From NCBI RefSeq assembly GCF_945957465.1, contig NZ_CAMFLC010000012.1:1-64000 (forward strand): a DNA stretch of 64,000 nucleotides, written 5' to 3'. The DNA is from an uncultured Leifsonia sp. GTDB taxonomy: Bacteria > Actinomycetota > Actinomycetes > Actinomycetales > Microbacteriaceae. Under the pieces are notes generated by a model. That model was not told the origin of the DNA. It ran no database searches and was given only the letters and a program-made list of their open reading frames with translations. This document shows positions 1 to 64,000 of this stretch, piece after piece (the first letter of the stretch is position 1; each line of letters starts with the position of its first letter). The translations under genes and the position numbers were made by a program.

Positions 1-1760
1 ACGCCCTCGGAGCGGTCGGCATCTCCCTCGTCTTCGGCGTCATGAACGTCGTCAATTTCGCCCAGTTCTCGTTCTTCGGGCTGGGCGCGATGCTGTCGTG
101 GTTCTTCGTCGTCAAGCTGGGACTGCCGTTCTGGCCGGCCCTTCTGCTCGTCCTCGCGATCTGCGGTGCGCTCGGGCTGCTGATCAACGTGGCCGTGGTC
201 CGTCCGCTGGCGAAGTACCTGCCGCTGGCGGCGATGCTCTCCACCTACGCCATCTCCCTCATCCTCGACAACGCGTCGCAGGTCGCCTTCACGGCGCAGT
301 TCCGGGTCTTCCCCGAGGTGCTGCCGACCTCCGATCTGCACATCGGAAACATGCGGTTCGGCACCTCCGACCTGGTGATGCTCGGCACGACCGCCGCGGT
401 GATGGTCGTGATGACCGTGTTCCTGAAGTACGGCAAGGTCGGCAGGGCCATCCGCGCCACCGCGCAGGATCAGGAGGCCGCACTGCAGATGGGGATCCCC
501 GTCGGGCAGGTGCAGCACGTCTCGTTCGTGATCGCCTCCGCTCTGGGCGGCCTCGCCGGGGTCTTCATCGCCCTGTACGTCGGCGTGGCGAACCCGAGCT
601 CCGGGCTGGATGTCGGCCTCACCTCGTTCGTGGCCGCCACGCTCGGCGGCCTGGGCTCGCTCGTCGGAGCCGTGATCGGCGGCTTCGTCCTCGGCGTCCT
701 GGAGGCCTTCGGCATCCATTTCTTCGGCGACACGGCCCGCGAGATCATCGTCTTCGTCATCCTGATCGTCGTGCTGATCGTGCGGCCGGGCGGCCTCTTC
801 GGCAGGGTGCCGCTGATCTCGACGGAGCCCCTCACCGGCACCTTCCTCGGCAAGGGCCGCCCGCTGCGCATCCCGCGCTGGGTGTGGCCGCTCGCGTTCG
901 TGGTGCTGGGGCTCGTCGTGCCCGTGTTCGGCAACGACTACCTGGTGACGACCGGCACCCAGGTGCTGGTGTACGCGATCATCGCGGCCGGCTTCACCGT
1001 GACCGCCGGGCAGGCCGGCGTGCTCGCTCTCGGCCAGGCCGGCCCGATCGCGATCGGCGCGTACGCCTCCGCGCTGCTCACGCTGTACGTCCATGTGCCG
1101 TTCTGGGTGGCCCTGCCGCTCGCCGGCATCGCCGCGGCCGTCGTCGCGTCGATCCTGGCCTCGCCGATCTGGGGCGTGAAGGGTCACTACGTGTCCATCG
1201 CGACGCTCGGGCTGGGCATCGCGATCGTCGCCGTGATCCAGCTGATCCTGCCGCAGGGGCTCTACAACATCCCCGTGCCGGAGTGGTTCGGCACACCGCT
1301 GAACACCCCGCAGGCGTACTACTGGATCGACTTCGGCGTGCTCGCCGTGACGCTGCTCGTGATGTGGAGGCTGCGCGGCTCGCACCTCGGGAAGGTGATC
1401 TCGTCGGTCGGCTCCGACGAGGTGGCCGCGCTGTCGTCGGGCGTGCGCGGCCGCGACTACAAAGCCCTCGCCTTCGCGGTCTCGGGCTTCTTCGCCGGGA
1501 TCGGCGGCTCGCTGCTCGCGCACCAGTACACCTACATCGACCCGACCATCTTCACGATGCTGATGTCGCTGCTCGTGGTGACCATCGTGATCCTGGGCGG
1601 CGTCAGCCTCCCGTACGGCGCCGTGGTGGGCTCGATCGTGCTGATCGGTGCGATGGAGCTGCTGCGGTTCACGCCCGAGCTGCGCATCATCGTCTACGGC
1701 CTGGTGCTCATCCTGGTCGTCCGCTTCCGCCCCGGCGGCATCCTGGTGAGGAACTCATGA
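1..1760 (+). CDS. Branched-chain amino-acid-type ABC transporter permease, LivH-LivM fusion (5' partial)
   Basis: Membrane permease of a HAAT-family importer. The reading frame is open from base 3 (ALGAVGISLVFGVMNVVNFAQ, the LivH N-terminal signature), so the true start lies before the window and the ATG at 42 is internal. Residues up to about 265 are LivH-like and end in RPGGLFGR. A linker follows, then from about residue 290 a complete LivM-like half with TAGQAGVLALGQ and a terminal RFRPGGI. The two halves are normally separate proteins; here they are one chain with no break in frame. It overlaps the ATPase gene downstream by ATGA. The substrate-binding protein is not in view. The substrate is unknown. 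Confidence 0.93.
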   Translation, partial: ALGAVGISLVFGVMNVVNFAQFSFFGLGAMLSWFFVVKLGLPFWPALLLVLAICGALGLLINVAVVRPLAKYLPLAAMLSTYAISLILDNASQVAFTAQFRVFPEVLPTSDLHIGNMRFGTSDLVMLGTTAAVMVVMTVFLKYGKVGRAIRATAQDQEAALQMGIPVGQVQHVSFVIASALGGLAGVFIALYVGVANPSSGLDVGLTSFVAATLGGLGSLVGAVIGGFVLGVLEAFGIHFFGDTAREIIVFVILIVVLIVRPGGLFGRVPLISTEPLTGTFLGKGRPLRIPRWVWPLAFVVLGLVVPVFGNDYLVTTGTQVLVYAIIAAGFTVTAGQAGVLALGQAGPIAIGAYASALLTLYVHVPFWVALPLAGIAAAVVASILASPIWGVKGHYVSIATLGLGIAIVAVIQLILPQGLYNIPVPEWFGTPLNTPQAYYWIDFGVLAVTLLVMWRLRGSHLGKVISSVGSDEVAALSSGVRGRDYKALAFAVSGFFAGIGGSLLAHQYTYIDPTIFTMLMSLLVVTIVILGGVSLPYGAVVGSIVLIGAMELLRFTPELRIIVYGLVLILVVRFRPGGILVRNS

Positions 1761-2629
1761 GCGCATCAGCTCCGACCGGGACGCTGCTGAGCGTCCAGAA
1801 GCTGGAACGTCACTTCGACGGGCTGAAAGCCGTCGACGGGATCTCGTTCGCGGTGCACCGCGGGGAGGTGGTGTCGATCATCGGCCCGAACGGGTCGGGC
1901 AAGACCACGACGCTCAACCTGGTCACCGGCGCCATCCGGCCGAACGGCGGCACCATCACCCTCGACGGCGAGCGGATCGAGCGCGCCGACAGCGCCCGGA
2001 TCGCCGAGCACGGCATCGCGCGCACGTTCCAGAACGGACGCGTGTTCGCGACGCTGTCGGTCGCCGACAACATCGAGGTCGGCCTGCACACCACGCTGCG
2101 CGCGCACCGGCCGTTCCGCAGGCTGTCGAACGTGTTCCTGCTGCGCTGGATCCCGCTGCTCGCGGAGCTGTACATCGCGATCGCCGGCACCCCGGCCTCC
2201 CGTCGCGAACGCGCCGCGATCGACGCGGTCGTCGCGTCGGAGATCGACCGGTTCGAGACGCGCCTCGGACCGCGCCGCGACGACCCGGCGTACTCGCTGA
2301 GCTACGCCAACCGGCGGCGCACCGAGATCGCCCGCGCGCTGGCGCCGGCGCCGAAGCTGCTGGTGCTCGACGAGCCGACGGCCGGCATGAACCAGTCGGA
2401 GACCGCCGAGGTGCTCGCCCAGCTGCTCGAACTGAAGGCGGCCGGGCAGAGCATCCTGCTCGTGGAGCACAAGCTCGACCTGGTGATGACCGTCTCCGAC
2501 CGCGTGATCGTCATGGACGGCGGTCGCATCATCGCGGAGGGACCCCCCGACGAGGTGCGCCGCGACACCGCGGTGGTGGAGGCGTACCTCGGCCGCCGCC
2601 GGGGCCTCGGAGGGGTGGACCTGGCATGA
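1757..2629 (+). CDS. livG: ABC transporter ATP-binding protein, LivG type
   Basis: ATPase of the branched-chain amino-acid-type importer, 290 aa, cytoplasmic face. Walker A is GPNGSGKTT near residue 45, Walker B is LLVLDEPTAGMN, and the LivG-type RTFQNGRVF follows Walker A. The signature region reads SLSYANRRRTEIARAL, a departure from LSGGQ that is usual in LivG proteins (LSYGxxRxLEIARAL). The ATG at 1757 overlaps the permease stop, and the ATGA at the 3' end couples it to livF. A longer same-frame ORF begins at 98 but antisense to nothing real and overlaps the permease, so the ATGA start is preferred. Confidence 0.94.
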   Translation: MSASAPTGTLLSVQKLERHFDGLKAVDGISFAVHRGEVVSIIGPNGSGKTTTLNLVTGAIRPNGGTITLDGERIERADSARIAEHGIARTFQNGRVFATLSVADNIEVGLHTTLRAHRPFRRLSNVFLLRWIPLLAELYIAIAGTPASRRERAAIDAVVASEIDRFETRLGPRRDDPAYSLSYANRRRTEIARALAPAPKLLVLDEPTAGMNQSETAEVLAQLLELKAAGQSILLVEHKLDLVMTVSDRVIVMDGGRIIAEGPPDEVRRDTAVVEAYLGRRRGLGGVDLA

Positions 2630-3369
2630 GCGAGCTGCTCGCACTGGAGGACGTCGACGTCTACTACGGACCGTTCCATGCCCTGCGCGGCAACTCGTTG
2701 ACGGTGGGGGAGGGCGAGATCGTCTCGCTGCTCGGCGGCAACGCGAGCGGCAAGTCCACGACGATGAAGACCATCCTGGGTCTCGTGCGGCCGAAATCGG
2801 GCACGGTGCGGTTCGCGGGCGACGACGTCACGCACGCCTCCACCCGGCGCCGGGTCGCGGCCGGGATCGCGTCGGTGCCCGAGGCGCGCCGGGTCTTCCC
2901 CGAGCTGACGGTGGACGAGAACCTGATCGCGGGCGCGTACACCAGGCGCTCGCGCTCGCGGGCCGACAGGGCGGCCATCGCCGAGGACCTCGACCGGATG
3001 CGCACCCACTTCCCGCGACTGGCCGAGCGGCGCAGGCAGCAGGCGGGCACGCTCTCCGGCGGAGAGCAGCAGATGCTCGCGTTCGCCCGCGCCCTGATGA
3101 GCCGGCCGAGGCTCGTCTGCATGGACGAACCGACCATGGGCCTCTCGCCCAAGCTCGTCGACCAGGTGCTCGACGAGATCATGCGCATCAACACAGAGCT
3201 CGGCGTGGCCGTCCTGTTCGTGGAGCAGCAGGCCGAGCTGGCGCTCTCCATCGCCTCCCGGGGCTACGTGCTCGCGACGGGCGCGATCGTGCTGCAGGGC
3301 ACGGCGCGCGAGCTGCTCGACGACCCGCAGATCCAAGAGGCCTATCTGGGAAAGGCGGCCCGCGAATGA
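2626..3369 (+). CDS. livF: ABC transporter ATP-binding protein, LivF type
   Basis: Second ATPase of the same importer, 247 aa, the usual LivF length. Walker A GGNASGKST (Asn and Ala in place of the more common Gly/Gly), the LivF-type PEARRVFPELTVDENL, signature LSGGEQQMLAFARAL, Walker B LVCMDEPTMGLSP and H-loop region all present in order. Starts by ATGA overlap with livG and ends by ATGA overlap with the luciferase-like gene, so permease, two ATPases and the monooxygenase form one transcription unit. Substrate is unknown; the oxidoreductase neighbours argue against simple amino-acid uptake. Confidence 0.94.
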   Translation: MSELLALEDVDVYYGPFHALRGNSLTVGEGEIVSLLGGNASGKSTTMKTILGLVRPKSGTVRFAGDDVTHASTRRRVAAGIASVPEARRVFPELTVDENLIAGAYTRRSRSRADRAAIAEDLDRMRTHFPRLAERRRQQAGTLSGGEQQMLAFARALMSRPRLVCMDEPTMGLSPKLVDQVLDEIMRINTELGVAVLFVEQQAELALSIASRGYVLATGAIVLQGTARELLDDPQIQEAYLGKAARE

Positions 3370-4406
3370 CCACGACCACTCAGGAGGGCGCACGCCGGCG
3401 GCTCGGGTTCTTCACCCGGCTGCTCGACGACGGCACGGCGCTGCAGCGCTACCGCAATGCGCTCGCGCAGTTCGTGCGTGCGGAGGAGGTGGGGCTGGAC
3501 ACGGTCTGGGTCGCCCAGCACCACTTCCACGAGGCGGAGGGCGGCCTCCCGTCGCCGTTCGTGCTGCTGGCGCAGGCGGCGGCCCTGACCTCCCGCATTC
3601 GGCTCGGCACCGGAATCGTGACCCTGCCGCTGGAGGCGCCGCTGCGCGTGGCCGAGGACGCCGCCGTGCTGCACCTGCTCTCCGGCGGCCGGCTGGAGCT
3701 CGGGATCGGCTCCGGCGGAACGCCGTCGTCGTTCCCGCCGTTCGGGCACGACCCGGCCGACCGGGCCGCGATCTACGACCGCCACCGGGAGGCGCTGGTG
3801 TCCGCCCTGCACGGCGAGCCGCTGACCGCAGACGGCGGCGCGCTGTACCCGGCGGCGCCGTCGCTGGTCGACGTGATCTGGGAGGCCACCTTCTCGGCCG
3901 AGGGGGCCGCCCGCATCGGCCGCCGCGGCAACGGGCTCATGCTCTCGCGCACCCAGCCGCGCAGGGAGTGGGCGGCGCCGTCGTCGCCGCAGGTGCAGGA
4001 GGCCGTGGTCGACGCGTACCTCGCCGCGCTGCCCGACGGGGTCGCGCCCCGCATCCTCGCCTCGCGCTCGGTGCTGCTGGTCGACACCGAGGCCGAGGCG
4101 GCCTCGTGGGTGCGGCGCGGGATCGATCGCGGCCGGTCGTTCGTCGACGCGCAGGGCCTGGCGATCCCGGCCGGGACCACCGACGCCGAACTGCTCGCCT
4201 GGCTCGACATCCACATCGGCACGCCGGAGCAGGTGCTCGCCGCGCTCGCCGCCGACACGATCCTGGCGCGCGCGACCGACGTGGCGTTCCAGCCGCACCC
4301 GGTGGATCCGCCGCACGAGACCGTGCTGCGCTCCATCGAGCTCACCGCCCGGGTCGGGCGCGAGCTGCTCGACTGGTCGCCGGCGGACGCCGTCGCGGTG
4401 AACTGA
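3366..4406 (+). CDS. FMN-dependent luciferase-like monooxygenase (KPN_01858-like family)
   Basis: 346 aa single-domain bacterial luciferase-like (LLM) fold protein, predicted to use reduced flavin and oxygen. The N-terminus RLGFFTRLLDD, the stretch WVAQHHFHEAEGGLPSP and the segment RLGTGIVTLPLE followed by AEDAAVL and LSGGRLELGIGSGGTPSSF match the family recorded as putative FMN-dependent luciferase-like monooxygenase, KPN_01858 type. That family is typically found with an ABC importer and the two CMD-domain proteins that follow here. Translation is coupled to livF by ATGA. Substrate not known; likely an imported organic compound. Confidence 0.85.
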   Translation: MTTTTQEGARRRLGFFTRLLDDGTALQRYRNALAQFVRAEEVGLDTVWVAQHHFHEAEGGLPSPFVLLAQAAALTSRIRLGTGIVTLPLEAPLRVAEDAAVLHLLSGGRLELGIGSGGTPSSFPPFGHDPADRAAIYDRHREALVSALHGEPLTADGGALYPAAPSLVDVIWEATFSAEGAARIGRRGNGLMLSRTQPRREWAAPSSPQVQEAVVDAYLAALPDGVAPRILASRSVLLVDTEAEAASWVRRGIDRGRSFVDAQGLAIPAGTTDAELLAWLDIHIGTPEQVLAALAADTILARATDVAFQPHPVDPPHETVLRSIELTARVGRELLDWSPADAVAVN

Positions 4407-4444
4407 GCCACTCCCTCCGATCCGACCCCACCGAAAGGACCTCC

Positions 4445-5032
4445 ATGACCGCCGATGTCATCGACCAGCTGGTCGGCATCCAGCCGGGCGACGCGCTCGA
4501 CACGCTGCGCGACCAGCGTCCCAGCGCGCGCGCGAACGCGCAGGCCGCCTTCGACGCGCTGCTGCGCTCCGACGAACCGACGGAGGTGGACCAGCGCGCG
4601 CGGCTCGCCGTCGCCTACTGGACGGTCGCGCTGTCGACGTCGCCCGCCGCCGCCTTCTACCGCGACCTGCTGGCCGCTGAGGATGCCGCGCTGCTCGACG
4701 CGCTGGAGGCGGCCCTCCCGGGTGCGCTGACCGACGGTCCGTACGGCGACTACCCGGAAGGACCGCTGACCGTCGAGAACGTCGACGGCCTGCACTGGGC
4801 GCCGCAGGCCGGGCTCGCCTCCGCTGCCGGGCCGCGCCTGGCCGCCGCGCTCGCCCACACGCATCTGCTCGTCTACCGGCCGCGCGACGCGTCGCCCGAC
4901 GCCCTCCAGCACCTGCTCGATGCCGGCTGGTCGACCACCGGCATCGTGACGCTGTCGCAACTCGTCGCCTTCCTCAGCTTCCAGCTCCGCGTGGTCGCGG
5001 GGCTCACCGTCCTGAAAGGAGAGCTCGCATGA
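4445..5032 (+). CDS. CMD domain protein, Avi_7170-like
   Basis: 195 aa protein of the carboxymuconolactone decarboxylase/AhpD-like superfamily, matching in context and length the CMD domain protein family Avi_7170. Begins MTADVIDQLVGIQPGDALDTLRDQRP. The ATG at 4445 follows a CGAAAGGAC Shine-Dalgarno sequence. There is no CxxC peroxidatic pair in this copy, so it may be a partner rather than the enzyme. Its stop overlaps the next start (ATGA). The luciferase-like/CMD/peroxidase-like trio is a conserved set of unknown pathway. Confidence 0.8.
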   Translation: MTADVIDQLVGIQPGDALDTLRDQRPSARANAQAAFDALLRSDEPTEVDQRARLAVAYWTVALSTSPAAAFYRDLLAAEDAALLDALEAALPGALTDGPYGDYPEGPLTVENVDGLHWAPQAGLASAAGPRLAAALAHTHLLVYRPRDASPDALQHLLDAGWSTTGIVTLSQLVAFLSFQLRVVAGLTVLKGELA

Positions 5033-5634
5033 GCGAGACGATCACCCGTCCCGGCACCGAGGCGCCGGACCGCTTCACACGGGAGCAGCTGGGCTGGGAG
5101 GCCTGGCTCGAGCCGCTGCCGCTGGAGGAGCTGACCGAACGCCACTACGCAGGACTCGTCGACAAGGGCCGGGCGAACAGCCCGTACTTCCGGTTGCTCG
5201 TGCGCGACCCGGACATCCTGGGCGCGCGCACCCGCGCGGACAACGACATCTTCTACAACGAGAAGGGCGGGCTGACCCGCGCGCTGCGCGAGCTGTCGGC
5301 CACGGCGGCCTCCCGCACCAACGGGTGCATCTTCTGCGCCTCCGTGCACTCGCGCTTCGCGAGCCACCACTCCAAGCGCCCGGAGGACGTGCAGCGCCTG
5401 CTCGACGAGGGGACCGCAGCGCCGCAGGACGACCCGCAGTGGCGCGCGGTGATCGACGCGTCTGTCGCGCTCACCCGCATCCCGGCCGAGTTCGATGCGT
5501 CCCACGTGCGGGCGCTGCGCGAGGCGGGCCTCGACGACGTGGCGATCATCGACGCGATCAACGGCGCCGCGTTCTTCAACTGGGCGAACCGCCTCATGCT
5601 GTCGCTGGGCGAGCCCACCCTGCCGGCGGAATAG
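5029..5634 (+). CDS. Alkylhydroperoxidase-domain protein, Avi_7169-like
   Basis: 201 aa AhpD-like protein. It has the catalytic pattern TNGCIFCASVHS, a CxxC followed by a histidine, at about residues 103-114, as expected for a peroxidase/CMD active site. C-terminal AAFFNWANRLMLSLGEPT is typical of the Avi_7169-type family. Last gene of the ABC/LLM/CMD unit, overlapping its neighbour by ATGA. The run ends 28 bp before the stop of the convergent kup gene. Confidence 0.82.
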   Translation: MSETITRPGTEAPDRFTREQLGWEAWLEPLPLEELTERHYAGLVDKGRANSPYFRLLVRDPDILGARTRADNDIFYNEKGGLTRALRELSATAASRTNGCIFCASVHSRFASHHSKRPEDVQRLLDEGTAAPQDDPQWRAVIDASVALTRIPAEFDASHVRALREAGLDDVAIIDAINGAAFFNWANRLMLSLGEPTLPAE

Positions 5635-5662
5635 GGCGTCCGGAACTCCGGAGGTGGCGGCC

Positions 5663-7624
5663 CTAGATCTCGACGTCGCTGCCCATGGTGACCGTGCGCA
5701 GGGCCGGGAGGCCGAACCGGGCGGCCGGGTCGGCCGCGTTGTGCGCCAGCGCCACGAACAGGCTGCGGCGCCACGGCACCATCCCCTTCTGGCGGGTGAC
5801 CCGGATCGCGCCACGCGAGATGAAGTACGACGCCTTCTTGAAATTGGCCGAGTCGAGCGGCAGCGCTCCGACGCGGACGGCGGTGCGGAGCGCGCGGGGG
5901 ATGTCCGGATCGTCCGAGAAGCCGAACCGGACGCTCAGGAACTCGATCCCGTCGTCCGCGTAGCCGAGGGTGTCGCGCTCGAAAGCCTCCTCGGCCGGGA
6001 CATGGGGGACCTGTGCGAAGCTCACCGAGACGATGATGACGTGCTCGTGCAGCACGTGGTTGTGCTTGACGTTGGCGCGCAGAGCAAGCGGCACGGTCTC
6101 CTTGCTCGGGTGGGGGAAGATCGCGATGCCGGGCACCCGCGGCAGGCGCATCCGGCGCACCTCCTCCACGAAGGCGGCCATCGACCCCTCCTTGCGCTTG
6201 CGGTCGGCCTGCACCAGCTGCCTGCCGCGCCGCCAGGTCGTCATGACGAGGATGACGACGCCGGCGATCAGCAGCGGCACCCAGCCGCCGTTGATGATCT
6301 TGGAGAGGTTGCCCGCCAGGAACGTCAGCTCCAGGCCGCCGAAGGCGACCGCGGCGAGCACGATCTTCCACGGAGCCCAGTGCCAGAGCGGGCGGGCGAC
6401 CAGCAGCAGCAGGACGGTGTCGACGACCAGCGCCCCGGTCACCGAGATGCCGTACGCCGTCGACAGCCGGTCGGACGAACCGAACGAGAGCGTCACCGCC
6501 ATGACGCCGATGAACAGCAGGATGTTGACCGCCGGCATGTAGATCTGGCCGCCCTCGCGCAGCGAGGTCTGCTGGATCTTCAACGGCGGCAGGAGGCCGA
6601 GCTGTACCGCCTGCCGCGAGAGTGAGTACGCGCCGGAGATCACGGCCTGGCTGGCAATGACGGTCGCGGCGGTGGCGAGGATGACCATCGGGAGCCGACC
6701 CCAGTCCGGGATCAGGAGGAAGAACGGATTGGCACGCGCGGCCGGGTCGTGCAGCACGAGGGCGGCCTGGCCGAGGTAGTTGAGCACGAGCGCCGGGAAC
6801 ACCAGGAAGAACCAAGCCCGGCTGATCGGCGTGCGGCCGAAGTGTCCCATGTCGGCGTAGAGCGCCTCCGCGCCGGTGATCACGAGCACGACGGCGCCCA
6901 GGGCGACGAAAGACAGCACCGGGCGCTCGAGGATGAAGGCGATGGCGTAGGTCGGTGAGAGACCGAGCAGCACCGAGGGGAACCGGATGACCATCGCCAG
7001 CCCGGCCACGGCGATGGCGACGAACCACAGCACCATCACCGGGCCGAACAGCACGCCGACCCTTCCGGTGCCGAAGCGCTGCACCGCGAAGAGCGCGACC
7101 AGGATGACCGCCGCGATCGGGATGACGAGGTGCGAGATCGCCGGGACGGTGACGTGGAGGCCTTCGACCGCCGACAGGACGCTGATCGCGGGGGTGATGA
7201 TCGAGTCGCCGTAGAACAGGGCGACGCCGACGATCCCGATCACGAGCAGGGTGCCGGCCTTGCCGGCCCTCGACACGTAGAGCCGCTGCGCGAGCGCGGC
7301 GAGAGCCATCACGCCGCCTTCGCCGTCGTTGTCGGCACGCATCAGGATGCCGATGTACTTGATCGACACGATGATCGTGACGCTCCAGAAGATCAGCGAG
7401 ATCACGCCGAACACGTCGTCCTGCTGCGCACGCACCGCTCCGTTGTCGAGGAGGAAGACGGTCTTCAGCGCGTACAGCGGGCTGGTGCCGATGTCGCCGA
7501 ACACGACGCCGAGCGCGGCGAGGGCTGCGGCGTACAGGACTCTCTTGCGGCGATCCGTCCGCACCGGAGCGGGTGTCTCGTCGTCCACGTCTTCGTGCGT
7601 GACGGCCGGGTGTTTCTCGTGCAC
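5663..7624 (-). CDS. kup: Kup low-affinity potassium uptake transporter
   Basis: About 653 aa inner-membrane K+/H+ symporter of the KUP/HAK family. Signature GVVFGDIGTSPLYALKTVF near the N-terminus, then about twelve membrane segments (for example YVSRAGKAGTLLVIGIVG and FYGDSIITPAISVLSAVEG), followed by a hydrophilic C-terminal domain ending GLPALRTVTMGSDVEI. The ORF is open to 7720, but the stretch before the GTG at 7624 is arginine-rich and unlike Kup N-termini, so the GTG (VHEKHPAVTHEDVDD) is preferred; the start is not certain. Convergent with the AhpD-like gene. Confidence 0.92.
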   Translation of the reverse strand: MHEKHPAVTHEDVDDETPAPVRTDRRKRVLYAAALAALGVVFGDIGTSPLYALKTVFLLDNGAVRAQQDDVFGVISLIFWSVTIIVSIKYIGILMRADNDGEGGVMALAALAQRLYVSRAGKAGTLLVIGIVGVALFYGDSIITPAISVLSAVEGLHVTVPAISHLVIPIAAVILVALFAVQRFGTGRVGVLFGPVMVLWFVAIAVAGLAMVIRFPSVLLGLSPTYAIAFILERPVLSFVALGAVVLVITGAEALYADMGHFGRTPISRAWFFLVFPALVLNYLGQAALVLHDPAARANPFFLLIPDWGRLPMVILATAATVIASQAVISGAYSLSRQAVQLGLLPPLKIQQTSLREGGQIYMPAVNILLFIGVMAVTLSFGSSDRLSTAYGISVTGALVVDTVLLLLVARPLWHWAPWKIVLAAVAFGGLELTFLAGNLSKIINGGWVPLLIAGVVILVMTTWRRGRQLVQADRKRKEGSMAAFVEEVRRMRLPRVPGIAIFPHPSKETVPLALRANVKHNHVLHEHVIIVSVSFAQVPHVPAEEAFERDTLGYADDGIEFLSVRFGFSDDPDIPRALRTAVRVGALPLDSANFKKASYFISRGAIRVTRQKGMVPWRRSLFVALAHNAADPAARFGLPALRTVTMGSDVEI

Positions 7625-7738
7625 GCGGGACACGCTACCCCGGTTGCGGCGCGGTGCTGATGCACGAACGGCGCGGCGAGTGACGCCGGGCGTCTGAGAG
7701 TCTCCGCGACGACCGGTCACCGGCCGCTCCCGGGCCGC

Positions 7739-9394
7739 TCACGCGGGCGTCGCTCTCGACGCCCGCACTGCCGCCCCGTCGACGGAGTGCACGATCGCGC
7801 CCGCGAGCACGGTGAGGCGGGCCGTCGCGCCGAGCAGCGCCTCCGGACCGTCGCGGAAGGGGTCCGTGTCGATGACGACGAAGTCGGCCGCCGCTCCGGT
7901 GCGCAGCACGCCGAGCTCCCCGTCCCACCGCGAGGCGTATGCGGCGTCGCGCGTGGCCCGGCGCACGGCGTCGGCCACCGCCATCGCGTTGGCCGGGAGG
8001 TTCGCCGGCAGGCTCGGGTCGGATGACGAGCGGCGGGTCGCGGCGATGTAGAGATTCGCGAACGGGCCGTACGGCGCCGTCGGCGCGTCGGTCCCGAGCG
8101 CGATGGTGGCGCCGGCGTCGGCGAGCTCGCCCCACGGATAACCGCGCTCGACACGCTCATCGCCGAGCATCGCACGCCAGTTCTGCTGGATCGCGGGGTC
8201 GCTGTGCACGGGCTGCACCGAGGCGATCACGCCGAGGCGGGCCAGACGTGCCGGAGTGGCGGCATCCACCGTCTCGAGGTGCTCGATCCGGTGCCGGCGA
8301 TCCGCGCGCGGACCGTTCGCCGCGACGGCCGCCTCGAGGGCGTCCAGGGCGAGAGCGGAGGCCGCATCCCCGATCGCGTGCATCGCGACCTGGAGGCCCG
8401 AGGCGTCGGCCGCCGTCACCACGGCCGAGAGGGAGGGCAGGTCCCACAGCGCGTCCGGCCGGGAGCCGTCGGCGAAGGGTGAGCGCATCGCGGCGGTGCA
8501 GCTGTCGATCACGCCGTCGACGAACAGCTTGATGCCGGTGACGCGGAGCCACGGGCCGGGGTGCTCGGCGGCCAGCTCGATCGCTCGCGCGACCCCGGCC
8601 AGGTCGCCCGCGGTGGTGCCGGTGCGGTTGACGACCCAGTGGGCGGCGACGCGCATCGGCAGGGTGCCGTCGCCCTCGGCCTGCACGGCGGCGAGCGCGC
8701 GGAGGTCCGACTCGCGAAGCGCCATGTCGACGGCCGCGGTGACGCCGGCCTCCAGATAGGAGTCGAAGGCGGCGCGGAGGGCGTGCTCGCGCTCGGCGTC
8801 CGAGACGAGCCCGTCGAGCCGGTCGAGCATCAGCCCGAGCGCCGCGCTCTCGAGAAGCCATCCCGTCGCGGCCCCGGTGGCGTCCCGCTCGATCCGGCCG
8901 CCCAGCGGGTCGGGCGTGTCGGCGTCGATCCCCAGCTCGGCGAGCGCCGCACTGTTCACCCAGGCCGAGTGGACGTCGTTGGCGTGCAGGTAGACAGGGC
9001 GATCGGCGACGACCGCGTCGATCAGGTCGCGGTGGGGCGCGCGGCCGCCGAGAGCCGAGAACAGCCAGCTGCGGCCGAACAGCCGGGCGGCATCCGGGGC
9101 GGCCGCCGCGGCCTGCCCCAGCCGGGACTGGATCCCGGCCACGTCCGCGGCGTCCTGCAGATCGACCTGGGTCAGCGACTCGCCGAGGCTGACGAGGTGG
9201 GTGTGCGCGTCGACGATGCCCGGGAGGACGACCGCGCCGTCCAGCTCCACCGTCTCGTCGACCGGGAACGCGTCGGCGGTGACGGTGTCGCCGACGAAGG
9301 CGATGCGGCCGTCTTCCACGACGATCGACTCGGCCCAGGGCTGGACGTCCGAGGTGAAGACCGCTCCGCCGCGGTAGTGGGTCAGGCTGCTCAC
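7739..9394 (-). CDS. Amidohydrolase family protein (Amidohydro_3, YtcJ-like)
   Basis: 551 aa metal-dependent hydrolase. N-terminal composite beta domain, then LPGIVDAHTHLVSLGES (HxH metal motif, around residue 60), and later histidines in MHAIGDAA and RIEHLE and the aspartate in ALGTDAPTAPYGP, the standard order for this superfamily. The GTG start overlaps the stop of the NCS1 permease gene (GTGA), so it is co-translated with a nucleobase-type transporter. Together they suggest uptake and hydrolysis of an N-heterocycle or amide. The specific substrate cannot be read from sequence. Confidence 0.88.
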   Translation of the reverse strand: MSSLTHYRGGAVFTSDVQPWAESIVVEDGRIAFVGDTVTADAFPVDETVELDGAVVLPGIVDAHTHLVSLGESLTQVDLQDAADVAGIQSRLGQAAAAAPDAARLFGRSWLFSALGGRAPHRDLIDAVVADRPVYLHANDVHSAWVNSAALAELGIDADTPDPLGGRIERDATGAATGWLLESAALGLMLDRLDGLVSDAEREHALRAAFDSYLEAGVTAAVDMALRESDLRALAAVQAEGDGTLPMRVAAHWVVNRTGTTAGDLAGVARAIELAAEHPGPWLRVTGIKLFVDGVIDSCTAAMRSPFADGSRPDALWDLPSLSAVVTAADASGLQVAMHAIGDAASALALDALEAAVAANGPRADRRHRIEHLETVDAATPARLARLGVIASVQPVHSDPAIQQNWRAMLGDERVERGYPWGELADAGATIALGTDAPTAPYGPFANLYIAATRRSSSDPSLPANLPANAMAVADAVRRATRDAAYASRWDGELGVLRTGAAADFVVIDTDPFRDGPEALLGATARLTVLAGAIVHSVDGAAVRASRATPA

Positions 9395-10833
9395 AGGGAC
9401 TCCTTCGAGAGGCGCGACGAGCGCACCAGGACGAGATAGACGACGAACGGGACGATGAGGCCGACCGGCACGGAGAGGTCGATGCCGCCCATCGCGGCCG
9501 CGACCGGCCCGACGAACACGAGCGTCGCGCTGCACAGCAGCGAGGCCCCGATGCCGACGAGCACGGCCACGACGCCCGCGAGGTGGAAGCCGCCGCTGAA
9601 CCAGAACCGGCTGCCGCGGGAGTCGTCGGCGAGAGCCGGCCCGTCGTAGCGGTTGCGCCGCCACAGCATGTCGGCGAGGTAGACGCCCATGATCGGGGCG
9701 AGGATCGTGACGCCCAGCTGGAGGGCGCTGGAGACGCTGTCGAGGAAGTTCCAGACCAGGAGCGCGAACAGCGTCATGGCGACCCCGACCGTGCCGTCCA
9801 GCAGCACCGTGCGGGAGCGGGGGAGCTTGATGCCGACGGCCTGCAGCGCGAGCCCCGAGCTGTAGGCGGTCATGGCGTTGTTGGCGATGGTGCCGACGAT
9901 GACCGAGATGAGGAAGATCGGCGCGAACCACGACGGCAGGAACTTCTCGAGTCCCGCTTCCGGCGACGTCATGTCGACCGCGCTCGCCGCCAGGCTGCCC
10001 ACGAACGTCGCCAGGATGCCGGGGATCACGAGGCCGAGCGTGGTCCACAGCGCCACGTCGCGCACGCGCGTGCCGGACGGCAGGTAGCGCGAGAAGTCCG
10101 CACTGTTCGTGTACGAGAGCGGGGCGGAGGCGACGAGCGCGACACCGGCGGCCATCATCGCGACGAGCTCGACGCCGGAGAGCGGCTTCGCCGGGGCGAA
10201 ACTCCAGTGCGCCCCGCTGACGACGAAGATCGCCATGACCGCGAAGATCAGCGCGAGCAGGACGGCGAGCGGCTGGTAGAGCCGCATGATCAGCCCGTGG
10301 CCGTACACGCTGATCACCATGGTCGCCGCGGCGATGACGACGGCGCTGATGGCGATGGTCCAGCCGGTCGAGGGCACGCCGACGCGTCCGAGCAGGCCGA
10401 CGGCGACGGTGGTCGCCGCGGCCCAGTTGATCGCGAGGTAGCAGACGCTGATCAGCCAGCCGGCGATCGCGACGTTGAACCGGTTGCCGGTGATGCCGTA
10501 CATCGCGCGGGTGATGACCTCGCTGGGAGTGCCGGCCGCCGGGCCGGAGCCGGCGACGATGCCGGTGATGATGGAGAAGACGTTGCCGATCACGATGACG
10601 GCGAGGGCCTCCCAGAGACTGAGGCCCATGACCATGAGGGTCGCCCCGACCACGACGGCCAGGAAGTTGACGTTCGGCGCCGCCCAGACGGCGAACAGGT
10701 CGCGGGCGCGGCCGTGGCGCTCGCTCTCCGGGATGAAGTCGATGCCATGCGTCTCGACGCGTGTGGCGCTGTCGATGTCGGTCGTCGACGCTGACTCCTC
10801 CGACAGGGTCTCGACGGGTGATCGGTCTGACAC
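9391..10833 (-). CDS. NCS1-family purine/cytosine permease-like transporter
   Basis: 480 aa integral membrane protein with about twelve hydrophobic segments. Typical NCS1 features: the early ARDLFAVWAAPNVNF before TM1, TPSEVITRAMYGITGN after TM2, and FSRYLPSGTRVRDVALWTTLG in the middle. Substrates of the family are cytosine, allantoin, uracil, hydantoins or thiamine-type compounds. First gene of a two-gene minus-strand operon with the amidohydrolase, transcribed away from the LacI-type regulator. A palindromic operator lies 77 bp upstream of its start. Confidence 0.9.
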   Translation of the reverse strand: MSDRSPVETLSEESASTTDIDSATRVETHGIDFIPESERHGRARDLFAVWAAPNVNFLAVVVGATLMVMGLSLWEALAVIVIGNVFSIITGIVAGSGPAAGTPSEVITRAMYGITGNRFNVAIAGWLISVCYLAINWAAATTVAVGLLGRVGVPSTGWTIAISAVVIAAATMVISVYGHGLIMRLYQPLAVLLALIFAVMAIFVVSGAHWSFAPAKPLSGVELVAMMAAGVALVASAPLSYTNSADFSRYLPSGTRVRDVALWTTLGLVIPGILATFVGSLAASAVDMTSPEAGLEKFLPSWFAPIFLISVIVGTIANNAMTAYSSGLALQAVGIKLPRSRTVLLDGTVGVAMTLFALLVWNFLDSVSSALQLGVTILAPIMGVYLADMLWRRNRYDGPALADDSRGSRFWFSGGFHLAGVVAVLVGIGASLLCSATLVFVGPVAAAMGGIDLSVPVGLIVPFVVYLVLVRSSRLSKESL

Positions 10834-10909
10834 GGGTCCTCCAGGTCATTCTGCAGAAGCGCTCGGTGCGCGGAACGTCGTCGTCCGCGTCGGAGGGCAC
10901 GCTACGTAT

Positions 10910-10923
10910 CCAAAACGATTTGG
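10910..10923. promoter_or_regulatory. Probable LacI-family operator
   Basis: CCAAAACGATTTGG is a 14-bp near-perfect palindrome with a central CG, six of seven pairs matching, the usual form of LacI/GalR-type operators. It sits between the divergent permease and regulator starts, 77 bp from the permease start and 32 bp from the regulator start, so one bound repressor could control both. Confidence 0.72.
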
Positions 10924-10954
10924 GCAAGCGGATTCCGAGAAATAGACTGCGGGG

Positions 10955-11980
10955 GTGGCCCGAGAGCGTTCGACCATCCGCGATGTGGCCCGACGCGCAG
11001 GCGTGTCGGTGACCACCGTGTCGCACACGTTCTCGGGCAACGGGGTGGTGAACACCGCGACGCAGGCACGCGTGCGTGCGGCCGCGGCCGAGCTCGGCTA
11101 TCATCCCGATGTCGTGGCGAGCGGCCTGCGCCGCAGCCGGCTCGGGGTGGTCGGCCTGGTGCTGCGGCCGGCCGTCGGCGCGCACCCGGAGCACGTCGGC
11201 GACGTCGACTACTTTCCGCGATTCGCCGGCGCCGCAGCCCTCACCTGCCTGGAGCACGGCTACGCCCTCATGCTCGTGGCCGACCCGACCGTGCCGGGAG
11301 GGTCGGTGACCGCGTACGCGTGCGACGGTCTCGTGATCACCGACCCGGTCGCCGACGACCCCCTGGTCGCCTCCCTCCGCGCGAGCCGCACGCCGTACAC
11401 GCTGGTCGGCGCCGACGTGAACGACCCGGACGATCCCCGGGTCGTCGACATCGCGACCCCGATGATCACCGACCGCGTGCTCGAGCACCTCGCGGAGGCC
11501 GGCGCGACGCGCGTCGCGCTGGTCACCGGGTACGACCCGATCGAGTGGAACACGGCGACCGAGCAGCGCTACCGTGAACGGATGCGGGAGGCCGGCGCAC
11601 CGGAGCTCGTCGTCCACGCCGTGGAGCTCGACGGTGGCGAGGCGGGAGCGCAGGCGGCGGACGAGCTCCTCGCCCTCCCCGTCCGCCCGGACGGCGTGTA
11701 CTGCCAGACGAGCGACCATGCGCGCGGCCTGGTCGACCGGTTCCTGGAGCGCGGCGTCCGGGTGCCCGACGACATCCGCGTGATCTGCGGATCGGACGCA
11801 GAGCGACTCCGCAACACCGAACCGTCCATCACCTCGGTGGACCTGCTGCCGGAACCGCTGGGCCGGCAGGCGGCCGCCGCTCTGCTGCGCCAGCTCGAAC
11901 CCGGGCTCGACCTCTCGGTGCCGGTGCCGGACCACGGTCGCATCGTCGCCCGTCGCTCCACGGCGCGACCCGGAGTCTGA
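10955..11980 (+). CDS. LacI/GalR-family transcriptional regulator
   Basis: 341 aa. N-terminal helix-turn-helix and hinge: TIRDVARRAGVSVTTVSHTF, then VNTATQARVRAAAAELGYHP and the hinge helix VVASGLRRSR, residues about 7-60. The rest is a periplasmic-binding-protein-like effector domain (GLVLRPAVG through SVDLLPEPLGRQAAAALL). GTG start; an almost palindromic CCAAAACGATTTGG lies just upstream. Divergent from the NCS1 permease/amidohydrolase operon, which it very likely represses in the absence of the transported compound. Confidence 0.9.
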   Translation: MARERSTIRDVARRAGVSVTTVSHTFSGNGVVNTATQARVRAAAAELGYHPDVVASGLRRSRLGVVGLVLRPAVGAHPEHVGDVDYFPRFAGAAALTCLEHGYALMLVADPTVPGGSVTAYACDGLVITDPVADDPLVASLRASRTPYTLVGADVNDPDDPRVVDIATPMITDRVLEHLAEAGATRVALVTGYDPIEWNTATEQRYRERMREAGAPELVVHAVELDGGEAGAQAADELLALPVRPDGVYCQTSDHARGLVDRFLERGVRVPDDIRVICGSDAERLRNTEPSITSVDLLPEPLGRQAAAALLRQLEPGLDLSVPVPDHGRIVARRSTARPGV

Positions 11981-12099
11981 GAAGGTCCGCAGAGACCGTT
12001 CACCGGCCGGTCGGCGCCGGTTCACCGGGCCGTCGCTCCCGGAATCGAGGCTCGCTTCAACCGGGTGAACTCACACTCGTCACTCAGGAGGAGCTCACG

Positions 12100-13287
12100 A
12101 TGCGATCTCGTGCCCGCACGTTCACCTTCGTCGTCGCCGGCGTCGCCGCGATCACGCTGTTCGGCACCGCCGCCGCTGTCGCCGCGCCCGCGATCGACAA
12201 CGGCTGGCCGTACGACCACGCCGTCAAGGCCCGGAACGACAAGACCTACACGCTCGCCGCCGTCGGCGACATCGCGTGCGAGCCGGGCGACGCCGACAAT
12301 GCGTCGAACCCGGCTGCACTCAAGTGCGGCAGCCCGAACCTCGGCGGCTACGACGCCGAGTTCGCGACCGCGAAGCAGGCCGACGCGATGAAGCCGGACG
12401 CCGTCGCCCTCCTCGGCGACGAGCAGTACCAGGTCGGCAAGCTGAGCGACTTCGAGGGTTCGTTCGAGCAGGCCTGGGGAGGTCTGAAGTTCCTGGAGAA
12501 GCCGGCCCCGGGCAACCACGAGTACTACCCCTACACGAAGAAGGGCGACAACGAGGCCGGCCAGAACGGCAACGGCTACTTCGCCTACTTCAACGGCCAC
12601 GACCAGGCCGGCACGCCCAACGCGTCGGGCCAGGCCGGTGACGACACCTCCGCCGACCAGGGCTGGTACTCGTACGACCTCGGCAACTGGCACATCATCT
12701 CGCTCAACGTCGAGTGCAACTCGCCCGCGTTCGGCAACGACTGCTCCACCACCGACAGCGGCCTGCTGGCGCAGGAGACCGCGTGGCTCGCCGCCGACCT
12801 GAAGCGCAACCAGCAGCAGTGCACGATCGCGTACTGGCACCAGCCGACGTTCAGCGCGACGACCGCCTCCACGTCGACGGTCGCCGCTTCGGCTCCGGGG
12901 GCCGGCGGCCAGGAGGGCCAGGTCGCGGACGCCTGGTGGAAGCTGCTCTACGCCGACCACGCGACGCTCGTCCTCAACGGGCACGAGCACGCGTACGCCC
13001 ACCTGAAGCCGATGAACCCGGCCGGGCAGTACGACCCGAAGCGCGGCATCCCGGAGTTCATCGTCGGCAGCGGCGGCGAGGCGCTCGACACGCTCGCGAA
13101 GAACGCCGACGGCAGCTACGCCAACAGCAACGTGCTGACCGGCTTCGACCAGGGCTACGGGACGATGAAGCTCACGCTGAAGGAGCACGGCTACTCGTAC
13201 TCGTACACGCCGGCGCTCGCCGGGGCGGGCCAGCCCGCCAGCGTCCTGAACTACTCCGACACCGGCTCCGGAACCTGCCGCGGCTGA
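12100..13287 (+). CDS. Secreted calcineurin-like metallophosphoesterase
   Basis: 395 aa exported phosphoesterase. An arginine-containing signal peptide (MRSRARTFTFVVAGVAAITL, cleavage expected near AVAAPA at about residue 30) precedes the metallophosphatase motifs in order: AVGDIAC, ALLGDEQYQ, PGNHEYY, YWHQPTF and LNGHEHAYAH, supplying the usual Asp/Asn/His dinuclear metal ligands. A strong Shine-Dalgarno AGGAGG lies at 12088-12093. It stands alone between the lacI gene and the convergent ATPase. Likely releases phosphate from organic phosphates outside the cell. Confidence 0.88.
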   Translation: MRSRARTFTFVVAGVAAITLFGTAAAVAAPAIDNGWPYDHAVKARNDKTYTLAAVGDIACEPGDADNASNPAALKCGSPNLGGYDAEFATAKQADAMKPDAVALLGDEQYQVGKLSDFEGSFEQAWGGLKFLEKPAPGNHEYYPYTKKGDNEAGQNGNGYFAYFNGHDQAGTPNASGQAGDDTSADQGWYSYDLGNWHIISLNVECNSPAFGNDCSTTDSGLLAQETAWLAADLKRNQQQCTIAYWHQPTFSATTASTSTVAASAPGAGGQEGQVADAWWKLLYADHATLVLNGHEHAYAHLKPMNPAGQYDPKRGIPEFIVGSGGEALDTLAKNADGSYANSNVLTGFDQGYGTMKLTLKEHGYSYSYTPALAGAGQPASVLNYSDTGSGTCRG

Positions 13288-13300
13288 CCCGCAGACCGCA

Positions 13301-13360
13301 GACATTCGTCACGAATGTCGCTTTTCGTGCCACGAATCGCGACATTCGTGACGAATGTGC
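13301..13360. repeat. Cluster of ATTCGT/ACGAAT palindromes, locus 1
   Basis: Three palindromic units between convergent genes: GACATTCGTCACGAATGTC at 13301-13319 (perfect 9-bp arms, one-base centre), TTTCGTGCCACGAAT at 13323-13337, and GACATTCGTGACGAATGTGC at 13341-13360. The same units recur at 18345-18412. Position suggests transcript-end hairpins, but arrays of short palindromes could also bind a protein. Confidence 0.8.
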
Positions 13361-13366
13361 GCGCGG

Positions 13367-14812
13367 CTAGAGGCCTTCGGCGACGGCGGCGGCGGCGTGC
13401 AGCCAGGACCGGCGGGTGCGCGGGGCGAGCGTGTCGAAAGACAGGCGGCCGCCGTGCATCTCCGGGTCGAATGGGATGGTCACCGCGCGACGGGCGAGCG
13501 GCTCGAACCCCGCAGCGACCCGGCGGACGTCGGACGCCGGCCCGGTGCGCTCGGACTGCGACACGATGACGACGGCGTCGCGGGCCAGCCGCGCCGAGTT
13601 CGCGTCGCGCTGCAGCAGGGCCTCCAGCAGGAGCGCGCCGGCTTCCGCGTGCTCGCCCAGGGCGGTGGTCGCGATGACCAGCTGGTCGGTATGGTCGATC
13701 ATCCGCAGCCAGCGCTCGGCCGACTCGTCGTTCCCGCTGTCGATGAACACGAGCCGGTAGAACTTGGTGGCGACCGTGTGCAGGCGGTCGAAGTCGGCGG
13801 AGGAGATCCGCTGCTCGGTGGCGAGCATCGTCGGGTTCGAGCGCAGCACGTCGTATTTGTCGGCGTTCTGGTGATGCACGTAATGCCCGATGTCGGCCGT
13901 GCGGGCCTCCGCCGAGAGCAGGGAGTCCGTCGCCGGGAGCAGTGACTGCACTGTGGCGTCGTGCTCGTCCTGCTCCGTGCGCCAGCCGAGCGTGCCTCGC
14001 GTCTCGTTGTTGTCCCAGGCGAGCACACCGGAGCCGCCGTTGCGCGCGAAGACCGCCGACAGCAGAGCGGTCGTCGGGGTCTTGTTCGCGCCGCCCTTGC
14101 CGTTGACGATGGCGATCGTGCGCGGGCCGGCCCAGTGCCGGCTGACCGCGTCGAGCTCCGCTCGCTCGCGGCGTTCGGCGGCGGAGGGCTCGAGCGGGAA
14201 GCCCGCACGCGCGAGCGCCCCGCGGACGCCCCGCCGCGCGCGGTCGGGTCGGGGCCGTTCCACGTAGAGGAAGGACTCGCGCTCCGGGCCGGTGCGGGGT
14301 GGCAACGCGACAGGCTCGCCGGTGGAGGTGCCGGAGCCGTCGGCGGACGAATCGGCGGACGAATCGGCGGGGGTGTCGGGCGCGAGGTCTGGGCGTGCGA
14401 AGTCTGGGCGTGCGAGGTCGGGGCTCACGTGGTCGGGGCGCGCGCGCTCGGGGGAGGACCCCGCGAAGAGCCCGGCGGATGGGGAGGTCGCCGCGGGCGC
14501 GGGCGCGGGCGCGGGGGCGGGCGCAGGGGCAGTCGCCGCGTCCGCCTCGGGAGCCAGCTCCTCCTCGTCGCCGATCGAACCGTCGGGGTGCACGGCGAGC
14601 AACCAGTCGCCCTCGTCGTCGGACACCATGAGCTGCACCGGGTGGCCGGCGGCGGCGGCGATCTCGCCCACGCGGCTGAGGACGACCTCCCGCAGGCGTT
14701 GGGTGCTCTGCTCCACGAAGCGCTCCGACGCGCCGTCGACAATGAGCTCTCCGGTGGCATCGGCGCCGAAGCGAGCGCTGAGAGTGGGCGACAGGGGCAG
14801 GTTGAGGGCCAC
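13367..14812 (-). CDS. MinD/ParA-like P-loop ATPase
   Basis: 481 aa. N-terminal domain (about 1-115) of unknown role, a low-complexity Ala/Pro linker with APAPAPAPAPAPA and repeated ARPD units (about 120-190), then a SIMIBI ATPase domain. The P-loop is NGKGGANKTPTT at about residues 236-247, an unusual form of KGGxGKTT in which the Gly before the Lys is Asn. AWDNNETRGTLGWRTE and VFIDSGND (Walker B region) follow. The GTG at 14812 has a good AAGGAG Shine-Dalgarno; a longer ORF runs through a repeat element and is rejected. Similar proteins are common in Microbacteriaceae; the cellular role is not established. Confidence 0.82.
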   Translation of the reverse strand: MALNLPLSPTLSARFGADATGELIVDGASERFVEQSTQRLREVVLSRVGEIAAAAGHPVQLMVSDDEGDWLLAVHPDGSIGDEEELAPEADAATAPAPAPAPAPAPAATSPSAGLFAGSSPERARPDHVSPDLARPDFARPDLAPDTPADSSADSSADGSGTSTGEPVALPPRTGPERESFLYVERPRPDRARRGVRGALARAGFPLEPSAAERRERAELDAVSRHWAGPRTIAIVNGKGGANKTPTTALLSAVFARNGGSGVLAWDNNETRGTLGWRTEQDEHDATVQSLLPATDSLLSAEARTADIGHYVHHQNADKYDVLRSNPTMLATEQRISSADFDRLHTVATKFYRLVFIDSGNDESAERWLRMIDHTDQLVIATTALGEHAEAGALLLEALLQRDANSARLARDAVVIVSQSERTGPASDVRRVAAGFEPLARRAVTIPFDPEMHGGRLSFDTLAPRTRRSWLHAAAAVAEGL

Positions 14813-14927
14813 GGGACTCCTTCCGTGCCGGCGTGGCGGGGGCGCACGCAGGCCGACCGTGGACGGTAGCCCTTTCCGATCGCGAGTTCCAGCCCTTGCC
14901 CAGGGCTTTCCCATCCGGCCCCCGTGC

Positions 14928-15034
14928 GCCGAGGGGTCCGCGAAGGGCGCCCAAACGCCCCTAAAACCGCGCTTGAGGGGCAATTACGCGCCCTTCGGCC
15001 GCCCTTCGGCCGCCCTTGGGGCGCCCCTCGCGTG
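14928..15034. repeat. Modular intergenic palindrome element, copy A
   Basis: Imperfect core CCCCTAAAA...TTGAGGGG at 14958-14980, preceded by GAGGGGTCCGCGAAGGGCGC and followed by four 11-bp units of the form CCCYTCGGnCG. It lies upstream of the small gene at 15091 and is nearly identical, in direct orientation, to copy B on that gene's other side. Only here is the core stem weakened (GCTTGAGGGG). Confidence 0.82.
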
Positions 15035-15090
15035 GGGCGCGCGGGGCGCGGCCCATTGCGTTCGGGGCGAGAAGGGGCACAATCGGCGGC

Positions 15091-15339
15091 ATGGACGAGC
15101 TGAACCCCGGAAACGACGCGGCCACGCGCTCCTCGCGCGAGGGCCCGGCCGACGAATCGGTCGCCCTCGAACACGCAGCCCAGCGCATCAGCGAGAAGTT
15201 CCCCGACGTTCCGCGGGAGGACATCGACCGGCTGGTGGAGGAGCACAGCGAGGAGTACGACGGAGCGCCGATTCGCGACTTCGTCCCCGTGCTCGTGGAG
15301 CACGAGGTCAAAGCGGAACTCCGCGAGAGCGGCGCCTGA
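15091..15339 (+). CDS. Small acidic helical protein, probably three-helix-bundle dimerisation domain
   Basis: 82 aa: starts MDELNPGNDAATRSSREG, then an all-helical stretch RISEKFPDVPREDIDRLVEE and a tail with APIRDFVPVLVEHEVKAELR. This pattern (hydrophobic heptads, then IRDFVPVLVE) resembles small actinobacterial proteins named three-helix bundle dimerisation domain proteins; exact role unknown. The ATG at 15091 is preferred because the longer ORF runs into the repeat element. The gene is an isolated cassette bracketed by direct copies A and B of the intergenic repeat. Confidence 0.65.
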   Translation: MDELNPGNDAATRSSREGPADESVALEHAAQRISEKFPDVPREDIDRLVEEHSEEYDGAPIRDFVPVLVEHEVKAELRESGA

Positions 15340-15356
15340 GGGCGCCCGCCCGGGCA

Positions 15357-15440
15357 CCGAGGGGTCCGCGAAGGGCGCCCAAACGCCCCTAAAACCGCGT
15401 TTTAGGGGCAGTTAGGCGCCCTTCGCGCGCCCTTCGCCGC
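15357..15440. repeat. Modular intergenic palindrome element, copy B (likely bidirectional terminator)
   Basis: Core arms CCCCTAAAA and TTTTAGGGG at 15386-15408, flanked by GAAGGGCGCCC on the left and GGCGCCCTTC on the right, then two 11-bp tail units. It lies between the convergent small helical protein and MFS genes, where a symmetric hairpin could end both transcripts. Confidence 0.82.
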
Positions 15441-15456
15441 GGGCGGCGGAAGGGCT

Positions 15457-16983
15457 TTAGGGGGCGGTGAGGGGCTCGGGTTCCGGGGCGGCTTCGGGTG
15501 CCGGGGCCGGGGCCGGGGCCGGCTTGCGGCGCCGGTACAGCAGGGCCGAGAGCACGGCGCCGAAGGCGAACAGGCCCGCGCTGAACCAGTACGCCGTCGA
15601 GTAGCTGTGCACTGCGGCCTCCTGCAGCACCTGCGGCGTCGGCGGCAGGTGGCCCGACACATAGTCGGTGAGCGCGGTGGCGGCGAGCGTGTTCAGCAGG
15701 GCGGTGCCGATCGAGCCGCCGACCTGCTGGCTCGTGTTCACCAGTGCGGAGGCCACGCCGGCGAAGTGACGGTCGACGCCGAGCGTCGCCGTCTGGATCG
15801 CCGCCGGCATGATCGAGCCCATTCCGACGCCCATCACCATCAGCGCCGGCAGGATCTCGGTGGCGTAGTTCGCCGTGACGCCCAGCCGGGTCAGCAGCAG
15901 CATCCCGGAGCCGGCAATCACCATGCCGATCGGCACCATCACCTTCGGACCGAAGCGGGGGACGAAGAGGTTCGTCGAGAACTGCGCGGCGACGACCAGC
16001 ATCACGATCATCGGCAGGAAGGCCAGACCGGTCTGGATCGGCGTGAACTTCAGCGTCGTCTCGAGGTAGTACGTGACGAAGAGGAAGACGCCGAACATCC
16101 CGGAGCCGGCGATGAGGATCGAGCTGTAGGAGGCGCCGCGGTTGCGGTCGAGCACGATCGGGAGGGGCAGGAGCGGGTGCGTCGCGCGCCGCTGCCAGAG
16201 CACGAACGCGATCAGCAGCACACCGAATGCGGCGAGGAAGCCCCAGGTCAGCGGCGAATCCCAACCGTCGCTCTCGGCGTTGGAGAAGCCGTAGACCAGC
16301 GAGAACAGTGCACCGGAAGCGAGGATCGTGCCGGGGATGTCGAGCTTCGGGCGCGGTTCGCTGCGGTGACCGGCCGTGACGAAGACGGTGGCGAGGATCA
16401 CCGCGGCGATGGCGATGAAGACGTTGATGTAGAGGTTCCAGCGCCAGTCGAACTGCTCGGTCAGCACACCGCCCAGCAGCAGGCCGACCGCGCCTCCCGC
16501 GCCGGCGATCGCGCCGAAGATGCCGAACGCGCGGGCACGTTCCTTCGGGACGGTGAACGTCGTGGTGAGCACGGCAAGAGCGGTCGGGGCGAGCAGCGCA
16601 CCGAACGCCCCCTGGAGGGCGCGGGCGCCGACGAGCATCCCGAACGTGCCGGCTGCGCCGCCCAGCGCGGACGCTCCGGCGAAGCCGATGAGACCGATGA
16701 TGAAGGCGCGTTTGCGGCCGATCAGGTCGGAGATGCGGCCGCCGAGGAGCAGGAGGCTGCCGAAGGCGAGCGAGTAGGCGGTGACGATCCACTGGCGGTC
16801 GGCGTTCGAGAAGCCGAGGTCCTGCTGGGCGGACGGGAGGGCGATGTTCACGACGGTCGAGTCGAGCACGACCATGAGCTGAGCCAGGGCGACGGTGACG
16901 AGCGTCCACCAGCGCCGCGAGTGCGGGGCGGAGCCGCCGGAGGTCGCGGGCGCGACCGGGGGAACGGGGGAAGTCTGGGTCAT
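15457..16983 (-). CDS. MFS drug-resistance-type exporter (DHA2/EmrB-QacA family)
   Basis: 508 aa from the ATG at 16983 (an in-frame ATG four codons earlier is equally possible; neither has a clear Shine-Dalgarno sequence and the mRNA may be nearly leaderless). Fourteen-segment DHA2 pattern: motif C/D region QLMVVLDSTVVNIALPSAQQ in TM1, GGRISDLIGRKRAF (motif A) after TM2, RALQGAFGALLAPTALA in TM4. Ends in an Ala/Pro-rich tail. Divergent from a TetR gene with palindromes between them, the classical repressor/efflux-pump arrangement. Substrate unknown. Confidence 0.9.
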   Translation of the reverse strand: MTQTSPVPPVAPATSGGSAPHSRRWWTLVTVALAQLMVVLDSTVVNIALPSAQQDLGFSNADRQWIVTAYSLAFGSLLLLGGRISDLIGRKRAFIIGLIGFAGASALGGAAGTFGMLVGARALQGAFGALLAPTALAVLTTTFTVPKERARAFGIFGAIAGAGGAVGLLLGGVLTEQFDWRWNLYINVFIAIAAVILATVFVTAGHRSEPRPKLDIPGTILASGALFSLVYGFSNAESDGWDSPLTWGFLAAFGVLLIAFVLWQRRATHPLLPLPIVLDRNRGASYSSILIAGSGMFGVFLFVTYYLETTLKFTPIQTGLAFLPMIVMLVVAAQFSTNLFVPRFGPKVMVPIGMVIAGSGMLLLTRLGVTANYATEILPALMVMGVGMGSIMPAAIQTATLGVDRHFAGVASALVNTSQQVGGSIGTALLNTLAATALTDYVSGHLPPTPQVLQEAAVHSYSTAYWFSAGLFAFGAVLSALLYRRRKPAPAPAPAPEAAPEPEPLTAP

Positions 16984-16999
16984 GCGGGCCAGCATATAC

Positions 17000-17047
17000 G
17001 AAACTCAACAGTTTCGGATCTACTGAGTTCTAAAATTAACCTTAGAA
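17000..17047. promoter_or_regulatory. Candidate TetR operator region
   Basis: AT-rich divergent promoter region between MFS and tetR. It contains GAAACT-CAAC-AGTTTC (17000-17015, 6-bp arms), AACTCA at 17002-17007 paired with TGAGTT at 17024-17029, and TTCTAA at 17028-17033 paired with TTAGAA at 17042-17047. Which of these overlapping dyads is the binding site cannot be decided by eye. Confidence 0.5.
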
Positions 17048-17099
17048 TGGTCGAAGCGAAATGGAAACACCGGAAACCGACACCAGGGGGACAGCCGCA

Positions 17100-17723
17100 A
17101 TGACGCAGCTCGATACCACCGGGTCCGCCCCGCGGCTCGGCCGCAAGCGCGACCACTCGCGCGATGCCGACATCCTCGACGCCGCCCTCGAGGTCCTGGC
17201 CGAAACCGGCTACGACCGGATGACGATGGACATGGTCGCGGCACGTGCCAAGGCCGGCAAGGCGACCGTCTACCGGCGGTGGGCCTCCAAGGGCGAGATG
17301 GTCGTCGAGGCCGTCGCCTGCATGAAGAAGAACGACATCGACTTCGAGCACCTGCCCGACACGGGCACCCTGCGCGGCGACCTGGTCGCGATGATCAGGC
17401 CGCACGCCATCGAAGACGGCGAGCGCAAGCTGCAGATCATGGCGGGGCTGACCTCCATGCTCGCCCGCGACCCCGACCTGGTGGACGCGGTGACGGCCGC
17501 GATCGTCGAGCCGCGGGCCTCCCTCAACCGGCTCTTCATGCAGCGCGCCATCGAGCGCGGCGAGATCCCCGCCGACACGGATGTCGAGACGCTCGCGATG
17601 ATCGTGCCGTCGATGACCGCCTACCGGGTGCTCATCCTGCAGCAGCCGGTCGATCGCGACTACCTGCTGTCGCTCATCGACGGCGTGCTGCTGCCGGCGG
17701 TGGGGATCCGGCCCGGGAGCTGA
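17100..17723 (+). CDS. TetR/AcrR-family transcriptional regulator
   Basis: 207 aa from the ATG at 17100, which has AGGGGGA eight bases ahead; an upstream in-frame ATG at 17061 would add 13 residues. HTH at about residues 15-62: DADILDAALEVLAETGYDRM, then MVAARAKAGKATVYRRWASK, a typical TetR helix-turn-helix with the recognition helix ending VYRRW. C-terminal ligand domain resembles TetR_C families. Divergent from the MFS exporter it probably represses. Confidence 0.88.
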   Translation: MTQLDTTGSAPRLGRKRDHSRDADILDAALEVLAETGYDRMTMDMVAARAKAGKATVYRRWASKGEMVVEAVACMKKNDIDFEHLPDTGTLRGDLVAMIRPHAIEDGERKLQIMAGLTSMLARDPDLVDAVTAAIVEPRASLNRLFMQRAIERGEIPADTDVETLAMIVPSMTAYRVLILQQPVDRDYLLSLIDGVLLPAVGIRPGS

Positions 17724-17729
17724 GTCGTC

Positions 17730-17806
17730 TCAGCGCCGGTCGACGTCAGCGCCGGTCGCCTCAGCGCCGGTCGCCTCAGCGCCGGTCGACCTCAGCGCCG
17801 GTCGAA
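17730..17806. repeat. Five tandem 15-bp repeats at the 3' end of the DUF805 gene
   Basis: Units TCAGCGCCGGTCGnC start at 17730, 17746, 17761, 17776 and 17792, with single extra bases between the first and second and between the fourth and fifth. The last unit is the final codons plus stop of the DUF805 gene; on the minus strand each unit spells the same Asp-Arg-Arg-stop. Looks like local slippage duplication of a gene end. Confidence 0.9.
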
Positions 17807-18232
17807 GCGTGCGCCCTCCGGCTTCGAGGGCAGCAGATAGAAGACCAGCAGGATGATCCATCCGACGAGCGGGATGAAGCCGAGGAAGAAGAACGGGCCG
17901 GCCAGGTTCGCGTCGTGCAGCCTCCGCCAGATCAGCGCCAGGCTCGGCACGAGGATGGCGAGCCCCCAGAGCGAGTACAGCACCACCAGCACCCAGCCGA
18001 AGGCCCCGAGTCCGCTGCCGCCGTTGCCGAGGGTTCCGAGCGACGACAGGAGGATCCCGTAGACGGCCCCGATGATGATGGCGAACAGGTACCACCACCA
18101 GAACTCGCTGCGGCTGGCCCGGCCGGTGAAGTCGGCGTACTTCTTGAAGAAGCGGCGGATCGCCTCCCCGAACGATGCGCCGTAGAGCGGCTGGTCCAGC
18201 GGGGCGGCTGCGGGAGTCTGCGGTGCGGTCAT
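17792..18232 (-). CDS. DUF805 family membrane protein
   Basis: 146 aa. After a short Pro/Ala N-terminus the conserved DUF805 start is seen (RRFFKKYADFTGRASRSEFW, about residues 25-44), followed by about four hydrophobic segments and the conserved WRRLHDANLAGPFFFLGF. Family members are small inner-membrane proteins of unknown function. GTG/ATG choice is clear: ATG at 18232 preceded by AAAGGA. The coding end falls inside a tandem repeat whose extra copies lie just past the stop. Confidence 0.9.
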   Translation of the reverse strand: MTAPQTPAAAPLDQPLYGASFGEAIRRFFKKYADFTGRASRSEFWWWYLFAIIIGAVYGILLSSLGTLGNGGSGLGAFGWVLVVLYSLWGLAILVPSLALIWRRLHDANLAGPFFFLGFIPLVGWIILLVFYLLPSKPEGARFDRR

Positions 18233-18344
18233 GGTGGGTCCTTTCGAGCGGTGCGGTGCGTCGAGCGGGAACGGCCACAGTCAAGCGCATCGACGGCCGC
18301 GGGCGCGCGCATTGTGTCGCGGCGTGTCGTTTCGCAGGGCTAGT

Positions 18345-18412
18345 GCATTCGTGACGAATCCCGACATTCGTGCCACGAATCCGCGCATTCGTGACGAATC
18401 CCGCGTATTCGT
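18345..18412. repeat. Cluster of ATTCGT/ACGAAT palindromes, locus 2
   Basis: Units GCATTCGTGACGAATCC (18345-18361), GACATTCGTGCCACGAATCC (18363-18382), GCATTCGTGACGAATCC (18385-18401) and a half unit GTATTCGT (18405-18412). They lie between the 5' end of the DUF805 gene and the 3' end of the LysR gene (both minus strand). Same family as 13301-13360, five kilobases away. Confidence 0.8.
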
Positions 18413-18427
18413 AGAAGGGGATGGCCG

Positions 18428-19267
18428 TCAGTCGACCGCTTCGCGCGCGGCCCGGGCGACGGCCGAGCGGAACCAGATGTGCCCCGCGTCGCGCTCGTGC
18501 ATCGGGTGCCACCACAGCGACTCCATGACCGTTCCGAGGTCGAACGGGCTGTGAGCGGTGCGGATGCCGGAGCCGTGCATCGTCTCGAGCGCGCGTCTCG
18601 GGCCGATGCCGATGCGTTCGGAGCCGGCGATCAGGGCGGGAAGGGTCACGAAGTTCTCGATGACGATCGCGGCGTGCGGCCTGATGCCCGCGCCCCGGAA
18701 CTGCGCGTGCAGGGATGACGCGCTGGAGGAGCGCACGTACGGGAGGACCCAGGCGGCCCGGCGCATCTCGTCGAGGCTGAGTTCCTCGCCGTACGGTCCG
18801 TCCTCGGAGACGACGCACACCCAGGCGTCCGAATAGAGGTCGATGTGCGGCATCCCGGAGAGCAGCTCCTGCGGCAGCATGAGGGCGTCGACGCCGCGGA
18901 GCACGACGTCGGGCTGTGCGATGAACTGCTCGGTGCTGTGGTGGAGGCGGAGCACGCTGCGGGGCGCCTCCCGTGCCATCAGCTCGGCGAGGGTGCGACC
19001 GAACGTCACCTGGTGGGCGTCCGACGCCACAAGGCTGAACACCCGTTCCGTGTGCAGCGGATCGTAGGCGAGGCGCACGTCGAGGACCCGGCTCACCGAC
19101 GACAGCAACTCGGGGAGCTGCGAGGTCAGACGTTCCGCCAGCGGCGTCAGGACGTAGCTGTTGCCTCGTCGGCTCAACAGTTCGTCGTCGTAGTGCACCC
19201 GCAGCCGCCGCAATGACTCGCTCATCGTCGGCTGGCTGAGCTGCAGGCGGCTCGCGGCCTTCGTCAC
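18428..19267 (-). CDS. LysR-family regulator with no ordinary start codon for the full HTH
   Basis: 279 aa as counted from the first usable start (GTG at 19267). It has SVTKAASRLQLSQPTMSESL (end of the winged HTH), FDDELL-like HYDDELLSRRGNSYVLTPLA, and an effector domain ending in WWHPMHERDAGHIWFRSAVA. The paralogue at 34829-35764 shows the expected N-terminus LDLNLLIALDALL. Here the same residues (TLDLNLLIALDALLQER) are encoded in frame upstream, back to a stop at 19415, but with no ATG, GTG or TTG. The real start may be rare (CTG/other), or the 5' end may be damaged. Divergent from the FAD monooxygenase. Confidence 0.75.
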   Translation of the reverse strand: MTKAASRLQLSQPTMSESLRRLRVHYDDELLSRRGNSYVLTPLAERLTSQLPELLSSVSRVLDVRLAYDPLHTERVFSLVASDAHQVTFGRTLAELMAREAPRSVLRLHHSTEQFIAQPDVVLRGVDALMLPQELLSGMPHIDLYSDAWVCVVSEDGPYGEELSLDEMRRAAWVLPYVRSSSASSLHAQFRGAGIRPHAAIVIENFVTLPALIAGSERIGIGPRRALETMHGSGIRTAHSPFDLGTVMESLWWHPMHERDAGHIWFRSAVARAAREAVD

Positions 19268-19471
19268 GCTGCGCTCTTGGAGGAGGGCGTCCAGCGCGAT
19301 CAGGAGATTGAGGTCGAGCGTCGCCGCCTCCCATCGGTCAGGCTGATAAGCGTCATCGGTGAAATCGGATTCCTTGGGTGCGTCGGCAGCGTAACACTGG
19401 AAGGGTGCCGATGCTCACGCCGAGGTGGGCCGGGTGCTGGACGCCCGTTGTGCGGCTGGTGAGGAATGCAG

Positions 19472-20635
19472 ATGGTGAACCCGCAGAGGATCCTGGTGGT
19501 CGGAGCCGGCATCGGCGGCCTGAGTGCCGCGATCGCCCTGGCGCAGACCGGCGCCCGGGTCGACGTGATCGAGATCAAGAACGAGACCGCCGCGCAGGGC
19601 GTCGGCTTCGGGCTCCGTCCGAACGGTTTGAAGGCGATCGAGGAGATCGGGCTCCTCGAGCAGTGCCTCGCCTTCGGCAATGTGACGACGGGGATCACGT
19701 ACTACGACACCACGGGTCGGCACGTCTGCGATCTGGACTACGGGCACACCGACGGGCGCGCCGACCACAACATCATCATGCCGCGCCTGGAGTATCTGGA
19801 GGCGGCGACCGCCCGCGCGCTCGAGGTCGGCTGCGACCTCCGCCTCGGCACGACCGTCGTGGAGCTGACGCAGGATGCCGACGGCGTGGACGTCGCCTTC
19901 AGCGACGGCGAGACCCGGCGCTACGACCTCGTCGTCGGCTACGACGGCATCCACTCGCAGATCCGCCACGACTACTTCGGCAGCCGGTTCGATCCGACGC
20001 CGGCCGGGGGAGTGGCCTGGCGCTGCGCTCTGCCGCTCGCTCCCGGCCTGACCGACACCATGTTCATCCAGGGGCACGGCGGCAAGATCGTGCTCGCCCC
20101 GCTCGCGGGCGGCCAGATGTACATGGTGCTGACCGTCGCCGAGACCGGTCGCCCGCGGCACGACCCCGAGAAGTTCCGGCAGATCATGTACGACCGCGCG
20201 CGGGCGCTCCTGGGCGATTCGGAGTTCATGTCCGAGTCCATCGAGCACATCCTGGACTCGGACAACGTCGCCTACTCGCCGTACTCGCTGACCTGGGTTC
20301 CGTATCCCTGGTTCCGCGGCCGCGTGATGATCATGGGCGATGCGGTGCACGCGATGACCCCCTACCTCGGCTCCGGGGCCGCGATGAGCATCGAGGACGG
20401 CGTCGTCCTCGCCCAGGAACTGCGAAAGGACCAGTCGCTGCTCGACGCCCAGCTGGCCTTCATGGCGCGCCGGCTCCCGCGGGTGCGCGTCATCCACGAG
20501 CTGTCGACGCAGGCGATGCTCGCCGAGTTCGACTCGGTCACGCCCGAAGCCCTGCAGCGGCGGCTCGACTATCTGGCCGCCGACGAGCCGATCGCGAACG
20601 AGTTCTCGAACCGGTTCCTGGCGCAGGGGTACTGA
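19472..20635 (+). CDS. FAD-dependent aromatic-ring-type monooxygenase
   Basis: 387 aa from the ATG at 19472, which has GGTGAGGA six bases ahead; the ATG two codons earlier touches that site. Class A flavoprotein hydroxylase features: Rossmann GAGIGGLSAAIALAQTGARV at about 10-29, DG motif VVGYDGIHSQIR, and GD motif IMGDAVHAMTPYLGSGAAMS. Such enzymes hydroxylate phenolic rings with NAD(P)H and oxygen. Divergent from a LysR-type regulator, a common pairing for aromatic catabolism. A GH39-like gene follows one base later. Substrate is unknown; plant phenolics are plausible given the island downstream. Confidence 0.88.
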   Translation: MVNPQRILVVGAGIGGLSAAIALAQTGARVDVIEIKNETAAQGVGFGLRPNGLKAIEEIGLLEQCLAFGNVTTGITYYDTTGRHVCDLDYGHTDGRADHNIIMPRLEYLEAATARALEVGCDLRLGTTVVELTQDADGVDVAFSDGETRRYDLVVGYDGIHSQIRHDYFGSRFDPTPAGGVAWRCALPLAPGLTDTMFIQGHGGKIVLAPLAGGQMYMVLTVAETGRPRHDPEKFRQIMYDRARALLGDSEFMSESIEHILDSDNVAYSPYSLTWVPYPWFRGRVMIMGDAVHAMTPYLGSGAAMSIEDGVVLAQELRKDQSLLDAQLAFMARRLPRVRVIHELSTQAMLAEFDSVTPEALQRRLDYLAADEPIANEFSNRFLAQGY

Positions 20636-20636
20636 C

Positions 20637-22094
20637 ATGCGGCAGACACGAGTGGATGACGCGGTCCGGGTTCTTCAGGTCGACGCTCAGGCCGTCAGCG
20701 AGTGGAAGCCGCTTCGTGGCGCGGCCGGCATCCCCGGCCCGGTCCCGGAGCACCCCGGCTACCCCGACGTGACACCGTTCTGGACGGACGCGGGCGTGAC
20801 GCTCGTGCGCTCCTACGACTGGGTCTCCCGGCTCGACACGACCGACAACCCGCTGAGCCTGTTCCCGGTTTGGGAGGCCGACCCGGCCGATCCGGCGAGC
20901 TACAACTTCGCCGCGACGGACCGGTGGGTGGAGGCGGTTCACGCGAGCGGCGCCGAGGTCCTGTTCACGTTCGCCAGTGCCATCCCGTCCGGCACCGGCC
21001 CCGCGGCCGATGTGGAGAAATACGGCAGGGTCGTCGAGGGGATCGTCCGCCATTACGCGCGCGGATGGGCCGACGGTCCGGAGCGGCCGATCCGGATGTT
21101 CGAGTTCGGCGATCAGCCCGACTTCGGACTCCTGCACTTCTCGGGAACGCCCGAGCAGTTCTTCGAGATGTACGAGGCGTTCGCGCGGGCCGCCGGGCGG
21201 GTCGGCGACGAGTTGATCGTCGGTGGGCCGTCCCTGGCGTTCCCGCTCAACCCGGACTCGCCGTACCGCGAGGGCTTCCTCTCCTTCGTCCGGGAACGGA
21301 AGCTGCCGCTGGACTTCTTCTCGTTCCTCTGGTTCGCGGACGCCACCCGTGATCCGATGGACGTCCCGGTGGTCGCGCGCGAACTGCGGGAGCTGCTCGA
21401 CCGTCAGGGGTTCGCGGACACCGAGCTGATGCTGTCCTACTGGAACTACCTCGGCATCCCCACGTCCGAGGCCCCGTCGGACGAGCGAGCGGCGTTCCAG
21501 GCGGCGTCGGCGATCCATCAGCAGGACGCTCCGCTCGATTCGGCGATCTTCTTCCGGGCGGACAGCGGAGCCGATCCGCACTACGACGTCGTCGACCCGG
21601 CGGGAATCTTCACGGACGGTCGCGACGCCGACGTGCAGGCGGTCGCCTTCTCGCTGATCGGCCACGCGCTGTCCGGTCGACGGCTCGCGGTGAGCGGGAG
21701 CGACGACTCCGGGTTCGCCTGTGCCGCGAGCCGTGACGGCGACACGATCCGCATCCTCATCGCGAACTTCGTCGCCCCCGAATCGGCACTGGCGCCACGG
21801 CAGAGCGACGAATTGCGGTTCCGGGTGCCGTACGGCACGAAGCATGTGGAGATGGCGTTCCGCCTGCCTCCGCAGCGCGAGGGGTTGGTGTCGGCCGGTG
21901 TCGAGACGGCGCGAATCGTGGTGTCGAACCTGCCGTGGAGCGGGCAGCCGGTCTCGATCGGGCTGCAGACGCTGCGCGGTGAGAGCGGGGCGCCCCGCCG
22001 CGAGAGGGTGGGCGACTCGGGCACGCTCGAGCTGGACGTGCCGGTCGAGCCGCAGTCCGTGATCCTCGTGGAGGTCCGGGCGCAGCACGGCTGA
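20637..22094 (+). CDS. GH39-like TIM-barrel protein lacking both catalytic glutamates
   Basis: 485 aa. The fold pattern of clan GH-A family 39-type proteins is visible: VTLVRSYDWVSRLDT (barrel start), FEFGDQPDF at residues 155-163 where family members have an Asn-Glu pair, IVGGPSLAFP, and ELMLSYWNYLGIPTSE around residue 268 where the nucleophile Glu is expected before Trp-Asn. A beta-sandwich tail follows. Here the pair is Asp159-Gln160 and residue 268 is Tyr, so ordinary retaining hydrolysis looks impossible. It lies in one unit with the monooxygenase. The GH39 assignment is by eye; a non-hydrolytic role is inference. Confidence 0.68.
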   Translation: MRQTRVDDAVRVLQVDAQAVSEWKPLRGAAGIPGPVPEHPGYPDVTPFWTDAGVTLVRSYDWVSRLDTTDNPLSLFPVWEADPADPASYNFAATDRWVEAVHASGAEVLFTFASAIPSGTGPAADVEKYGRVVEGIVRHYARGWADGPERPIRMFEFGDQPDFGLLHFSGTPEQFFEMYEAFARAAGRVGDELIVGGPSLAFPLNPDSPYREGFLSFVRERKLPLDFFSFLWFADATRDPMDVPVVARELRELLDRQGFADTELMLSYWNYLGIPTSEAPSDERAAFQAASAIHQQDAPLDSAIFFRADSGADPHYDVVDPAGIFTDGRDADVQAVAFSLIGHALSGRRLAVSGSDDSGFACAASRDGDTIRILIANFVAPESALAPRQSDELRFRVPYGTKHVEMAFRLPPQREGLVSAGVETARIVVSNLPWSGQPVSIGLQTLRGESGAPRRERVGDSGTLELDVPVEPQSVILVEVRAQHG

Positions 22095-22112
22095 GCAGCC
22101 CGCCGTTCTGCG

Positions 22113-22778
22113 TCAGCCGGCGTCGGAGCTCGTCGCGGCCTCCGACGCTGAGCCGTTCGAGTTCGACCACGGCGTCCCTTCTCGATCGTCGCGTGCGGCC
22201 AGCACGCGCACGATCGATTGCACCAGCTCCCGTCGTCGCACGTCCGTACGGCCGTCGTCACCGTCCGCCCGGAAGGGTGCGAGCTGCCACACTTCGCACA
22301 GCCCCCAGATGATGACGTAGAAGTCGCGGGGATCCCAGGCCGGCGAGACCCCGCCGTCCCGCTGCCACGTGGCGATCAGCTCCTCGGGCACGGGCAGCCC
22401 GCGCAGCTGGGCGGTCGCCTCCTCCCACGGGTCCGACTCCAGGCGAGCCCAGGAGAGCAGGCGGAGGCTCTGGGGGTGTCCCGCGATGAAGTCGTAGACA
22501 CGTCCTGCGAAGTCGACGATGCCCTCCGCGTCGGTGCCGATCGTCTCCGCGACCTCGGTGATGACCGAGACGACCGTGGCCACGAAGAGCGCGCGCTTGT
22601 CGCCGAAGTACGCGTAGATGCGCTCCTTGTTCGCTCCGGCGCCGACGGCGATCCGGTCGATCCTGCCGCCGCCGAAGCCGTTCTCGGCGAATTCGGCGCG
22701 GGCGGCGGCGAGGATGCGTTTGCGTGTGGCAGCAGCGCGGTCGGAGGGAGGAGTCGTCGCATCCGTCGGTGCTGCCAT
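22113..22778 (-). CDS. TetR/AcrR-family transcriptional regulator
   Basis: 221 aa. HTH at about residues 16-62: ATRKRILAAARAEFAENGF, then IDRIAVGAGANKERIYAYFG, a normal TetR recognition helix. The C-terminal ligand domain contains PEELIATWQRDGGVSPAWDP and ends in a Ser/Asn-rich tail. Divergent from the alpha-L-rhamnosidase gene, with a perfect 16-bp palindrome between them. Probably represses the rhamnosidase/isomerase unit and itself, with a glycoside or aglycone as inducer. Confidence 0.88.
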   Translation of the reverse strand: MAAPTDATTPPSDRAAATRKRILAAARAEFAENGFGGGRIDRIAVGAGANKERIYAYFGDKRALFVATVVSVITEVAETIGTDAEGIVDFAGRVYDFIAGHPQSLRLLSWARLESDPWEEATAQLRGLPVPEELIATWQRDGGVSPAWDPRDFYVIIWGLCEVWQLAPFRADGDDGRTDVRRRELVQSIVRVLAARDDREGTPWSNSNGSASEAATSSDAG

Positions 22779-22832
22779 CTCGTCGTCTCCTCCGGCTGCT
22801 GTTGCGTCGAGCGTCTACCGGGATACTATTAC

Positions 22833-22848
22833 CCAACTGAACAGTTGG
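22833..22848. promoter_or_regulatory. TetR operator in the rhamnosidase promoter
   Basis: CCAACTGAACAGTTGG is an almost perfect palindrome, 7-bp arms and a two-base AA centre. It is 55 bp from the tetR start and 20 bp from the rhamnosidase ATG, with TACTATT (a possible -10 element) immediately before it on the plus strand. Binding there would block rhamnosidase transcription. Confidence 0.75.
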
Positions 22849-22867
22849 TTGGCTTCGAAGGGGAACC

Positions 22868-25666
22868 ATGGCCGCGCATCCGCCCATCGTCTCGATCACG
22901 AGCGTCGAGTACCGCCGGGACACCGCCTTCGTGGCGACGCCCGAGCCGCAGCTCACCTGGGCGACCGAGACCGACGCGCCGGGCTGGCGTCAGGCGTGGG
23001 CGGAGGTCGAGAGCGGGGGCGATGTCGTCCGGACCGAGGGCGACGAGTCGGTGCGCGTCCCGTGGCCGTTCCCGCCGCTGCGTCCGCGCGAGCAGCGCGT
23101 GGTGCGGGTCCGTGTCGGCGGGACGGACGGCTCGGTCTCCGCCTGGAGCGGCGAGCGCGTCATCCGTGCCGGCTTCCTCGCGCCGCACGAGTGGACGGCA
23201 TCGATGATCGCCCTGTCCGAGTCGACGCGGCCGGGGCAGCCGGCCCTGCTGCGCTCGGAGTTCACGGTCGAGAAGGAGATCGCTTCTGCGACGCTGTACT
23301 CGACGGCTCAGGGGGTCTACCAGGTCGAGATCAACGGAGCAGCGGTGGATGCGGACACGCTGAAGCCCGGATGGACCTCGTACCAGTGGCGGCTGATCCA
23401 TGAGACGCAGGATGTGACCGGTCTGCTCCGGCCGGGCCGTAACGCTGTGGGCATCGAGCTCGCCGCGGGCTGGTTCGCCCAGCGCTACGGGTTCGGCGAC
23501 GACGCGACCACCTTCTACGGCGACCAGCCCGGTGCGGCGCTGCACCTGGTCGTCGAGTATCGCGACGGAGAGGTCGCGGTGTTCGACACCGACGACGACT
23601 GGACGGGCTTCGGCGACGGACCCGTGGTCGAGGCCGGACTCTACGCCGGGCAGCACGAGGACGCCCGCCGGGAGCGGGCGGGATGGTCGAGCCCCGGCTT
23701 CGACGACGAGGGATGGTCCGCGGTCGCGACGCGCTCTGCGCCCGTGCCCGAGCCCCGGATCGCGCCGCCGGTCCGGGAGATCGACGAACTGCGTCCGGTG
23801 TCCGTGACGGCGTCCCCTTCGGGAGCGACGATCCTCGATTTCGGCGCGAACATCGTCGGCCGGCTCCGTGTCCGCGCGCACCTGCCGAATGGCACGAAGC
23901 TGGTCTTCCGCCACGCGGAGATCCTGAGCGGCGGCGAGCTCGACACGCGTTCGATGAGGGGAGCAGCCGCCACGGACTCCTTCGTCTCGGCGGGCGAGCC
24001 CGTCGTCTGGGAGCCGCGGTTCACGTTCCGGGGCTTCCGCTATGCGAGCGTCGAGGGATGGCCCGGCGAGCTTCCCTCCGAAGCGATCTCGGCCGTCGTG
24101 ATCTCCAGCGACCTGGAGCGGATCGGCTGGCTGGAGACGTCGGACCCGCTGGTGAACCGCCTCCACGATGCCATCGTCCGAAGCACCCGCGGCAACTTCG
24201 TGTCGCTTCCCACCGACTGCCCGCAGCGGGACGAGCGGCTCGGCTGGACGGGCGACATCGAAGTGTTCGCGCCGACAGCTGCAGCGCTCTTCGACGTCGA
24301 CGGGTTCCTCGCGAGCTGGCTGCGCGACGTCGCGCACGAGCAGGCGGCCCTTGCGGGGATCGTGCCGTTCATCGTCCCGAACGTCATGGGCCTCTTCACC
24401 GCACCCACTGCCGGCTGGGGCGACGCGTCGGTGGGAGTGCCCTGGACGCTGTACCAGCGCTTCGGCGACCGGACGGTGCTCGAACGCCAGTACCCGAGCC
24501 TGAAGGCGTGGGTCGAGCTGGTCGCTGAGCGCGCCGGTGAGGGCCGCCTGTGGAAGGGCGGCTTCCAGTTCGGCGACTGGCTCGATCCCACGGCGCCGAA
24601 GGACGACCCGACAGCCGCGAAGGCCGACAAGGAGCTCGTCGCGACGGCGTACTTCTACCGGTCCGCCGGCATCGCGGCCCGGACTGCGGCCCTCCTCGGG
24701 GAACGGGAGGACGCGGAGTACTACGAGCGGCTGGCCGAGGAGATCAAGCATGCCTTCGGTCGCGAGTACGTCACGGCGAACGGGCGCCTGAGCTCCGACG
24801 CGCAGGCGGCCTACGCCCTGGCGATCGCCTTCGGGCTGGCCGAGAGCCCGGAGGTCGAACACCTGATGGGCGTCCACCTGGCACGCCTGGTCCGACGCAA
24901 CGGCTACCGGATCGGGACGGGCTTCCTCGGCACCCCGGTCGTCGTCGAAGCGCTCTGCCGCACGGGACAGCTCGAGGCGGCCGACCGGTTGCTGACGCAG
25001 ACCGAGTGCCCGTCGTGGCTGTACCCGATCGCCGTCGGCGCCACCACGACGTGGGAGGCGTGGGATGCCCTGTTGCCCGACGGTTCGCCGAGTCCGGCGT
25101 CGACGTCGTTCAACCATTACGCATTCGGCGCGATCGGCGATTGGCTCTACGGATCGCTCGCCGGCCTGAGCGCGGCGGAGCCGGGGTATCGCACCCTCCG
25201 CGTCGCTCCGGTGCCGTTGCCCGGCTTCACCCACGCGTCTGCGGTCCGGACCACGCCGTACGGCCGGGCATCCGTCGAGTGGGAGCGCGACGGCGACGAG
25301 ATTCGGGTGCGCGCCCTGGTACCGCCGAACACGTCGGCGACCGTTCTGCTGCCGGACGGCCGCGACCCCTTCGACGTGCCGGCCGGCCACCACGAGTGGA
25401 CGGTCGTCGACGGGGCTCAGCGGCGGCCCTCGATCGACCATCTGTCGATGGAGTCCGACCTGGCCGACATCGTCGACGACCCCGCGGCCTACCGGGCGGT
25501 GCTGTCGGCGCTCGACACGCACGCGCCGCACGCAGCCGAGGCTCTGCGCACGCGCACCCGCTGGGAGGAAGGGGTCGCGCTCGGCGTCGAGCTCTTCATC
25601 CTGCCCCGGCGGACCCAGGCCGCGATCGACGAGGAGCTGCGGCTGTTCGTCCCGGCCGCCCGCTGA
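22868..25666 (+). CDS. Alpha-L-rhamnosidase, glycoside hydrolase family 78
   Basis: 932 aa, the usual length for a bacterial GH78 enzyme. No signal peptide, so probably cytoplasmic. Domain order: N-terminal fibronectin-like part (1-110), beta-sandwich with YSTAQGVYQVEINGAAVDAD, concanavalin-like domain (ILDFGANIVGRLRV), and the (alpha/alpha)6 barrel from about residue 430 with the family hallmark PTDCPQRDERLGWTGD bearing the acidic catalytic residues. Ends in a C-terminal beta domain. Removes terminal alpha-L-rhamnose from glycosides such as rhamnosylated flavonoids. Controlled by the divergent TetR; the isomerase gene follows after 23 bp. Confidence 0.92.
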   Translation: MAAHPPIVSITSVEYRRDTAFVATPEPQLTWATETDAPGWRQAWAEVESGGDVVRTEGDESVRVPWPFPPLRPREQRVVRVRVGGTDGSVSAWSGERVIRAGFLAPHEWTASMIALSESTRPGQPALLRSEFTVEKEIASATLYSTAQGVYQVEINGAAVDADTLKPGWTSYQWRLIHETQDVTGLLRPGRNAVGIELAAGWFAQRYGFGDDATTFYGDQPGAALHLVVEYRDGEVAVFDTDDDWTGFGDGPVVEAGLYAGQHEDARRERAGWSSPGFDDEGWSAVATRSAPVPEPRIAPPVREIDELRPVSVTASPSGATILDFGANIVGRLRVRAHLPNGTKLVFRHAEILSGGELDTRSMRGAAATDSFVSAGEPVVWEPRFTFRGFRYASVEGWPGELPSEAISAVVISSDLERIGWLETSDPLVNRLHDAIVRSTRGNFVSLPTDCPQRDERLGWTGDIEVFAPTAAALFDVDGFLASWLRDVAHEQAALAGIVPFIVPNVMGLFTAPTAGWGDASVGVPWTLYQRFGDRTVLERQYPSLKAWVELVAERAGEGRLWKGGFQFGDWLDPTAPKDDPTAAKADKELVATAYFYRSAGIAARTAALLGEREDAEYYERLAEEIKHAFGREYVTANGRLSSDAQAAYALAIAFGLAESPEVEHLMGVHLARLVRRNGYRIGTGFLGTPVVVEALCRTGQLEAADRLLTQTECPSWLYPIAVGATTTWEAWDALLPDGSPSPASTSFNHYAFGAIGDWLYGSLAGLSAAEPGYRTLRVAPVPLPGFTHASAVRTTPYGRASVEWERDGDEIRVRALVPPNTSATVLLPDGRDPFDVPAGHHEWTVVDGAQRRPSIDHLSMESDLADIVDDPAAYRAVLSALDTHAPHAAEALRTRTRWEEGVALGVELFILPRRTQAAIDEELRLFVPAAR

Positions 25667-25689
25667 CCTGAACGAAGGAGAGAACACCG

Positions 25690-26484
25690 ATGCTCACCCT
25701 GACCGCCAACCTGGAGCTGAACTTCCCGGACATCACTGCCTTCCCGGCGCGCATCGAGGCAGCGAGGGCGGCCGGCTTCGACCAGGTCGACCTGTGGACC
25801 ACGTTCGACAAGGACCTTCCCGCGATCCGGTCGGCACTCGAGGCCACAGGCACGCGGCTGATGTCCGTCCTCGCCGAGCCGCGCACCGACGTGGCCTGGC
25901 CGGACGCCGACCTGGAGGCGTTCTTCGGGGGTCTGGAACGGACCGTCGAGAACGCCCGTTCGCTGGGTGCGCCATTCGTGATCGTCGACTCGGGGCTGGG
26001 TTTCCCCGGGCAGTCGCGGCGCGTCCAGCTGGACCGTCTCGCCGAGGTCTACGCCCGGGCGGTCGAAAGGATCCGCGGTTCGGGGATCACGGTGCTGCTG
26101 GAGTCCGTGAACACCCGGGTCGACCATCCCGGTCTGCTCCTCGACCGCAACGCCGACTGCCAGGAGCTCATCCGGGCGGTCGACGACCCGTCGCTGCGCT
26201 GGCTGTACGACGCCTACCACTCGTTCTGCGAGGGGGAGGACTTCGCCGCCGAGCTCGCTGCAGGGGCCGACCTGTTGGCCTGCGTGCATCTCGCGGACGC
26301 GCCCGGACGCCAGGAGCCGGGCACGGGGGCGGTCGACTGGAGCCGGTGGCTCGACGCACTCGTCGCAACCGGGTACTCGGGATCGGTGCAGCTGGAGTTC
26401 GTGCCCTCCACCGACTTCCCGTCCGCCGTGGCCGTGATCCGCTCGCTCATCCAGGCAGTGAACCTCGCGACAGCCGGTGCTTAG
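25690..26484 (+). CDS. TIM-barrel isomerase/epimerase (hydroxypyruvate-isomerase-like)
   Basis: 264 aa AP-endonuclease-2-fold sugar isomerase. Metal-site segments in order: VLLESVNTRVDHPGLLLDR (Glu), WLYDAYHSFCEGED (Asp), CVHLADAPGRQEPGTG and QLEFVPS (Glu). Close paralogue of the gene at 45850, with shared RVDHPG, EGED and DAPGRxEPGTG stretches; where that copy has YVQLAD this one has CVHLAD. Good GAAGGAGAG Shine-Dalgarno, 23 bp after the rhamnosidase. May process the released sugar or a keto-sugar; exact reaction unknown. Confidence 0.85.
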   Translation: MLTLTANLELNFPDITAFPARIEAARAAGFDQVDLWTTFDKDLPAIRSALEATGTRLMSVLAEPRTDVAWPDADLEAFFGGLERTVENARSLGAPFVIVDSGLGFPGQSRRVQLDRLAEVYARAVERIRGSGITVLLESVNTRVDHPGLLLDRNADCQELIRAVDDPSLRWLYDAYHSFCEGEDFAAELAAGADLLACVHLADAPGRQEPGTGAVDWSRWLDALVATGYSGSVQLEFVPSTDFPSAVAVIRSLIQAVNLATAGA

Positions 26485-26514
26485 GTTGAAAATATACCTA
26501 AGTCTGTCTTAGAC
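26481..26514 (+). promoter_or_regulatory. Probable promoter with overlapping inverted repeats for the MFS gene
   Basis: TTGAAA at 26486-26491 and TTAGAC at 26509-26514 with 17 bp between are plausible -35 and -10 elements. Two dyads overlap them: TTAGGT (26481-26486) with ACCTAA (26496-26501), and CTAAG-TCTGT-CTTAG (26498-26512). This is the only AT-rich stretch nearby and opens the transcription unit of the C-glycoside genes. Confidence 0.5.
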
Positions 26515-26611
26515 TGGCAATGACGTCGGGGCTCCGGCCCGTTCCTCACCGCGATGTCGCGGCGAGGGCACAAACCGTCGCGTCGATCCCCCGATCGTTC
26601 GGGTCTCGCGT

Positions 26612-28105
26612 ATGCCGCTCTCGCCAGTGAGGTTCCGTCTCCTCGTCATCTCCCTCCTCGTCGTGTCGTTCCTCGGGGCGCTCGACAACACCGTCGTGAG
26701 CACCGCGATCGCCACGGTCGCCGGGCAGCTCGGGGCGCTCGAGCACATGAGCTGGATCGTCGTCGGCTACACGCTGGCGAGCACGGTCCTCCTGCCCGTG
26801 CTCGGCAAGCTCGGCGACCGGATCGGGCCCCGCGCGGTGTTCATCGCCTCGGTCGCCGTCTTCATCGTGTCGTCGGTCGCCTGCGGCTTCGCCAACGGGA
26901 TCGTCTGGCTGATCGTCGCCCGGGTGGTGCAGGGGATGAGCTCGGCCGGCCTGCAGCTGATGTCGCAGACCATCATCGCCGAGACGACGACGCCGCGGCA
27001 GCGACCGAAGTACCTCGCGATCATCGGCGCCGCCTTCCCGGTGGCGATCCTCATCGGGCCGGTCCTCGGCGGCGTCATCACCGACTACTGGGGCTGGCCG
27101 TGGGTGTTCTGGATCAACGCCCCGGTCGGTATCGTCGCGCTGGCGCTCGCGCTCGTGGCCGTGCCGCACATCGAGCCGGGCCGTGCCGGGAGGTTCGATG
27201 TCGCGGGAGCCGTCACGCTCACCATCGGGCTGGTCGCGCTCGTGCTCGCCGTGACCGGGGTCGGCGACGGGTCGCAGGCGGCCGGGACCGCGACCGAGTT
27301 CGTGATCGCCGCCGTCGCACTGGCCGCCTTCTTCGTCGTCGAGACCCGGGCCGCCGAGCCGCTGGTCCGGCTCGGCCACTTCCGCGACCGGACCGTGGCG
27401 ACCGGCACCCTGATCTCGGCCATCGTCGGCATCGGGCTGTTCTCGATCACCGCCTATCTGCCCACCTACTTCCAGATGGCGTACCGGACGACGGCGACCG
27501 TCTCGGGCCTCGTGCCGATCGCGACGGTGTTCGGGATGCTGGTCAGCAACCTCCTGACCGGCTGGCTCGTCAGCCGCACCGGGCACTACCGCCTCTATCC
27601 GCTCATCGGCACGGCCCTCGGGGCCGCAGGCCTCGGAGCGATGGCCCTGCTCCCGGCCGGATCTCCGCTCTGGGCGCCGACCGTGGCGATGGCGGTCGTC
27701 GGCCTCGGGACGGGAGCGTTCATGAGCCTCATCGTCGCCGTCGTGCAGAGCGCCGTCCCGCGCAGCGAGACGGGCACGATCACCGCGACCACGAACCTCG
27801 TGCGCCAGGTCGGGGCCACGGTCGGCACGGCGCTGATCGGCGGGATCATCGGCACGAGCGTCATCGCGCTCCTCCCGCCCGGCCTGGACGCCGCGACCCT
27901 CACGCCGGCGGTGGTGCACGCCCAGGATGCGGCGGCGCAGCAGCAGATCGCGCAGGCCTACCACGCCGTCTTCGTGCCGCTCTTCATCGCGCTCGCCGTG
28001 ACCTACCTCGTCGGCGTCGCGGCGTCCCTCCTGCTCCCGAACAGCAGGCTGTCCGACGACCGGGCTCCGGCCCCCGACGCCGCCCCCGCGTCCCTCACCA
28101 CCTGA
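26612..28105 (+). CDS. MFS transporter, DHA2/EmrB-QacA type
   Basis: 497 aa, fourteen hydrophobic segments. TM1 motif FLGALDNTVVSTAIATVAGQ, TM2 with WIVVGYTLASTVLLPVLGKL and the following DRIGPRAVF (motif A), TM4 RVVQGMSSAGLQLMSQ, TM5 PVLGGVITDYWGWPWVFWINAPVG. First gene of the run that continues with a CarA-like oxidase 25 bp downstream, so it may move glycosides or aglycones rather than drugs. No good Shine-Dalgarno before the ATG. Ends in an acidic/Pro-Ala tail. Confidence 0.9.
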   Translation: MPLSPVRFRLLVISLLVVSFLGALDNTVVSTAIATVAGQLGALEHMSWIVVGYTLASTVLLPVLGKLGDRIGPRAVFIASVAVFIVSSVACGFANGIVWLIVARVVQGMSSAGLQLMSQTIIAETTTPRQRPKYLAIIGAAFPVAILIGPVLGGVITDYWGWPWVFWINAPVGIVALALALVAVPHIEPGRAGRFDVAGAVTLTIGLVALVLAVTGVGDGSQAAGTATEFVIAAVALAAFFVVETRAAEPLVRLGHFRDRTVATGTLISAIVGIGLFSITAYLPTYFQMAYRTTATVSGLVPIATVFGMLVSNLLTGWLVSRTGHYRLYPLIGTALGAAGLGAMALLPAGSPLWAPTVAMAVVGLGTGAFMSLIVAVVQSAVPRSETGTITATTNLVRQVGATVGTALIGGIIGTSVIALLPPGLDAATLTPAVVHAQDAAAQQQIAQAYHAVFVPLFIALAVTYLVGVAASLLLPNSRLSDDRAPAPDAAPASLTT

Positions 28106-28130
28106 CCACCGCACCGCACAGGAGACCACC

Positions 28131-29735
28131 ATGACCACCCCACCGGAGACGACCGTCGCCGTCGTCGGAAGCGGCCCGATCGGAGCCGCCTACTCCCGGT
28201 TGCTGCTCGAGGCGCTGCCCGGCGCGCACGTCATCATGTTCGAGGCGGGTCCGCAGCTGACCGCGGTCGCCGGCGAGAACGTGCGCAACATCCCGGACCC
28301 GGAGGAGAAGGAGCGGGCTCGCGAGCGGTCGCAGGGGCCGCAGGCCGGCGCCTTCCGCGAGTCGCTGGGCATCCCGTCCTCCGTCGTCGCGGAGGGGATG
28401 TTCACCGCGCGCGGCGGGACGCACCTGCTCGACTTCGGCGGCCCGGGTTCGGCGCACGCGGAGAGCTTCCCGGCGGCCGCCGCCTCGACGAACGTCGGCG
28501 GGATGGGGGCGCACTGGACGGGCGCGACGCCCAGCCCGGCGTTCAGCGAGCGCATCCCGTTCATCCCCGACGGGGAGAGGGACGACCTGCTGGCCGAGGC
28601 CGTCCGGCTGCTGCACGTGCAGACCGCCGCGTTCGCCGATTCGGCGATCGGCGAGGCGATCCGGTCGCTGCTGGCGGAGGAGTTCGCCGGCGAGCTGCCC
28701 GAGGGCTACGGACCGAGCACACTGCCCGTCGCGGGAGACCCGCAACCCGACGGCACGATGCGGTGGGCGGGCACCAACACGGTCCTCGGCCCGCTGCTCG
28801 ACCCTGCGAGCCCTCTCGCCGAGCGGTTCGAGCTGCGCGACCTCTCGCTGGTGCGCCGCATCGAGCACACCGACGGCCGCGCGACCGGTGTCACCGTCGA
28901 GGACCTGCGCAGCCACGAAATCCACGCCGTGGATGCGGACCTCGTCGTCGTCGCGGCCGACGCCTTCCGCTCCCCGCAGCTGCTCTGGGCGTCGGGCATC
29001 CGCCCGCGGGCGCTCGGGCACTACCTGACCGAGCATCCCGTCGTGATCTCCACCGTGGCCCTCGATGGCGAGAGGATGGGCCGCTTCGCGACCGAGGACG
29101 ACCTCGCGCGGGAGCACGCCCGTCGTGCGGTCAATCCGGCCGACCCGGTGGCAGCGGTGAACCGCATCCCCTTCTCGGAGCCGGGCCACCCGTTCTCGCT
29201 GCAGGTGATGTACGTCGAGAACCCGCCGTTCCCGCTCGACCCGAAGCACCCGGCGGCGGGCAACCGCTGGGGCTACGTGAACATGGGCTACGGGATGCGC
29301 AAGCGTCCCCGCTTCGAGGACGCCGTGACTTTCGACGACGACGAGCCCGACTACCGCGGCCTCCCGAACATGACGATCACGTACGAGCTCACCGAGGCGG
29401 AGCGGGCGGAGATCGCCGAGGCGACTCAGCGGCTGCGCCGCGCCGGGAACGCGCTCGGCACGTTCGTCGCCGAGCCGCGGCTGCTGCCGAACGGCTCCAG
29501 CCTCCACTTCCAGGGCACGATGCGCCTGGGCGAGGAGGACGACGGCACCTCGGTCGCCGACCCGTATTCGCGGGTCTGGGGCTACGAGAACCTCGTCGTC
29601 GGCGGCAACGCGCTGATCCCGACCGCCACCGCCATGAACCCCACCCTGATGAGCGTCGCGATCGCCGTCCGCGGAGCCCGTGAGGCCGTCCGCCGGCTGA
29701 CCGCGGCCGCCGAGACGGCGCAGATCGCGCACTGA
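28131..29735 (+). CDS. GMC-type FAD oxidoreductase, CarA-like (C-glycoside 3-oxidase candidate)
   Basis: 534 aa. Dinucleotide fold VAVVGSGPIGAAYSRLLLEA at about residues 7-26, conserved STNVGGMGAHWTGATP near 121-136, second FAD strand ADLVVVAADAFRSPQLLWASGI, and catalytic end LHFQGTMRMGE (His459) with TAMNPTLMSVAIAVRGA (Asn503). This His/Asn pair is the pyranose-oxidase/GMC arrangement. CarA enzymes of Microbacterium and Arthrobacter oxidise C3 of C-glycosides with FAD. The gene is directly followed by a deglycosidase beta-subunit homologue and two TIM barrels, as in car loci. A paralogue is at 46641. Substrate inferred. Confidence 0.85.
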   Translation: MTTPPETTVAVVGSGPIGAAYSRLLLEALPGAHVIMFEAGPQLTAVAGENVRNIPDPEEKERARERSQGPQAGAFRESLGIPSSVVAEGMFTARGGTHLLDFGGPGSAHAESFPAAAASTNVGGMGAHWTGATPSPAFSERIPFIPDGERDDLLAEAVRLLHVQTAAFADSAIGEAIRSLLAEEFAGELPEGYGPSTLPVAGDPQPDGTMRWAGTNTVLGPLLDPASPLAERFELRDLSLVRRIEHTDGRATGVTVEDLRSHEIHAVDADLVVVAADAFRSPQLLWASGIRPRALGHYLTEHPVVISTVALDGERMGRFATEDDLAREHARRAVNPADPVAAVNRIPFSEPGHPFSLQVMYVENPPFPLDPKHPAAGNRWGYVNMGYGMRKRPRFEDAVTFDDDEPDYRGLPNMTITYELTEAERAEIAEATQRLRRAGNALGTFVAEPRLLPNGSSLHFQGTMRLGEEDDGTSVADPYSRVWGYENLVVGGNALIPTATAMNPTLMSVAIAVRGAREAVRRLTAAAETAQIAH

Positions 29736-29763
29736 GCACCCCACGAGACCTGAGGAGGATCGA

Positions 29764-30165
29764 ATGCTCGAAGAACAGTTGATACAGACGGCGGGCTTCC
29801 GCAATGTCGGACCGGAGGGCGCCCGTACGGGCTTCCAGCTCCGTGTGCGCAGCCCGTACTACCGGGGCCTGTGGGCCGACCTGATCGAGAAGCCCACGGT
29901 GACCGTCGACGGCGAGCGCTTCGACGGCGAGACGATCCGGTGGACGCTGCCCGCCGGCGAGTTCTCGTTCGGCGAGCTGCAGGAGTCGACCGACGCGCGC
30001 TGGCCGCTCGGGCACGCCGCCACGCTGACGGTGCCCCGCGAGGGCGGGCTCGCCCGCGGCATCCACGACGTCACGCTCGAGCTGCGGCTCCGCATGTCGT
30101 ACATCCCGGAGGAGCTCCAGCCGTCGATCTGGACCGCGTCGCGGAAGTCGGTGATCGTCAAGTGA
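29764..30165 (+). CDS. C-glycoside deglycosidase beta-subunit-like protein (CarB-like, CGDB/DUF6379)
   Basis: 133 aa beta-rich protein with RVRSPYYRGLWADLIEKPTV, the family pattern PWYRSLW-x-x-x-V of this window's other copies, then TVDGERFDGETIRWTLPAGE and LRMSYIPEELQPS. Known CarB/DgpC-type subunits are about this length and form a heteromer with a metal-dependent TIM barrel that cleaves the C-C bond of 3-oxo-C-glycosides. It overlaps the TIM-barrel gene by GTGA (beta then alpha), so a stoichiometric complex is likely. The most divergent of the five copies here. Confidence 0.8.
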   Translation: MLEEQLIQTAGFRNVGPEGARTGFQLRVRSPYYRGLWADLIEKPTVTVDGERFDGETIRWTLPAGEFSFGELQESTDARWPLGHAATLTVPREGGLARGIHDVTLELRLRMSYIPEELQPSIWTASRKSVIVK

Positions 30166-31091
30166 CCACGGAAAGAACTGTGTCGACCGACGACCTGCCC
30201 TTCGGCCTCGGCGTCTCGCTGTACTCGTACACCGACGACATCGGCGTCACCATGACCGTCGAGGAGTGCATCGAGGATGTCGCCGACCTCGGCGCCTCCG
30301 GCATCGAGATCCTGGGCGAGGGCCACATCCAGGACTACCCGAACCCGTCCACGGAATGGATCGACGCGTGGCACGCGCGCACCGAGCGGCTGGGCCTCAC
30401 GCCCACGCTGTACGGCTCGTGGATCGACACCCGCCGCTTCCCGGGCCGGGACATGACAGCGGCCGAGGGCGCCGCGCAGCTGGAGCTCGATCTGCGCCTG
30501 GCCTCCCGCCTCGGCTTCTCGTTCGTCCGGCCCAAGATCGGCGTCATATCGGAGGACCTGCGCGTCGACCCGATCTGGCAGGAGGCCGTGGAGCGCAACC
30601 TGCAGCTCGCCGCCGACCTCGACATCGTGATCTGCCCGGAGATCCACTGGCCGACGGTGATCAAGTCGCCGGTGGTCGAGGAGTACATCGCCTTCAAGGA
30701 GCGCACCGGCTCTGACCATTTCGGGCTGCTCATCGACACCGGCGTCTTCGAGCTGTCGTCGTACCCCAGACGCGGCGGCAGCGCGTCCTTCCGGATGGGC
30801 GACGGGACGGCCCGGCCGCCGGTGGTGCCGTTCGTGCCGGTGTCGGACCTGGCGGACGTGATGGAGCACACCGTCTACTTCCAGGCGAAGTTCTACGAGG
30901 TGGACGACGAGCTCATCGACCACTACATTCCCTGGCGCGACATCATCGACGTGGTCGTCGACTCCGGCTACAGCGGCTGGCTGTCGAGCGAGTACGAGGG
31001 CCACCACGAGCCGTACCGCGCGCCCGACCAGCTGCGCCGCCAGCACGCCCTCATCCGCAGCATCGCGGCCGAACGCGCCGGGAGGAGCTGA
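30162..31091 (+). CDS. TIM-barrel, C-glycoside deglycosidase alpha-subunit-like (CarC-like)
   Basis: 309 aa from the GTG overlapping the beta-subunit stop (another in-frame GTG lies at 30180). Xylose-isomerase-like barrel: FGLGVSLYSYTDDIG, CPEIHWPTV (Glu160), LLIDTGVFELSS (Asp192), VYFQAKFYEVDDE (Gln241) and SSEYEGHHEPYR (Glu277). The third position is His in the fused and other copies (HVHAKF); Gln here may alter metal choice. Conserved C-terminal SSEYEGHH and ALIRSIAAE are shared with the other alpha-like copies. Predicted partner of the preceding small protein. Confidence 0.82.
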   Translation: MTTERTVSTDDLPFGLGVSLYSYTDDIGVTMTVEECIEDVADLGASGIEILGEGHIQDYPNPSTEWIDAWHARTERLGLTPTLYGSWIDTRRFPGRDMTAAEGAAQLELDLRLASRLGFSFVRPKIGVISEDLRVDPIWQEAVERNLQLAADLDIVICPEIHWPTVIKSPVVEEYIAFKERTGSDHFGLLIDTGVFELSSYPRRGGSASFRMGDGTARPPVVPFVPVSDLADVMEHTVYFQAKFYEVDDELIDHYIPWRDIIDVVVDSGYSGWLSSEYEGHHEPYRAPDQLRRQHALIRSIAAERAGRS

Positions 31092-31093
31092 CC

Positions 31094-32572
31094 ATGCCCA
31101 ACGGACTCATCGACGAGTCGAGCCTGCGCGTCCACCCGGACGGCCTCGCGCTCTCGCTCACCATCCCCTGGTACCGCAGTCTGTGGCTGTCGTCGGTCTC
31201 GACGCTGCGGCTGACCCTCGACGGCGTCGAGGTGCCGGAGGGCGACCTGACGTTCGTGCTGGACGGCGTGCGCTACGCGGTCGCAGACCTCCCGCAGCAG
31301 AGCGACGTGCTCTGGTACCTGCAGTCGCATCCGCTGCTGATCGTCCGCCGCGACCCGGCCGTCGCGCTGGGCGAGACGCACGAGGTCGAGCTGCACGGCG
31401 AGCTCCGGCTGCCGTACATGCAGATCGCGCCGGGAACCGACGGCGGCCCCGGCGTCTACGTGCCGAACGTCGTGCACCAGCGGCTGGTGCTGACCGCGAC
31501 GGATCGTGATGCGGCGCCGCCCGCGCTGGTCGGCGACGTCCCTGCGGTCCCGGCGGCGACCGAGCACGATCCCTTCACGCTCGGCCTCACGCTCTACTCG
31601 GCCAGCGCGGAGTTCCGGGCCGGCTGGTACGACTTCGACAGCCTCCTCGACCGCGTCGCGGAGCTCGGCATCGGCCCGGGCATCGAGATCGTCGCGTCGC
31701 AGATGCTCCCGGCGTATCCGGCGCTCTCCGACGATTTCGTCTCGAAATGGCGGGCCGCCTTCGACCGGCACGGCTTCGACGCCAGCTCGTTCGGCGCCAA
31801 CCTCGACATGGGCAAGCGGCGCGACCGCGACATGACGCCCGATGAGGAGTTCGAGGTCAGCGAGCTGCTGTTCCGGGACGCCAAGACGCTCGGCTTCCCG
31901 CTGGTGCGCATCCAATCGGCGAAGCCCGAGCTGCTGCGGAGGCTGCTGCCCGTCGCCGAAGAGCTCGACTTGAAGCTGGCGTACGAGATCCACGCCCCGA
32001 TGGGACCGAACTCGCCGGAGATCATGAAGGTGCGCGACGTCTACGCCGAGCTCGACTCCCCGCTGCTCGGCTTCGTCGCCGACTTCTCGTCGACGATGCA
32101 CAGCATGTCGCCCACGCTGCTGCGCGCGGTGCGCCGCGCCGGGCTGGACGACGAGGCGGTGCAGCGCCTGCAGGACATCTGGGCGACGGACGCGCCGATG
32201 CGCGCACGTCAGGAGGAGTTCATCCAGTACCTGCGCGGTCGCGACTTCGACCCCGGCCGCCTGGGCGCCTTCGCGCACCTCGCCTTCAACATGCACGGCC
32301 ACGTCGACCCCCGCGAGTGGGCGGACATCATGCCGCAGATCCTGCACGTGCACGCCAAGTTCTACGACATCGACGAGCACGGCCAGGAGCCCGCGATCGA
32401 CTACCCGGAGCTCGTGAGGGTGTTCGTCGAGGGCGGCTACCGCGGCTACTGGTCGAGCGAGTGGGAGGGGCACGCGTTCGCCGAGCTGGGCGAGGTCGAC
32501 CCGCTCCTGCTGGTGCGGAAGCAGCACGACCTCATCCGCAGCTCGATGCGTGCGGTGACGGCCCCGGTCTGA
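31094..32572 (+). CDS. Natural fusion of deglycosidase beta domain and TIM-barrel alpha domain
   Basis: 492 aa. Residues 1-135 are a beta-subunit-like domain ([55 protein letters not shown]). From about 155 a full TIM barrel follows with metal ligands Glu298 (YEIHAPMGPN), Asp330 ([12 protein letters not shown]), His420 (HVHAKFYDIDEHG) and Glu456 (SSEWEGHAF). Known enzymes use two separate chains, so this is a single-chain form. The barrel closely resembles the separate protein at 51695 and the small domain resembles that at 53542. In an operon 2 bp behind the previous TIM barrel. Confidence 0.85.
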   Translation: MPNGLIDESSLRVHPDGLALSLTIPWYRSLWLSSVSTLRLTLDGVEVPEGDLTFVLDGVRYAVADLPQQSDVLWYLQSHPLLIVRRDPAVALGETHEVELHGELRLPYMQIAPGTDGGPGVYVPNVVHQRLVLTATDRDAAPPALVGDVPAVPAATEHDPFTLGLTLYSASAEFRAGWYDFDSLLDRVAELGIGPGIEIVASQMLPAYPALSDDFVSKWRAAFDRHGFDASSFGANLDMGKRRDRDMTPDEEFEVSELLFRDAKTLGFPLVRIQSAKPELLRRLLPVAEELDLKLAYEIHAPMGPNSPEIMKVRDVYAELDSPLLGFVADFSSTMHSMSPTLLRAVRRAGLDDEAVQRLQDIWATDAPMRARQEEFIQYLRGRDFDPGRLGAFAHLAFNMHGHVDPREWADIMPQILHVHAKFYDIDEHGQEPAIDYPELVRVFVEGGYRGYWSSEWEGHAFAELGEVDPLLLVRKQHDLIRSSMRAVTAPV

Positions 32573-32579
32573 GGAGCGG

Positions 32580-33782
32580 ATGAACCAGGAGATTGCGGAC
32601 GTGGTCCGCGGGAGTCTGCGCGGGGCCGTCGACGTCAGGGAGTCCGACAGCGGTCTGACCCCGTTGCGATTGCCGGCGAGGGCGCTCGGTCAGGCCGACT
32701 CGGATTGGATGCGGATCGCCGCGGAGCAGGCCTCCGGTGTGCGGTGCGAATTCGAGACGGCGGCTACCTGGATCGAGCTGACGGTGGAGACGACCGGGCT
32801 GTACCTGCCCTGGCTGCCCGACGACGTGCGGTGGGCGGTGTTCTCCGCGACCATCGACGGCGAGGCCGTGGGCGATGCACGGGTGACGGGCGGAGCGGAG
32901 CTGCATCTCGGCGAGCCCGGCGGAACCCGGTTCGTGGCGGGCGAGCCGGCCGTCGTGCGGTTCGAGCTCGGAGGGACAGGCGAGAAGGAGCGCCGGGTCG
33001 GCGTATGGCTGCCTCAGACCGAGATCGTCGAGATCCGCGACGTGCGCGCCGACTCGCCGCTCCGGCCGGCTGCGCCGAGCGGTCAGCTGCGCTGGTGGCA
33101 TCACGGCAGTTCGATCAGCCACTGCATCGAGGCGGAGACACCTCTCGGCGTGTGGCCGGTCGCTGCGGCGGAACGGCTGGGCATCGAGGTCACCAATCTC
33201 GGCTTCGCCGCGAACGCGCACCTCGATCAATTCACGGCACGGGCGATGCGCGATTCGGGTGCGGACCTGTTCAGCCTGAAAGCCGGCATCAACATCGTGG
33301 GCGCCGACACGATGAAGCGGCGGACGTTCGTCCCCGCCGTCCACGGCTTCCTCGACACGATCCGCGACGGTGCTCCGACGGCCCCGATCCTCGTGATCTC
33401 ACCGATCATCTGCCCGATGCACGAGGACACGCCGGGCCCGACGGTGACCGACCCCGTGACGGGCGAGCGGCGCGGAACGCCGATCGAGACGCCCGACGTG
33501 TTCGACGCGCCGCTCACCCTGCGTTCGGTCCGCGAGATCCTGCGCGACATCGTCCAGACCCGTTCCGCGGAGGATCCGGCCCTCTTCTACCTGGATGGGC
33601 TCGAACTCTTCGGGGAGGCCGATCTCGGCGAGCTGCCCGACGGGCTGCACCCGAGCCCGGCCGGGTACCTGCTGATGGCAGACCGGTTCGCGGGGTCGTC
33701 GGTCGTCTCCGACTGGATCGCCGCCGCCGGGAAGCATGCCGGCCCGGCCGTCGAGGCCGGACAGCCGACGGTCACCGCGTGA
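32580..33782 (+). CDS. SGNH/GDSL-type hydrolase with N-terminal carbohydrate-type beta domain
   Basis: 400 aa. An N-terminal beta-sandwich (residues 1-165) precedes an SGNH hydrolase: block I HHGSSISHC with the nucleophile Ser, block II NLGFAANAHLD, block III-like KAGINIVGAD and the terminal DGLHPSPAGY carrying the Asp-x-x-His pair. Family members deacylate sugars or acyl-glycosides; here it may remove malonyl or acetyl groups from plant glycosides. Starts 7 bp after the fusion gene, with GAGGAGCGG as Shine-Dalgarno. No signal peptide, so cytoplasmic. Confidence 0.85.
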   Translation: MNQEIADVVRGSLRGAVDVRESDSGLTPLRLPARALGQADSDWMRIAAEQASGVRCEFETAATWIELTVETTGLYLPWLPDDVRWAVFSATIDGEAVGDARVTGGAELHLGEPGGTRFVAGEPAVVRFELGGTGEKERRVGVWLPQTEIVEIRDVRADSPLRPAAPSGQLRWWHHGSSISHCIEAETPLGVWPVAAAERLGIEVTNLGFAANAHLDQFTARAMRDSGADLFSLKAGINIVGADTMKRRTFVPAVHGFLDTIRDGAPTAPILVISPIICPMHEDTPGPTVTDPVTGERRGTPIETPDVFDAPLTLRSVREILRDIVQTRSAEDPALFYLDGLELFGEADLGELPDGLHPSPAGYLLMADRFAGSSVVSDWIAAAGKHAGPAVEAGQPTVTA

Positions 33783-33792
33783 GGAGCCGACC

Positions 33793-34707
33793 ATGACCGA
33801 CACCGACTTCGACATCCGCTCCCTCCCGTTCCCCGAGGCCCTGCGGTGGCTGCGGGAGCATGGCGAGCCGCGCGATCCCCGGCCCGACATCGACTCGGCG
33901 GCGCTCATCCGCCGCTTCCCGCGCCTTGCCGGCGTTCGGACCCGCGAGCTCACGATCGACGCTCCGCACGGCCCGCAGCCGGCCCGCGCCTATCGTGACG
34001 AGACCGCGGAGGCATCCGGTCGCGGGCTCGTGTGGGTGCACGGCGGAGCCTTCATCGGCGGCCACCTCGACATGCCCGAGTCGAACTGGGTGGCGCTCGA
34101 GCTGGCCGCGCGGGGGATCCCCGTGCTCGCGGTCGACTACACCAAGTGCCTCGGCGATGTGCACTTTCCCGTTCCCTCGGACGACGTGCTCGCCGCGTGG
34201 CGGTATGCGCGCGCGAACAGCGCCGAGTTGCTGGGCGTGGATCCGGACACGCTGCTGCTCGGCGGCGCGAGTGCGGGAGGCAACCTGAGCGCTGGCGTGG
34301 TGGCGCGGCTGCGGGATGCCGGCGAGACGATGCCCGCCGGGCTCGCGCTCGTGTATCCGGCGCTCGATCCGGACGGCGCCCATCCCGGCGAGACCCCCGA
34401 CCCGGAGTCCCCCTTCGCGCGGCTCTCGCTCAACTTCGCCGGCTCGCCGCAGGCGCTGCACGACCCGCACGCCTTCCCGGGTCTCGGTTCGATCGGCGGC
34501 TTCCCGCCCACGCTCGTGGTCGTCTGCGAGCACGACGGCCTGCGTCCATCGGGGGAGGCCTTCGCCCGGAGGCTCGCGGCTGCGGGCCGCGACAGCACAC
34601 TCCACGTGGAGCCCGACGCCGACCACGGCCACATCAACGAGCCGTCGGATCCCGCCGCCTCGCGCACCCTCGCCGCCATCGCCTCCTGGATTGCCGGCCG
34701 CCGCTGA
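33793..34707 (+). CDS. Alpha/beta hydrolase, hormone-sensitive-lipase-like
   Basis: 304 aa. HGGAF oxyanion motif (VWVHGGAFIGGH), nucleophile elbow GGASAGGN, Asp in CEHDGLRPSGEAF and His in DADHGHINEP give the full triad of HSL-type carboxylesterases. The ATG at 33793 has GAGGAGCC ahead and follows the SGNH gene by 10 bp; a longer ORF from 33736 overlaps that gene. Likely an esterase for acylated glycosides or for a downstream lactone. Last gene before a strong symmetric hairpin (repeat copy C). Confidence 0.88.
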   Translation: MTDTDFDIRSLPFPEALRWLREHGEPRDPRPDIDSAALIRRFPRLAGVRTRELTIDAPHGPQPARAYRDETAEASGRGLVWVHGGAFIGGHLDMPESNWVALELAARGIPVLAVDYTKCLGDVHFPVPSDDVLAAWRYARANSAELLGVDPDTLLLGGASAGGNLSAGVVARLRDAGETMPAGLALVYPALDPDGAHPGETPDPESPFARLSLNFAGSPQALHDPHAFPGLGSIGGFPPTLVVVCEHDGLRPSGEAFARRLAAAGRDSTLHVEPDADHGHINEPSDPAASRTLAAIASWIAGRR

Positions 34708-34721
34708 CCTCCGCACGTGAT

Positions 34722-34818
34722 TCCCCGGCCGAAGGGCGCATAGAGGCCCCTAAAACGCCGTTTTAGGGGCCTCTACGCGCCCCTCGGCGGCCCCTCGGCG
34801 GCCCCTCGGGCGCGCGGG
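34722..34818. repeat. Modular intergenic palindrome element, copy C (bidirectional terminator)
   Basis: The most perfect core: TAGAGGCCCCTAAAACG (34741-34757), one base, then its exact complement (34759-34775), extended by GGGCGCA/CGCGCCC. Three 11-bp tail units of CCCCTCGGnGG form follow. It separates the convergent hydrolase and LysR genes and could end transcription both ways. Confidence 0.88.
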
Positions 34819-34828
34819 AGGCCGCGGC

Positions 34829-35764
34829 TCAGCCGCGGACGCCGGCGGCGACGATCCGGCCCGCCTCCTCGAAGAGCCCGCGCATCCAGGTGTGCTCGGG
34901 GTCGTGGGTGTGCACGGGATGCCACCACAGGGCGTTGGTGATCGGCGTCGGCTCGAACGGCAGGCGGACGACCCGCACGGCGGCTGCCTGCTGGGCCAGC
35001 GGCAGCAGCGCCTTGTGGATGATGGCGATGCGGCCGGTGCCGGCGATGAAGTGGGGGATGGCGAGGAAGCTCTCGACCACGACCTCCACGTTCGGCTCGA
35101 TGCCCAGCTGCTGCACCTGGCGCTCCGCCGAGGTGAAGGCGGACCGCGACTGGTAGTTCATGACCCACGGCAGCGTGGACAGCTCCTCGCGCGAGACCGA
35201 GTCGCCGACCTGTTCGTTCGTATCGGCGACGATCGCCGCCCACTCGTCCTGCCAGAGGTCGACGAAGGGCAGCTCGGTCAGGAAGCCGTGCGGGATCACC
35301 ATGCCGTCCACCGAGCGCAGCCGGTTCGACGCGTCCTCGACCACGGTCGGATTGTGCAGCATGAACCGGAAGTGGACGCCGGGCGCCTGTGCAGCGGCGA
35401 GTTCGGACACCACGCGCCCGATGGTCGTGAAGCCGTAGTCGGATCCGAAGATCGAGAACTGGCGCACGGACTCGGACGGGTCCCAGGCGGCCTGGCTCTC
35501 GAACACCCGCCGCGCGGCCTCCAGCGCGATCGTCGTGTGATCGGCGAGCCGCAGGGCGAGCGGGGTCAATTCGTAGGTGTTGCCGCGGCGGGCGAGGATC
35601 GGGTCGTCGAAGTGGATGCGGAGGCGCGAGAGCGACGCGCTCAGGGCCGGCTGGCTCAGCCGGAGCCGCTCGGCGGCACGCGTGACGCTGCGCTCGGTGA
35701 GCAGAGCGTCGAGCGCGATCAACAGGTTGAGATCGAGCCGCGACATCAGCGGATAGTCGGTCAC
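34829..35764 (-). CDS. LysR-family transcriptional regulator of the sugar-importer operon
   Basis: 311 aa. HTH LLIALDALLTERSVTRAAER followed by LSQPALSASLSRLRIHFDDP (about residues 12-52), then the LysR effector domain (RQFSIFGSDYGFTTIGRVVS to WWHPVHTHDPEHTWMRGLFE). The GTG at 35764 opens the ORF (an ATG six codons inside is possible). Paralogue of the LysR gene at 18428. Divergent from the ABC sugar importer operon, with an inverted repeat of LysR-box type 65 bp upstream of its start. Likely activates the importer and glycoside hydrolases. Confidence 0.9.
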   Translation of the reverse strand: MTDYPLMSRLDLNLLIALDALLTERSVTRAAERLRLSQPALSASLSRLRIHFDDPILARRGNTYELTPLALRLADHTTIALEAARRVFESQAAWDPSESVRQFSIFGSDYGFTTIGRVVSELAAAQAPGVHFRFMLHNPTVVEDASNRLRSVDGMVIPHGFLTELPFVDLWQDEWAAIVADTNEQVGDSVSREELSTLPWVMNYQSRSAFTSAERQVQQLGIEPNVEVVVESFLAIPHFIAGTGRIAIIHKALLPLAQQAAAVRVVRLPFEPTPITNALWWHPVHTHDPEHTWMRGLFEEAGRIVAAGVRG

Positions 35765-35828
35765 GACGGTGTGATCCTTTCCTCCTCGGTCCGGGCGATC
35801 TCACTATAACGACCCGGGTATCCATCGA

Positions 35829-35847
35829 GCTTATGTCTGGGATAAGC
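35829..35847. promoter_or_regulatory. LysR-type box in the importer promoter
   Basis: GCTTATGTCTGGGATAAGC has perfect 6-bp arms around 7 bases and contains a T-N11-A core, the form of a LysR-regulator binding site. A second dyad, AAGCAGA (35845-35851) with TCTGCTT (35865-35871), overlaps its right side, as activation sites often do. They lie between the LysR start (35764) and the binding-protein gene (35957). Confidence 0.7.
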
Positions 35848-35956
35848 AGAAGCATCGTTGTTTATCTGCTTTAGCGCTGCAACACTCGAATTGCACCCGG
35901 AGGTCGGCGCAGTCGCCGCCCTCGCCGACAACGAAGTCTTGGAAGAGGTCAACCCG

Positions 35957-37249
35957 ATGAAAACCACCCGCAGGAGCCGGAACGCTCGGCTCGCCTGGCT
36001 CGCCATTCCGGTCAGCGCCGGACTCCTCCTCGCCGGCTGCTCCTCGAGCGGAACCTCCTCCGGCAAGGAGCCCCAGACCATCACCTTCGCCTACGGCGCG
36101 GCGAACGACCAGGACAAGGCCGCCTACGACGGCATCGCCAAGGCGTTCGAAGCCGAGCACAAGGGCGTCACGGTCACGACTCAGAACCTGCCGGTCCAGA
36201 GCTACGGGACGACGATCTCCACTCGGGTGCAGGGCGGCAACGCACCGGACACGTTCACCGGAGAGGGCGGAACCGGCCAGTCGAACTCGATCCTGCCGTG
36301 GGCGAAGTCCGGGCTCGTGCTCCCGCTCGACGACCCGTCGATCGCGAAGAACATGCCCGACTCCGCGAAGAGCCTGTACACCTACAACGGCAAGATCTAC
36401 GGCGTACCGATCGGCACCCAGCTGAACGGCGTCATCTACAACGACGAGCTCGCCAAGTCGATCGGCGTCAACATCGATGCGACGACCAGCCTCGACGACA
36501 TCATCGCCCAGTGCGGCAAAGCCCGCGCGGCGGGCAAGACGATCTACGGTCTGGCCGGCTCGACCTTCCAGAACAACGGCATCCTCGCCGTCGCGCTCGC
36601 CACCTCCACGGTGTACGGCCCGAACAAGAACTGGAACGCCGACCGCGCCAAGAACAAAGTCACGTTCGCGGGCACCAAGGGCTGGACGACCGCGCTCGAG
36701 TCGATCAAGAAGATGTACGACGCGGGCTGCTTCCAGGACGGCGCGACGAGCGCCGGCTTCGACGCCCTGACCAACGGCGCATCGTCGGGCAAGATCCTCG
36801 GCTTCTTCGCTCCGAGCGCCGCAGCGGCGACGATCATGCAGGCCGCAGGCGGACACGTGAAGCTCATCGCGCTTCCCGTCGGTGCCCCCCAGGGCACGAA
36901 GACGTACCTCTCGCTGAGCTCCGACCAGGGCGTCACCGCCAGTGCCAAGACCAAGAGCCCGAAGCTCGCAACGGAGTTCCTGAGCTACATCATCTCGGAC
37001 AAGGGCCAGGAGGCCTACTCCAAGCAGGTCGGGTCCATCCCGGTCAACGTCAGCGCGGACTCCACCCTGCTGCCGCAGTACGCGGGCATCAAGGACGAGA
37101 TGGCGAAGGGCGACACGCGCGGCTATGCGCCGACCGAGTGGCCGAACGCCAAGGTCTACACCGACCTCGGCAACGGCGTGCAGGGCATCCTGACCGGTCA
37201 GATGACCGTCAAGCAGGTGCTGCAGCAGATGGACTCCGACTGGGGTTGA
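35957..37249 (+). CDS. ABC sugar importer, extracellular binding lipoprotein
   Basis: 430 aa family-1 solute-binding protein. The lipoprotein signal peptide ends LLLAGCSSS (lipid-modified Cys at about residue 29). Then TITFAYGAANDQDKAAYDGI, TRVQGGNAPDTFTGEGG and KIYGVPIGTQLNGVIYND match carbohydrate-binding proteins of the CUT1 class. The ATG at 35957 is chosen because it starts the signal sequence; the ORF is open to 35858. First of a three-gene importer set with two permeases and no ATPase gene, so a shared MsiK-like ATPase elsewhere is expected. Substrate may be a glycoside or oligosaccharide. Confidence 0.92.
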   Translation: MKTTRRSRNARLAWLAIPVSAGLLLAGCSSSGTSSGKEPQTITFAYGAANDQDKAAYDGIAKAFEAEHKGVTVTTQNLPVQSYGTTISTRVQGGNAPDTFTGEGGTGQSNSILPWAKSGLVLPLDDPSIAKNMPDSAKSLYTYNGKIYGVPIGTQLNGVIYNDELAKSIGVNIDATTSLDDIIAQCGKARAAGKTIYGLAGSTFQNNGILAVALATSTVYGPNKNWNADRAKNKVTFAGTKGWTTALESIKKMYDAGCFQDGATSAGFDALTNGASSGKILGFFAPSAAAATIMQAAGGHVKLIALPVGAPQGTKTYLSLSSDQGVTASAKTKSPKLATEFLSYIISDKGQEAYSKQVGSIPVNVSADSTLLPQYAGIKDEMAKGDTRGYAPTEWPNAKVYTDLGNGVQGILTGQMTVKQVLQQMDSDWG

Positions 37250-37259
37250 TCCGCTGACC

Positions 37260-37289
37260 GGGCGGCCGGCCCCACCGGGCCGGCCGCCC
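37260..37289 (+). terminator. Strong hairpin between binding-protein and permease genes (attenuator/mRNA stabiliser)
   Basis: Arms GGGCGGCCGGCCC (37260-37272) and GGGCCGGCCGCCC (37277-37289) are exact complements, 13 bp, with a CACC loop. There is no U tract. Such hairpins after binding-protein genes protect that part of the mRNA or reduce read-through, giving more binding protein than permease. Confidence 0.8.
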
Positions 37290-37314
37290 GAACGGCGTAG
37301 AAAGGAACAAGTCG

Positions 37315-38271
37315 ATGACGACGCAGTCAGAGGTGCGGACGATGACCACGAAGACGCAGATCCAAACACCGGTCGCGGTGCCGCAGCGCGCTGAACACCG
37401 CAAGCCGTACCGGGTGAAGCTCGGCGGCTGGTGGTGGGCGCTCCCGGCCCTCGTGCTGATGCTGATCGTGATCTACGCGACCACGGTCGCCGGCGGGTTC
37501 TTCGCCTTCACCAACTGGTCCGGACTCGGCCCGTTCGACTTCGTCGGCCTGCAGAACTTCGTCAAGATCTTCCAGACCCCTGAGCTCATCGGCTCGCTGT
37601 GGAACACCCTACTGCTGGCCTTCGGCTTCCTCATCTTCACCAACATCTTCGGCCTGCTCTTCGCCCTCGCGCTCAACCGGACCCTGAAGTCGCGGTACGT
37701 CCTCCGCACACTGCTGTTCATGCCGGTGGTCGTCAGCCCGATCGCCGTCTCGTACATCTGGAAGTTCATCTTCGACTACAACGGGCCGCTCAACCAGGCG
37801 ATGACCGCCGTCGGCCTCCCCAAGCAGAACTGGCTGGCCGACCCGGGACTCGCCATCTGGTGCGTCCTCGTCGTGATGGTCTGGCAGAACATCGGCTTCG
37901 TCATGGTCATCTACCTGGCGGGCCTCGCGACCGTCCCGATCGAGATGGAGGAGGCGGCCGCACTCGACGGCGCGAGCACCTTCCGCCGCTTCCGGTACGT
38001 CGTCCTCCCGATGATCCAGCCGTCGGTGGCCATCGCCACGACGCTGACGCTCATCCAGGGCCTGCGGGTGTTCGACCAGGTCGTGGCCCTGACCGGCGGA
38101 GGCCCGGCGGGCGCGACCCAGACCCTCGCGCTCGAGGTCTACCAGCAGGCGTTCACCTACCAGCAGTTCGGCTTCGGCGCGGCTCTGGCCCTCATCCTGA
38201 GCCTGCTGATCCTGCTGTTCTCCCTCGCGCAGCAGTACGCGACGCGCGATCGCTCGCTCAAGGAGGCGTGA
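37315..38271 (+). CDS. ABC sugar importer permease, MalF/UgpA-like
   Basis: 318 aa with six hydrophobic segments. TM1 follows a hydrophilic N-terminus of about 40 residues. The conserved EAA loop EEAAALDGASTFRRFRYVVLPMIQP lies around residues 215-240. Shine-Dalgarno AAAGGAA precedes the ATG at 37315; another in-frame ATG at 37342 is possible. Four bases separate it from the second permease, so the two are translated together. Pairs with the lipoprotein upstream. Confidence 0.93.
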   Translation: MTTQSEVRTMTTKTQIQTPVAVPQRAEHRKPYRVKLGGWWWALPALVLMLIVIYATTVAGGFFAFTNWSGLGPFDFVGLQNFVKIFQTPELIGSLWNTLLLAFGFLIFTNIFGLLFALALNRTLKSRYVLRTLLFMPVVVSPIAVSYIWKFIFDYNGPLNQAMTAVGLPKQNWLADPGLAIWCVLVVMVWQNIGFVMVIYLAGLATVPIEMEEAAALDGASTFRRFRYVVLPMIQPSVAIATTLTLIQGLRVFDQVVALTGGGPAGATQTLALEVYQQAFTYQQFGFGAALALILSLLILLFSLAQQYATRDRSLKEA

Positions 38272-38275
38272 GCCG

Positions 38276-39118
38276 ATGTTCCGCTACACCAAGAAATCCC
38301 TGGCGATCGAGGTCATCGTCCTCATCGCCGCCGTGATCATGCTGCTTCCGTTCTGGATCCTGCTGGTCGGCTCGTTCAAGACGCTTCCCGACATCCTGAG
38401 CTCGGCCGCGGTCGCGCCGCCGACCAGCCCGACGTTCGACAACTTCGTCCAGCTGCTCTCGCCCGCCTCGTCATCGTCGGGGAACATCTGGGCCGGCCTG
38501 GCCTCGAGCGTCATCATCACGACGGGCAGCATCCTGCTGCTGGTGGCTCTGGGTTCTGTGGCCGCGTACGGCATCGCACGCTCGACCAGCAAGTGGAGCC
38601 GCCGCTCGTTCTACCTCTTCCTGGTGGCCATCATCCTGCCCACTCAGCTCGGCACGCTGCCGCTCTACATCGGGGCGCGCGACGTAGGACTCGTCGGCAA
38701 CCCCTGGGGCATGATCCTCATCTACACCGGGATGCTGATGCCGCTGTCGGTGTTCCTCTACGCCAACTTCTTCCGCAACCTGACCCCGGAGTACGAGGAG
38801 GCCGCGATCATCGACGGCGCCACCCGTTACCAGGTGTTCCGGAAGGTCGTCTTCCCGCTGATGTCGCCGGCGACCGGCACGGTCGCGATCCTCGCCGGCC
38901 TGATCGTCTGGAACGACTTCTTCACCTCGCTGATCTTCCTGAACGGCACCCCCTGGCAGACGCTGCCGGTCGTGATGTACAGCTACGTCGGGTCCCTCGT
39001 CTCGCAGTGGAACCTGATCTTCGCGGTCGTCATCGTGTCGATGATCCCGATCCTCGCGTTCTACGCCTTCGCGCAAAAGAAGTTCATCCAGGGCTACGCG
39101 GGCGGGCTCAAGGGCTGA
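38276..39118 (+). CDS. ABC sugar importer permease, MalG/UgpE-like
   Basis: 280 aa, six membrane segments. EAA loop YEEAAIIDGATRYQVFRKVV at about residues 177-196, then PLMSPATGTVAILAGLIVWN. Ends FAQKKFIQGYAGGLKG, the common MalG-type tail (F-x-QKxFxxGxxxGAxKG). Forms the importer channel with the previous gene. The GH43 gene starts two bases after its stop, tying sugar uptake to hydrolysis. Confidence 0.94.
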   Translation: MFRYTKKSLAIEVIVLIAAVIMLLPFWILLVGSFKTLPDILSSAAVAPPTSPTFDNFVQLLSPASSSSGNIWAGLASSVIITTGSILLLVALGSVAAYGIARSTSKWSRRSFYLFLVAIILPTQLGTLPLYIGARDVGLVGNPWGMILIYTGMLMPLSVFLYANFFRNLTPEYEEAAIIDGATRYQVFRKVVFPLMSPATGTVAILAGLIVWNDFFTSLIFLNGTPWQTLPVVMYSYVGSLVSQWNLIFAVVIVSMIPILAFYAFAQKKFIQGYAGGLKG

Positions 39119-39120
39119 CC

Positions 39121-40662
39121 GTGCGATCCGAACCCCGTCGCGGACCCGATCGCGGGGACGGGACGTTCCTCAACCCCGTCCTGCCCGGCGACCGGCCGGA
39201 CCCGTCGGTGCTGCGCGTCGGCGACGCGTTCTACCTGACGTACTCGTCGTTCGACGCGTCTCCCGGCCTGACGGTCTGGCGCTCGCCCGACCTCGTCAAC
39301 TGGACGTTCGCGACCTGCGCGCTGGCCGCGCCGCACAGCACGGTGTTCGCGCCGGAGCTGGTCGAGCACGACGGCCGCTACTACATCTACTTCCCGTACA
39401 TCCCGAGCGCGTGGTCGGAGAGCATCGCGGCGCCGGAGGTCTGGGTGGTGCACGCCGACAGCCCGGAGGGGCCCTGGAGCGAACCCGTCTTCACCGGGAT
39501 CTCCGGCGCGATCGATCCGGGGCACATCGTCGGCGAAGACGGCGAGCGGTACCTGTTCGTGAACGGCGTGCGGCGGTGCCGGCTGAGCCCGGACGGCCTG
39601 CGGGCGGTCACGCCCCTGGAGCAGGTCTACGACGGCTGGCGCTACCCCGACGACTGGATCACCGAGGCCTACGCGCTCGAAGGGCCGAAGCTGTTCCGCC
39701 GCGGCGACTGGTTCTACCTGGTCAGCGCGGTCGGCGGCACCGGGGGCCCCGCCACCGGGCACATGGTCATCGTCGCGCGGTCGCGCTCGGTGCACGGCCC
39801 GTGGGAGAACGCGCCCCACAACCCGATCGCCCGCACGTGGTCGGCGGACGAGGCATGGTGGTCCCGCGGACACGCGACCCTCATCGACAGCGGCGACGAC
39901 TCGTGGTGGATGCTCTCCCACGGCTACGAGAACGGGTACCGGACGCTCGGGCGGCAGGCTCTGCTCGAGCCGATCGAGTGGACGGAGGACGGCTGGCCGA
40001 CGGCGCCCTCCAGCGACCTCGGCGCGCCGATCCGCAAGCCGGCCGACGGAGCGACGCCGGTCGCGGTGCCCGCGCCGTCCGACGACTTCGCGGCCGGGGC
40101 CTGGGGCGAGCGCTGGGTGTTCGACAACCCGGGCCGCGACGAGCTCGCCCGCGCGCGGTTCGACGATGGTCTCGTCCTGCGCGGCAAGGGGCACGGCCCC
40201 GCCGACTCCTCTCCGCTCACCACCTGGTCGATGGATCGCGCCTACGAGGTCGAGGTCGAGCTGGAGGTGCGCGGCGGCTCTGCAGGGGGCCTGCTCCTCT
40301 ACTTCGACGACCGGCTGTTCTACGGGATGGGCTGGGACGGCGAAGCGATGCAGAGCTACGCCGGCGGCATCCGCACGCACTGGCGCGAACCCGCCGAACC
40401 CGGCGCGACGATCGAGCTGCGCCTGAGGAACGACCACCACATCGTCACCGGCTGGCACCGGCGGCCCAGCGAGGATCGGCCCAGCGAGGATCGGCCTCGC
40501 GAGGAGTGGACGCGGCACGGCATCCGCTACGACACCTCCGGCGCGCACTCGGCCACGATCAACGACCTCAAGAGCCTCCGCCCCGCGCTGTTCGCCTCCG
40601 GCGGCGGCGAGGTCGTCTTCCGGCGCTTCCGGTACCGGGTTCTCGAGGAGGCGGGGACATGA
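39121..40662 (+). CDS. Glycoside hydrolase family 43 (beta-xylosidase/alpha-L-arabinofuranosidase type)
   Basis: 513 aa from the GTG at 39121, two bases after the permease stop. Five-bladed propeller with the three GH43 acids visible: Asp in DRPDPSVLRVGDAFYLTYSS, the pKa-tuning Asp in GAIDPGHIV, and the acid Glu in ALEGPKLFRRGDWFYL. From about residue 335 a beta-sandwich domain follows (DDFAAGAWGERWVFDNPGRD). No signal peptide. Contains a short internal repeat RPSEDRPSEDRPREE near residue 455. Trims pentose residues from imported glycosides. Its stop overlaps the GH3 start. Confidence 0.9.
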   Translation: MRSEPRRGPDRGDGTFLNPVLPGDRPDPSVLRVGDAFYLTYSSFDASPGLTVWRSPDLVNWTFATCALAAPHSTVFAPELVEHDGRYYIYFPYIPSAWSESIAAPEVWVVHADSPEGPWSEPVFTGISGAIDPGHIVGEDGERYLFVNGVRRCRLSPDGLRAVTPLEQVYDGWRYPDDWITEAYALEGPKLFRRGDWFYLVSAVGGTGGPATGHMVIVARSRSVHGPWENAPHNPIARTWSADEAWWSRGHATLIDSGDDSWWMLSHGYENGYRTLGRQALLEPIEWTEDGWPTAPSSDLGAPIRKPADGATPVAVPAPSDDFAAGAWGERWVFDNPGRDELARARFDDGLVLRGKGHGPADSSPLTTWSMDRAYEVEVELEVRGGSAGGLLLYFDDRLFYGMGWDGEAMQSYAGGIRTHWREPAEPGATIELRLRNDHHIVTGWHRRPSEDRPSEDRPREEWTRHGIRYDTSGAHSATINDLKSLRPALFASGGGEVVFRRFRYRVLEEAGT

Positions 40663-42824
40663 CCGTCGACCTCGATGCGCTGATCGCGCGGATGACGTGG
40701 GAGCAGAAGCTCCTCCAACTGCAGATCGTCTGGCGACCGGACGCAGCCGAGCGCGAGGCGCTGCTGCGGCGCGGAATCGGCTCGACGTTCTGGCCGCCCA
40801 GCGCCGAGGAGGCCAACGAGGCGCAGCGGATCGCCGTGGAGGAGACCGAGCTGGGCATCCCGGTGCTGGTGGGCCTCGACGTGATCCACGGCCAGTTCAC
40901 GATCTTCCCGACCCCGCTCGCCCAGGCGGCGAGCTTCGACCCGGCCGTCGCCGAGCTGGATGCGCGCGTGTCCGCCTCCGAGGCGCGGTCGGCCGGCGTC
41001 ACGTGGACGTTCTCGCCGATGGTCGACGTGTCGCGCGACCCGCGCTGGGGACGCGTGGTGGAGGGGTTCGACGAGGACGCCTACCTCGCTTCGGTCTTCG
41101 CCGCTGCGAAGGTCGCCGGCTACCAGGGCCGGGCGCTCACCGCGGGCGACTCCGTCGCAGCCTGCCTCAAGCACTTCGTCGCGTACGGCGCGGGGGAGGC
41201 GGGCCGCGACTACAACAGCGCCGACGTGTCGGACCGCCGCCTGCGCGAGCTCTACCTCGAGCCCTTCCGGGCCGGGGTGGAGGCCGGAGCCGCGACCGTC
41301 ATGGCCGCCTTCACCTCGCTCAACGGCACGCCGATGCACGCCGGCCGCGCACTGCTGACCGGCGTGCTCAAGGACGAGTGGGGCTTCGACGGCGTGGTCG
41401 TCGGCGACGCCGACGGGGTCGCGCAGCTGGTGCAGCACGGGATCGTTCCTGACGAGCGGGGCGCCGTCATCGCGGCGATCGAAGCCGGTGTCGACATCGT
41501 CATGGGCGGCACGGTCCTCGTCGATTCGGACGGGGTCGCGTTCGTCTCGCCCGACGAGCTCTCCGAGGAGCGGGTGGATGACGCGGTGCGTCGCGTCCTG
41601 CGGCTCAAGCAGCGGCTGGGACTGTTCGAGCACCCCTACGTGGACGCCTCGGCGGCATCCCACGGCACGACCGAGCGCTACCGCGACCTCTCCCGTCAGG
41701 CCGCCGAGCGCTGCACCGTGCTGCTGACGAACGGCGGCGCCCTTCCCCTTCCCGACCGCGGACGCATCCTGCTCGCGGGGCCGTACGCGCGCAGCCTCGA
41801 CCATCTCGGAACGTGGGTCCAGCACTTCGCGTCGACTGTCCGCGAATCGCTCGCCGACGCCGTCGCCGCCGAACTGCCCGCGGTGGACTGGGACATCGTC
41901 GACGGCTGCGGCTTCTTCGACGCGACCGACGCCTCCCTCGGCGAAGCGGTTTCGCGTGCCGCGGACGCCGACCTCGTCGTCGTGGCGGTCGGCGAGCCCA
42001 GCCGGATCTCCGGCGAGGCGAGCTCGCGCGCCGACATCACCCTTCCGGAGGCGCAGCGGCGACTGATCCACGCGCTCTGCGACGCCGGAGCGCGCGTCGC
42101 CGTCGTGCTCGTCACCGGGCGGCCGCTCGTGGTGGAGGACTGGATCGATCGCGTGGATGCGGTGCTGTGCGTCTGGCACCTCGGCTCGGAGGCGCCCGCC
42201 GCCATCGCACGCACGCTCTCGGGCCGCGCCAACCCCGGCGGCCGGGTGCCGATGACCTTCCCGCGCGCGGTGGGGCAGATCCCGGTCCACTACGACCACG
42301 AGCGCACCGGGCGGCCGGCGCGCACCGGCAGGGCGCTGCTGCCCGAGACGATCGCGGAGTTCACCGGCCCCAACAACACCGACGACTACTACACGTCCAA
42401 GTTCCTGGACCTTCCGCTCGGCCCGCGCTTCGACTTCGGCCACGGCCTCAGCTACACGACGTTCGCGCTCGAGGGCTTCTCGCTCTCGACAGAGGCACTC
42501 ACGGCCGACGAGCTGGATGCGGGCCTCCGCGCCGAGGTGACGGTCACCAACACCGGCGACCGCGCCGGCGACGACGTCGTGTTGCTCTTCGTCACGGACG
42601 AGGTCGCGTCGGTCACCCAGCCGGTGCGCCGCCTGCGCGGCTTCTCCCGCGTGACCCTCGCACCGGGCGAGAGCGCCGCCGTCGGGTTCCGGCTGGACGC
42701 CGATGACCTCCGCTTCTGGGCGGACGGCTCGCGGCGGGTGCTCGAGCCGGGCGAGTTCACCGTCACCGTCGGCGACGGCACGTCCGAGCAGCGGCTCGCA
42801 CTGCGACTCGAGGAGGCCGCATGA
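40659..42824 (+). CDS. Glycoside hydrolase family 3 beta-glucosidase-like enzyme
   Basis: 721 aa, ATGA start inside the GH43 stop. Family 3 N-terminal barrel: IPVLVGLDVIHGQFTIFPTP, TFSPMVDVSRDPRWGRVVEG, CLKHFVAYGAGEAGRDYNSA, and the nucleophile region GVVVGDADGVAQL (Asp). The second (alpha/beta) domain has LLAGPYARSLDHLGTWVQ, GEPSRISGEASSRADITLP and the C-terminal GH3-type DFGHGLSYTTFA. A fibronectin-III-like tail follows (VTVTNTGDRAGDDVV). No signal peptide, so it works on imported glycosides. In line with GH43 and the interrupted hydrolase gene. Confidence 0.92.
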   Translation: MTVDLDALIARMTWEQKLLQLQIVWRPDAAEREALLRRGIGSTFWPPSAEEANEAQRIAVEETELGIPVLVGLDVIHGQFTIFPTPLAQAASFDPAVAELDARVSASEARSAGVTWTFSPMVDVSRDPRWGRVVEGFDEDAYLASVFAAAKVAGYQGRALTAGDSVAACLKHFVAYGAGEAGRDYNSADVSDRRLRELYLEPFRAGVEAGAATVMAAFTSLNGTPMHAGRALLTGVLKDEWGFDGVVVGDADGVAQLVQHGIVPDERGAVIAAIEAGVDIVMGGTVLVDSDGVAFVSPDELSEERVDDAVRRVLRLKQRLGLFEHPYVDASAASHGTTERYRDLSRQAAERCTVLLTNGGALPLPDRGRILLAGPYARSLDHLGTWVQHFASTVRESLADAVAAELPAVDWDIVDGCGFFDATDASLGEAVSRAADADLVVVAVGEPSRISGEASSRADITLPEAQRRLIHALCDAGARVAVVLVTGRPLVVEDWIDRVDAVLCVWHLGSEAPAAIARTLSGRANPGGRVPMTFPRAVGQIPVHYDHERTGRPARTGRALLPETIAEFTGPNNTDDYYTSKFLDLPLGPRFDFGHGLSYTTFALEGFSLSTEALTADELDAGLRAEVTVTNTGDRAGDDVVLLFVTDEVASVTQPVRRLRGFSRVTLAPGESAAVGFRLDADDLRFWADGSRRVLEPGEFTVTVGDGTSEQRLALRLEEAA

Positions 42825-45448
42825 CACTCCCGCAGCTCCGCGACGTCGTCACCGGCAGCGTCCCCAACGCGATCATGCCGCTCTTCTGGCAGAAGGGCGG
42901 CCCGGTCGAGGCCGTCCGCGAGGAGATGGAGCGCATCGGCGACGCCGGGATCGGCGCGGTGATCCTGGAGGCCCGGCCCCACCCCGACTTCCTCGGCGAG
43001 GGCTGGTGGCGCGACGTGGATGCCGTGCTCGAGATCGCGCGCCGCCGCGGCATGACCGTGTGGTTCTTCGACGACGACACGTTCCCGACCGGTCACGCGG
43101 GCGGTGCGGTCGAGACCGCGCCCGCCGCGCTGAGGCGGCGCTTCCTGACCGAACGCCACACCGATGCGGTCGGCCCGGCGCGCGGCGCCTCCTTCATCGT
43201 GGAGCGGCGCAAGTTCTGGGGACCGGAGGCCGCTCAGGAGCCCGGGGAGCTGGTGCGGGTGGTGGCGTTCCGCCGCGCCGAGGACTCGGACCAGCTGATC
43301 GGCGACCCGGTCGACCTCACCGACCGCATCGTCGACGGGACGCTGTACTGGGACGTCCCGGACGGCTGGTGGCGGGTCTTCTTCCTGTCGGTCGCGGCCG
43401 GCGGCGGCAGCGAGCCGCACGCGAACCACATCGACTACCTGAATCGGGACTCGGTCCAGCTGCTCGTGGACGGGGTCTACGAACGCATCCGCGAGCGCTA
43501 CGCCGACGAGTTCGGCACGACCATCGGCGGGTTCTTCAGCGACGAGCCCGGGCTCTACAACGACCCCGACACGTTCGACTTCGGTTCGGCGCTGGGCAAG
43601 CCCGTGCCCCTGTCGTGAAACGACGAAGTGGCGGCCGGCCTGCACGAACGGCTCGGCCGCGATGCCGCGCTGCTCCTGCCGCTGCTCTGGTCTCCGGCGG
43701 GAGGCCGCGAGCGCGAGATCCGCTACGCCTACATGGACACCGTGTCGCGGCTGTACTCCGAGAACTTCGCTCAGCGCCTCGGCGACTGGTGCCGCGCGCA
43801 CGGCGTCGAGCACATCGGCCACGTCATCGAGGACAACGGGGCGCACGCGCGGCTCGGCCCCGGCGCCGGGCACTACTTCCGGGCGATGGCCGGCCAGGAC
43901 ATGCCCGGGGTCGACATCATCGGCGGCCAGGTCGTCCCCGGCTTCTCGCGCGGTCCGTTCGGCAACATGACCGGGGCGGCGGACGGGGAGTTCTTCCACT
44001 TCGGTCTCGCGAAGCTGGCGTCGTCGGCGGCGCACCTCGACGCGCGCACCCGGGGGCGGTCGATGTGCGAGACCATCGGCGCGTACGGCTGGTACGCCGG
44101 GCTCCGGCTGTTCACCTGGCTCACCAACCACCTGCTGGTGCGCGGGGTCACCCACATCGTGCCGCACGCGTTCTCGCCCGCTCCGTTCCCCGACCCGGAC
44201 TGCCCGCCGCACTTCTACGCGAACGGGGCGAACCCGCAGTATCCGCACCAGCACGTTCTCAGCGACTACACGAACCGGCTGAGTCACCTGCTGCAGGCGG
44301 GAACCCACGTCGCCCCCTTCGCGGTGCTGTATCACGCGGAGGCGGAGTGGCTGGGCGAGGCGATGCCGTCGGAGCGGCCGCTCCGGCTGCTGATGGAGGC
44401 GCAGCTGGACGCCGACATCATCCCGGCGGATGCGCTGCCCGCGGCGACCCCGGACGGTTCGCGGCTGCGGCTCGGCGGGGAGACCTACGACGCGCTCATC
44501 GTCCCGGGCAGCGCCTCCCTGCCTGCGGTCGTGGCGGGCGAGCTGCTGCGGCTCGACGATGCCGGAGTCCCGGTCGTCTTCGTCGGCTCGGTCCCGGAGG
44601 TCGCGGCGACCGGGGACGCCGTCGACGCCGCGGCGCTCCGCGTCCGCTTCCGGCACATCTCGCAGAAGCGGCTCGTGGACTCGGTCGTGGGCATGACGGA
44701 TCGGGCGGTCCGGTTCGACGGCCCGGCCCCGGAGCTGCGCGTGCTCCGCCGCGATGTCGGCGACGGCGATGTGCTCATGCTCGTGAACGAGTCGGCCCGG
44801 GACACCGTGCGGGGTTCGGCGACGCTGCCGCGCGCCGGTGCGGTGGTCGCTTACGACGCTGTGAACGCCGCCCTCACGGCGGTGCCCTCGCGCACGGCCG
44901 GCCCGTCGACCCGGATCGACCTCCGGCTCGCGCCGGGCGAGGCGCTCGTGCTCGTCGTCGGTGCTCCTGCGCTGTGGGAGGGCCTGCCGCTGCGACCGGC
45001 GGCGCAGGCCGTCTCCGAGGTCGAACTGGCGCCGGCGTGGGCGGTCGCGACGAAGGCCGCGGGGGACTCGCGGTACTCCGACTGGGGCACGCTCGACGAC
45101 CTCCGGCCGCTCAGCGACCCGGGCCTCCTGCCGCACTTCAGCGGCACGGCGCGGTACACGGCCGAGTTCGAGGCGGAGCAGCCGGAGGGCGGCCACGCGC
45201 TCGACCTCGGGGAGGTGTTCGAGCTGGCCTCCGTGCGGCTCAACGGCGTCGACCTCGGTACGCGCGTCGCACCGCCCTACGTGTTCGACATCCCGGACGG
45301 CCTGGTGCGCGACCGCAACACCCTCCAGGTCGAGGTCACCAACACCCTGGCGAAGGCGCAGCCGGACTTCTTCTCCGCCTTCGCCCAGCAGGAGCCGAGC
45401 GGGCTGCTCGGTCCGGTCGTCCTCACGACGAGGAGGGAGCGGGGATGA
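42821..45448 (+). pseudogene. Large glycoside hydrolase (GH106/GH2-like) interrupted by an in-frame TGA
   Basis: One 876-codon frame, split by a single TGA at 43616-43618 (codon 266). Both halves are in the same frame and homologous in layout to one large hydrolase: N-terminal half MTLPQLRDVVTGSVPNAIMP, IGGFFSDEPGLYN; then after the stop NDEVAAGLHERLGRDAALLLP, HVIEDNGAHARLG, and a C-terminal jelly-roll RYTAEFEAEQPEGGHALDLG with EVTNTLAKAQPDFFS. The codon reads TGA where TGG (Trp) would give LSWNDEV, so one G-to-A change explains it. The 5' end overlaps GH3 by ATGA. A new initiation at a GTG at 43628 could yield the second half. Confidence 0.82.
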
Positions 45449-45837
45449 GCGAAGAGACGCACGCTCGCACGGGGAACCGCGAGGCGTTCGAGCGCTTCTG
45501 CGACCTCTTCTACACGCAGAAGCGGGTCGCCGAGGCCTTCGCCTTCCTCGTCGCGGGCGACTACCGGCAGCACAACCCGACCATCCCCGACGGCCCGGAC
45601 GCGGCGGTCGCGATGCTGACCCCGAAGTTCGACGGCAGCCCGGATGCGCGCTTCGAGATCCAGCGGATCCTCGTCGACGGCGAGCTGGCGATGGTCCACG
45701 TCAAGGCTTCGCGACCCGGCGCCCCCGACGCCGCGGTCGCGGACATCTACCGATTCGAGGGCGGCCGGATCGTCGAGCACTGGGACGTGCTGCAGCAGGT
45801 CCCGGCGCACGCCGCCCACGACCATCCGATGTTCTGA
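45445..45837 (+). CDS. NTF2-like/SnoaL-type small protein
   Basis: 130 aa. Pattern of SnoaL-like cone-fold proteins: REAFERFCDLFYTQKRVAEA, FLVAGDYRQHNPTIPDGPDA (His-Asn-Pro as in SnoaL-type enzymes), DGELAMVHVKASRPG, VADIYRFEGGRIVEHWDVLQ. The ATG overlaps the hydrolase stop (ATGA). The relatives include cyclases, isomerases and dehydratases; here it may act on a keto-sugar or enol intermediate, which is inference. A second, longer NTF2-like gene is at 52750. Confidence 0.85.
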   Translation: MSEETHARTGNREAFERFCDLFYTQKRVAEAFAFLVAGDYRQHNPTIPDGPDAAVAMLTPKFDGSPDARFEIQRILVDGELAMVHVKASRPGAPDAAVADIYRFEGGRIVEHWDVLQQVPAHAAHDHPMF

Positions 45838-45849
45838 ACAGGAGAACCC

Positions 45850-46644
45850 ATGTACGAACTCGCACCCAACATCGAACTGCTCTTCACGGAGGCCGGCGAC
45901 TACCACGACCGCGTGCGCGCGGCGGCGGCGGCCGGCTTCACGGCGGTCGAGATGTGGGGCCCGACCGGCGTCGACGCCCCGGCGACCCCGAAGGACCTCC
46001 CCGCGCTCAAGGCCGCGCTCGAGGAGACCGGCACGACGCTCACCGCCCAGCTCGCGGAGCCGCGCACCCAGTTCATGATCCCGCCGTGGGACCACTCGGA
46101 GTTCTACCGAAAGCTCGACGAGAGCGTCGCCATCGCTCAGGACCTCGGCTGCCCCCGCATCGTCGTCGGCAGCGGGACGGGCTTCGGGGGCTGGAAGCGG
46201 CAGGTCCAGCTCGACAAGCTCGTCGAGATCTACCAGAAGGCCATCGCGCAGATCGACGGCTCGGGCATCACGCTCGCCCTGGAGCCGGTCAACATCCGCG
46301 TGGACCACCCCGGCTCGCTGCTCGACCGGACGTCGGAGGCCGTCTATGTCGCGCGCGGCGTCGACTCGCCGTTCTTCGGGGTGCTCTACGACATCTACCA
46401 CTCGGCCGTGGAAGGCGAGGACATGGCGGCGGAGCTGGCGAACGCGGGCGAACTGATCGCCTACGTGCAGCTCGCCGACGCTCCCGGCCGCGGCGAGCCC
46501 GGCACAGGCGACCTCGACTGGGCGGAGCGGCTGCGGATCCTGCGCGCCTCCGGCTACGACGGGCCGATCGGTCTCGAGTACTACCCGACTCAGGAGTCCG
46601 CGGCCTCCGTCGCGCTCATCCGCGAACTGGCGGCAGCAGCATGA
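45850..46644 (+). CDS. TIM-barrel isomerase/epimerase, hydroxypyruvate-isomerase-like
   Basis: 264 aa paralogue of 25690. Segments TLALEPVNIRVDHPGSLLDR (Glu), VLYDIYHSAVEGEDMAAEL (Asp), AYVQLADAPGRGEPGTGDLD (Gln at the third ligand position) and GLEYYPTQE (Glu). Shine-Dalgarno AGGAGAA precedes it after 12 bp. Overlaps the GMC oxidase by ATGA. Same genes-next-door pattern as 25690 (beside a glycoside hydrolase), so a job in interconverting a released sugar is likely. Confidence 0.86.
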   Translation: MYELAPNIELLFTEAGDYHDRVRAAAAAGFTAVEMWGPTGVDAPATPKDLPALKAALEETGTTLTAQLAEPRTQFMIPPWDHSEFYRKLDESVAIAQDLGCPRIVVGSGTGFGGWKRQVQLDKLVEIYQKAIAQIDGSGITLALEPVNIRVDHPGSLLDRTSEAVYVARGVDSPFFGVLYDIYHSAVEGEDMAAELANAGELIAYVQLADAPGRGEPGTGDLDWAERLRILRASGYDGPIGLEYYPTQESAASVALIRELAAAA

Positions 46645-48188
46645 GCCGGTATCCCGACGCGGTCGACGTCGTCATCGTCGGCAGCGGCCCGACCGGCGCC
46701 GCGTACGCGCGCATCCTCAGCGAGGAGGCACCTGACGCGACGATCGCCGTTTTCGAGGTCGGGCCCACGGTGTCCGACCCGCCCGGCGCGCACGTCAAGA
46801 ACATCGAGGACCCGGCAGTGCGGGCGGAGGCGCAGGAGCGCTCCGAGGGCCCGGGCGCCGGCGCGGACACGGTCAGCTCGCCCGGAGCGGTCACCGCCGG
46901 CCAGCGCCGCGCCCGGCCGGGCACCTACCTCCTCGACGAGGGCTACCAGGAGCCGGGCGAGGACGGCCTGCCCGTCGTCGCGTTCTCCAGCAACGTCGGC
47001 GGCATGGGCGCGCACTGGACGGGCGCCTGCCCGCGCCCGGGGGACAGCGAGCGCATCGCCTTCCTGCCCGACCTCGACGACCTCCTCGCCGAGGCCGACC
47101 GGCTGCTGAACGTCACGACCGACGCCTTCGACGGCGCGCCCTTCACGGCCCTCGTCCGCGAGCGGCTGGCCGCGGCGGTGGACGACGGCCGCCCGGAGGA
47201 GCGGCGCGTGCAGCGGATGCCGCTCGCCGTGCACCGGCGCGACGACGGACGGCTGGTCTGGTCGGGGTCGGACGTGGTGTTCGGCGACGTGACGCGCCGC
47301 AATCCGAACTTCGGCCTGTACGACGAGTCGCTGGTCACGCGCGTCCTGCTCGAGGACGGCCGGGCCGTCGGCGTCGAGGTGCGCGACCGCCGCACGGGCG
47401 AGACCCACGTCGTCCGCGCCCGCTTCGTCGTCGTCGCGGCCGACGCCCTCCGGACGCCGCAGGTGCTGTACGCCTCCGGCATCCGGCCGCCCGCGCTCGG
47501 CCGTATGCTCAACGACCAGTCCCAGGTCGTCTACGCCACCCGCATCCGTGACGCGGAGAGCGCCGCGGCGGCCGGCCACGCCGGCCGGACGGGCGGCGAG
47601 CACGGCCTCGACGAGGTGGTGGACGGCGCGATCAGCGAGCGCAGCGGCGTCACCTGGGTGCCGTACACCGACGACATGCCCTTCCACGGTCAGGTCATGC
47701 AGCTCGATGCCTCCCCGATCCCGCTCGCGGACGACGACCCGGTGGTCCCGGGATCCATCGTCGGCCTCGGGCTGTTCTGCGCGAAGGATCTCCAGTGGGA
47801 CGACCGGGTGGAGTTCCGCGACGACGAGTTCGACTGGTACGGGATGCCGGCCCTGCGCATCCACTACACGCTGACGGATCGCGACCGCGATGTCCTCGAA
47901 CGCGCGCGGGAGCAGATCACCGCGCTCGCCGAGGCGGTGGGCGACCCGATCGGCGACAGCCCGTTCAGCCTGCCGCTCGGCGCCTCCCTGCACTACCAGG
48001 GGAGCACGCGGATGGGCGAGACGGACGACGGCCGGAGCGTCTGTAGCCCGGACAGCGAGGTGTGGGGAGCCCCGGGCGTGTTCGTCGCGGGCAACGGCGT
48101 CATCCCGACGCCGACGGCCTGCAACCCGACGCTGACCTCGGTGGCGTTGGCTGTGCGGGGAGCTCGTCGGATCGCTTCTTGCCTTTAG
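46641..48188 (+). CDS. GMC-type FAD oxidoreductase, CarA-like, second copy
   Basis: 515 aa, paralogue of 28131. FAD fold VVIVGSGPTGAAYARILSEE at about residues 9-28, SSNVGGMGAHWTGACPRPGD, ARFVVVAADALRTPQVLYAS, and catalytic SLHYQGSTRMGETDDGRS (His451) with TACNPTLTSVALAVRGARR (Asn495). Followed by a deglycosidase beta-subunit homologue and a TIM barrel (48240, 48635), repeating the order seen at 28131. Two oxidases suggest two substrate classes. ATGA overlap with the isomerase upstream. Confidence 0.86.
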   Translation: MSRYPDAVDVVIVGSGPTGAAYARILSEEAPDATIAVFEVGPTVSDPPGAHVKNIEDPAVRAEAQERSEGPGAGADTVSSPGAVTAGQRRARPGTYLLDEGYQEPGEDGLPVVAFSSNVGGMGAHWTGACPRPGDSERIAFLPDLDDLLAEADRLLNVTTDAFDGAPFTALVRERLAAAVDDGRPEERRVQRMPLAVHRRDDGRLVWSGSDVVFGDVTRRNPNFGLYDESLVTRVLLEDGRAVGVEVRDRRTGETHVVRARFVVVAADALRTPQVLYASGIRPPALGRMLNDQSQVVYATRIRDAESAAAAGHAGRTGGEHGLDEVVDGAISERSGVTWVPYTDDMPFHGQVMQLDASPIPLADDDPVVPGSIVGLGLFCAKDLQWDDRVEFRDDEFDWYGMPALRIHYTLTDRDRDVLERAREQITALAEAVGDPIGDSPFSLPLGASLHYQGSTRMGETDDGRSVCSPDSEVWGAPGVFVAGNGVIPTPTACNPTLTSVALAVRGARRIASCL

Positions 48189-48239
48189 TGATAAATCGAC
48201 ATTAGTGTGTAGAAACAAGGAAGAAGTCAAGGAGGACTT

Positions 48240-48638
48240 GTGATCCCCGACCGCATCATCGAGCAGGGAACGCTCACGACGACGGGCACGCGTGCTGCCG
48301 TCGACGTGCGCATCCCCTGGTACCGCGCACTCCCGGCGTCCTGCATCGCAGGCGCGACGCTGTCCATCGACGGCGTGCCCGCTCCGGCCGAGACGCTCCG
48401 CTGGGAGCTCAACGGCAAGGAGCGCACCTTCGACGACATGAAGGACGACACCGAGGAGTGGTGGTTCCCGCTCGACTCGGCCGTGCTCTCCGGTGACATC
48501 CCGGTCGCGGCCGACGACAGCGAGCACGAGGTGGCGGTCGACCTGACCGTGTTCATCCCGTACATCGTGATCGGCGACGACGAAGTGCTCCACATCGAGG
48601 AGCACGACACCAAGACCATGAAGGCGGTGACGGCATGA
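48240..48638 (+). CDS. C-glycoside deglycosidase beta-subunit-like protein (CarB-like)
   Basis: 132 aa, GTG start with AAGGAGGA ahead. DVRIPWYRALPASCIAGATL carries the PWYRxL signature; LSIDGVPAPAETLRWELNG and FIPYIVIGDDEVLHIEEH complete the domain. Overlaps the TIM-barrel gene by ATGA, beta before alpha, and follows a CarA-like oxidase, so oxidase, beta and alpha are contiguous. A 51-bp AT-richer gap before it contains a direct repeat TTAGTG (48185, 48202) that could be regulatory. Confidence 0.82.
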   Translation: MIPDRIIEQGTLTTTGTRAAVDVRIPWYRALPASCIAGATLSIDGVPAPAETLRWELNGKERTFDDMKDDTEEWWFPLDSAVLSGDIPVAADDSEHEVAVDLTVFIPYIVIGDDEVLHIEEHDTKTMKAVTA

Positions 48639-49750
48639 GCCCGACCTCCGGCCTCGGATCCCCGATCCAGGGCGTGACCCTCTACAGCTTCACCCGCGCG
48701 TTCCACGGCCGCGAGTACGACCTCGAAGGCTTGATCCGGAAGGTGGCCGCCGACGGCTACGGCCCGGGGCTCGAGGTCATCGGCTTCTCGAGCTTCCGCG
48801 GCTTCCCGGCGGTCGACGACGCCTTCGCCGGCTGGTTCCGCGACCTGGTCGCCGAGCTCGATCTCGTGCAGACGTCGCTCGCGATCAACGCCGACATCGG
48901 CATCCACCGCGACCGGTTGCTGAACCAGGACGAGCTCATCGAGTACATGCGCCGCCAGATCGAGGCCGCGGCGAAGCTGGGCTTTCCGATCGCGCGCGTC
49001 CAGATCTCGATCACACCCGACTCGATGGCGGCGCTCGCGCCGATCGCCGAGCAGTACGGGGTGACGCTCGCCCTCGAGGTGCACGCCGACCAGTACGCGT
49101 CGCACCCGCGCATCCTCGCGCTGCGCGATCGCTACGAGGAGGTCGGCTCGCCGTTCCTCGGCTTCACCGCGGACTGGGGCGCGACCACGGTCGGCTTCGC
49201 GCCGTCGCTGCTGGAGGCCTACCGCCGCCGCGGAGCCAGCGACGAGCTGCTCGCCCAGGTCGTCGACCTGTGGAACGAGTTCTACGAGGCCGGGCCGCCC
49301 GCCGACCAGGCCGACCACGGCCAGCGCTTCGGCCGGTTCATCGCGCTCGCCGCTCAGAACGGCCGGCCGGACCTGGGCATCGACTTGGGCATCAACGCCA
49401 CGGGGCTGTTCGGCCCGGCGCGCGTGGACGACTGGCTGGAGATCATGCCCTGGATCAAGCACGTGCACGGCAAGTTCTTCGGCATCGACGAGAACCACGA
49501 GGAGCCGTCGGTGCCGGTGCGCGACCTGATCGCGCTGCTGGTGCAGAACGGCTACGACGGCGCCATCTCCAGTGAGTACGAGGGCTGGCACTGGAACAAC
49601 TGGCAGTCGCCCTTCGAGATCATCCGCGACGAGCAGGCCGTGCAGCGCTCTGCGGCGCAGAACGCCGGCAGCCGCATGGTCACCGACGCTCAGGAGGCTC
49701 GCCGCCAGCTGGGCCAGTGGCTCCCGAGCACCGAGAGGTCGAACGCATGA
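48635..49750 (+). CDS. TIM-barrel, C-glycoside deglycosidase alpha-subunit-like (CarC-like)
   Basis: 371 aa, ATGA overlap with the beta-subunit-like gene. Barrel begins IQGVTLYSFTRAFHGREYDL. Metal ligands: Glu148 (LALEVHADQ), Asp180 (FTADWGATTVG), His278 (HVHGKFFGIDENHEEP) and Glu314 (SSEYEGWHW). The motif HGKFFGID followed by SSEYEGW is shared with the fused protein at 31094. Length and order match CarC-type alpha subunits, which use a divalent metal to cleave the C-C bond of 3-oxo-C-glycosides. Substrate is inferred from context. Confidence 0.83.
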   Translation: MSPTSGLGSPIQGVTLYSFTRAFHGREYDLEGLIRKVAADGYGPGLEVIGFSSFRGFPAVDDAFAGWFRDLVAELDLVQTSLAINADIGIHRDRLLNQDELIEYMRRQIEAAAKLGFPIARVQISITPDSMAALAPIAEQYGVTLALEVHADQYASHPRILALRDRYEEVGSPFLGFTADWGATTVGFAPSLLEAYRRRGASDELLAQVVDLWNEFYEAGPPADQADHGQRFGRFIALAAQNGRPDLGIDLGINATGLFGPARVDDWLEIMPWIKHVHGKFFGIDENHEEPSVPVRDLIALLVQNGYDGAISSEYEGWHWNNWQSPFEIIRDEQAVQRSAAQNAGSRMVTDAQEARRQLGQWLPSTERSNA

Positions 49751-50706
49751 CCCGCGACGCTCCGATCAAGTGGAGCTACATGGACCACTGGCGCGCGAAC
49801 GGCCCCCGCGGCCCGTACGACCAGTGGCACTCCCGCCAGACGATGACCCGCTTCCTCCGCCAGGTGAGGGCCGTCGGCTTCGACGCCATCGACACCTTCG
49901 ACTTCCGGATCTGGCAGATCCTGGAGCAGTACGGCTCGGTCGCGAACTACCAGGAGTTCGTGCAGGAGCAGGGCCTCGAGCGGATCGTCAACACCTTCCA
50001 CGGCGTGTACTACGACCCCGAGCGCTACGCCCCCGAGGTGCCGGCGACGCACGACGCCATCATCGAGGACTTCAAGCTCACCCTCGACCTGTGGTCGGGC
50101 ATCCAGCTCGACAACATCATCGTCATGCCCGGCTCGCGCTACTTCGACGAGCAGGGCGTGAGCGACGACGGCCTCAAGCACGCGGCCGACATCTGGGGGA
50201 GGGTCGGCGAGCTCACGCAGCAGTACGGCGTCAACCTGACCTGTCACCACGAGTTCTACGGCGGCATCCGCACCCGCAAGCAGATCGATGCCTTCTACGC
50301 GTACGCCGACCCGCAGTACGTGAAGTTCTTCGTCGACACGGCCCAGCACTGCATCGCCGACGTCGACCCGGTCGCCGTGTACGAGGCGCACCACGAGCGC
50401 GTCACGGGCTTCCACTTCAAGGACACCCGCACCAAGGACGTCAATAACGACTACCGCCTGTGGCCCGACGCCGAGCTCTCGGCCGTCACGACCGAGAAGT
50501 GGTTCTACGAGATGGGCACCGCGGAGGGCCTGGTCGACTTCGAGTCGATGATGCGCTCCGTGCGCGACCACGGCTACACCGGCTGGATCAGCGTCGAGCA
50601 CGACAAGGCCGACAAGCTCGGCGGGGACTACTCGGAGAGCACCGCCGTCGCGCGCTGGTACGCCAAGAACGTCTTGGATCGGATCTACCTGGAGAAGACG
50701 GCATGA
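49747..50706 (+). CDS. TIM-barrel sugar isomerase/epimerase-like protein
   Basis: 319 aa, ATGA overlap on both sides. Metal-site segments LTCHHEFYGG (Glu), KFFVDTAQHCIADVDP (Asp), TGFHFKDTRTKDVNN (His) and WISVEHDKADKLG (Glu). Unlike the CarC-like copies it has a distinctive N-terminus IKWSYMDHWRANGPRGPYDQ. Part of four consecutive TIM-barrel genes (48635-52729). Could epimerise or isomerise the keto-sugar released by deglycosylation; unproven. Confidence 0.83.
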   Translation: MTRDAPIKWSYMDHWRANGPRGPYDQWHSRQTMTRFLRQVRAVGFDAIDTFDFRIWQILEQYGSVANYQEFVQEQGLERIVNTFHGVYYDPERYAPEVPATHDAIIEDFKLTLDLWSGIQLDNIIVMPGSRYFDEQGVSDDGLKHAADIWGRVGELTQQYGVNLTCHHEFYGGIRTRKQIDAFYAYADPQYVKFFVDTAQHCIADVDPVAVYEAHHERVTGFHFKDTRTKDVNNDYRLWPDAELSAVTTEKWFYEMGTAEGLVDFESMMRSVRDHGYTGWISVEHDKADKLGGDYSESTAVARWYAKNVLDRIYLEKTA

Positions 50707-51701
50707 GCGGCATCCGGTGGGGCTACGCCCTGAACCAGTGGGACACCAACATCGACGCGTTCGTGCGCAAGCGCGACCACGAGCGTGCGTTCAAGACGAT
50801 CTCGATCAGCGGCTTCTCGGGCGTCGAGCTCACCGCGGAGAGCTTCGGCCCGTGGGAGCCGCTCGGCTCGCCCGAGCAGATCGCCAACCTCTACGGGTCG
50901 CTCGACGGGTTCCGCCGGGTGCTCGCCGCCTGCGCGCTCGACGGTGTGTCCAGTTACGTCTACGACCCGTTCATCGGGTTCGACGTGGAGATGGGCCGGG
51001 GACCCGACCCGCTCGACCCCGAGGCCGCGCCCCGGATCACCGCGACCGCCGTCTGGTTCGCCGAGGCCCTCGCCGCTCTCGGCGGCGCCGTGCTCGTGGT
51101 CCGTCCGTGCGGGTCGGCCTGGCAGACCGGTGCCCTCGACGACGAGAAGATCGCGACACTGGCGGCGCTCTGGAACGCCGTCGGTGCGGCCATCGCCCCC
51201 TCCGGAGTCGCGCTGGCGCTCCACTTCGACTTCCTGTCGGCGCTCCGGCTCGACGACGGCCTCGCCCGGCTGCTCGACGCGACGGACCCCGGGCTCGTCG
51301 GGCTGGCACTCGACACGGCCGAGTTCGCGGTGGCAGGAGCCGACCCGGTCGCGGTGCTCGAACGCCACGCCGACCGGGTCCGCCACGTCCAGCTGAAGAA
51401 CGCATACGACGTCGTCGACGACGAAGAAGCCCTCACCCCGCACGCCGAGCAGTTCGTGCGCACCGAGGGCGGCGCCCGCCGCATCCAGCGGTGGTTCTTC
51501 GAGCCGACGGACGAAGGCGGACTGGTCGACTTCCCGTCGTTCGTCCGCGCACTCGCAGAGAGCGGCTATGCCGGCTGGATCGTCGTCGAGTCCGACCAGA
51601 GCCCCCACCCGGCCGAGAGCGCGATGGTGAGCGGCTGGTACGTGCAGAACGTCCTCGCACCGATCGTCGAGACGACGCGAAAGGAAGTGCCGACATGGTG
51701 A
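50703..51701 (+). CDS. TIM-barrel sugar isomerase/epimerase-like protein
   Basis: 332 aa, ATGA overlap with the previous gene. Same fold as its neighbour but the first ligand region reads LALHFDFLSALRLDD, with Asp rather than Glu; the others are LALDTAEFAVAGADPV (Asp), RHVQLKNAYDVVDD (His) and WIVVESDQSPHP (Glu). Barrel start IRWGYALNQWDTNIDAF is typical of inosose-dehydratase-like members. Overlaps the next gene by seven bases (its ATG lies inside the last codons). Function in the pathway is unknown. Confidence 0.8.
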   Translation: MSGIRWGYALNQWDTNIDAFVRKRDHERAFKTISISGFSGVELTAESFGPWEPLGSPEQIANLYGSLDGFRRVLAACALDGVSSYVYDPFIGFDVEMGRGPDPLDPEAAPRITATAVWFAEALAALGGAVLVVRPCGSAWQTGALDDEKIATLAALWNAVGAAIAPSGVALALHFDFLSALRLDDGLARLLDATDPGLVGLALDTAEFAVAGADPVAVLERHADRVRHVQLKNAYDVVDDEEALTPHAEQFVRTEGGARRIQRWFFEPTDEGGLVDFPSFVRALAESGYAGWIVVESDQSPHPAESAMVSGWYVQNVLAPIVETTRKEVPTW

Positions 51702-52729
51702 ACGACGGGATCGCCGGTACCGGGATCGAACTCGGGACCACCCTCTACTCGATGACGAGCGAGTTCGCGGCGGGGATCTACACCCCGGAGACGCTGATCG
51801 CGGCCGTCGCCGAGAACGGGATCGGGCCCGGTGTGGAGTTCAACATCGCCCAGCTGCTGCGCACCTACCCGGACGTCGACGACGCGTTCGTGAAGCTCTG
51901 GTTCGACTCGCTCGAGAAGTACGAGCTGGAGCCGAGCGCCATCGGCACGAACCTCGACATGGGCCGCCGCAAGGACCGCGACATGACGCCGGACGAGGAG
52001 CACGACTTCCTCGCCCGCCAGCTGAAGACCGCGCACACGCTCGGGTTCACGCGGGTCGTCATCCGCTCGGCCGGCCGGGAACTGCTGCGCAGCCTCCTGC
52101 CGCTCGCCGAGGAGTACGACCAGCGCCTCGGCTACGAGATCCACGCACCGCAGGGCCCGAACGACCCCAAGGTCCTCGGCATCCGCGAGCTGTACGACGA
52201 GCTGGGCAGCGACCGGCTCGGCTTCACGGCCGACTTCTCCTCGACGATGCACAGCCTGTCGCCGACCCTGCTCTCGCAGCTGGAGAAGATGGGCATGGAT
52301 CCGAAGCACTTCGCCGTGATGGACGAGATCTGGCGCGAGCCCACGCCGATGCACGTGCGCAACCAGAAATTCGAGGACTACCTCACGAGCGAAGGCGTCG
52401 ACCCCGTCGGGTTCGGGCCGTTCACCCGGCTGGCGTTCAACATGCACGGCCTCGTGCCGCCGGAGGAGTGGCTGGACATCATGCCGCAGATCTTCCACGT
52501 GCACGCCAAGTTCTTTGGACTCGATGCGAACGGGCAGGAGCCCGCCATGGACATCCCCCGCATCGTCCGCCAGTTCGTCGAGGGCGGCTACCGGGGATAT
52601 CTGTCGAGCGAGTGGGAGGGTCACGCCTTCCAGGACCTCGGGGAGGCCGACCCGATCGACCTCGTGAAGAAGCAGCACGCGCTCATGCGGCGCACCATCG
52701 AAGACGCCGTCGCCGGCGTCCCGGCCTGA
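51695..52729 (+). CDS. TIM-barrel, C-glycoside deglycosidase alpha-subunit-like, split homologue of the fusion
   Basis: 344 aa. Very similar to the barrel of the 31094 fusion: [33 protein letters not shown] (Glu148), [18 protein letters not shown] (Asp180), [40 protein letters not shown] (His270) and [13 protein letters not shown] (Glu306). The matching small domain is separate at 53542, after an NTF2-like gene, so order is alpha then beta, opposite to the other pairs. Its ATG sits inside the previous stop region. Confidence 0.84.
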
Positions 52730-52749
52730 ATCACGAAGGAGTAGACACC

Positions 52750-53532
52750 ATGTCGGACACCACCATCGAGACGTCCATCTCGGACCTCGTCGCCGAAGTC
52801 GCGCGGCTGCGCGAGGACGTCACCGCGGCGCAGCGCCTCGCACAGCGGGCCGAGGATCGCGGGCAGGTCGAGAACCTGTTCAACCGCTACATGTTCCTGC
52901 ACAACGCCTTCGAGGACGAGCAGATCATCCCGCTCTGGGTCAAGGAGGGCACCGAGGGCATCCGCGCCCGGTACACCAACGCCGGGCAGTACACCACGTG
53001 GGAGAGCGTCACCCGCTATCACCGCGACCGGCCGCACCCGGTCGGCAAGCTCATCCTGCACGCGGCCACCACTCCGGTGATCGAGGTCGCCGCCGACGGC
53101 GAGACCGCCAAGGGCGTGTGGATCATGGCCGGCACCGAGTCGGGCCTGACCGATCCGGCCGTCGCCGAGGAGTTCCCGGACATGTACTCGCCCAACGAGG
53201 TGCTCGGCAAGAAGGTCTGGGCGCACTGGGTGTGGTGCAAGTACGCCGTCGACTTCCTCAAGCAGGACGGCGAGTGGAAGTTCTGGAAGTTCCGCTGCTA
53301 CGAGCTGGCGCGGGCGCCGTTCGAGGAGAACTGGATCAGCTTCGGCCTGAAGAACCAGGGCGCGTTCGACCTCGACCTGATGTACTTCGGCGACGACGGC
53401 AAGCCCGTCTTCATGCCCCCGGCCGACGAGCCGGCGCCCAGCGAGAACCACCCGTACAGCCCGGAGACCGTCCAGAAGCTCGAGCCGGCGCCTCCGGTGC
53501 CGTACGAGCACTTCGTCGACACCTACGAGTAG
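52750..53532 (+). CDS. NTF2-like protein with long N- and C-terminal extensions
   Basis: 260 aa. N-terminal coiled-coil-like helix ([20 protein letters not shown]), then an SnoaL_4-type NTF2 domain: [75 protein letters not shown], followed by a Pro-rich tail. Shine-Dalgarno GAAGGAG, 20 bp after the alpha-like TIM barrel and 9 bp before the beta-like gene, hence lying inside an alpha/beta pair. It could be a third subunit or an isomerase/dehydratase for the sugar fragment. Function unknown. Confidence 0.82.
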
Positions 53533-53541
53533 GAGCACACC

Positions 53542-53958
53542 ATGGCGACGCACAACTCCCTGTTCTCCGAGAAGGACGTCCGGCGCACCGACGACGGCAT
53601 CGCCGTCTCGGTGCAGCTGCCCTGGTACCGCAGCCTCTGGCTGTCCGCCGTCGACGATGTCGCCGCGACCGTGAACGGCGTGGAGATCCCGCGCGACGAC
53701 CTCCGCTTCGAACTGAACGGCCGCAGCTACCGCATCCAGGAGCTGCCCGAGCAGTCCGAGACCCTGTGGTTCGTGGCCGACCGTCCCGACGTCGTGATCC
53801 CGCTGGACCACGCGCCCGCGGCAGGGGAGAAGCTCACGGTGGAGGTGGTCCTCACGATGCGCCTGCTCTACATGCAGATCATGCCGGGCGCCGACGGCGG
53901 CCCGGGCCGCTACGTGACCAACCGGGTCCCGGTCGAGCGCGAGCTGGTGCTGGCATGA
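53542..53958 (+). CDS. C-glycoside deglycosidase beta-subunit-like protein (CarB-like)
   Basis: 138 aa. [59 protein letters not shown] and [20 protein letters not shown] are nearly the same, segment for segment, as the N-terminal domain of the 31094 fusion, its closest relative here. Shine-Dalgarno AGGAG before the ATG at 53542. The stop overlaps the Gfo/Idh gene (ATGA). Expected partner: the TIM barrel at 51695. Confidence 0.85.
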
Positions 53959-55136
53959 CGCTGCGGGTGGCCATGGTCGGCTACGGGTTCATGGGCGCTG
54001 CGCACTCGGTGGGCTGGCGGCAGGCGCCGCACGTGTTCGACCTCCCGGAGGCCGTGGAGATGGCGGTGATCGTGGGCCGCACCGAGAGCGCGGTCGCCGA
54101 TGCCGGCCGCAGATGGGGCTGGGCGGAGCACGCCACGGACTGGCGGGAGGTGATCGCCCGCGACGACATCGACCTGGTCGACATCGTCACGCCCGGCGAC
54201 TCGCACGCCGAGATCGCGATCGCGGCGCTGGAGGCCGGCAAGCACGTGCTGTGCGAGAAGCCGCTCGCCAACACGGTCGAGGAGGCCGAGGCGATGGCCG
54301 CGGCGGCGGCCCGGGCGGCCGAGCGCGGCGTCCGGGCGATGGTCGGCTTCACCTACCGGCGCGTGCCAGCCGTCACCCTGTTGCGCGACCTGATCGCCGA
54401 GGGCACGATCGGGCGCGTCCAGCAGGTACGGGCGGCGTACCGGCAGGACTGGCTGGTCGATCCCGAGATGCCGCTCGCCTGGCGGCTGCAGAAAGAACAC
54501 GCCGGCTCGGGTGCGCTGGGGGACATCGGCGCGCACATCGTCGACATGACCCAGTTCGTCACCGGCCAGGCCGTCGAAGCCGTCTCCGGCACGGTGGACA
54601 CCATCGTGAAGCAGCGCCCGCTCCAGGCCTCGGGCTCCGGCCTCGCGGGGCAGGCGGGCGAGGGATACGGCGACGTGACCGTCGACGACCTCGCGATCTT
54701 CACCGGCAGGCTGACCGACGGGGCACTGGTCTCGTTCGAGGCCACCCGCTTCGCGACCGGCCGCAAGAACGCGCTGTCCGTCGAGGTGTCGGGAACGTCC
54801 GGGGCCCTCCGGTTCGACCTGGAGGAGCTCAACATCCTGAAGTTCTACGACCGCGCCGACCGCGCCGATCTGCAGGGCTTCAGGACGATCCTGGTGACCG
54901 AGCCGGTGCACCCTTACGTGGCCAACTGGTGGCCGGCCGGGCACCTGCTCGGGTACGAGCACGGGTTCGTGCACCAGGTCGTGGATCTCGTCGGCGCGAT
55001 CGCCGAGGGGACCGACCCCCATCCGACCTTCGCCGAGGGGCTGAGCGTACAACGAGTGTTGGCGGCCGTCGAGGCCAGCTCGGAGAATCAGTCGTCGTGG
55101 GTTCGCGTGGGTGCGGACGCCGCGGTCGCCGTCTGA
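53955..55136 (+). CDS. Gfo/Idh/MocA-family NAD(P)-dependent sugar oxidoreductase
   Basis: 393 aa. Rossmann start [20 protein letters not shown], conserved [20 protein letters not shown] and [15 protein letters not shown] (the catalytic Lys in the EKP motif), then the alpha/beta substrate domain with [17 protein letters not shown]. Family members oxidise or reduce sugars, including 3-keto-glycosides; the gut DgpA enzyme that oxidises C-glycosides is in this family. Here it could reduce the released 3-keto sugar or act as an alternative oxidase. ATGA overlap with the beta-like gene. Confidence 0.9.
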
Positions 55137-55149
55137 AGAGGAGAACGAA

Positions 55150-56157
55150 ATGCCGCGTCCGATCACACTGTTCACCGGCCAGTGGGCCGACCTGCCGTTC
55201 GAGGAGGTGGCCGGCCTCGCCGGCGAGTGGGGCTACGACGGTCTCGAGATCGCCTGCTGGGGTGACCATCTCGACGTGTCCCGCTGGGACGACGCCGACT
55301 ACGTGCAGTCGCGGAAGGACATCCTGGAGCGCAACGGGCTGAAGGTCTGGACGATCTCCAACCACCTCGCCGGGCAGGCCGTCTGCGACGACCCGATCGA
55401 CCAGCGGCACCGCGACATCCTGAACGACCGGGTGTGGGGCGACGGCGACCCGGAGGGCGTGCGGCAGCGCGCGGCCGAGGAGCTGAAGCTGACCGCCCGG
55501 ATGGCCGCCGCGCTCGGGGTGAAGACCGTCACCGGCTTCACCGGGTCGTCGATCTGGAAGGCCGTCGCGATGTTCCCGCCGGCCTCCGACGAGTGGATCG
55601 CCGCCGGCTACCGCGACTTCGCGGACCGCTTCCATCCGATCCTCGACGTGTTCGAGGAGGTGGGGGTGCGGTTCGCGCTGGAGGTGCACCCGTCCGAGAT
55701 CGCCTACGACTACTGGACCGCCAAGGCGACCGTGGAGGCGATCGGCCACCGCGAGAGTTTCGGCATCAACTTCGACCCGTCGCACTTCATGTGGCAGCAG
55801 CTCGACCCGGTGGCGTTCGTGCTCGACTTCGCCGACCACATCTTCCACGTGCACGTGAAGGAGTCGATCACCAACCTCGACGGCCGCAACGGCGTGCTCG
55901 GCTCGCACCTGCCCTGGGCCAACCCGCGCCGCGGCTGGACGTTCGTGTCGACCGCGCACGGCGAGGTGCCGTGGGAGCCGATCTTCCGCGCCCTCAACTT
56001 CATCGGCTACACCGGCCCGACCTCCGTCGAATGGGAGGACGCCGGAATGGACCGCCTGCAGGGGGCGCCGGAGGCGATCGCCTTCGTGCGCGAGCTCAAC
56101 GCGATCACCCCGCCCGATGCCGCCTTCGACGCGGCCTTCTCGACGAAATCCGACTGA
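55150..56157 (+). CDS. TIM-barrel sugar phosphate isomerase/epimerase-like protein
   Basis: 335 aa from the ATG at 55150, Shine-Dalgarno GAGGAGAA. Metal-site segments FALEVHPSEIAYDY (Glu), GINFDPSHFMWQQLDP (Asp), HVHVKESITNLDGRNG (His) and TSVEWEDAGMDRLQG (Glu). This subtype is regularly next to Gfo/Idh and ThuA genes in carbohydrate loci, as here: Gfo/Idh 13 bp upstream, ThuA-like overlapping downstream (TGATG). Likely isomerises a keto-sugar intermediate. Confidence 0.87.
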   Translation: MPRPITLFTGQWADLPFEEVAGLAGEWGYDGLEIACWGDHLDVSRWDDADYVQSRKDILERNGLKVWTISNHLAGQAVCDDPIDQRHRDILNDRVWGDGDPEGVRQRAAEELKLTARMAAALGVKTVTGFTGSSIWKAVAMFPPASDEWIAAGYRDFADRFHPILDVFEEVGVRFALEVHPSEIAYDYWTAKATVEAIGHRESFGINFDPSHFMWQQLDPVAFVLDFADHIFHVHVKESITNLDGRNGVLGSHLPWANPRRGWTFVSTAHGEVPWEPIFRALNFIGYTGPTSVEWEDAGMDRLQGAPEAIAFVRELNAITPPDAAFDAAFSTKSD

Positions 56158-57026
56158 TGCAGGACCTGTTGAACGTCCTCATCCTCTCGGGCCACATGAC
56201 CCGCGAGCACGACAACGAGCATCGCAGCTTCCGGCAGCACAACGTCTGGCTGACGCAGCTGCTGGAGGACACCGGGCGCTTCCGGGTGCGGGTCGTGGAG
56301 GACCCGCGCGGGCTCGGCGCGGAGATCATCGACAAATATGACGTCGTGATCGTCGTGTTCGAGGGTCGCGACGGCTACCACGAGAAGGCGGTCGGCTTCG
56401 GCGCCGAGACGGATGCCGCGCTCCTGAAGTTCGTGCACGACGACGGCAAGGGCATCGTCTGGTTCCACGGCTCGGCCGCGCAGGAGGACGACTGGGGCTA
56501 CCCGGACGAGTACAACCTCCTGCGCGGGTCGCGGATGACGGTGGCCGGCGGCCTCCGCCCACGGCCGTGGGGCGAGGCGCAGCTCGACACGGTCGAGCCG
56601 CGGCACGCGATCACCGACGGCATCAGCGCGCGCTGGACGGTCACCGGCGACGACATCCTCACCGGTGTCGAGATCCTGGACGGCGCCCAGGTGCTGCTGA
56701 CCACCTTCGACGACCTGGAGTCGTACGAGAAGGCGCCGGTCTGGCCGATGTCGCACTACCCCGTGGCCATCCCGGAGGAGGGAATCGCCGCCCTCCCGGG
56801 CATGAACACCGACCAGCCGATCGCCTGGATCAACGAGTACGGCGCCGGCCGCTCGTTCACCATCACGATCGGCCACGACATCGACACGTTCCGCCGCATC
56901 GAGTTCATCCGGATGTTCCCGCGCGGCGTCGAGTGGGCCGCCAGCGGCGAGGTCACCCTGAACGGCCCCGACCGCCGCGGCGAACGCCGCTTCCTCCCCT
57001 GGCCGTACTACAACCACGAGGGCTGA
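56157..57026 (+). CDS. ThuA-like (trehalose-utilisation-type) protein
   Basis: 289 aa, class-I glutamine-amidotransferase-like fold: LNVLILSGHMTREHDNEHRS, YDVVIVVFEGRDGYHEKAV, GIVWFHGSAAQEDDWGYPDE and FTITIGHDIDTFRRIEFIRM. ThuA/ThuB in rhizobia convert sugars through 3-keto derivatives, so a role in handling a 3-keto-sugar product fits this locus. The start overlaps the TIM-barrel stop (TGATG). Last plus-strand gene of the island before repeat copy D. Confidence 0.86.
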   Translation: MQDLLNVLILSGHMTREHDNEHRSFRQHNVWLTQLLEDTGRFRVRVVEDPRGLGAEIIDKYDVVIVVFEGRDGYHEKAVGFGAETDAALLKFVHDDGKGIVWFHGSAAQEDDWGYPDEYNLLRGSRMTVAGGLRPRPWGEAQLDTVEPRHAITDGISARWTVTGDDILTGVEILDGAQVLLTTFDDLESYEKAPVWPMSHYPVAIPEEGIAALPGMNTDQPIAWINEYGAGRSFTITIGHDIDTFRRIEFIRMFPRGVEWAASGEVTLNGPDRRGERRFLPWPYYNHEG

Positions 57027-57075
57027 CGCCCGCGCGCAGCCGCGCGCTGCGGCTGGCCGCCGCCCGCCCGCCGCC

Positions 57076-57162
57076 CGAGGGGCGCCCGAAGGGCGCGCAA
57101 ACGCCCCTAAAACCCCGTTTTAGGGGCGTCTACTCGCCCTTCGCGCGCCCCTCGGCGCGCTT
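57076..57162. repeat. Modular intergenic palindrome element, copy D (bidirectional terminator)
   Basis: Core ACGCCCCTAAAAC (57101-57113), CCC centre, then the exact complement GTTTTAGGGGCGT (57117-57129), flanked by GGGCGCCCGAAGGGCGCG and TCGCCCTTCGCGCGCC. Two 11-bp tail units. It separates the convergent ThuA-like and beta/alpha fusion genes. Confidence 0.86.
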
Positions 57163-57164
57163 GG

Positions 57165-58475
57165 CTACGCTCCGGAGAGGGCGCGCGCGGCGAGTGCGAG
57201 GTGGGCGCGGGTGAGAGGGGTGGGTGCGGCGTCCAGCCACTCGTGGCCGCCCCACTCGCTGTAGAGGGTGCCGGCGAAGCCGGTCTCCCGCAGCAGCGCG
57301 CCGAGCTCGCGCAGCGGCCGCGAGACGCGGCCGTCCGCGTCGTCCAGATCCCAGAACTTGAGGTGGAAGGCGCCGACGAGGGGGAGGATGCCGCGCAGCG
57401 GCTCGACAGGCGAGCGCCCGAACCGCACGAGCAGGTCCATGTAGAGCGCGTGCTCGGCCGGCGGGACGGCGCCCGAGCGCAGGTGCGCCACGACCGCTTC
57501 GAGTGTCTCGTGTTCCAGCCAGGCGTCGGTCAGCCGCGCCAGCAGCGCGTCGGGGACGCTCGGCGCGAGCGCCGCGAGGTAGCTGACCGGCAGGGCCGGC
57601 ATGACGAGGCTGGTGTCGACGAGGAGTCGGACCCGCCGGTCGTCGAGGGAGGCGATGTCGTCGATCGCGCCCGCGACCGGCGGTGAGTCGGGCGCCTGCT
57701 GTCCCTGCAGCTCTTCGTAGACGGTCAGGTCGAGCTCGTGGAGCACCGGCAGCAGCCTCCTCAGCACTGCCGGCCCGGCCTGGCCGATCGGGAGGCGCAC
57801 GCCCTCCGCACCCAGGGCGTGCGCGGTCCGCAACTGGGGCAGGAGGAAGGCGAACCGCTCGTCGTCGTCGCGCTTGCGTGCCGGACCGATCCAGTCGTCG
57901 AGGCTCGCGCCCACGATGCCGACCCGGCCGCCGGCTTCGGCGATCCGGTCGCGCAGCGCCTCCGCTTCGGAGGCCGCCGTCGTCGGGAACGACCGCCAGA
58001 GCTGGCCGGGTTCGAGCTCGACGATGCTCGCCACGCCTGACGTCACGATGCCGACCGCGATGTCGGTGGCCGGGCGGTCGGCGCGGATCAGCTCGGGCGT
58101 CCAGTTGAAGGCGCTCGCCGCGAGCGGCCACGGAGTGTCCGGCATGAGCTCCAGCCGCCGCTCCTCCGCGAAGTCGAGCAGGAGCGGGGCGTCCGGCCCG
58201 GCCGGCAGGTACGGGATGAGCAGGCGGAAGGACACTGTGACGGTATGACCGCCCGGCGGGAGGGTGCGGCCGACGCGCACCACGAGCCGGTCCTGCACGA
58301 ACCACCAGCCCTCGCCGCCCGGCACCTCGACCGCGCACTCGTCCCCGTCGACGCGCAGGCGCAGGTCCGAGACGCTGGAGTGCGGCAGCGAGCGGATCCA
58401 CGGCAGGCTCAGCGCGACGGCTGACCCGTCAGCGGTGGAGGTCAGGGCGTCGTCGGTCAGGATCGGCAGTGCCAT
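57165..58475 (-). CDS. Second fusion of a deglycosidase beta-like domain to a TIM barrel (diverged)
   Basis: 436 aa from the ATG at 58475 (GAAGGGG ahead); the ORF is open to 58514. Residues 1-105 are beta-subunit-like (ALSLPWIRSLPHSSVSDLRL, RLLIPYLPAGPDA). From about 130 a TIM barrel follows with VYEELQGQQAPDS (Glu), VRLLVDTSLVMPALP (Asp), GAFHLKFWDLDDADG (His) and LYSEWGGHEWLD (Glu). The PWYRSLW motif is changed to PWIRSLP, and the N-terminal half of the barrel is much altered (SFPTTAASEAEAL). Alone on the minus strand, convergent with the main operon. Function probably related, substrate likely different. Confidence 0.78.
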   Translation of the reverse strand: MALPILTDDALTSTADGSAVALSLPWIRSLPHSSVSDLRLRVDGDECAVEVPGGEGWWFVQDRLVVRVGRTLPPGGHTVTVSFRLLIPYLPAGPDAPLLLDFAEERRLELMPDTPWPLAASAFNWTPELIRADRPATDIAVGIVTSGVASIVELEPGQLWRSFPTTAASEAEALRDRIAEAGGRVGIVGASLDDWIGPARKRDDDERFAFLLPQLRTAHALGAEGVRLPIGQAGPAVLRRLLPVLHELDLTVYEELQGQQAPDSPPVAGAIDDIASLDDRRVRLLVDTSLVMPALPVSYLAALAPSVPDALLARLTDAWLEHETLEAVVAHLRSGAVPPAEHALYMDLLVRFGRSPVEPLRGILPLVGAFHLKFWDLDDADGRVSRPLRELGALLRETGFAGTLYSEWGGHEWLDAAPTPLTRAHLALAARALSGA

Positions 58476-58492
58476 GGCACCCCTTCGTGTCG

Positions 58493-58508
58493 GCTTACGA
58501 AGGTAAGC
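58493..58508. promoter_or_regulatory. Palindromic operator upstream of the minus-strand fusion gene
   Basis: GCTTACGAAGGTAAGC has perfect 6-bp arms round GAAG, 18 bp upstream of the ATG at 58475 and close to CTTAAG at 58515-58520. It suits repression of this gene. The protein that binds it is not identified; the ROK and TetR regulators of the window are candidates. Confidence 0.55.
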
Positions 58509-58555
58509 TACCAACTTAAGTCGAAAACCGAAACAAGCCGAAGAGCCTCTGGATG

Positions 58556-58656
58556 CCGAAGGGCGTCCAAACGCCCCTAAAACGCGCCTTTACGGGCGTT
58601 TACGCGCCCCTCGCTTGCCCCTCGGTCGCCCCTCGCTGCGCGCACGAGCGGGCGCG
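58556..58656. repeat. Modular intergenic palindrome element, copy E
   Basis: Diverged core: AACGCCCCTAAA (58570-58581) paired with TTTACGGGCGTT (58589-58600), one mismatch per arm, after GAAGGGCGTCC. Three tail units of CCCCTCGnnnG follow. It lies in the 450-bp stretch between the fusion gene's 5' side (58476) and the ROK 3' end (58929), which otherwise holds copy F and the 11-bp array; no gene was seen there. Confidence 0.78.
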
Positions 58657-58717
58657 AGGGCGCGAGGGCATCGAACGGGAGCCGCGGCTCGCCCGGCGAC
58701 CGCGAAGCGCCGCGCGC

Positions 58718-58774
58718 CGAAGGGCGCCTTCGCGCCCCTAAAGCGCGCTTTTAGGGGCACTAAGGCGCCCTTCG
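58718..58774. repeat. Modular intergenic palindrome element, copy F core
   Basis: A nested palindrome: CGAAGGGCGCCTT (58718-58730) pairs with AAGGCGCCCTTCG (58762-58774), and GCCCCTAAA (58734-58742) pairs with TTTAGGGGC (58750-58758). Three-base internal loops separate the arms. It is the longest hairpin of the six copies and runs directly into the expanded 11-bp array. Confidence 0.87.
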
Positions 58775-58921
58775 AGCGCCTCTCGAGCGCCCTTCGGTCG
58801 CCTCTCGAGAGCCCTTCGAGCGCCTCTCGAGCGCCCTTCGGTCGCCTCTCGAGAGCCCTTCGAGCGCCTTTCGAGCGCCCTTCGAGCGTCCAGCGAGCGA
58901 CCCTCGGTCGCCCTTCGAGCG
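58768..58921. repeat. Fourteen-unit 11-bp tandem array downstream of the ROK gene
   Basis: Units such as CCCTTCGAGCG, CCTCTCGAGCG, CCCTTCGGTCG and CCTCTCGAGAG. Four units form a 44-bp higher-order block seen twice in exact copy, followed by six less regular units. The array starts in the right arm of copy F and ends seven bases before the ROK stop codon. The other five element copies carry only two to four such units. Confidence 0.88.
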
Positions 58922-58928
58922 CCCCGCG

Positions 58929-60197
58929 TTACGCGGCCGTCCCCTTCACCCCGTCGATCGTCGGCCGACCGTCGGCGAACCAGCGCGGGAACGTCACCTC
59001 GAACAGCTCCTCGATCGCGAGTTCTGCGCCGCCTCGCAGCGGCTCCTTCTCGTCGCCGATGGAACGCACGATCGACAGGTCGCGGGTGGCGAGCGGCAAT
59101 GACAGTTCGTACACGCGCTGCCGCACCTCCGCCAGGAAGATCTCGCCGGCGGACGACACCGCCCCGCCGACCACGATCACCCCGGGATTGAACATGTTGA
59201 CGAGTGCGGCGATCGACTCGCCGATGAGCCGGGCCGACCGCTGGACCAGCGAGATGGCGAGAGCGTCGCCGTCCATCGCCGCGAGCGCGATCGCCTCCGG
59301 TGTGATCGGCTGCCCGCGCTCGACCAGGCCGGCGAGGATGCCGCCCGCGCCCGCCTCGAGCGCACGCTCGGCGTCGCGCGTGATCGCCCAGCCGGATGCC
59401 TCCGCCTCCAGGCAGCCGACCTTGCCGCACCGGCAGACCTCCGTGGAGTCGCGCACCCGGACATGCCCGATGTCGCCCGCGGCGCCGTTCGCACCGCGGT
59501 GGATGCGGCCGTGCGAGACGAGTCCGGCGCCGATTCCGCTGCCGACCTTGCAGTAGATCAGGTCGACGTTGTCGTCGCGGCGGTGGCTGCGCTCGGTGAG
59601 CGCAAGGAGGTTGACGTCGTTGTCGACCCAGACCGGCGCGGCGAAGCGCTGCTCGAAGCGGCGGCGCACATCGAAGCCGTTCCAGCCGGGCATGATGGGC
59701 GGCGCCACCGGCGACCCCGTCTCGAAGTCCACGGGCCCCGGAACACCGACGGCGACGGCCCAGACCGGCCGCTCGTCCTCGGCGGCCAGGAGCTCGTCGA
59801 TCATCGCCAGTGCCGTGTCGATCGTCTCGGCCGGTCCGCGGCTGATGTCCCACGGCCGGTGCGCCTCCGCGACGACCTCGCCGTCGAGGGAGGCCAGGCC
59901 GACCCGGATGTGGAGGGCGCCGAGCGCGCAGACGACGATCCGGCCCTGGTCGGAGCGGAAGCGAAGCGTGCGCGGGGCGCGGCCACCCGACGACGGCCCG
60001 TAGTCGCCGTCCTCGAGGAAGCCCATCTCCATCGCCGCGTCGACGCGCTGCGCCACGACGCCGCGGCCCAGTCCGGTCAGCCGGCCGATCTCGGGGCGGG
60101 TGTCGGCCTCCCCGGTGCGCACGAGGTTGACCACGCGCAGGAGGCTCATCACCTCGTCGGTCTGCGCGCCGAATCGGAGTGCGGAGTCCCTGGCCAT
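58929..60197 (-). CDS. ROK-family transcriptional regulator (NagC/XylR type)
   Basis: 422 aa from the ATG at 60197 (an in-frame GTG at 60212 is possible; GGAGG lies just before it). N-terminal winged HTH: VVNLVRTGEADTRPEIGRLT and LGRGVVAQRVDAAMEMGFL. The ROK domain shows VAVGVPGPVDFETG, VDNDVNLLALTERS and the zinc motif GHVRVRDSTEVCRCGKVGCL (Cys-x-Cys-Gly-x2-Gly-Cys). Sugar- or sugar-phosphate-responsive in relatives. Divergent from the dioxygenase operon, and immediately beside the 11-bp array. Likely controls that operon; the effector is unknown. Confidence 0.9.
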   Translation of the reverse strand: MARDSALRFGAQTDEVMSLLRVVNLVRTGEADTRPEIGRLTGLGRGVVAQRVDAAMEMGFLEDGDYGPSSGGRAPRTLRFRSDQGRIVVCALGALHIRVGLASLDGEVVAEAHRPWDISRGPAETIDTALAMIDELLAAEDERPVWAVAVGVPGPVDFETGSPVAPPIMPGWNGFDVRRRFEQRFAAPVWVDNDVNLLALTERSHRRDDNVDLIYCKVGSGIGAGLVSHGRIHRGANGAAGDIGHVRVRDSTEVCRCGKVGCLEAEASGWAITRDAERALEAGAGGILAGLVERGQPITPEAIALAAMDGDALAISLVQRSARLIGESIAALVNMFNPGVIVVGGAVSSAGEIFLAEVRQRVYELSLPLATRDLSIVRSIGDEKEPLRGGAELAIEELFEVTFPRWFADGRPTIDGVKGTAA

Positions 60198-60424
60198 GCT
60201 TGATTCTGACACAACCTCCGTTGGAAGAGGCGCGAAGGAGCCCCCACTTGCGCATCATCATCGACTTCTTGAGCAGCACTGCGACTAAAGAAGGGCCGGA
60301 TGTCGACCTAGGAAATCAGTCTCATTGATCCTCGGCATAGCCGATACGCGGTTCCCTGATGCGGGCACTCCCTCGAAAGTAGAAACCGGGCACTCACATT
60401 CCGCCCGTCTGGAAAGGATCAAGG

Positions 60425-61444
60425 ATGATCAAGCTTCTCTCCCACTTGTCTTACGTGGAGATCACGTCCCCGGATGTCGAGGCGTCCGTGAAGTTCTACG
60501 AGGAACAGGTCGGACTGACCGTCGTCGACCGCATCGACGGCTCGGTGTACCTCCGCTGCTGGGGCGACTACTACGCCTACTCGCTCGTGGTCTCGCCCGG
60601 CCCGGAGCCGACCCTCGTGACCATGGCCTGGCGCACGTCGAGCGCCGAAGCCCTCGAGGAGGCCGCCACGCGTGTCGAAGCCGCCGGCGTCGAGGGCGAG
60701 TGGCTCGACGACGTCCACGCCATCGGCCGCGCCTACCGGTTCACCGGACCGTGGGGTCACTCCATGACCTTGCACTGGGACGTCACGCGCCACCAGGCCC
60801 CCGGCCATGTCGCGTCCATCTACCCCGACCGCCCCGAGAAGCGCAGCAAGGTCGCCGGCGCCCCGCGGCAGCTCGACCACGTGACCATCGCGACCAGCGA
60901 CGTCGACGGCTTCGCCAAGTGGTACAACGACGTGCTCGGCTTCCGCATCATGGCGCGCACGGTTCTCGACGAGGCGCCGATCTCGATCTTCTCGGTGCTC
61001 ACCACCAATGAGAAGTCGCATGACCTCGGCGTCGTGCTCGACGGCTCCACCCGCGCGGGCCGCGTCAACCACTACGCGTTCTGGGTCGACACGTACGAGG
61101 AGCTGCTGATCGCCGCAGACGTGCTGATGGAGAACGGCGTGCCGATCGAGTACGGCCCCTCCATCCACGGCATCGGCGAGCAGACGTTCCTCTATTACCG
61201 CGAGCCGTCGAGCCTCCGCATCGAGCTCAACACGGGCGGGTACCGCAACTACGTGCCCGACTGGCAGCCCAACACCTGGAAGCCGTCGCTCGGGTCGAAC
61301 AACTTCTACCGCAACGGCGCCATGCCGATGTCGATGACGGAGTCGTTCCCTGCCGCCGACGGGCCGAGCGCCACCGAGGAGGGCGTGCCCGACGAGATCA
61401 AGGATGCGCTGCTCAACCCGTACGCCGTGCAGGGTCGCGGCTGA
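60425..61444 (+). CDS. Extradiol ring-cleavage dioxygenase (VOC family, catechol 2,3-dioxygenase-like)
   Basis: 339 aa, two VOC modules as in type-I extradiol dioxygenases. N-terminal module: LLSHLSYVEITSPDVEASVK. C-terminal module with the iron ligands: RQLDHVTIATSDVDG (His), GRVNHYAFWVDTYEEL (His) and SLRIELNTGGYRNYVP (Glu), then FLYYREPSS. Shine-Dalgarno AAGGATCAAGG before the ATG. The upstream 200 bp to the ROK gene contain no convincing ORF. Opens catechol-type rings between a hydroxylated and a neighbouring carbon; the native catechol is unknown. Confidence 0.9.
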   Translation: MIKLLSHLSYVEITSPDVEASVKFYEEQVGLTVVDRIDGSVYLRCWGDYYAYSLVVSPGPEPTLVTMAWRTSSAEALEEAATRVEAAGVEGEWLDDVHAIGRAYRFTGPWGHSMTLHWDVTRHQAPGHVASIYPDRPEKRSKVAGAPRQLDHVTIATSDVDGFAKWYNDVLGFRIMARTVLDEAPISIFSVLTTNEKSHDLGVVLDGSTRAGRVNHYAFWVDTYEELLIAADVLMENGVPIEYGPSIHGIGEQTFLYYREPSSLRIELNTGGYRNYVPDWQPNTWKPSLGSNNFYRNGAMPMSMTESFPAADGPSATEEGVPDEIKDALLNPYAVQGRG

Positions 61445-61446
61445 CG

Positions 61447-62457
61447 ATGGCCGCACCCAGCGAAGACCCGGCCGACCTGGACCGCACGGACCCGGAGGCC
61501 GAGATCGCGGCGCGGGCGGAGGCGTACCGCAACTGGGGCCGCTGGGGTGAGGACGACGTGCTCGGCACGCTCAACCTCATCGACTCGGCCAAGCGGGCGG
61601 ACGCCGCGACCCTCGTGCGCGAGGGCCTGGCGATCTCGCTGGCGCAGTCGTTCGACATGAACGGCCCGCAGAAGGGCTGGCGCAGGCGCACGAACCCCGT
61701 CCACACGATGCTCGACACGGGCACCGACGCCGAGCGCGGCAGTCAGGGCTTCCCGCACGGCATCGGCGGCGCCGACGACGTGATCGCGATGCCGTTGCAG
61801 TGCTCGACGCAGTGGGACGGCCTGGGCCACATCTTCGACCACGGCTACGCCTGGAACGGTCGCAGAGCGGGCGATGTCGTCACGAGCGACGGCGACCTGG
61901 TCACGGGCATCGAGCACGCGGCCTCCGCGATCGTCTCGCGCGGGGTGCTGCTCGATCTCGGGCGGCACCTCCGGCCCGGAGACGAGGAGCACGCGGGTGA
62001 GCTGGTGGACGGCTACGCGATCACCGCTGCCGACCTCCGCTCGTGCGTGGAGGCCCAGGGCCCGACGAGCACGGTGCGCACCGGAGACATCGTCCTGGTG
62101 CGCACCGGTCAACTGGCGCGGGTGCGCCGCGACGGCTGGGGCGAGTACGCGGGAGGCCCGGCTCCCGGTCTCTCGCTGACCACCGCCGGCTGGCTGCACG
62201 ACACCGGCATCGCGGCCATCGCGACCGACACGTGGGGCTTCGAGGTACGGCCGAACGAGTTCGATGTGCCGGCGTTCCAGCCGCTGCATCAGGTCGTCAT
62301 CCCGAACCTCGGGCTCACGATCGGCGAGATGTGGGACCTCGAGGAGCTCGCCGCCGAGTGCGCGCGACTCGGGAGATACGATTTCCTCCTCTCGGCTCCG
62401 CCGCTGCCGATCACGGCGGCCGTCGGCTCGCCGATCAACCCCATCGCGCTGCTGTAG
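61447..62457 (+). CDS. Cyclase-family (kynurenine-formamidase-like) hydrolase
   Basis: 336 aa of the cyclase/KynB fold (PF04199). N-terminal WGRWGEDDVLGTLNLID, then IAMPLQCSTQWDGLGHIFDH where classic members have HxGTHxD; the larger actinobacterial subfamily also shows STQWDGLGH. Further conserved IVSRGVLLDL, GDIVLVRTGQ and TDTWGFEV. Starts two bases after the dioxygenase stop, so co-translated. Likely hydrolyses or isomerises the ring-fission product. Confidence 0.87.
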   Translation: MAAPSEDPADLDRTDPEAEIAARAEAYRNWGRWGEDDVLGTLNLIDSAKRADAATLVREGLAISLAQSFDMNGPQKGWRRRTNPVHTMLDTGTDAERGSQGFPHGIGGADDVIAMPLQCSTQWDGLGHIFDHGYAWNGRRAGDVVTSDGDLVTGIEHAASAIVSRGVLLDLGRHLRPGDEEHAGELVDGYAITAADLRSCVEAQGPTSTVRTGDIVLVRTGQLARVRRDGWGEYAGGPAPGLSLTTAGWLHDTGIAAIATDTWGFEVRPNEFDVPAFQPLHQVVIPNLGLTIGEMWDLEELAAECARLGRYDFLLSAPPLPITAAVGSPINPIALL

Positions 62458-62504
62458 CGGGCTCGCCCCGCACCAGCGTCTCCGAAGAACAGAGAGGTTC
62501 TTGA

Positions 62505-63638
62505 ATGACCGCCGTCACCAAGGTCGCCATCGCCGGAAGCGGTGTCGCAGGTCTCGCCACCGCCATCCAGCTCGCCAAAGCGGGCGTCGAGGTCGACGTC
62601 TTCGAGTCCAAGCCGGAGTTGAGCGCGCTCGGCTCCGGGATCACCCTGCAGGGCAACGCGCTGCGCGCCTTCGCGGCTCTCGGCGTCTGGGACGATGTGC
62701 AGCGGCAGGGCTACTTCTTCGAGGGGTTGACCCTGCGTGCGCCCGGCCCCGACGCGCCGGTCGTGGCGGAGTTGCCGGAGGTGAAGACCGGCGGGCCGGA
62801 CTTCCCGGCCACCGGCGGCATGTACCGCCCCGACCTGGCGCGCATCCTGCTGGAGCACGCGGAGCGCGCGGGCGCGACGGTCCGCTTCGGTGCGCCGGTC
62901 ACGGGCGTCGCCGAGACCGCAGACGGCGTGAGCGTGGAGGTCGGCGGCTCCCCGGCCGGCACCTACGACCTCCTCGTCGGGGCCGACGGGCTGAACTCGG
63001 CGGTCCGCGACCTCATCGGCATCGACACCAAGCCGCAGCCGACCGGCATGGGCATCTGGCGGTCGTTCGTCTCGCGTCCGGCCTCCGTCGAGCACAGCGA
63101 GCTCTACTACGGCGGCCCGGTCTACATCGCGGGCTACACGCCCACCGGCGAGGACACCATGTACGCGTTCCTCGTCGAGCCGGCGCAGGAGCGCGTGGGC
63201 CTCACCGATGAGGAGGCGGTGGCGCTGATGCTGGAGGAGTCGGCGGCCTACGGCGGCCCCTGGGACGACATCCGCGCCGACCTGAAGGCGGGCGCTCACG
63301 TCAACTACACGTGGTTCACCCAGCACATCGTGCCCGCCCCCTGGAACCGCAGGCGCGCGGTCGTGATCGGCGACGCCGCGCACAGCTGCCCGCCCACCAT
63401 CGCGCAGGGTGCGGCGCAGGCGTTGGAGGACGCGGTCGTCCTCGCCGAGCTCCTGCTGGCAGCGGAGACGGTCGACGACGCCCTCTGGGACGAGTTCCAC
63501 GCCCGCCGGCTGCCGCGCGCGCAAGCAGTGGTGGAGGCCTCCGTGCAGCTCGGCCAGTGGCAGATCGACCACGACCGGGAGGCCGACGCCGCCGGGCTGA
63601 TCTTCGGCATCGCGCACCGGATGGCGGAGCCGGCATGA
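62505..63638 (+). CDS. FAD-dependent aromatic monooxygenase
   Basis: 377 aa. FAD fold VAIAGSGVAGLATAIQLAKA at residues 7-26, VGADGLNSAVRDLIG (DG motif) and IGDAAHSCPPTIAQGAAQAL (GD motif). Related in layout to the protein at 19472 but a different subfamily. Follows the cyclase by 47 bp with GAGAGG as Shine-Dalgarno, and overlaps the next gene (ATGA). Class A hydroxylase that may convert a phenolic aglycone or fragment into the catechol cleaved by the dioxygenase. Confidence 0.9.
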   Translation: MTAVTKVAIAGSGVAGLATAIQLAKAGVEVDVFESKPELSALGSGITLQGNALRAFAALGVWDDVQRQGYFFEGLTLRAPGPDAPVVAELPEVKTGGPDFPATGGMYRPDLARILLEHAERAGATVRFGAPVTGVAETADGVSVEVGGSPAGTYDLLVGADGLNSAVRDLIGIDTKPQPTGMGIWRSFVSRPASVEHSELYYGGPVYIAGYTPTGEDTMYAFLVEPAQERVGLTDEEAVALMLEESAAYGGPWDDIRADLKAGAHVNYTWFTQHIVPAPWNRRRAVVIGDAAHSCPPTIAQGAAQALEDAVVLAELLLAAETVDDALWDEFHARRLPRAQAVVEASVQLGQWQIDHDREADAAGLIFGIAHRMAEPA

Positions 63639-64000
63639 GGATCGCCCGGTGGACCATCGACGGCTCGGCCGTCGGCGAGGGGTTCGTGATCGGCGAACGG
63701 GTGGTCCCCTTCCCGGACGCCCTGACCGTGCGCGACGTGCTGGCGGGCGGTCTCGCGGAGGCGCACCGGCTGCTCGCGCGGGCGGAGGACGAGGGCGCCG
63801 GCGGTGCCGCGCTCGCCGACGTGCGACTGCTCGCCCCCCTCGTCCCCGCGGCGATCCGCGACTTCGTCGCCTTCGAGGAGCACGTCGAGGGTGTCAGCGC
63901 CTCCGTCGACGGCAAGAGCGAGGTCGTGCCCGAGTGGTACCAGGCCCCGACGTTCTACTTCACCAACCCGCACACCGTCCTGGGGCCGGGCGAGGTTCTT
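63635..64000 (+). CDS. Fumarylacetoacetate-hydrolase family protein (3' partial)
   Basis: First 122 codons, running off the window. Starts by ATGA overlap. N-terminal MRIARWTIDGSAVGEGFVIG, then LLAPLVPAAIRDFVAFEEHV and VVPEWYQAPTFYFTNPHTVL, the latter typical of FAH-type hydrolases (xRDFxAFExH; FYFTNP). Family enzymes cleave C-C bonds in acylpyruvates and similar ring-fission products, the natural last step after an extradiol dioxygenase. Confidence 0.85.
   Translation, partial: MRIARWTIDGSAVGEGFVIGERVVPFPDALTVRDVLAGGLAEAHRLLARAEDEGAGGAALADVRLLAPLVPAAIRDFVAFEEHVEGVSASVDGKSEVVPEWYQAPTFYFTNPHTVLGPGEVL

Follow-up and report, generated by a model that had tools for sequence, protein, structure and literature searches.

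Can a single bacterial locus hold candidates for each step from a C-glycoside to glucose? The question is raised by a 64,000-nt stretch of DNA (hereafter the window) from an uncultured Leifsonia sp., in which an island for C-glycoside catabolism, built on recurring oxidase/beta/alpha modules, had been predicted at positions 26612-57026. The host is a soil-type actinobacterium with a Leifsonia-type genome. C-glycosides, plant pigments among them, hold their sugar by a C-C bond that is difficult to cut. They withstand ordinary glycosidases, and how they are degraded completely in soil has, to our knowledge, been little described. The predicted island is supported by the present analysis, and we consider it highly probable that the locus serves C-glycoside utilisation, with two oxidases, four C-glycoside deglycosidases (CGDs), a hydratase, a reductase and, as a non-lyase fifth CGD-fold protein, the product of a gene termed X57. 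All reactions in this organism are read here from gene content, homology, residue patterns, synteny and co-occurrence. Features lie on the forward strand unless stated otherwise.

Both predicted modules are present with identical gene order, the first running from a GMC-type FAD oxidase (GMC1, 28131-29735) through a CGDB-family beta gene (29764-30165) to a TIM-barrel alpha gene (30180-31091), and the second from GMC2 (46641-48188) through a CGDB gene (48240-48638) to a TIM-barrel alpha gene (48635-49750). The oxidases had both been called CarA-like, which holds for GMC2: it falls inside the CarA/PsG3Ox group of C-glycoside oxidases in the tree, matches PsG3Ox (PDB 7qf8, E 2.9e-242) and CarA (7dve, E 7.1e-229), and retains the residues aligned with the His/Asn pair H440/N484 of PsG3Ox. 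GMC1 lies outside the CarA branch, on a separate branch of its own (quick tree of 33 of 67 rows, SH-aLRT support only); it is 43% identical to GMC2, matches 8qve (E 1e-107), 7qf8 (E 1.7e-104) and 7dve (E 3.6e-99), and also keeps the His/Asn pair. By sequence it belongs with the same pyranose/C-glycoside oxidases, though further out than GMC2.

The assignment of the small module proteins to the CGDB family, which had been singled out beforehand as one point to check, is borne out: against a curated Pfam cut-off of 27.6 bits for CGDB (PF19906), the betas of CGD1 (29764-30165) and CGD2 (48240-48638) score 122.8 and 54.2 bits. Two CGD sets had been proposed; both are real, but the count was too low, as the window holds four PF19906 domains above cut-off and four CGD sets alongside the two oxidases, while the PF19906 model has no match in 14 control genomes. 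One additional set is CGDfus (31094-32572, 492 aa), in which PF19906 and PF01261 domains share one frame and which is AgCGD2-like (7dnm alpha, E 3.3e-130; beta, E 3e-27); its branch support is 73 in one tree and 93 in another, both trees being quick ones with SH-aLRT support only. The other is CGD3, whose alpha subunit (51695-52729) is the AgCGD2 orthologue and the partner of the beta subunit at 53542-53958 (PF19906, 56.2 bits). Neither of these two extra sets was part of the original prediction, nor were the hydratase/reductase pair and the altered fifth CGD. A natural beta-alpha fusion was considered as a novelty and rejected, since PDB 8QRZ is already one.

The catalytic His149 and Glu307 of the alpha domain and the Tyr of the beta domain are retained in all four sets, as are the alpha metal ligands E147, D179, K271 and E305; the fifth AgCGD2 ligand, H269, is present in CGDfus, CGD2 and CGD3. 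In the CGD1 alpha subunit (30180-31091; 8qrz, E 1.4e-98), position 269 is Gln in 76/76 rows, a replacement at a metal ligand that is required in PuCGD and MiCGD. Of 234 rows examined for the beta domain, almost all have its P-x-Y-R, W and Y. A single row each of CGDfus and CGD3 deviates at catalytic residues, and both look like misbinned X57 genes. The CGD2 alpha subunit (48635-49750) has Gly or Ala at position 249 in 43/43 rows, replacing Met249 as in C6-acting CGDs, and the available part of an earlier report ties a change at this position to C6 action (PMC8563793). By sequence, CGD2 looks C6-type and CGD3 C8-type. The beta loop gives no basis for inference, because the same report notes four inserted residues in C6-type enzymes, whereas the CGD2 loop is shorter than that of CGD3 in our alignment.

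Candidates for the steps after cleavage adjoin the CGD3 beta gene, and the three genes stay next to one another across genera. TIMe (55150-56157) aligns full-length, though as a distant relative (residues 16-328; E 2.8e-33, 118.9 bits), with PDB 8ro4, and is a likely 2-hydroxy-3-keto-glucal hydratase, the name under which 8ro4 was deposited; it also matches PDB 2ZDS (E 2e-150), deposited as 'Putative DNA-binding protein', for which it suggests a function. The neighbouring Gfo/Idh oxidoreductase (53955-55136) is Lgd-like, scoring 363.8 bits against the NCBIfam levoglucosan dehydrogenase model NF052479, below its cut-off of 650, and is likely a 3-keto-glucose reductase. A sequence of elimination, hydration and reduction is described for levoglucosan (PMC7676230) and, as part of a four-step pathway, for C-glycosides (PMC13273386), in the portions of both sources that are available. 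Other TIM barrels are encoded nearby, namely TIMa (25690-26484, sugar isomerase-like; PF01261, 110.2 bits), TIMb (45850-46644, hydroxypyruvate-isomerase-like; PF01261, 139.3 bits; TIGR03234, 161.9 bits, below its cut-off) and, by homology, the inosose-dehydratase-like TIMc (49747-50706) and TIMd (50712-51701); TIMb, TIMc or TIMd could act as the hydratase in place of TIMe.

Apart from the importer, the accessory genes that had been listed for the island were all recovered with Pfam. These are a GH78 alpha-L-rhamnosidase (22868-25666; PF17389, 394.5 bits), GH43 (39121-40662; PF04616, 274.4 bits), GH3 (40659-42824; PF00933, 227.1 bits), a GDSL-type hydrolase (32580-33782; PF13472, 36.1 bits), an alpha/beta-hydrolase of the Abhydrolase_3 type (33793-34707; PF07859, 131.1 bits), the Gfo/Idh gene and a ThuA-like gene (56157-57026; PF06283, 87.7 bits). 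The predicted importer was recovered in part and is of ABC type, with a solute-binding protein (35858-37249) and two permeases (37315-38271 and 38276-39118) matching in Pfam, but no ABC ATPase domain was found among the island proteins scanned with Pfam. An MFS gene (26612-28105) was considered as an importer and rejected, as its nearest relatives are DHA2/EmrB-type exporters (225.4 bits, just below the cut-off of 230.2), and its product may export rather than import. Also present are a LysR-type regulator on the reverse strand (34829-35764; PF00126, PF03466), SnoaL-like (45445-45837; PF12680, 51.9 bits) and SnoaL_4-like (52750-53532; PF13577, 58.7 bits) proteins, and a gene with weak GH106 similarity (42821-45448; PF17132 over its first half, E 0.0036, below cut-off), which carries an in-frame TGA at 43616-43618 and whose frame is open in 12/12 relative rows (9 genomes). 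Upstream lies a GH39-like glycosidase (20637-22094; PF01229, 30.3 bits, cut-off 26), which adjoins the island in a second genome (G026) too. Genes conserved alongside the island in Leifsonia reach to about 63.6 kb, beyond the originally predicted end at 57026, and include an aromatic module (60425-63638) assigned by homology, with an extradiol-dioxygenase-like (60425-61444), a cyclase-like (61447-62457) and an FAD monooxygenase gene (62505-63638).

With C-glycoside oxidases, CGDs and adjoining hydratase and reductase candidates in one locus, the island could encode the whole series of oxidation, C-C cleavage and hydration, ending with reduction to glucose. The glycosidases would trim outer sugars, GMC1 and GMC2 would oxidise the C-linked sugar at C3, and CGD1, CGDfus, CGD2 and CGD3, which probably serve differently placed C-glycosides, would cut the C-C bond to yield the aglycone and 2-hydroxy-3-keto-glucal. 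TIMe would hydrate this glycal to 3-keto-glucose, which the Gfo/Idh protein would reduce to glucose, while the aglycone might perhaps leave the cell through the MFS protein or undergo ring opening by the oxygenases encoded at 60-64 kb. Some such oxidases and CGDs act on O-glycosides too, hence C-glycosides need not be the sole substrates. That the island works mainly on O-glycosides or anhydrosugars via 3-keto chemistry, with CGD activity being secondary, we regard as improbable: PurA also converts O-glycosides (PMC12724307, available in part), the reductase is levoglucosan-dehydrogenase-like, and GH78, GH43 and GH3 act on O-glycosides, yet the four beta subunits carry the Tyr specifically required for C-C cleavage and GMC2 belongs to the CarA/PsG3Ox clade, whose members favour C-glycosides. 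With candidates for all steps in a single locus, four neighbouring CGDs among them, the whole route and the C6/C8 division of labour become testable in culture-collection strains.

Just beyond the originally predicted range, on the reverse strand, lies X57 (57165-58475). Its product stays below every Pfam cut-off (Pfam CGDB only at E 0.037), but its reading as an unrelated hypothetical protein is rejected by the hhalign match to CGDfus, which covers beta and alpha domains over 423 columns (probability 99.9, E 2.3e-32). The five metal ligands are retained in X57 orthologues, whereas catalytic His149 is replaced by Gln and Glu307 by Gly in 28/28 alpha rows (27 genes), the beta Tyr is replaced by Ile in 32/32 rows, and the residues contacting the aglycone in AgCGD2 are changed. 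Across the row sets used in this analysis some genomes occur twice, L033 being also G008, L109 also G011 and L098 also G017. Lyase action on the C-C bond by the known mechanism is unlikely for such a protein, and X57 most likely does not cleave C-glycosides; a keto-sugar is the probable ligand of its metal site.

Could X57 simply be a decaying CGD copy? Its dN/dS of 0.20-0.38 is somewhat above the 0.12-0.22 of CGDfus, and the copies of G019 and Naasia L049 are broken over more than one frame. The ratio is nevertheless well below 1, indicating purifying selection, the replacements are fixed in every aligned row, and Q149 and G307 recur in four distant homologues. Among 299 family genomes sampled (E 1e-30), X57 occurs in 15/20 CGD carriers and 0/279 others, and 15/16 multi-copy CGD carriers retain it. 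Decay is hence disfavoured, and we give it very little credence. Instead, with confidence slightly above even, we propose that X57 founds an undescribed CGD-fold subfamily, in which the metal site is retained, the acid/base pair and aglycone-activating Tyr have become Gln, Gly and Ile, and the protein performs a non-lyase job needed by C-glycoside islands, such as isomerisation of keto-sugars or 2-keto/3-keto glycosides, or ligand sensing.

Two narrower readings differ on what this job would be. The fixed pattern of catalytic replacements would fit a sensor or binding pseudoenzyme that acts in regulation with the adjoining ROK-family protein, itself probably a regulator (58929-60212, on the same strand as X57; PF00480, 190.8 bits). 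In 9/10 relative rows showing both genes, X57 and ROK share a strand, and the gap between them is often no more than about 130 nt; however, ROK is about 3 kb away in G011 and on the opposite strand in L049, a mere sensor would not need five metal ligands, and known ROK regulators bind sugars themselves. We hold this reading to be less likely than not. We find it rather doubtful that X57 is another enzyme on the same fold, for instance a metal-dependent isomerase of 2-keto/3-keto glycosides or keto-sugars that rescues an off-path 2-keto product. An intact metal site, a lost general base and purifying selection speak for it, and 2-keto C-glycosides do arise and are not cleaved by PuCGE, as stated in the available text of PMC13273386. 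On the other hand, the 2,3-isomerisation can run spontaneously and rapidly, depending on conditions (PMC10628242, available in part), so that an enzyme may be unneeded, and the changed aglycone-contact residues mean that X57 may bind no glycoside at all. As a CGD homologue with replaced residues, X57 is a natural experiment on the residues that make a C-C lyase. No description of X57 was found in the literature searched, which is not proof of absence; no paper on the DUF6379/PF19906/CGDB family by title was among the matches listed, and the PDB codes 8QRZ, 8QVC, 8UN2 and 8UMC led to unrelated work only.

How, then, does the island compare with known systems? The original prediction held these to be much smaller, which is not supported, as the source strains of AgCGD2, PsG3Ox and the 8QRZ protein share the core with four CGD sets each. 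Many other members of the Microbacteriaceae and Micrococcaceae have the core too, and the idea of a unique or exceptionally large island is thereby rejected. Arthrobacter globiformis NBRC 12137 (AgCGD2) and P. siccitolerans 4J27 (PsG3Ox) each carry X57 as well. In A. globiformis, the 327-residue 7DNM stretch of AgCGD2 is identical to its CGD3 alpha orthologue (L090), and the core order CGD1, CGDfus, LysR, solute-binding protein, permeases, TIMb, GMC2, CGD2, CGD3 is shared with the window, which has MFS-GMC1, the GH43/GH3/GH106-like block and TIMc/TIMd in addition. Five PF19906 matches are found in that strain, one being the X57 beta domain below cut-off, and the X57 alpha domain is present too. 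The P. siccitolerans PsG3Ox locus has the core as in the window. Earlier papers, in their available parts, describe only part of each locus, naming two CGDs from A. globiformis (PMC8563793) and two CGD pairs next to the PsG3Ox oxidase (PMC10646112). The 8QRZ protein, whose alpha stretch of 292 residues matches L057 of M. testaceum NS220 without a difference, is a beta-alpha fusion like CGDfus and yet an orthologue of CGD1, which is split in the window, where the fused protein is another paralogue. The DgpA/DgpBC and DfgA/B systems of gut bacteria have beta and alpha subunits homologous to those of the window, but these systems oxidise by a Gfo/Idh enzyme, where the window has FAD oxidases. The levoglucosan pathway LgdA/B1/B2/C, as far as the available text describes it (PMC7676230), shares the glycal intermediate and uses TIM-barrel and Gfo/Idh enzymes, whereas the first bond cut there is a C-O bond in an anhydrosugar, unlike the C-C bond that the window's CGDs would cut.

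The C-glycoside catabolic island of the window is well supported as a conserved island of a known kind, more complete than the original prediction had it. Both of the oxidase/beta/alpha modules proposed there are borne out, and a search of the whole 4.06-Mb host genome with PF19906, the Pfam profile of the CGDB family of C-glycoside deglycosidase (CGD) beta subunits, returned four matches (at 29767, 31139, 48297 and 53584), all above the cut-off and all within the island. The match at 31139 is part of a 492-aa protein that also carries the TIM-barrel alpha domain, and this gene, CGDfus (31094-32572), is a natural beta-alpha fusion; the match at 53584 is separated by a SnoaL_4 gene from its partner alpha gene, at 51695. 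Two SnoaL-like genes (45445-45837 and 52750-53532) are interspersed with the CGD genes, and many relatives have them too. A GH106-like gene of the region has an in-frame TGA (43616-43618). All 12 relative rows, from nine genomes, have an open frame, and the stop reflects either recent inactivation or an error in sequencing.

The island is not unique, as its core gene order (CGD1, CGDfus, LysR, the solute-binding protein, two permeases, TIMb, GMC2, CGD2, CGD3, Gfo/Idh, TIMe) is found again in relatives, with some variation. A genome scan with CGDfus yielded 107 relatives, 80 of which were kept, from Microbacterium, Leifsonia, Agromyces, Arthrobacter and Pseudarthrobacter, among others. PF19906 was found in 9/28 genomes of the genus sample (eight with at least four copies), 20/299 of the family sample (16 with at least three), 16/396 of the order sample and 5/396 of the phylum sample (three above cut-off), and is therefore patchy and, in the Microbacteriaceae, usually multi-copy. 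Whole-genome matches number five in A. globiformis NBRC 12137, five in P. siccitolerans 4J27, four in M. testaceum NS220 and six in M. trichothecenolyticum DSM 8608, and in all of these except M. testaceum one match is the beta half of X57, a fifth CGD homologue (57165-58475, minus strand). Naasia aerilata NBRC 108725 has 13 matches, part of them in stretches that are nearly identical between the two ends of the chromosome record. In Arthrobacter sp. StoSoilB13 the core lies on a circular 1.0-Mb plasmid typed as non-mobilizable, where the CGD2 alpha gene is in two pieces, and this location makes horizontal spread of the core plausible.

The two CarA-like FAD oxidases, GMC1 (28131-29735) and GMC2 (46641-48188), retain in alignments, with positions counted by hand, the His/Asn pair reported as essential in PsG3Ox (PMC10646112); in the oxidase tree GMC2 groups with CarA, and GMC1 forms a separate branch. 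C-glycoside lyase action is reported to yield 2-hydroxy-3-keto-glucal (PMC13273386), which is described for levoglucosan breakdown too, as a product that is hydrated and reduced by a Gfo/Idh enzyme to glucose (PMC7676230). The TIM-barrel protein TIMe (55150-56157) matches PDB 8RO4, named 2-hydroxy-3-keto-glucal hydratase, and the Gfo/Idh protein of the island is levoglucosan-dehydrogenase-like, with a score below cut-off. TIMe is also very close to PDB 2ZDS (E 2e-150), whose deposited name, 'Putative DNA-binding protein', may be wrong. Extradiol-dioxygenase-like, cyclase-like and FAD monooxygenase genes (60425-63638), kept beside the island in several Leifsonia genomes, possibly serve aglycone breakdown.

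Searches with X57 gave no Pfam family at a limit of E 0.01 and, at E 0.001, none from NCBIfam; at a looser Pfam limit, a Toxofilin-like domain (E 0.028), CGDB (E 0.037) and AP_endonuc_2 (E 0.052) appear, all below cut-offs. Comparison with the CGDfus profile spans both domains (probability 99.9, E 2.3e-32, 423 columns), and X57 forms a tree group of its own (25 rows, support 98). Judged by sequence, X57 is a previously unannotated, altered CGD subfamily. Its orthologues retain E147, D179, H269, K271 and E305. Gln149 and Gly307 are present in 28/28 of their alpha rows (27 genes, one row being a cut copy of another), and the same Gln/Gly pair occurs in four distant homologues (28-38% identical); two other weak matches, which carry His and Glu, were rejected as ordinary CGDs. 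In 32/32 beta rows the beta-subunit Tyr is replaced by Ile, at a site that, from the P-x-Y-R motif, is putatively the Tyr39-beta position. Cleavage by the known C-C lyase mechanism is unlikely for X57, since published changes at the same positions lower it: PuCGD reportedly keeps 10.4% with His to Ala and 49.8% with Glu to Ala, and MiCGD 1.8% and 1.9%, respectively (PMC8563793), and Tyr39-beta to Phe is reported to cost about 12,000-fold on C-glucosides (PMC10628242). Sensing together with ROK, the probable regulator gene beside X57, and metal-dependent isomerisation are two leads to its role.

X57 was found in 15/299 genomes of the family sample (E 1e-30) and 6/28 of the genus sample, every one a CGDB carrier (of which there are 20 and 9, respectively); two Leifsonia genomes (G006, G015) have CGDs without it. 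Its dN/dS is 0.20-0.38 (15 pairs), whereas that of CGDfus is 0.12-0.22 (6 pairs). X57 is broken over two frames in G019, and it lies in pieces in different frames in N. aerilata (L049). Of roughly 20 genes for which the two halves were both seen, nine are fused, 10 split and one on opposite strands. X57 is fused in the window, whereas opposite strands carry its beta and alpha genes in L168 (plasmid NZ_AP024649.1), L170, L171 and L172; A. globiformis, P. siccitolerans and the StoSoilB13 plasmid show this layout.

The alpha tree, which took in 93 of 250 rows, resolves four groups, with CGDfus adjoining CGD3/AgCGD2. CGDfus is a single full-length open frame in 82/90 matches, full-length with a stop in one (L051) and partial in seven; in two Geodermatophilus loci its orthologue is two adjoining genes. 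CGD1 is fused in 68/79 rows and split in 11 (including eight genomes, the window among them), a further 11 rows showing no pair. With residues read from an alignment numbered by AgCGD2 (PDB 7DNM), CGD1 alpha (30180-31091) and its orthologues have Gln for the metal ligand His269 in 76/76 rows, the 8QRZ protein included, and lack the stretch 241-249 (gaps in 76/76 rows at 241, 242 and 248, and in 75/76 at 249). CGDfus is mixed, with Q123 in 84/85 rows and M249 in 83/85; Gln149 and Gly307 appear in a single row each of CGDfus and CGD3, apparently X57 genes binned there. In CGD2 alpha, position 249 is Gly or Ala in 43/43 rows, a replacement that has been tied to C6-acting enzymes (PMC8563793). CGD3 alpha retains R123, P241 and M249 in 41/42 rows, matching at all three positions AgCGD2, which acts on a C8-glycoside.
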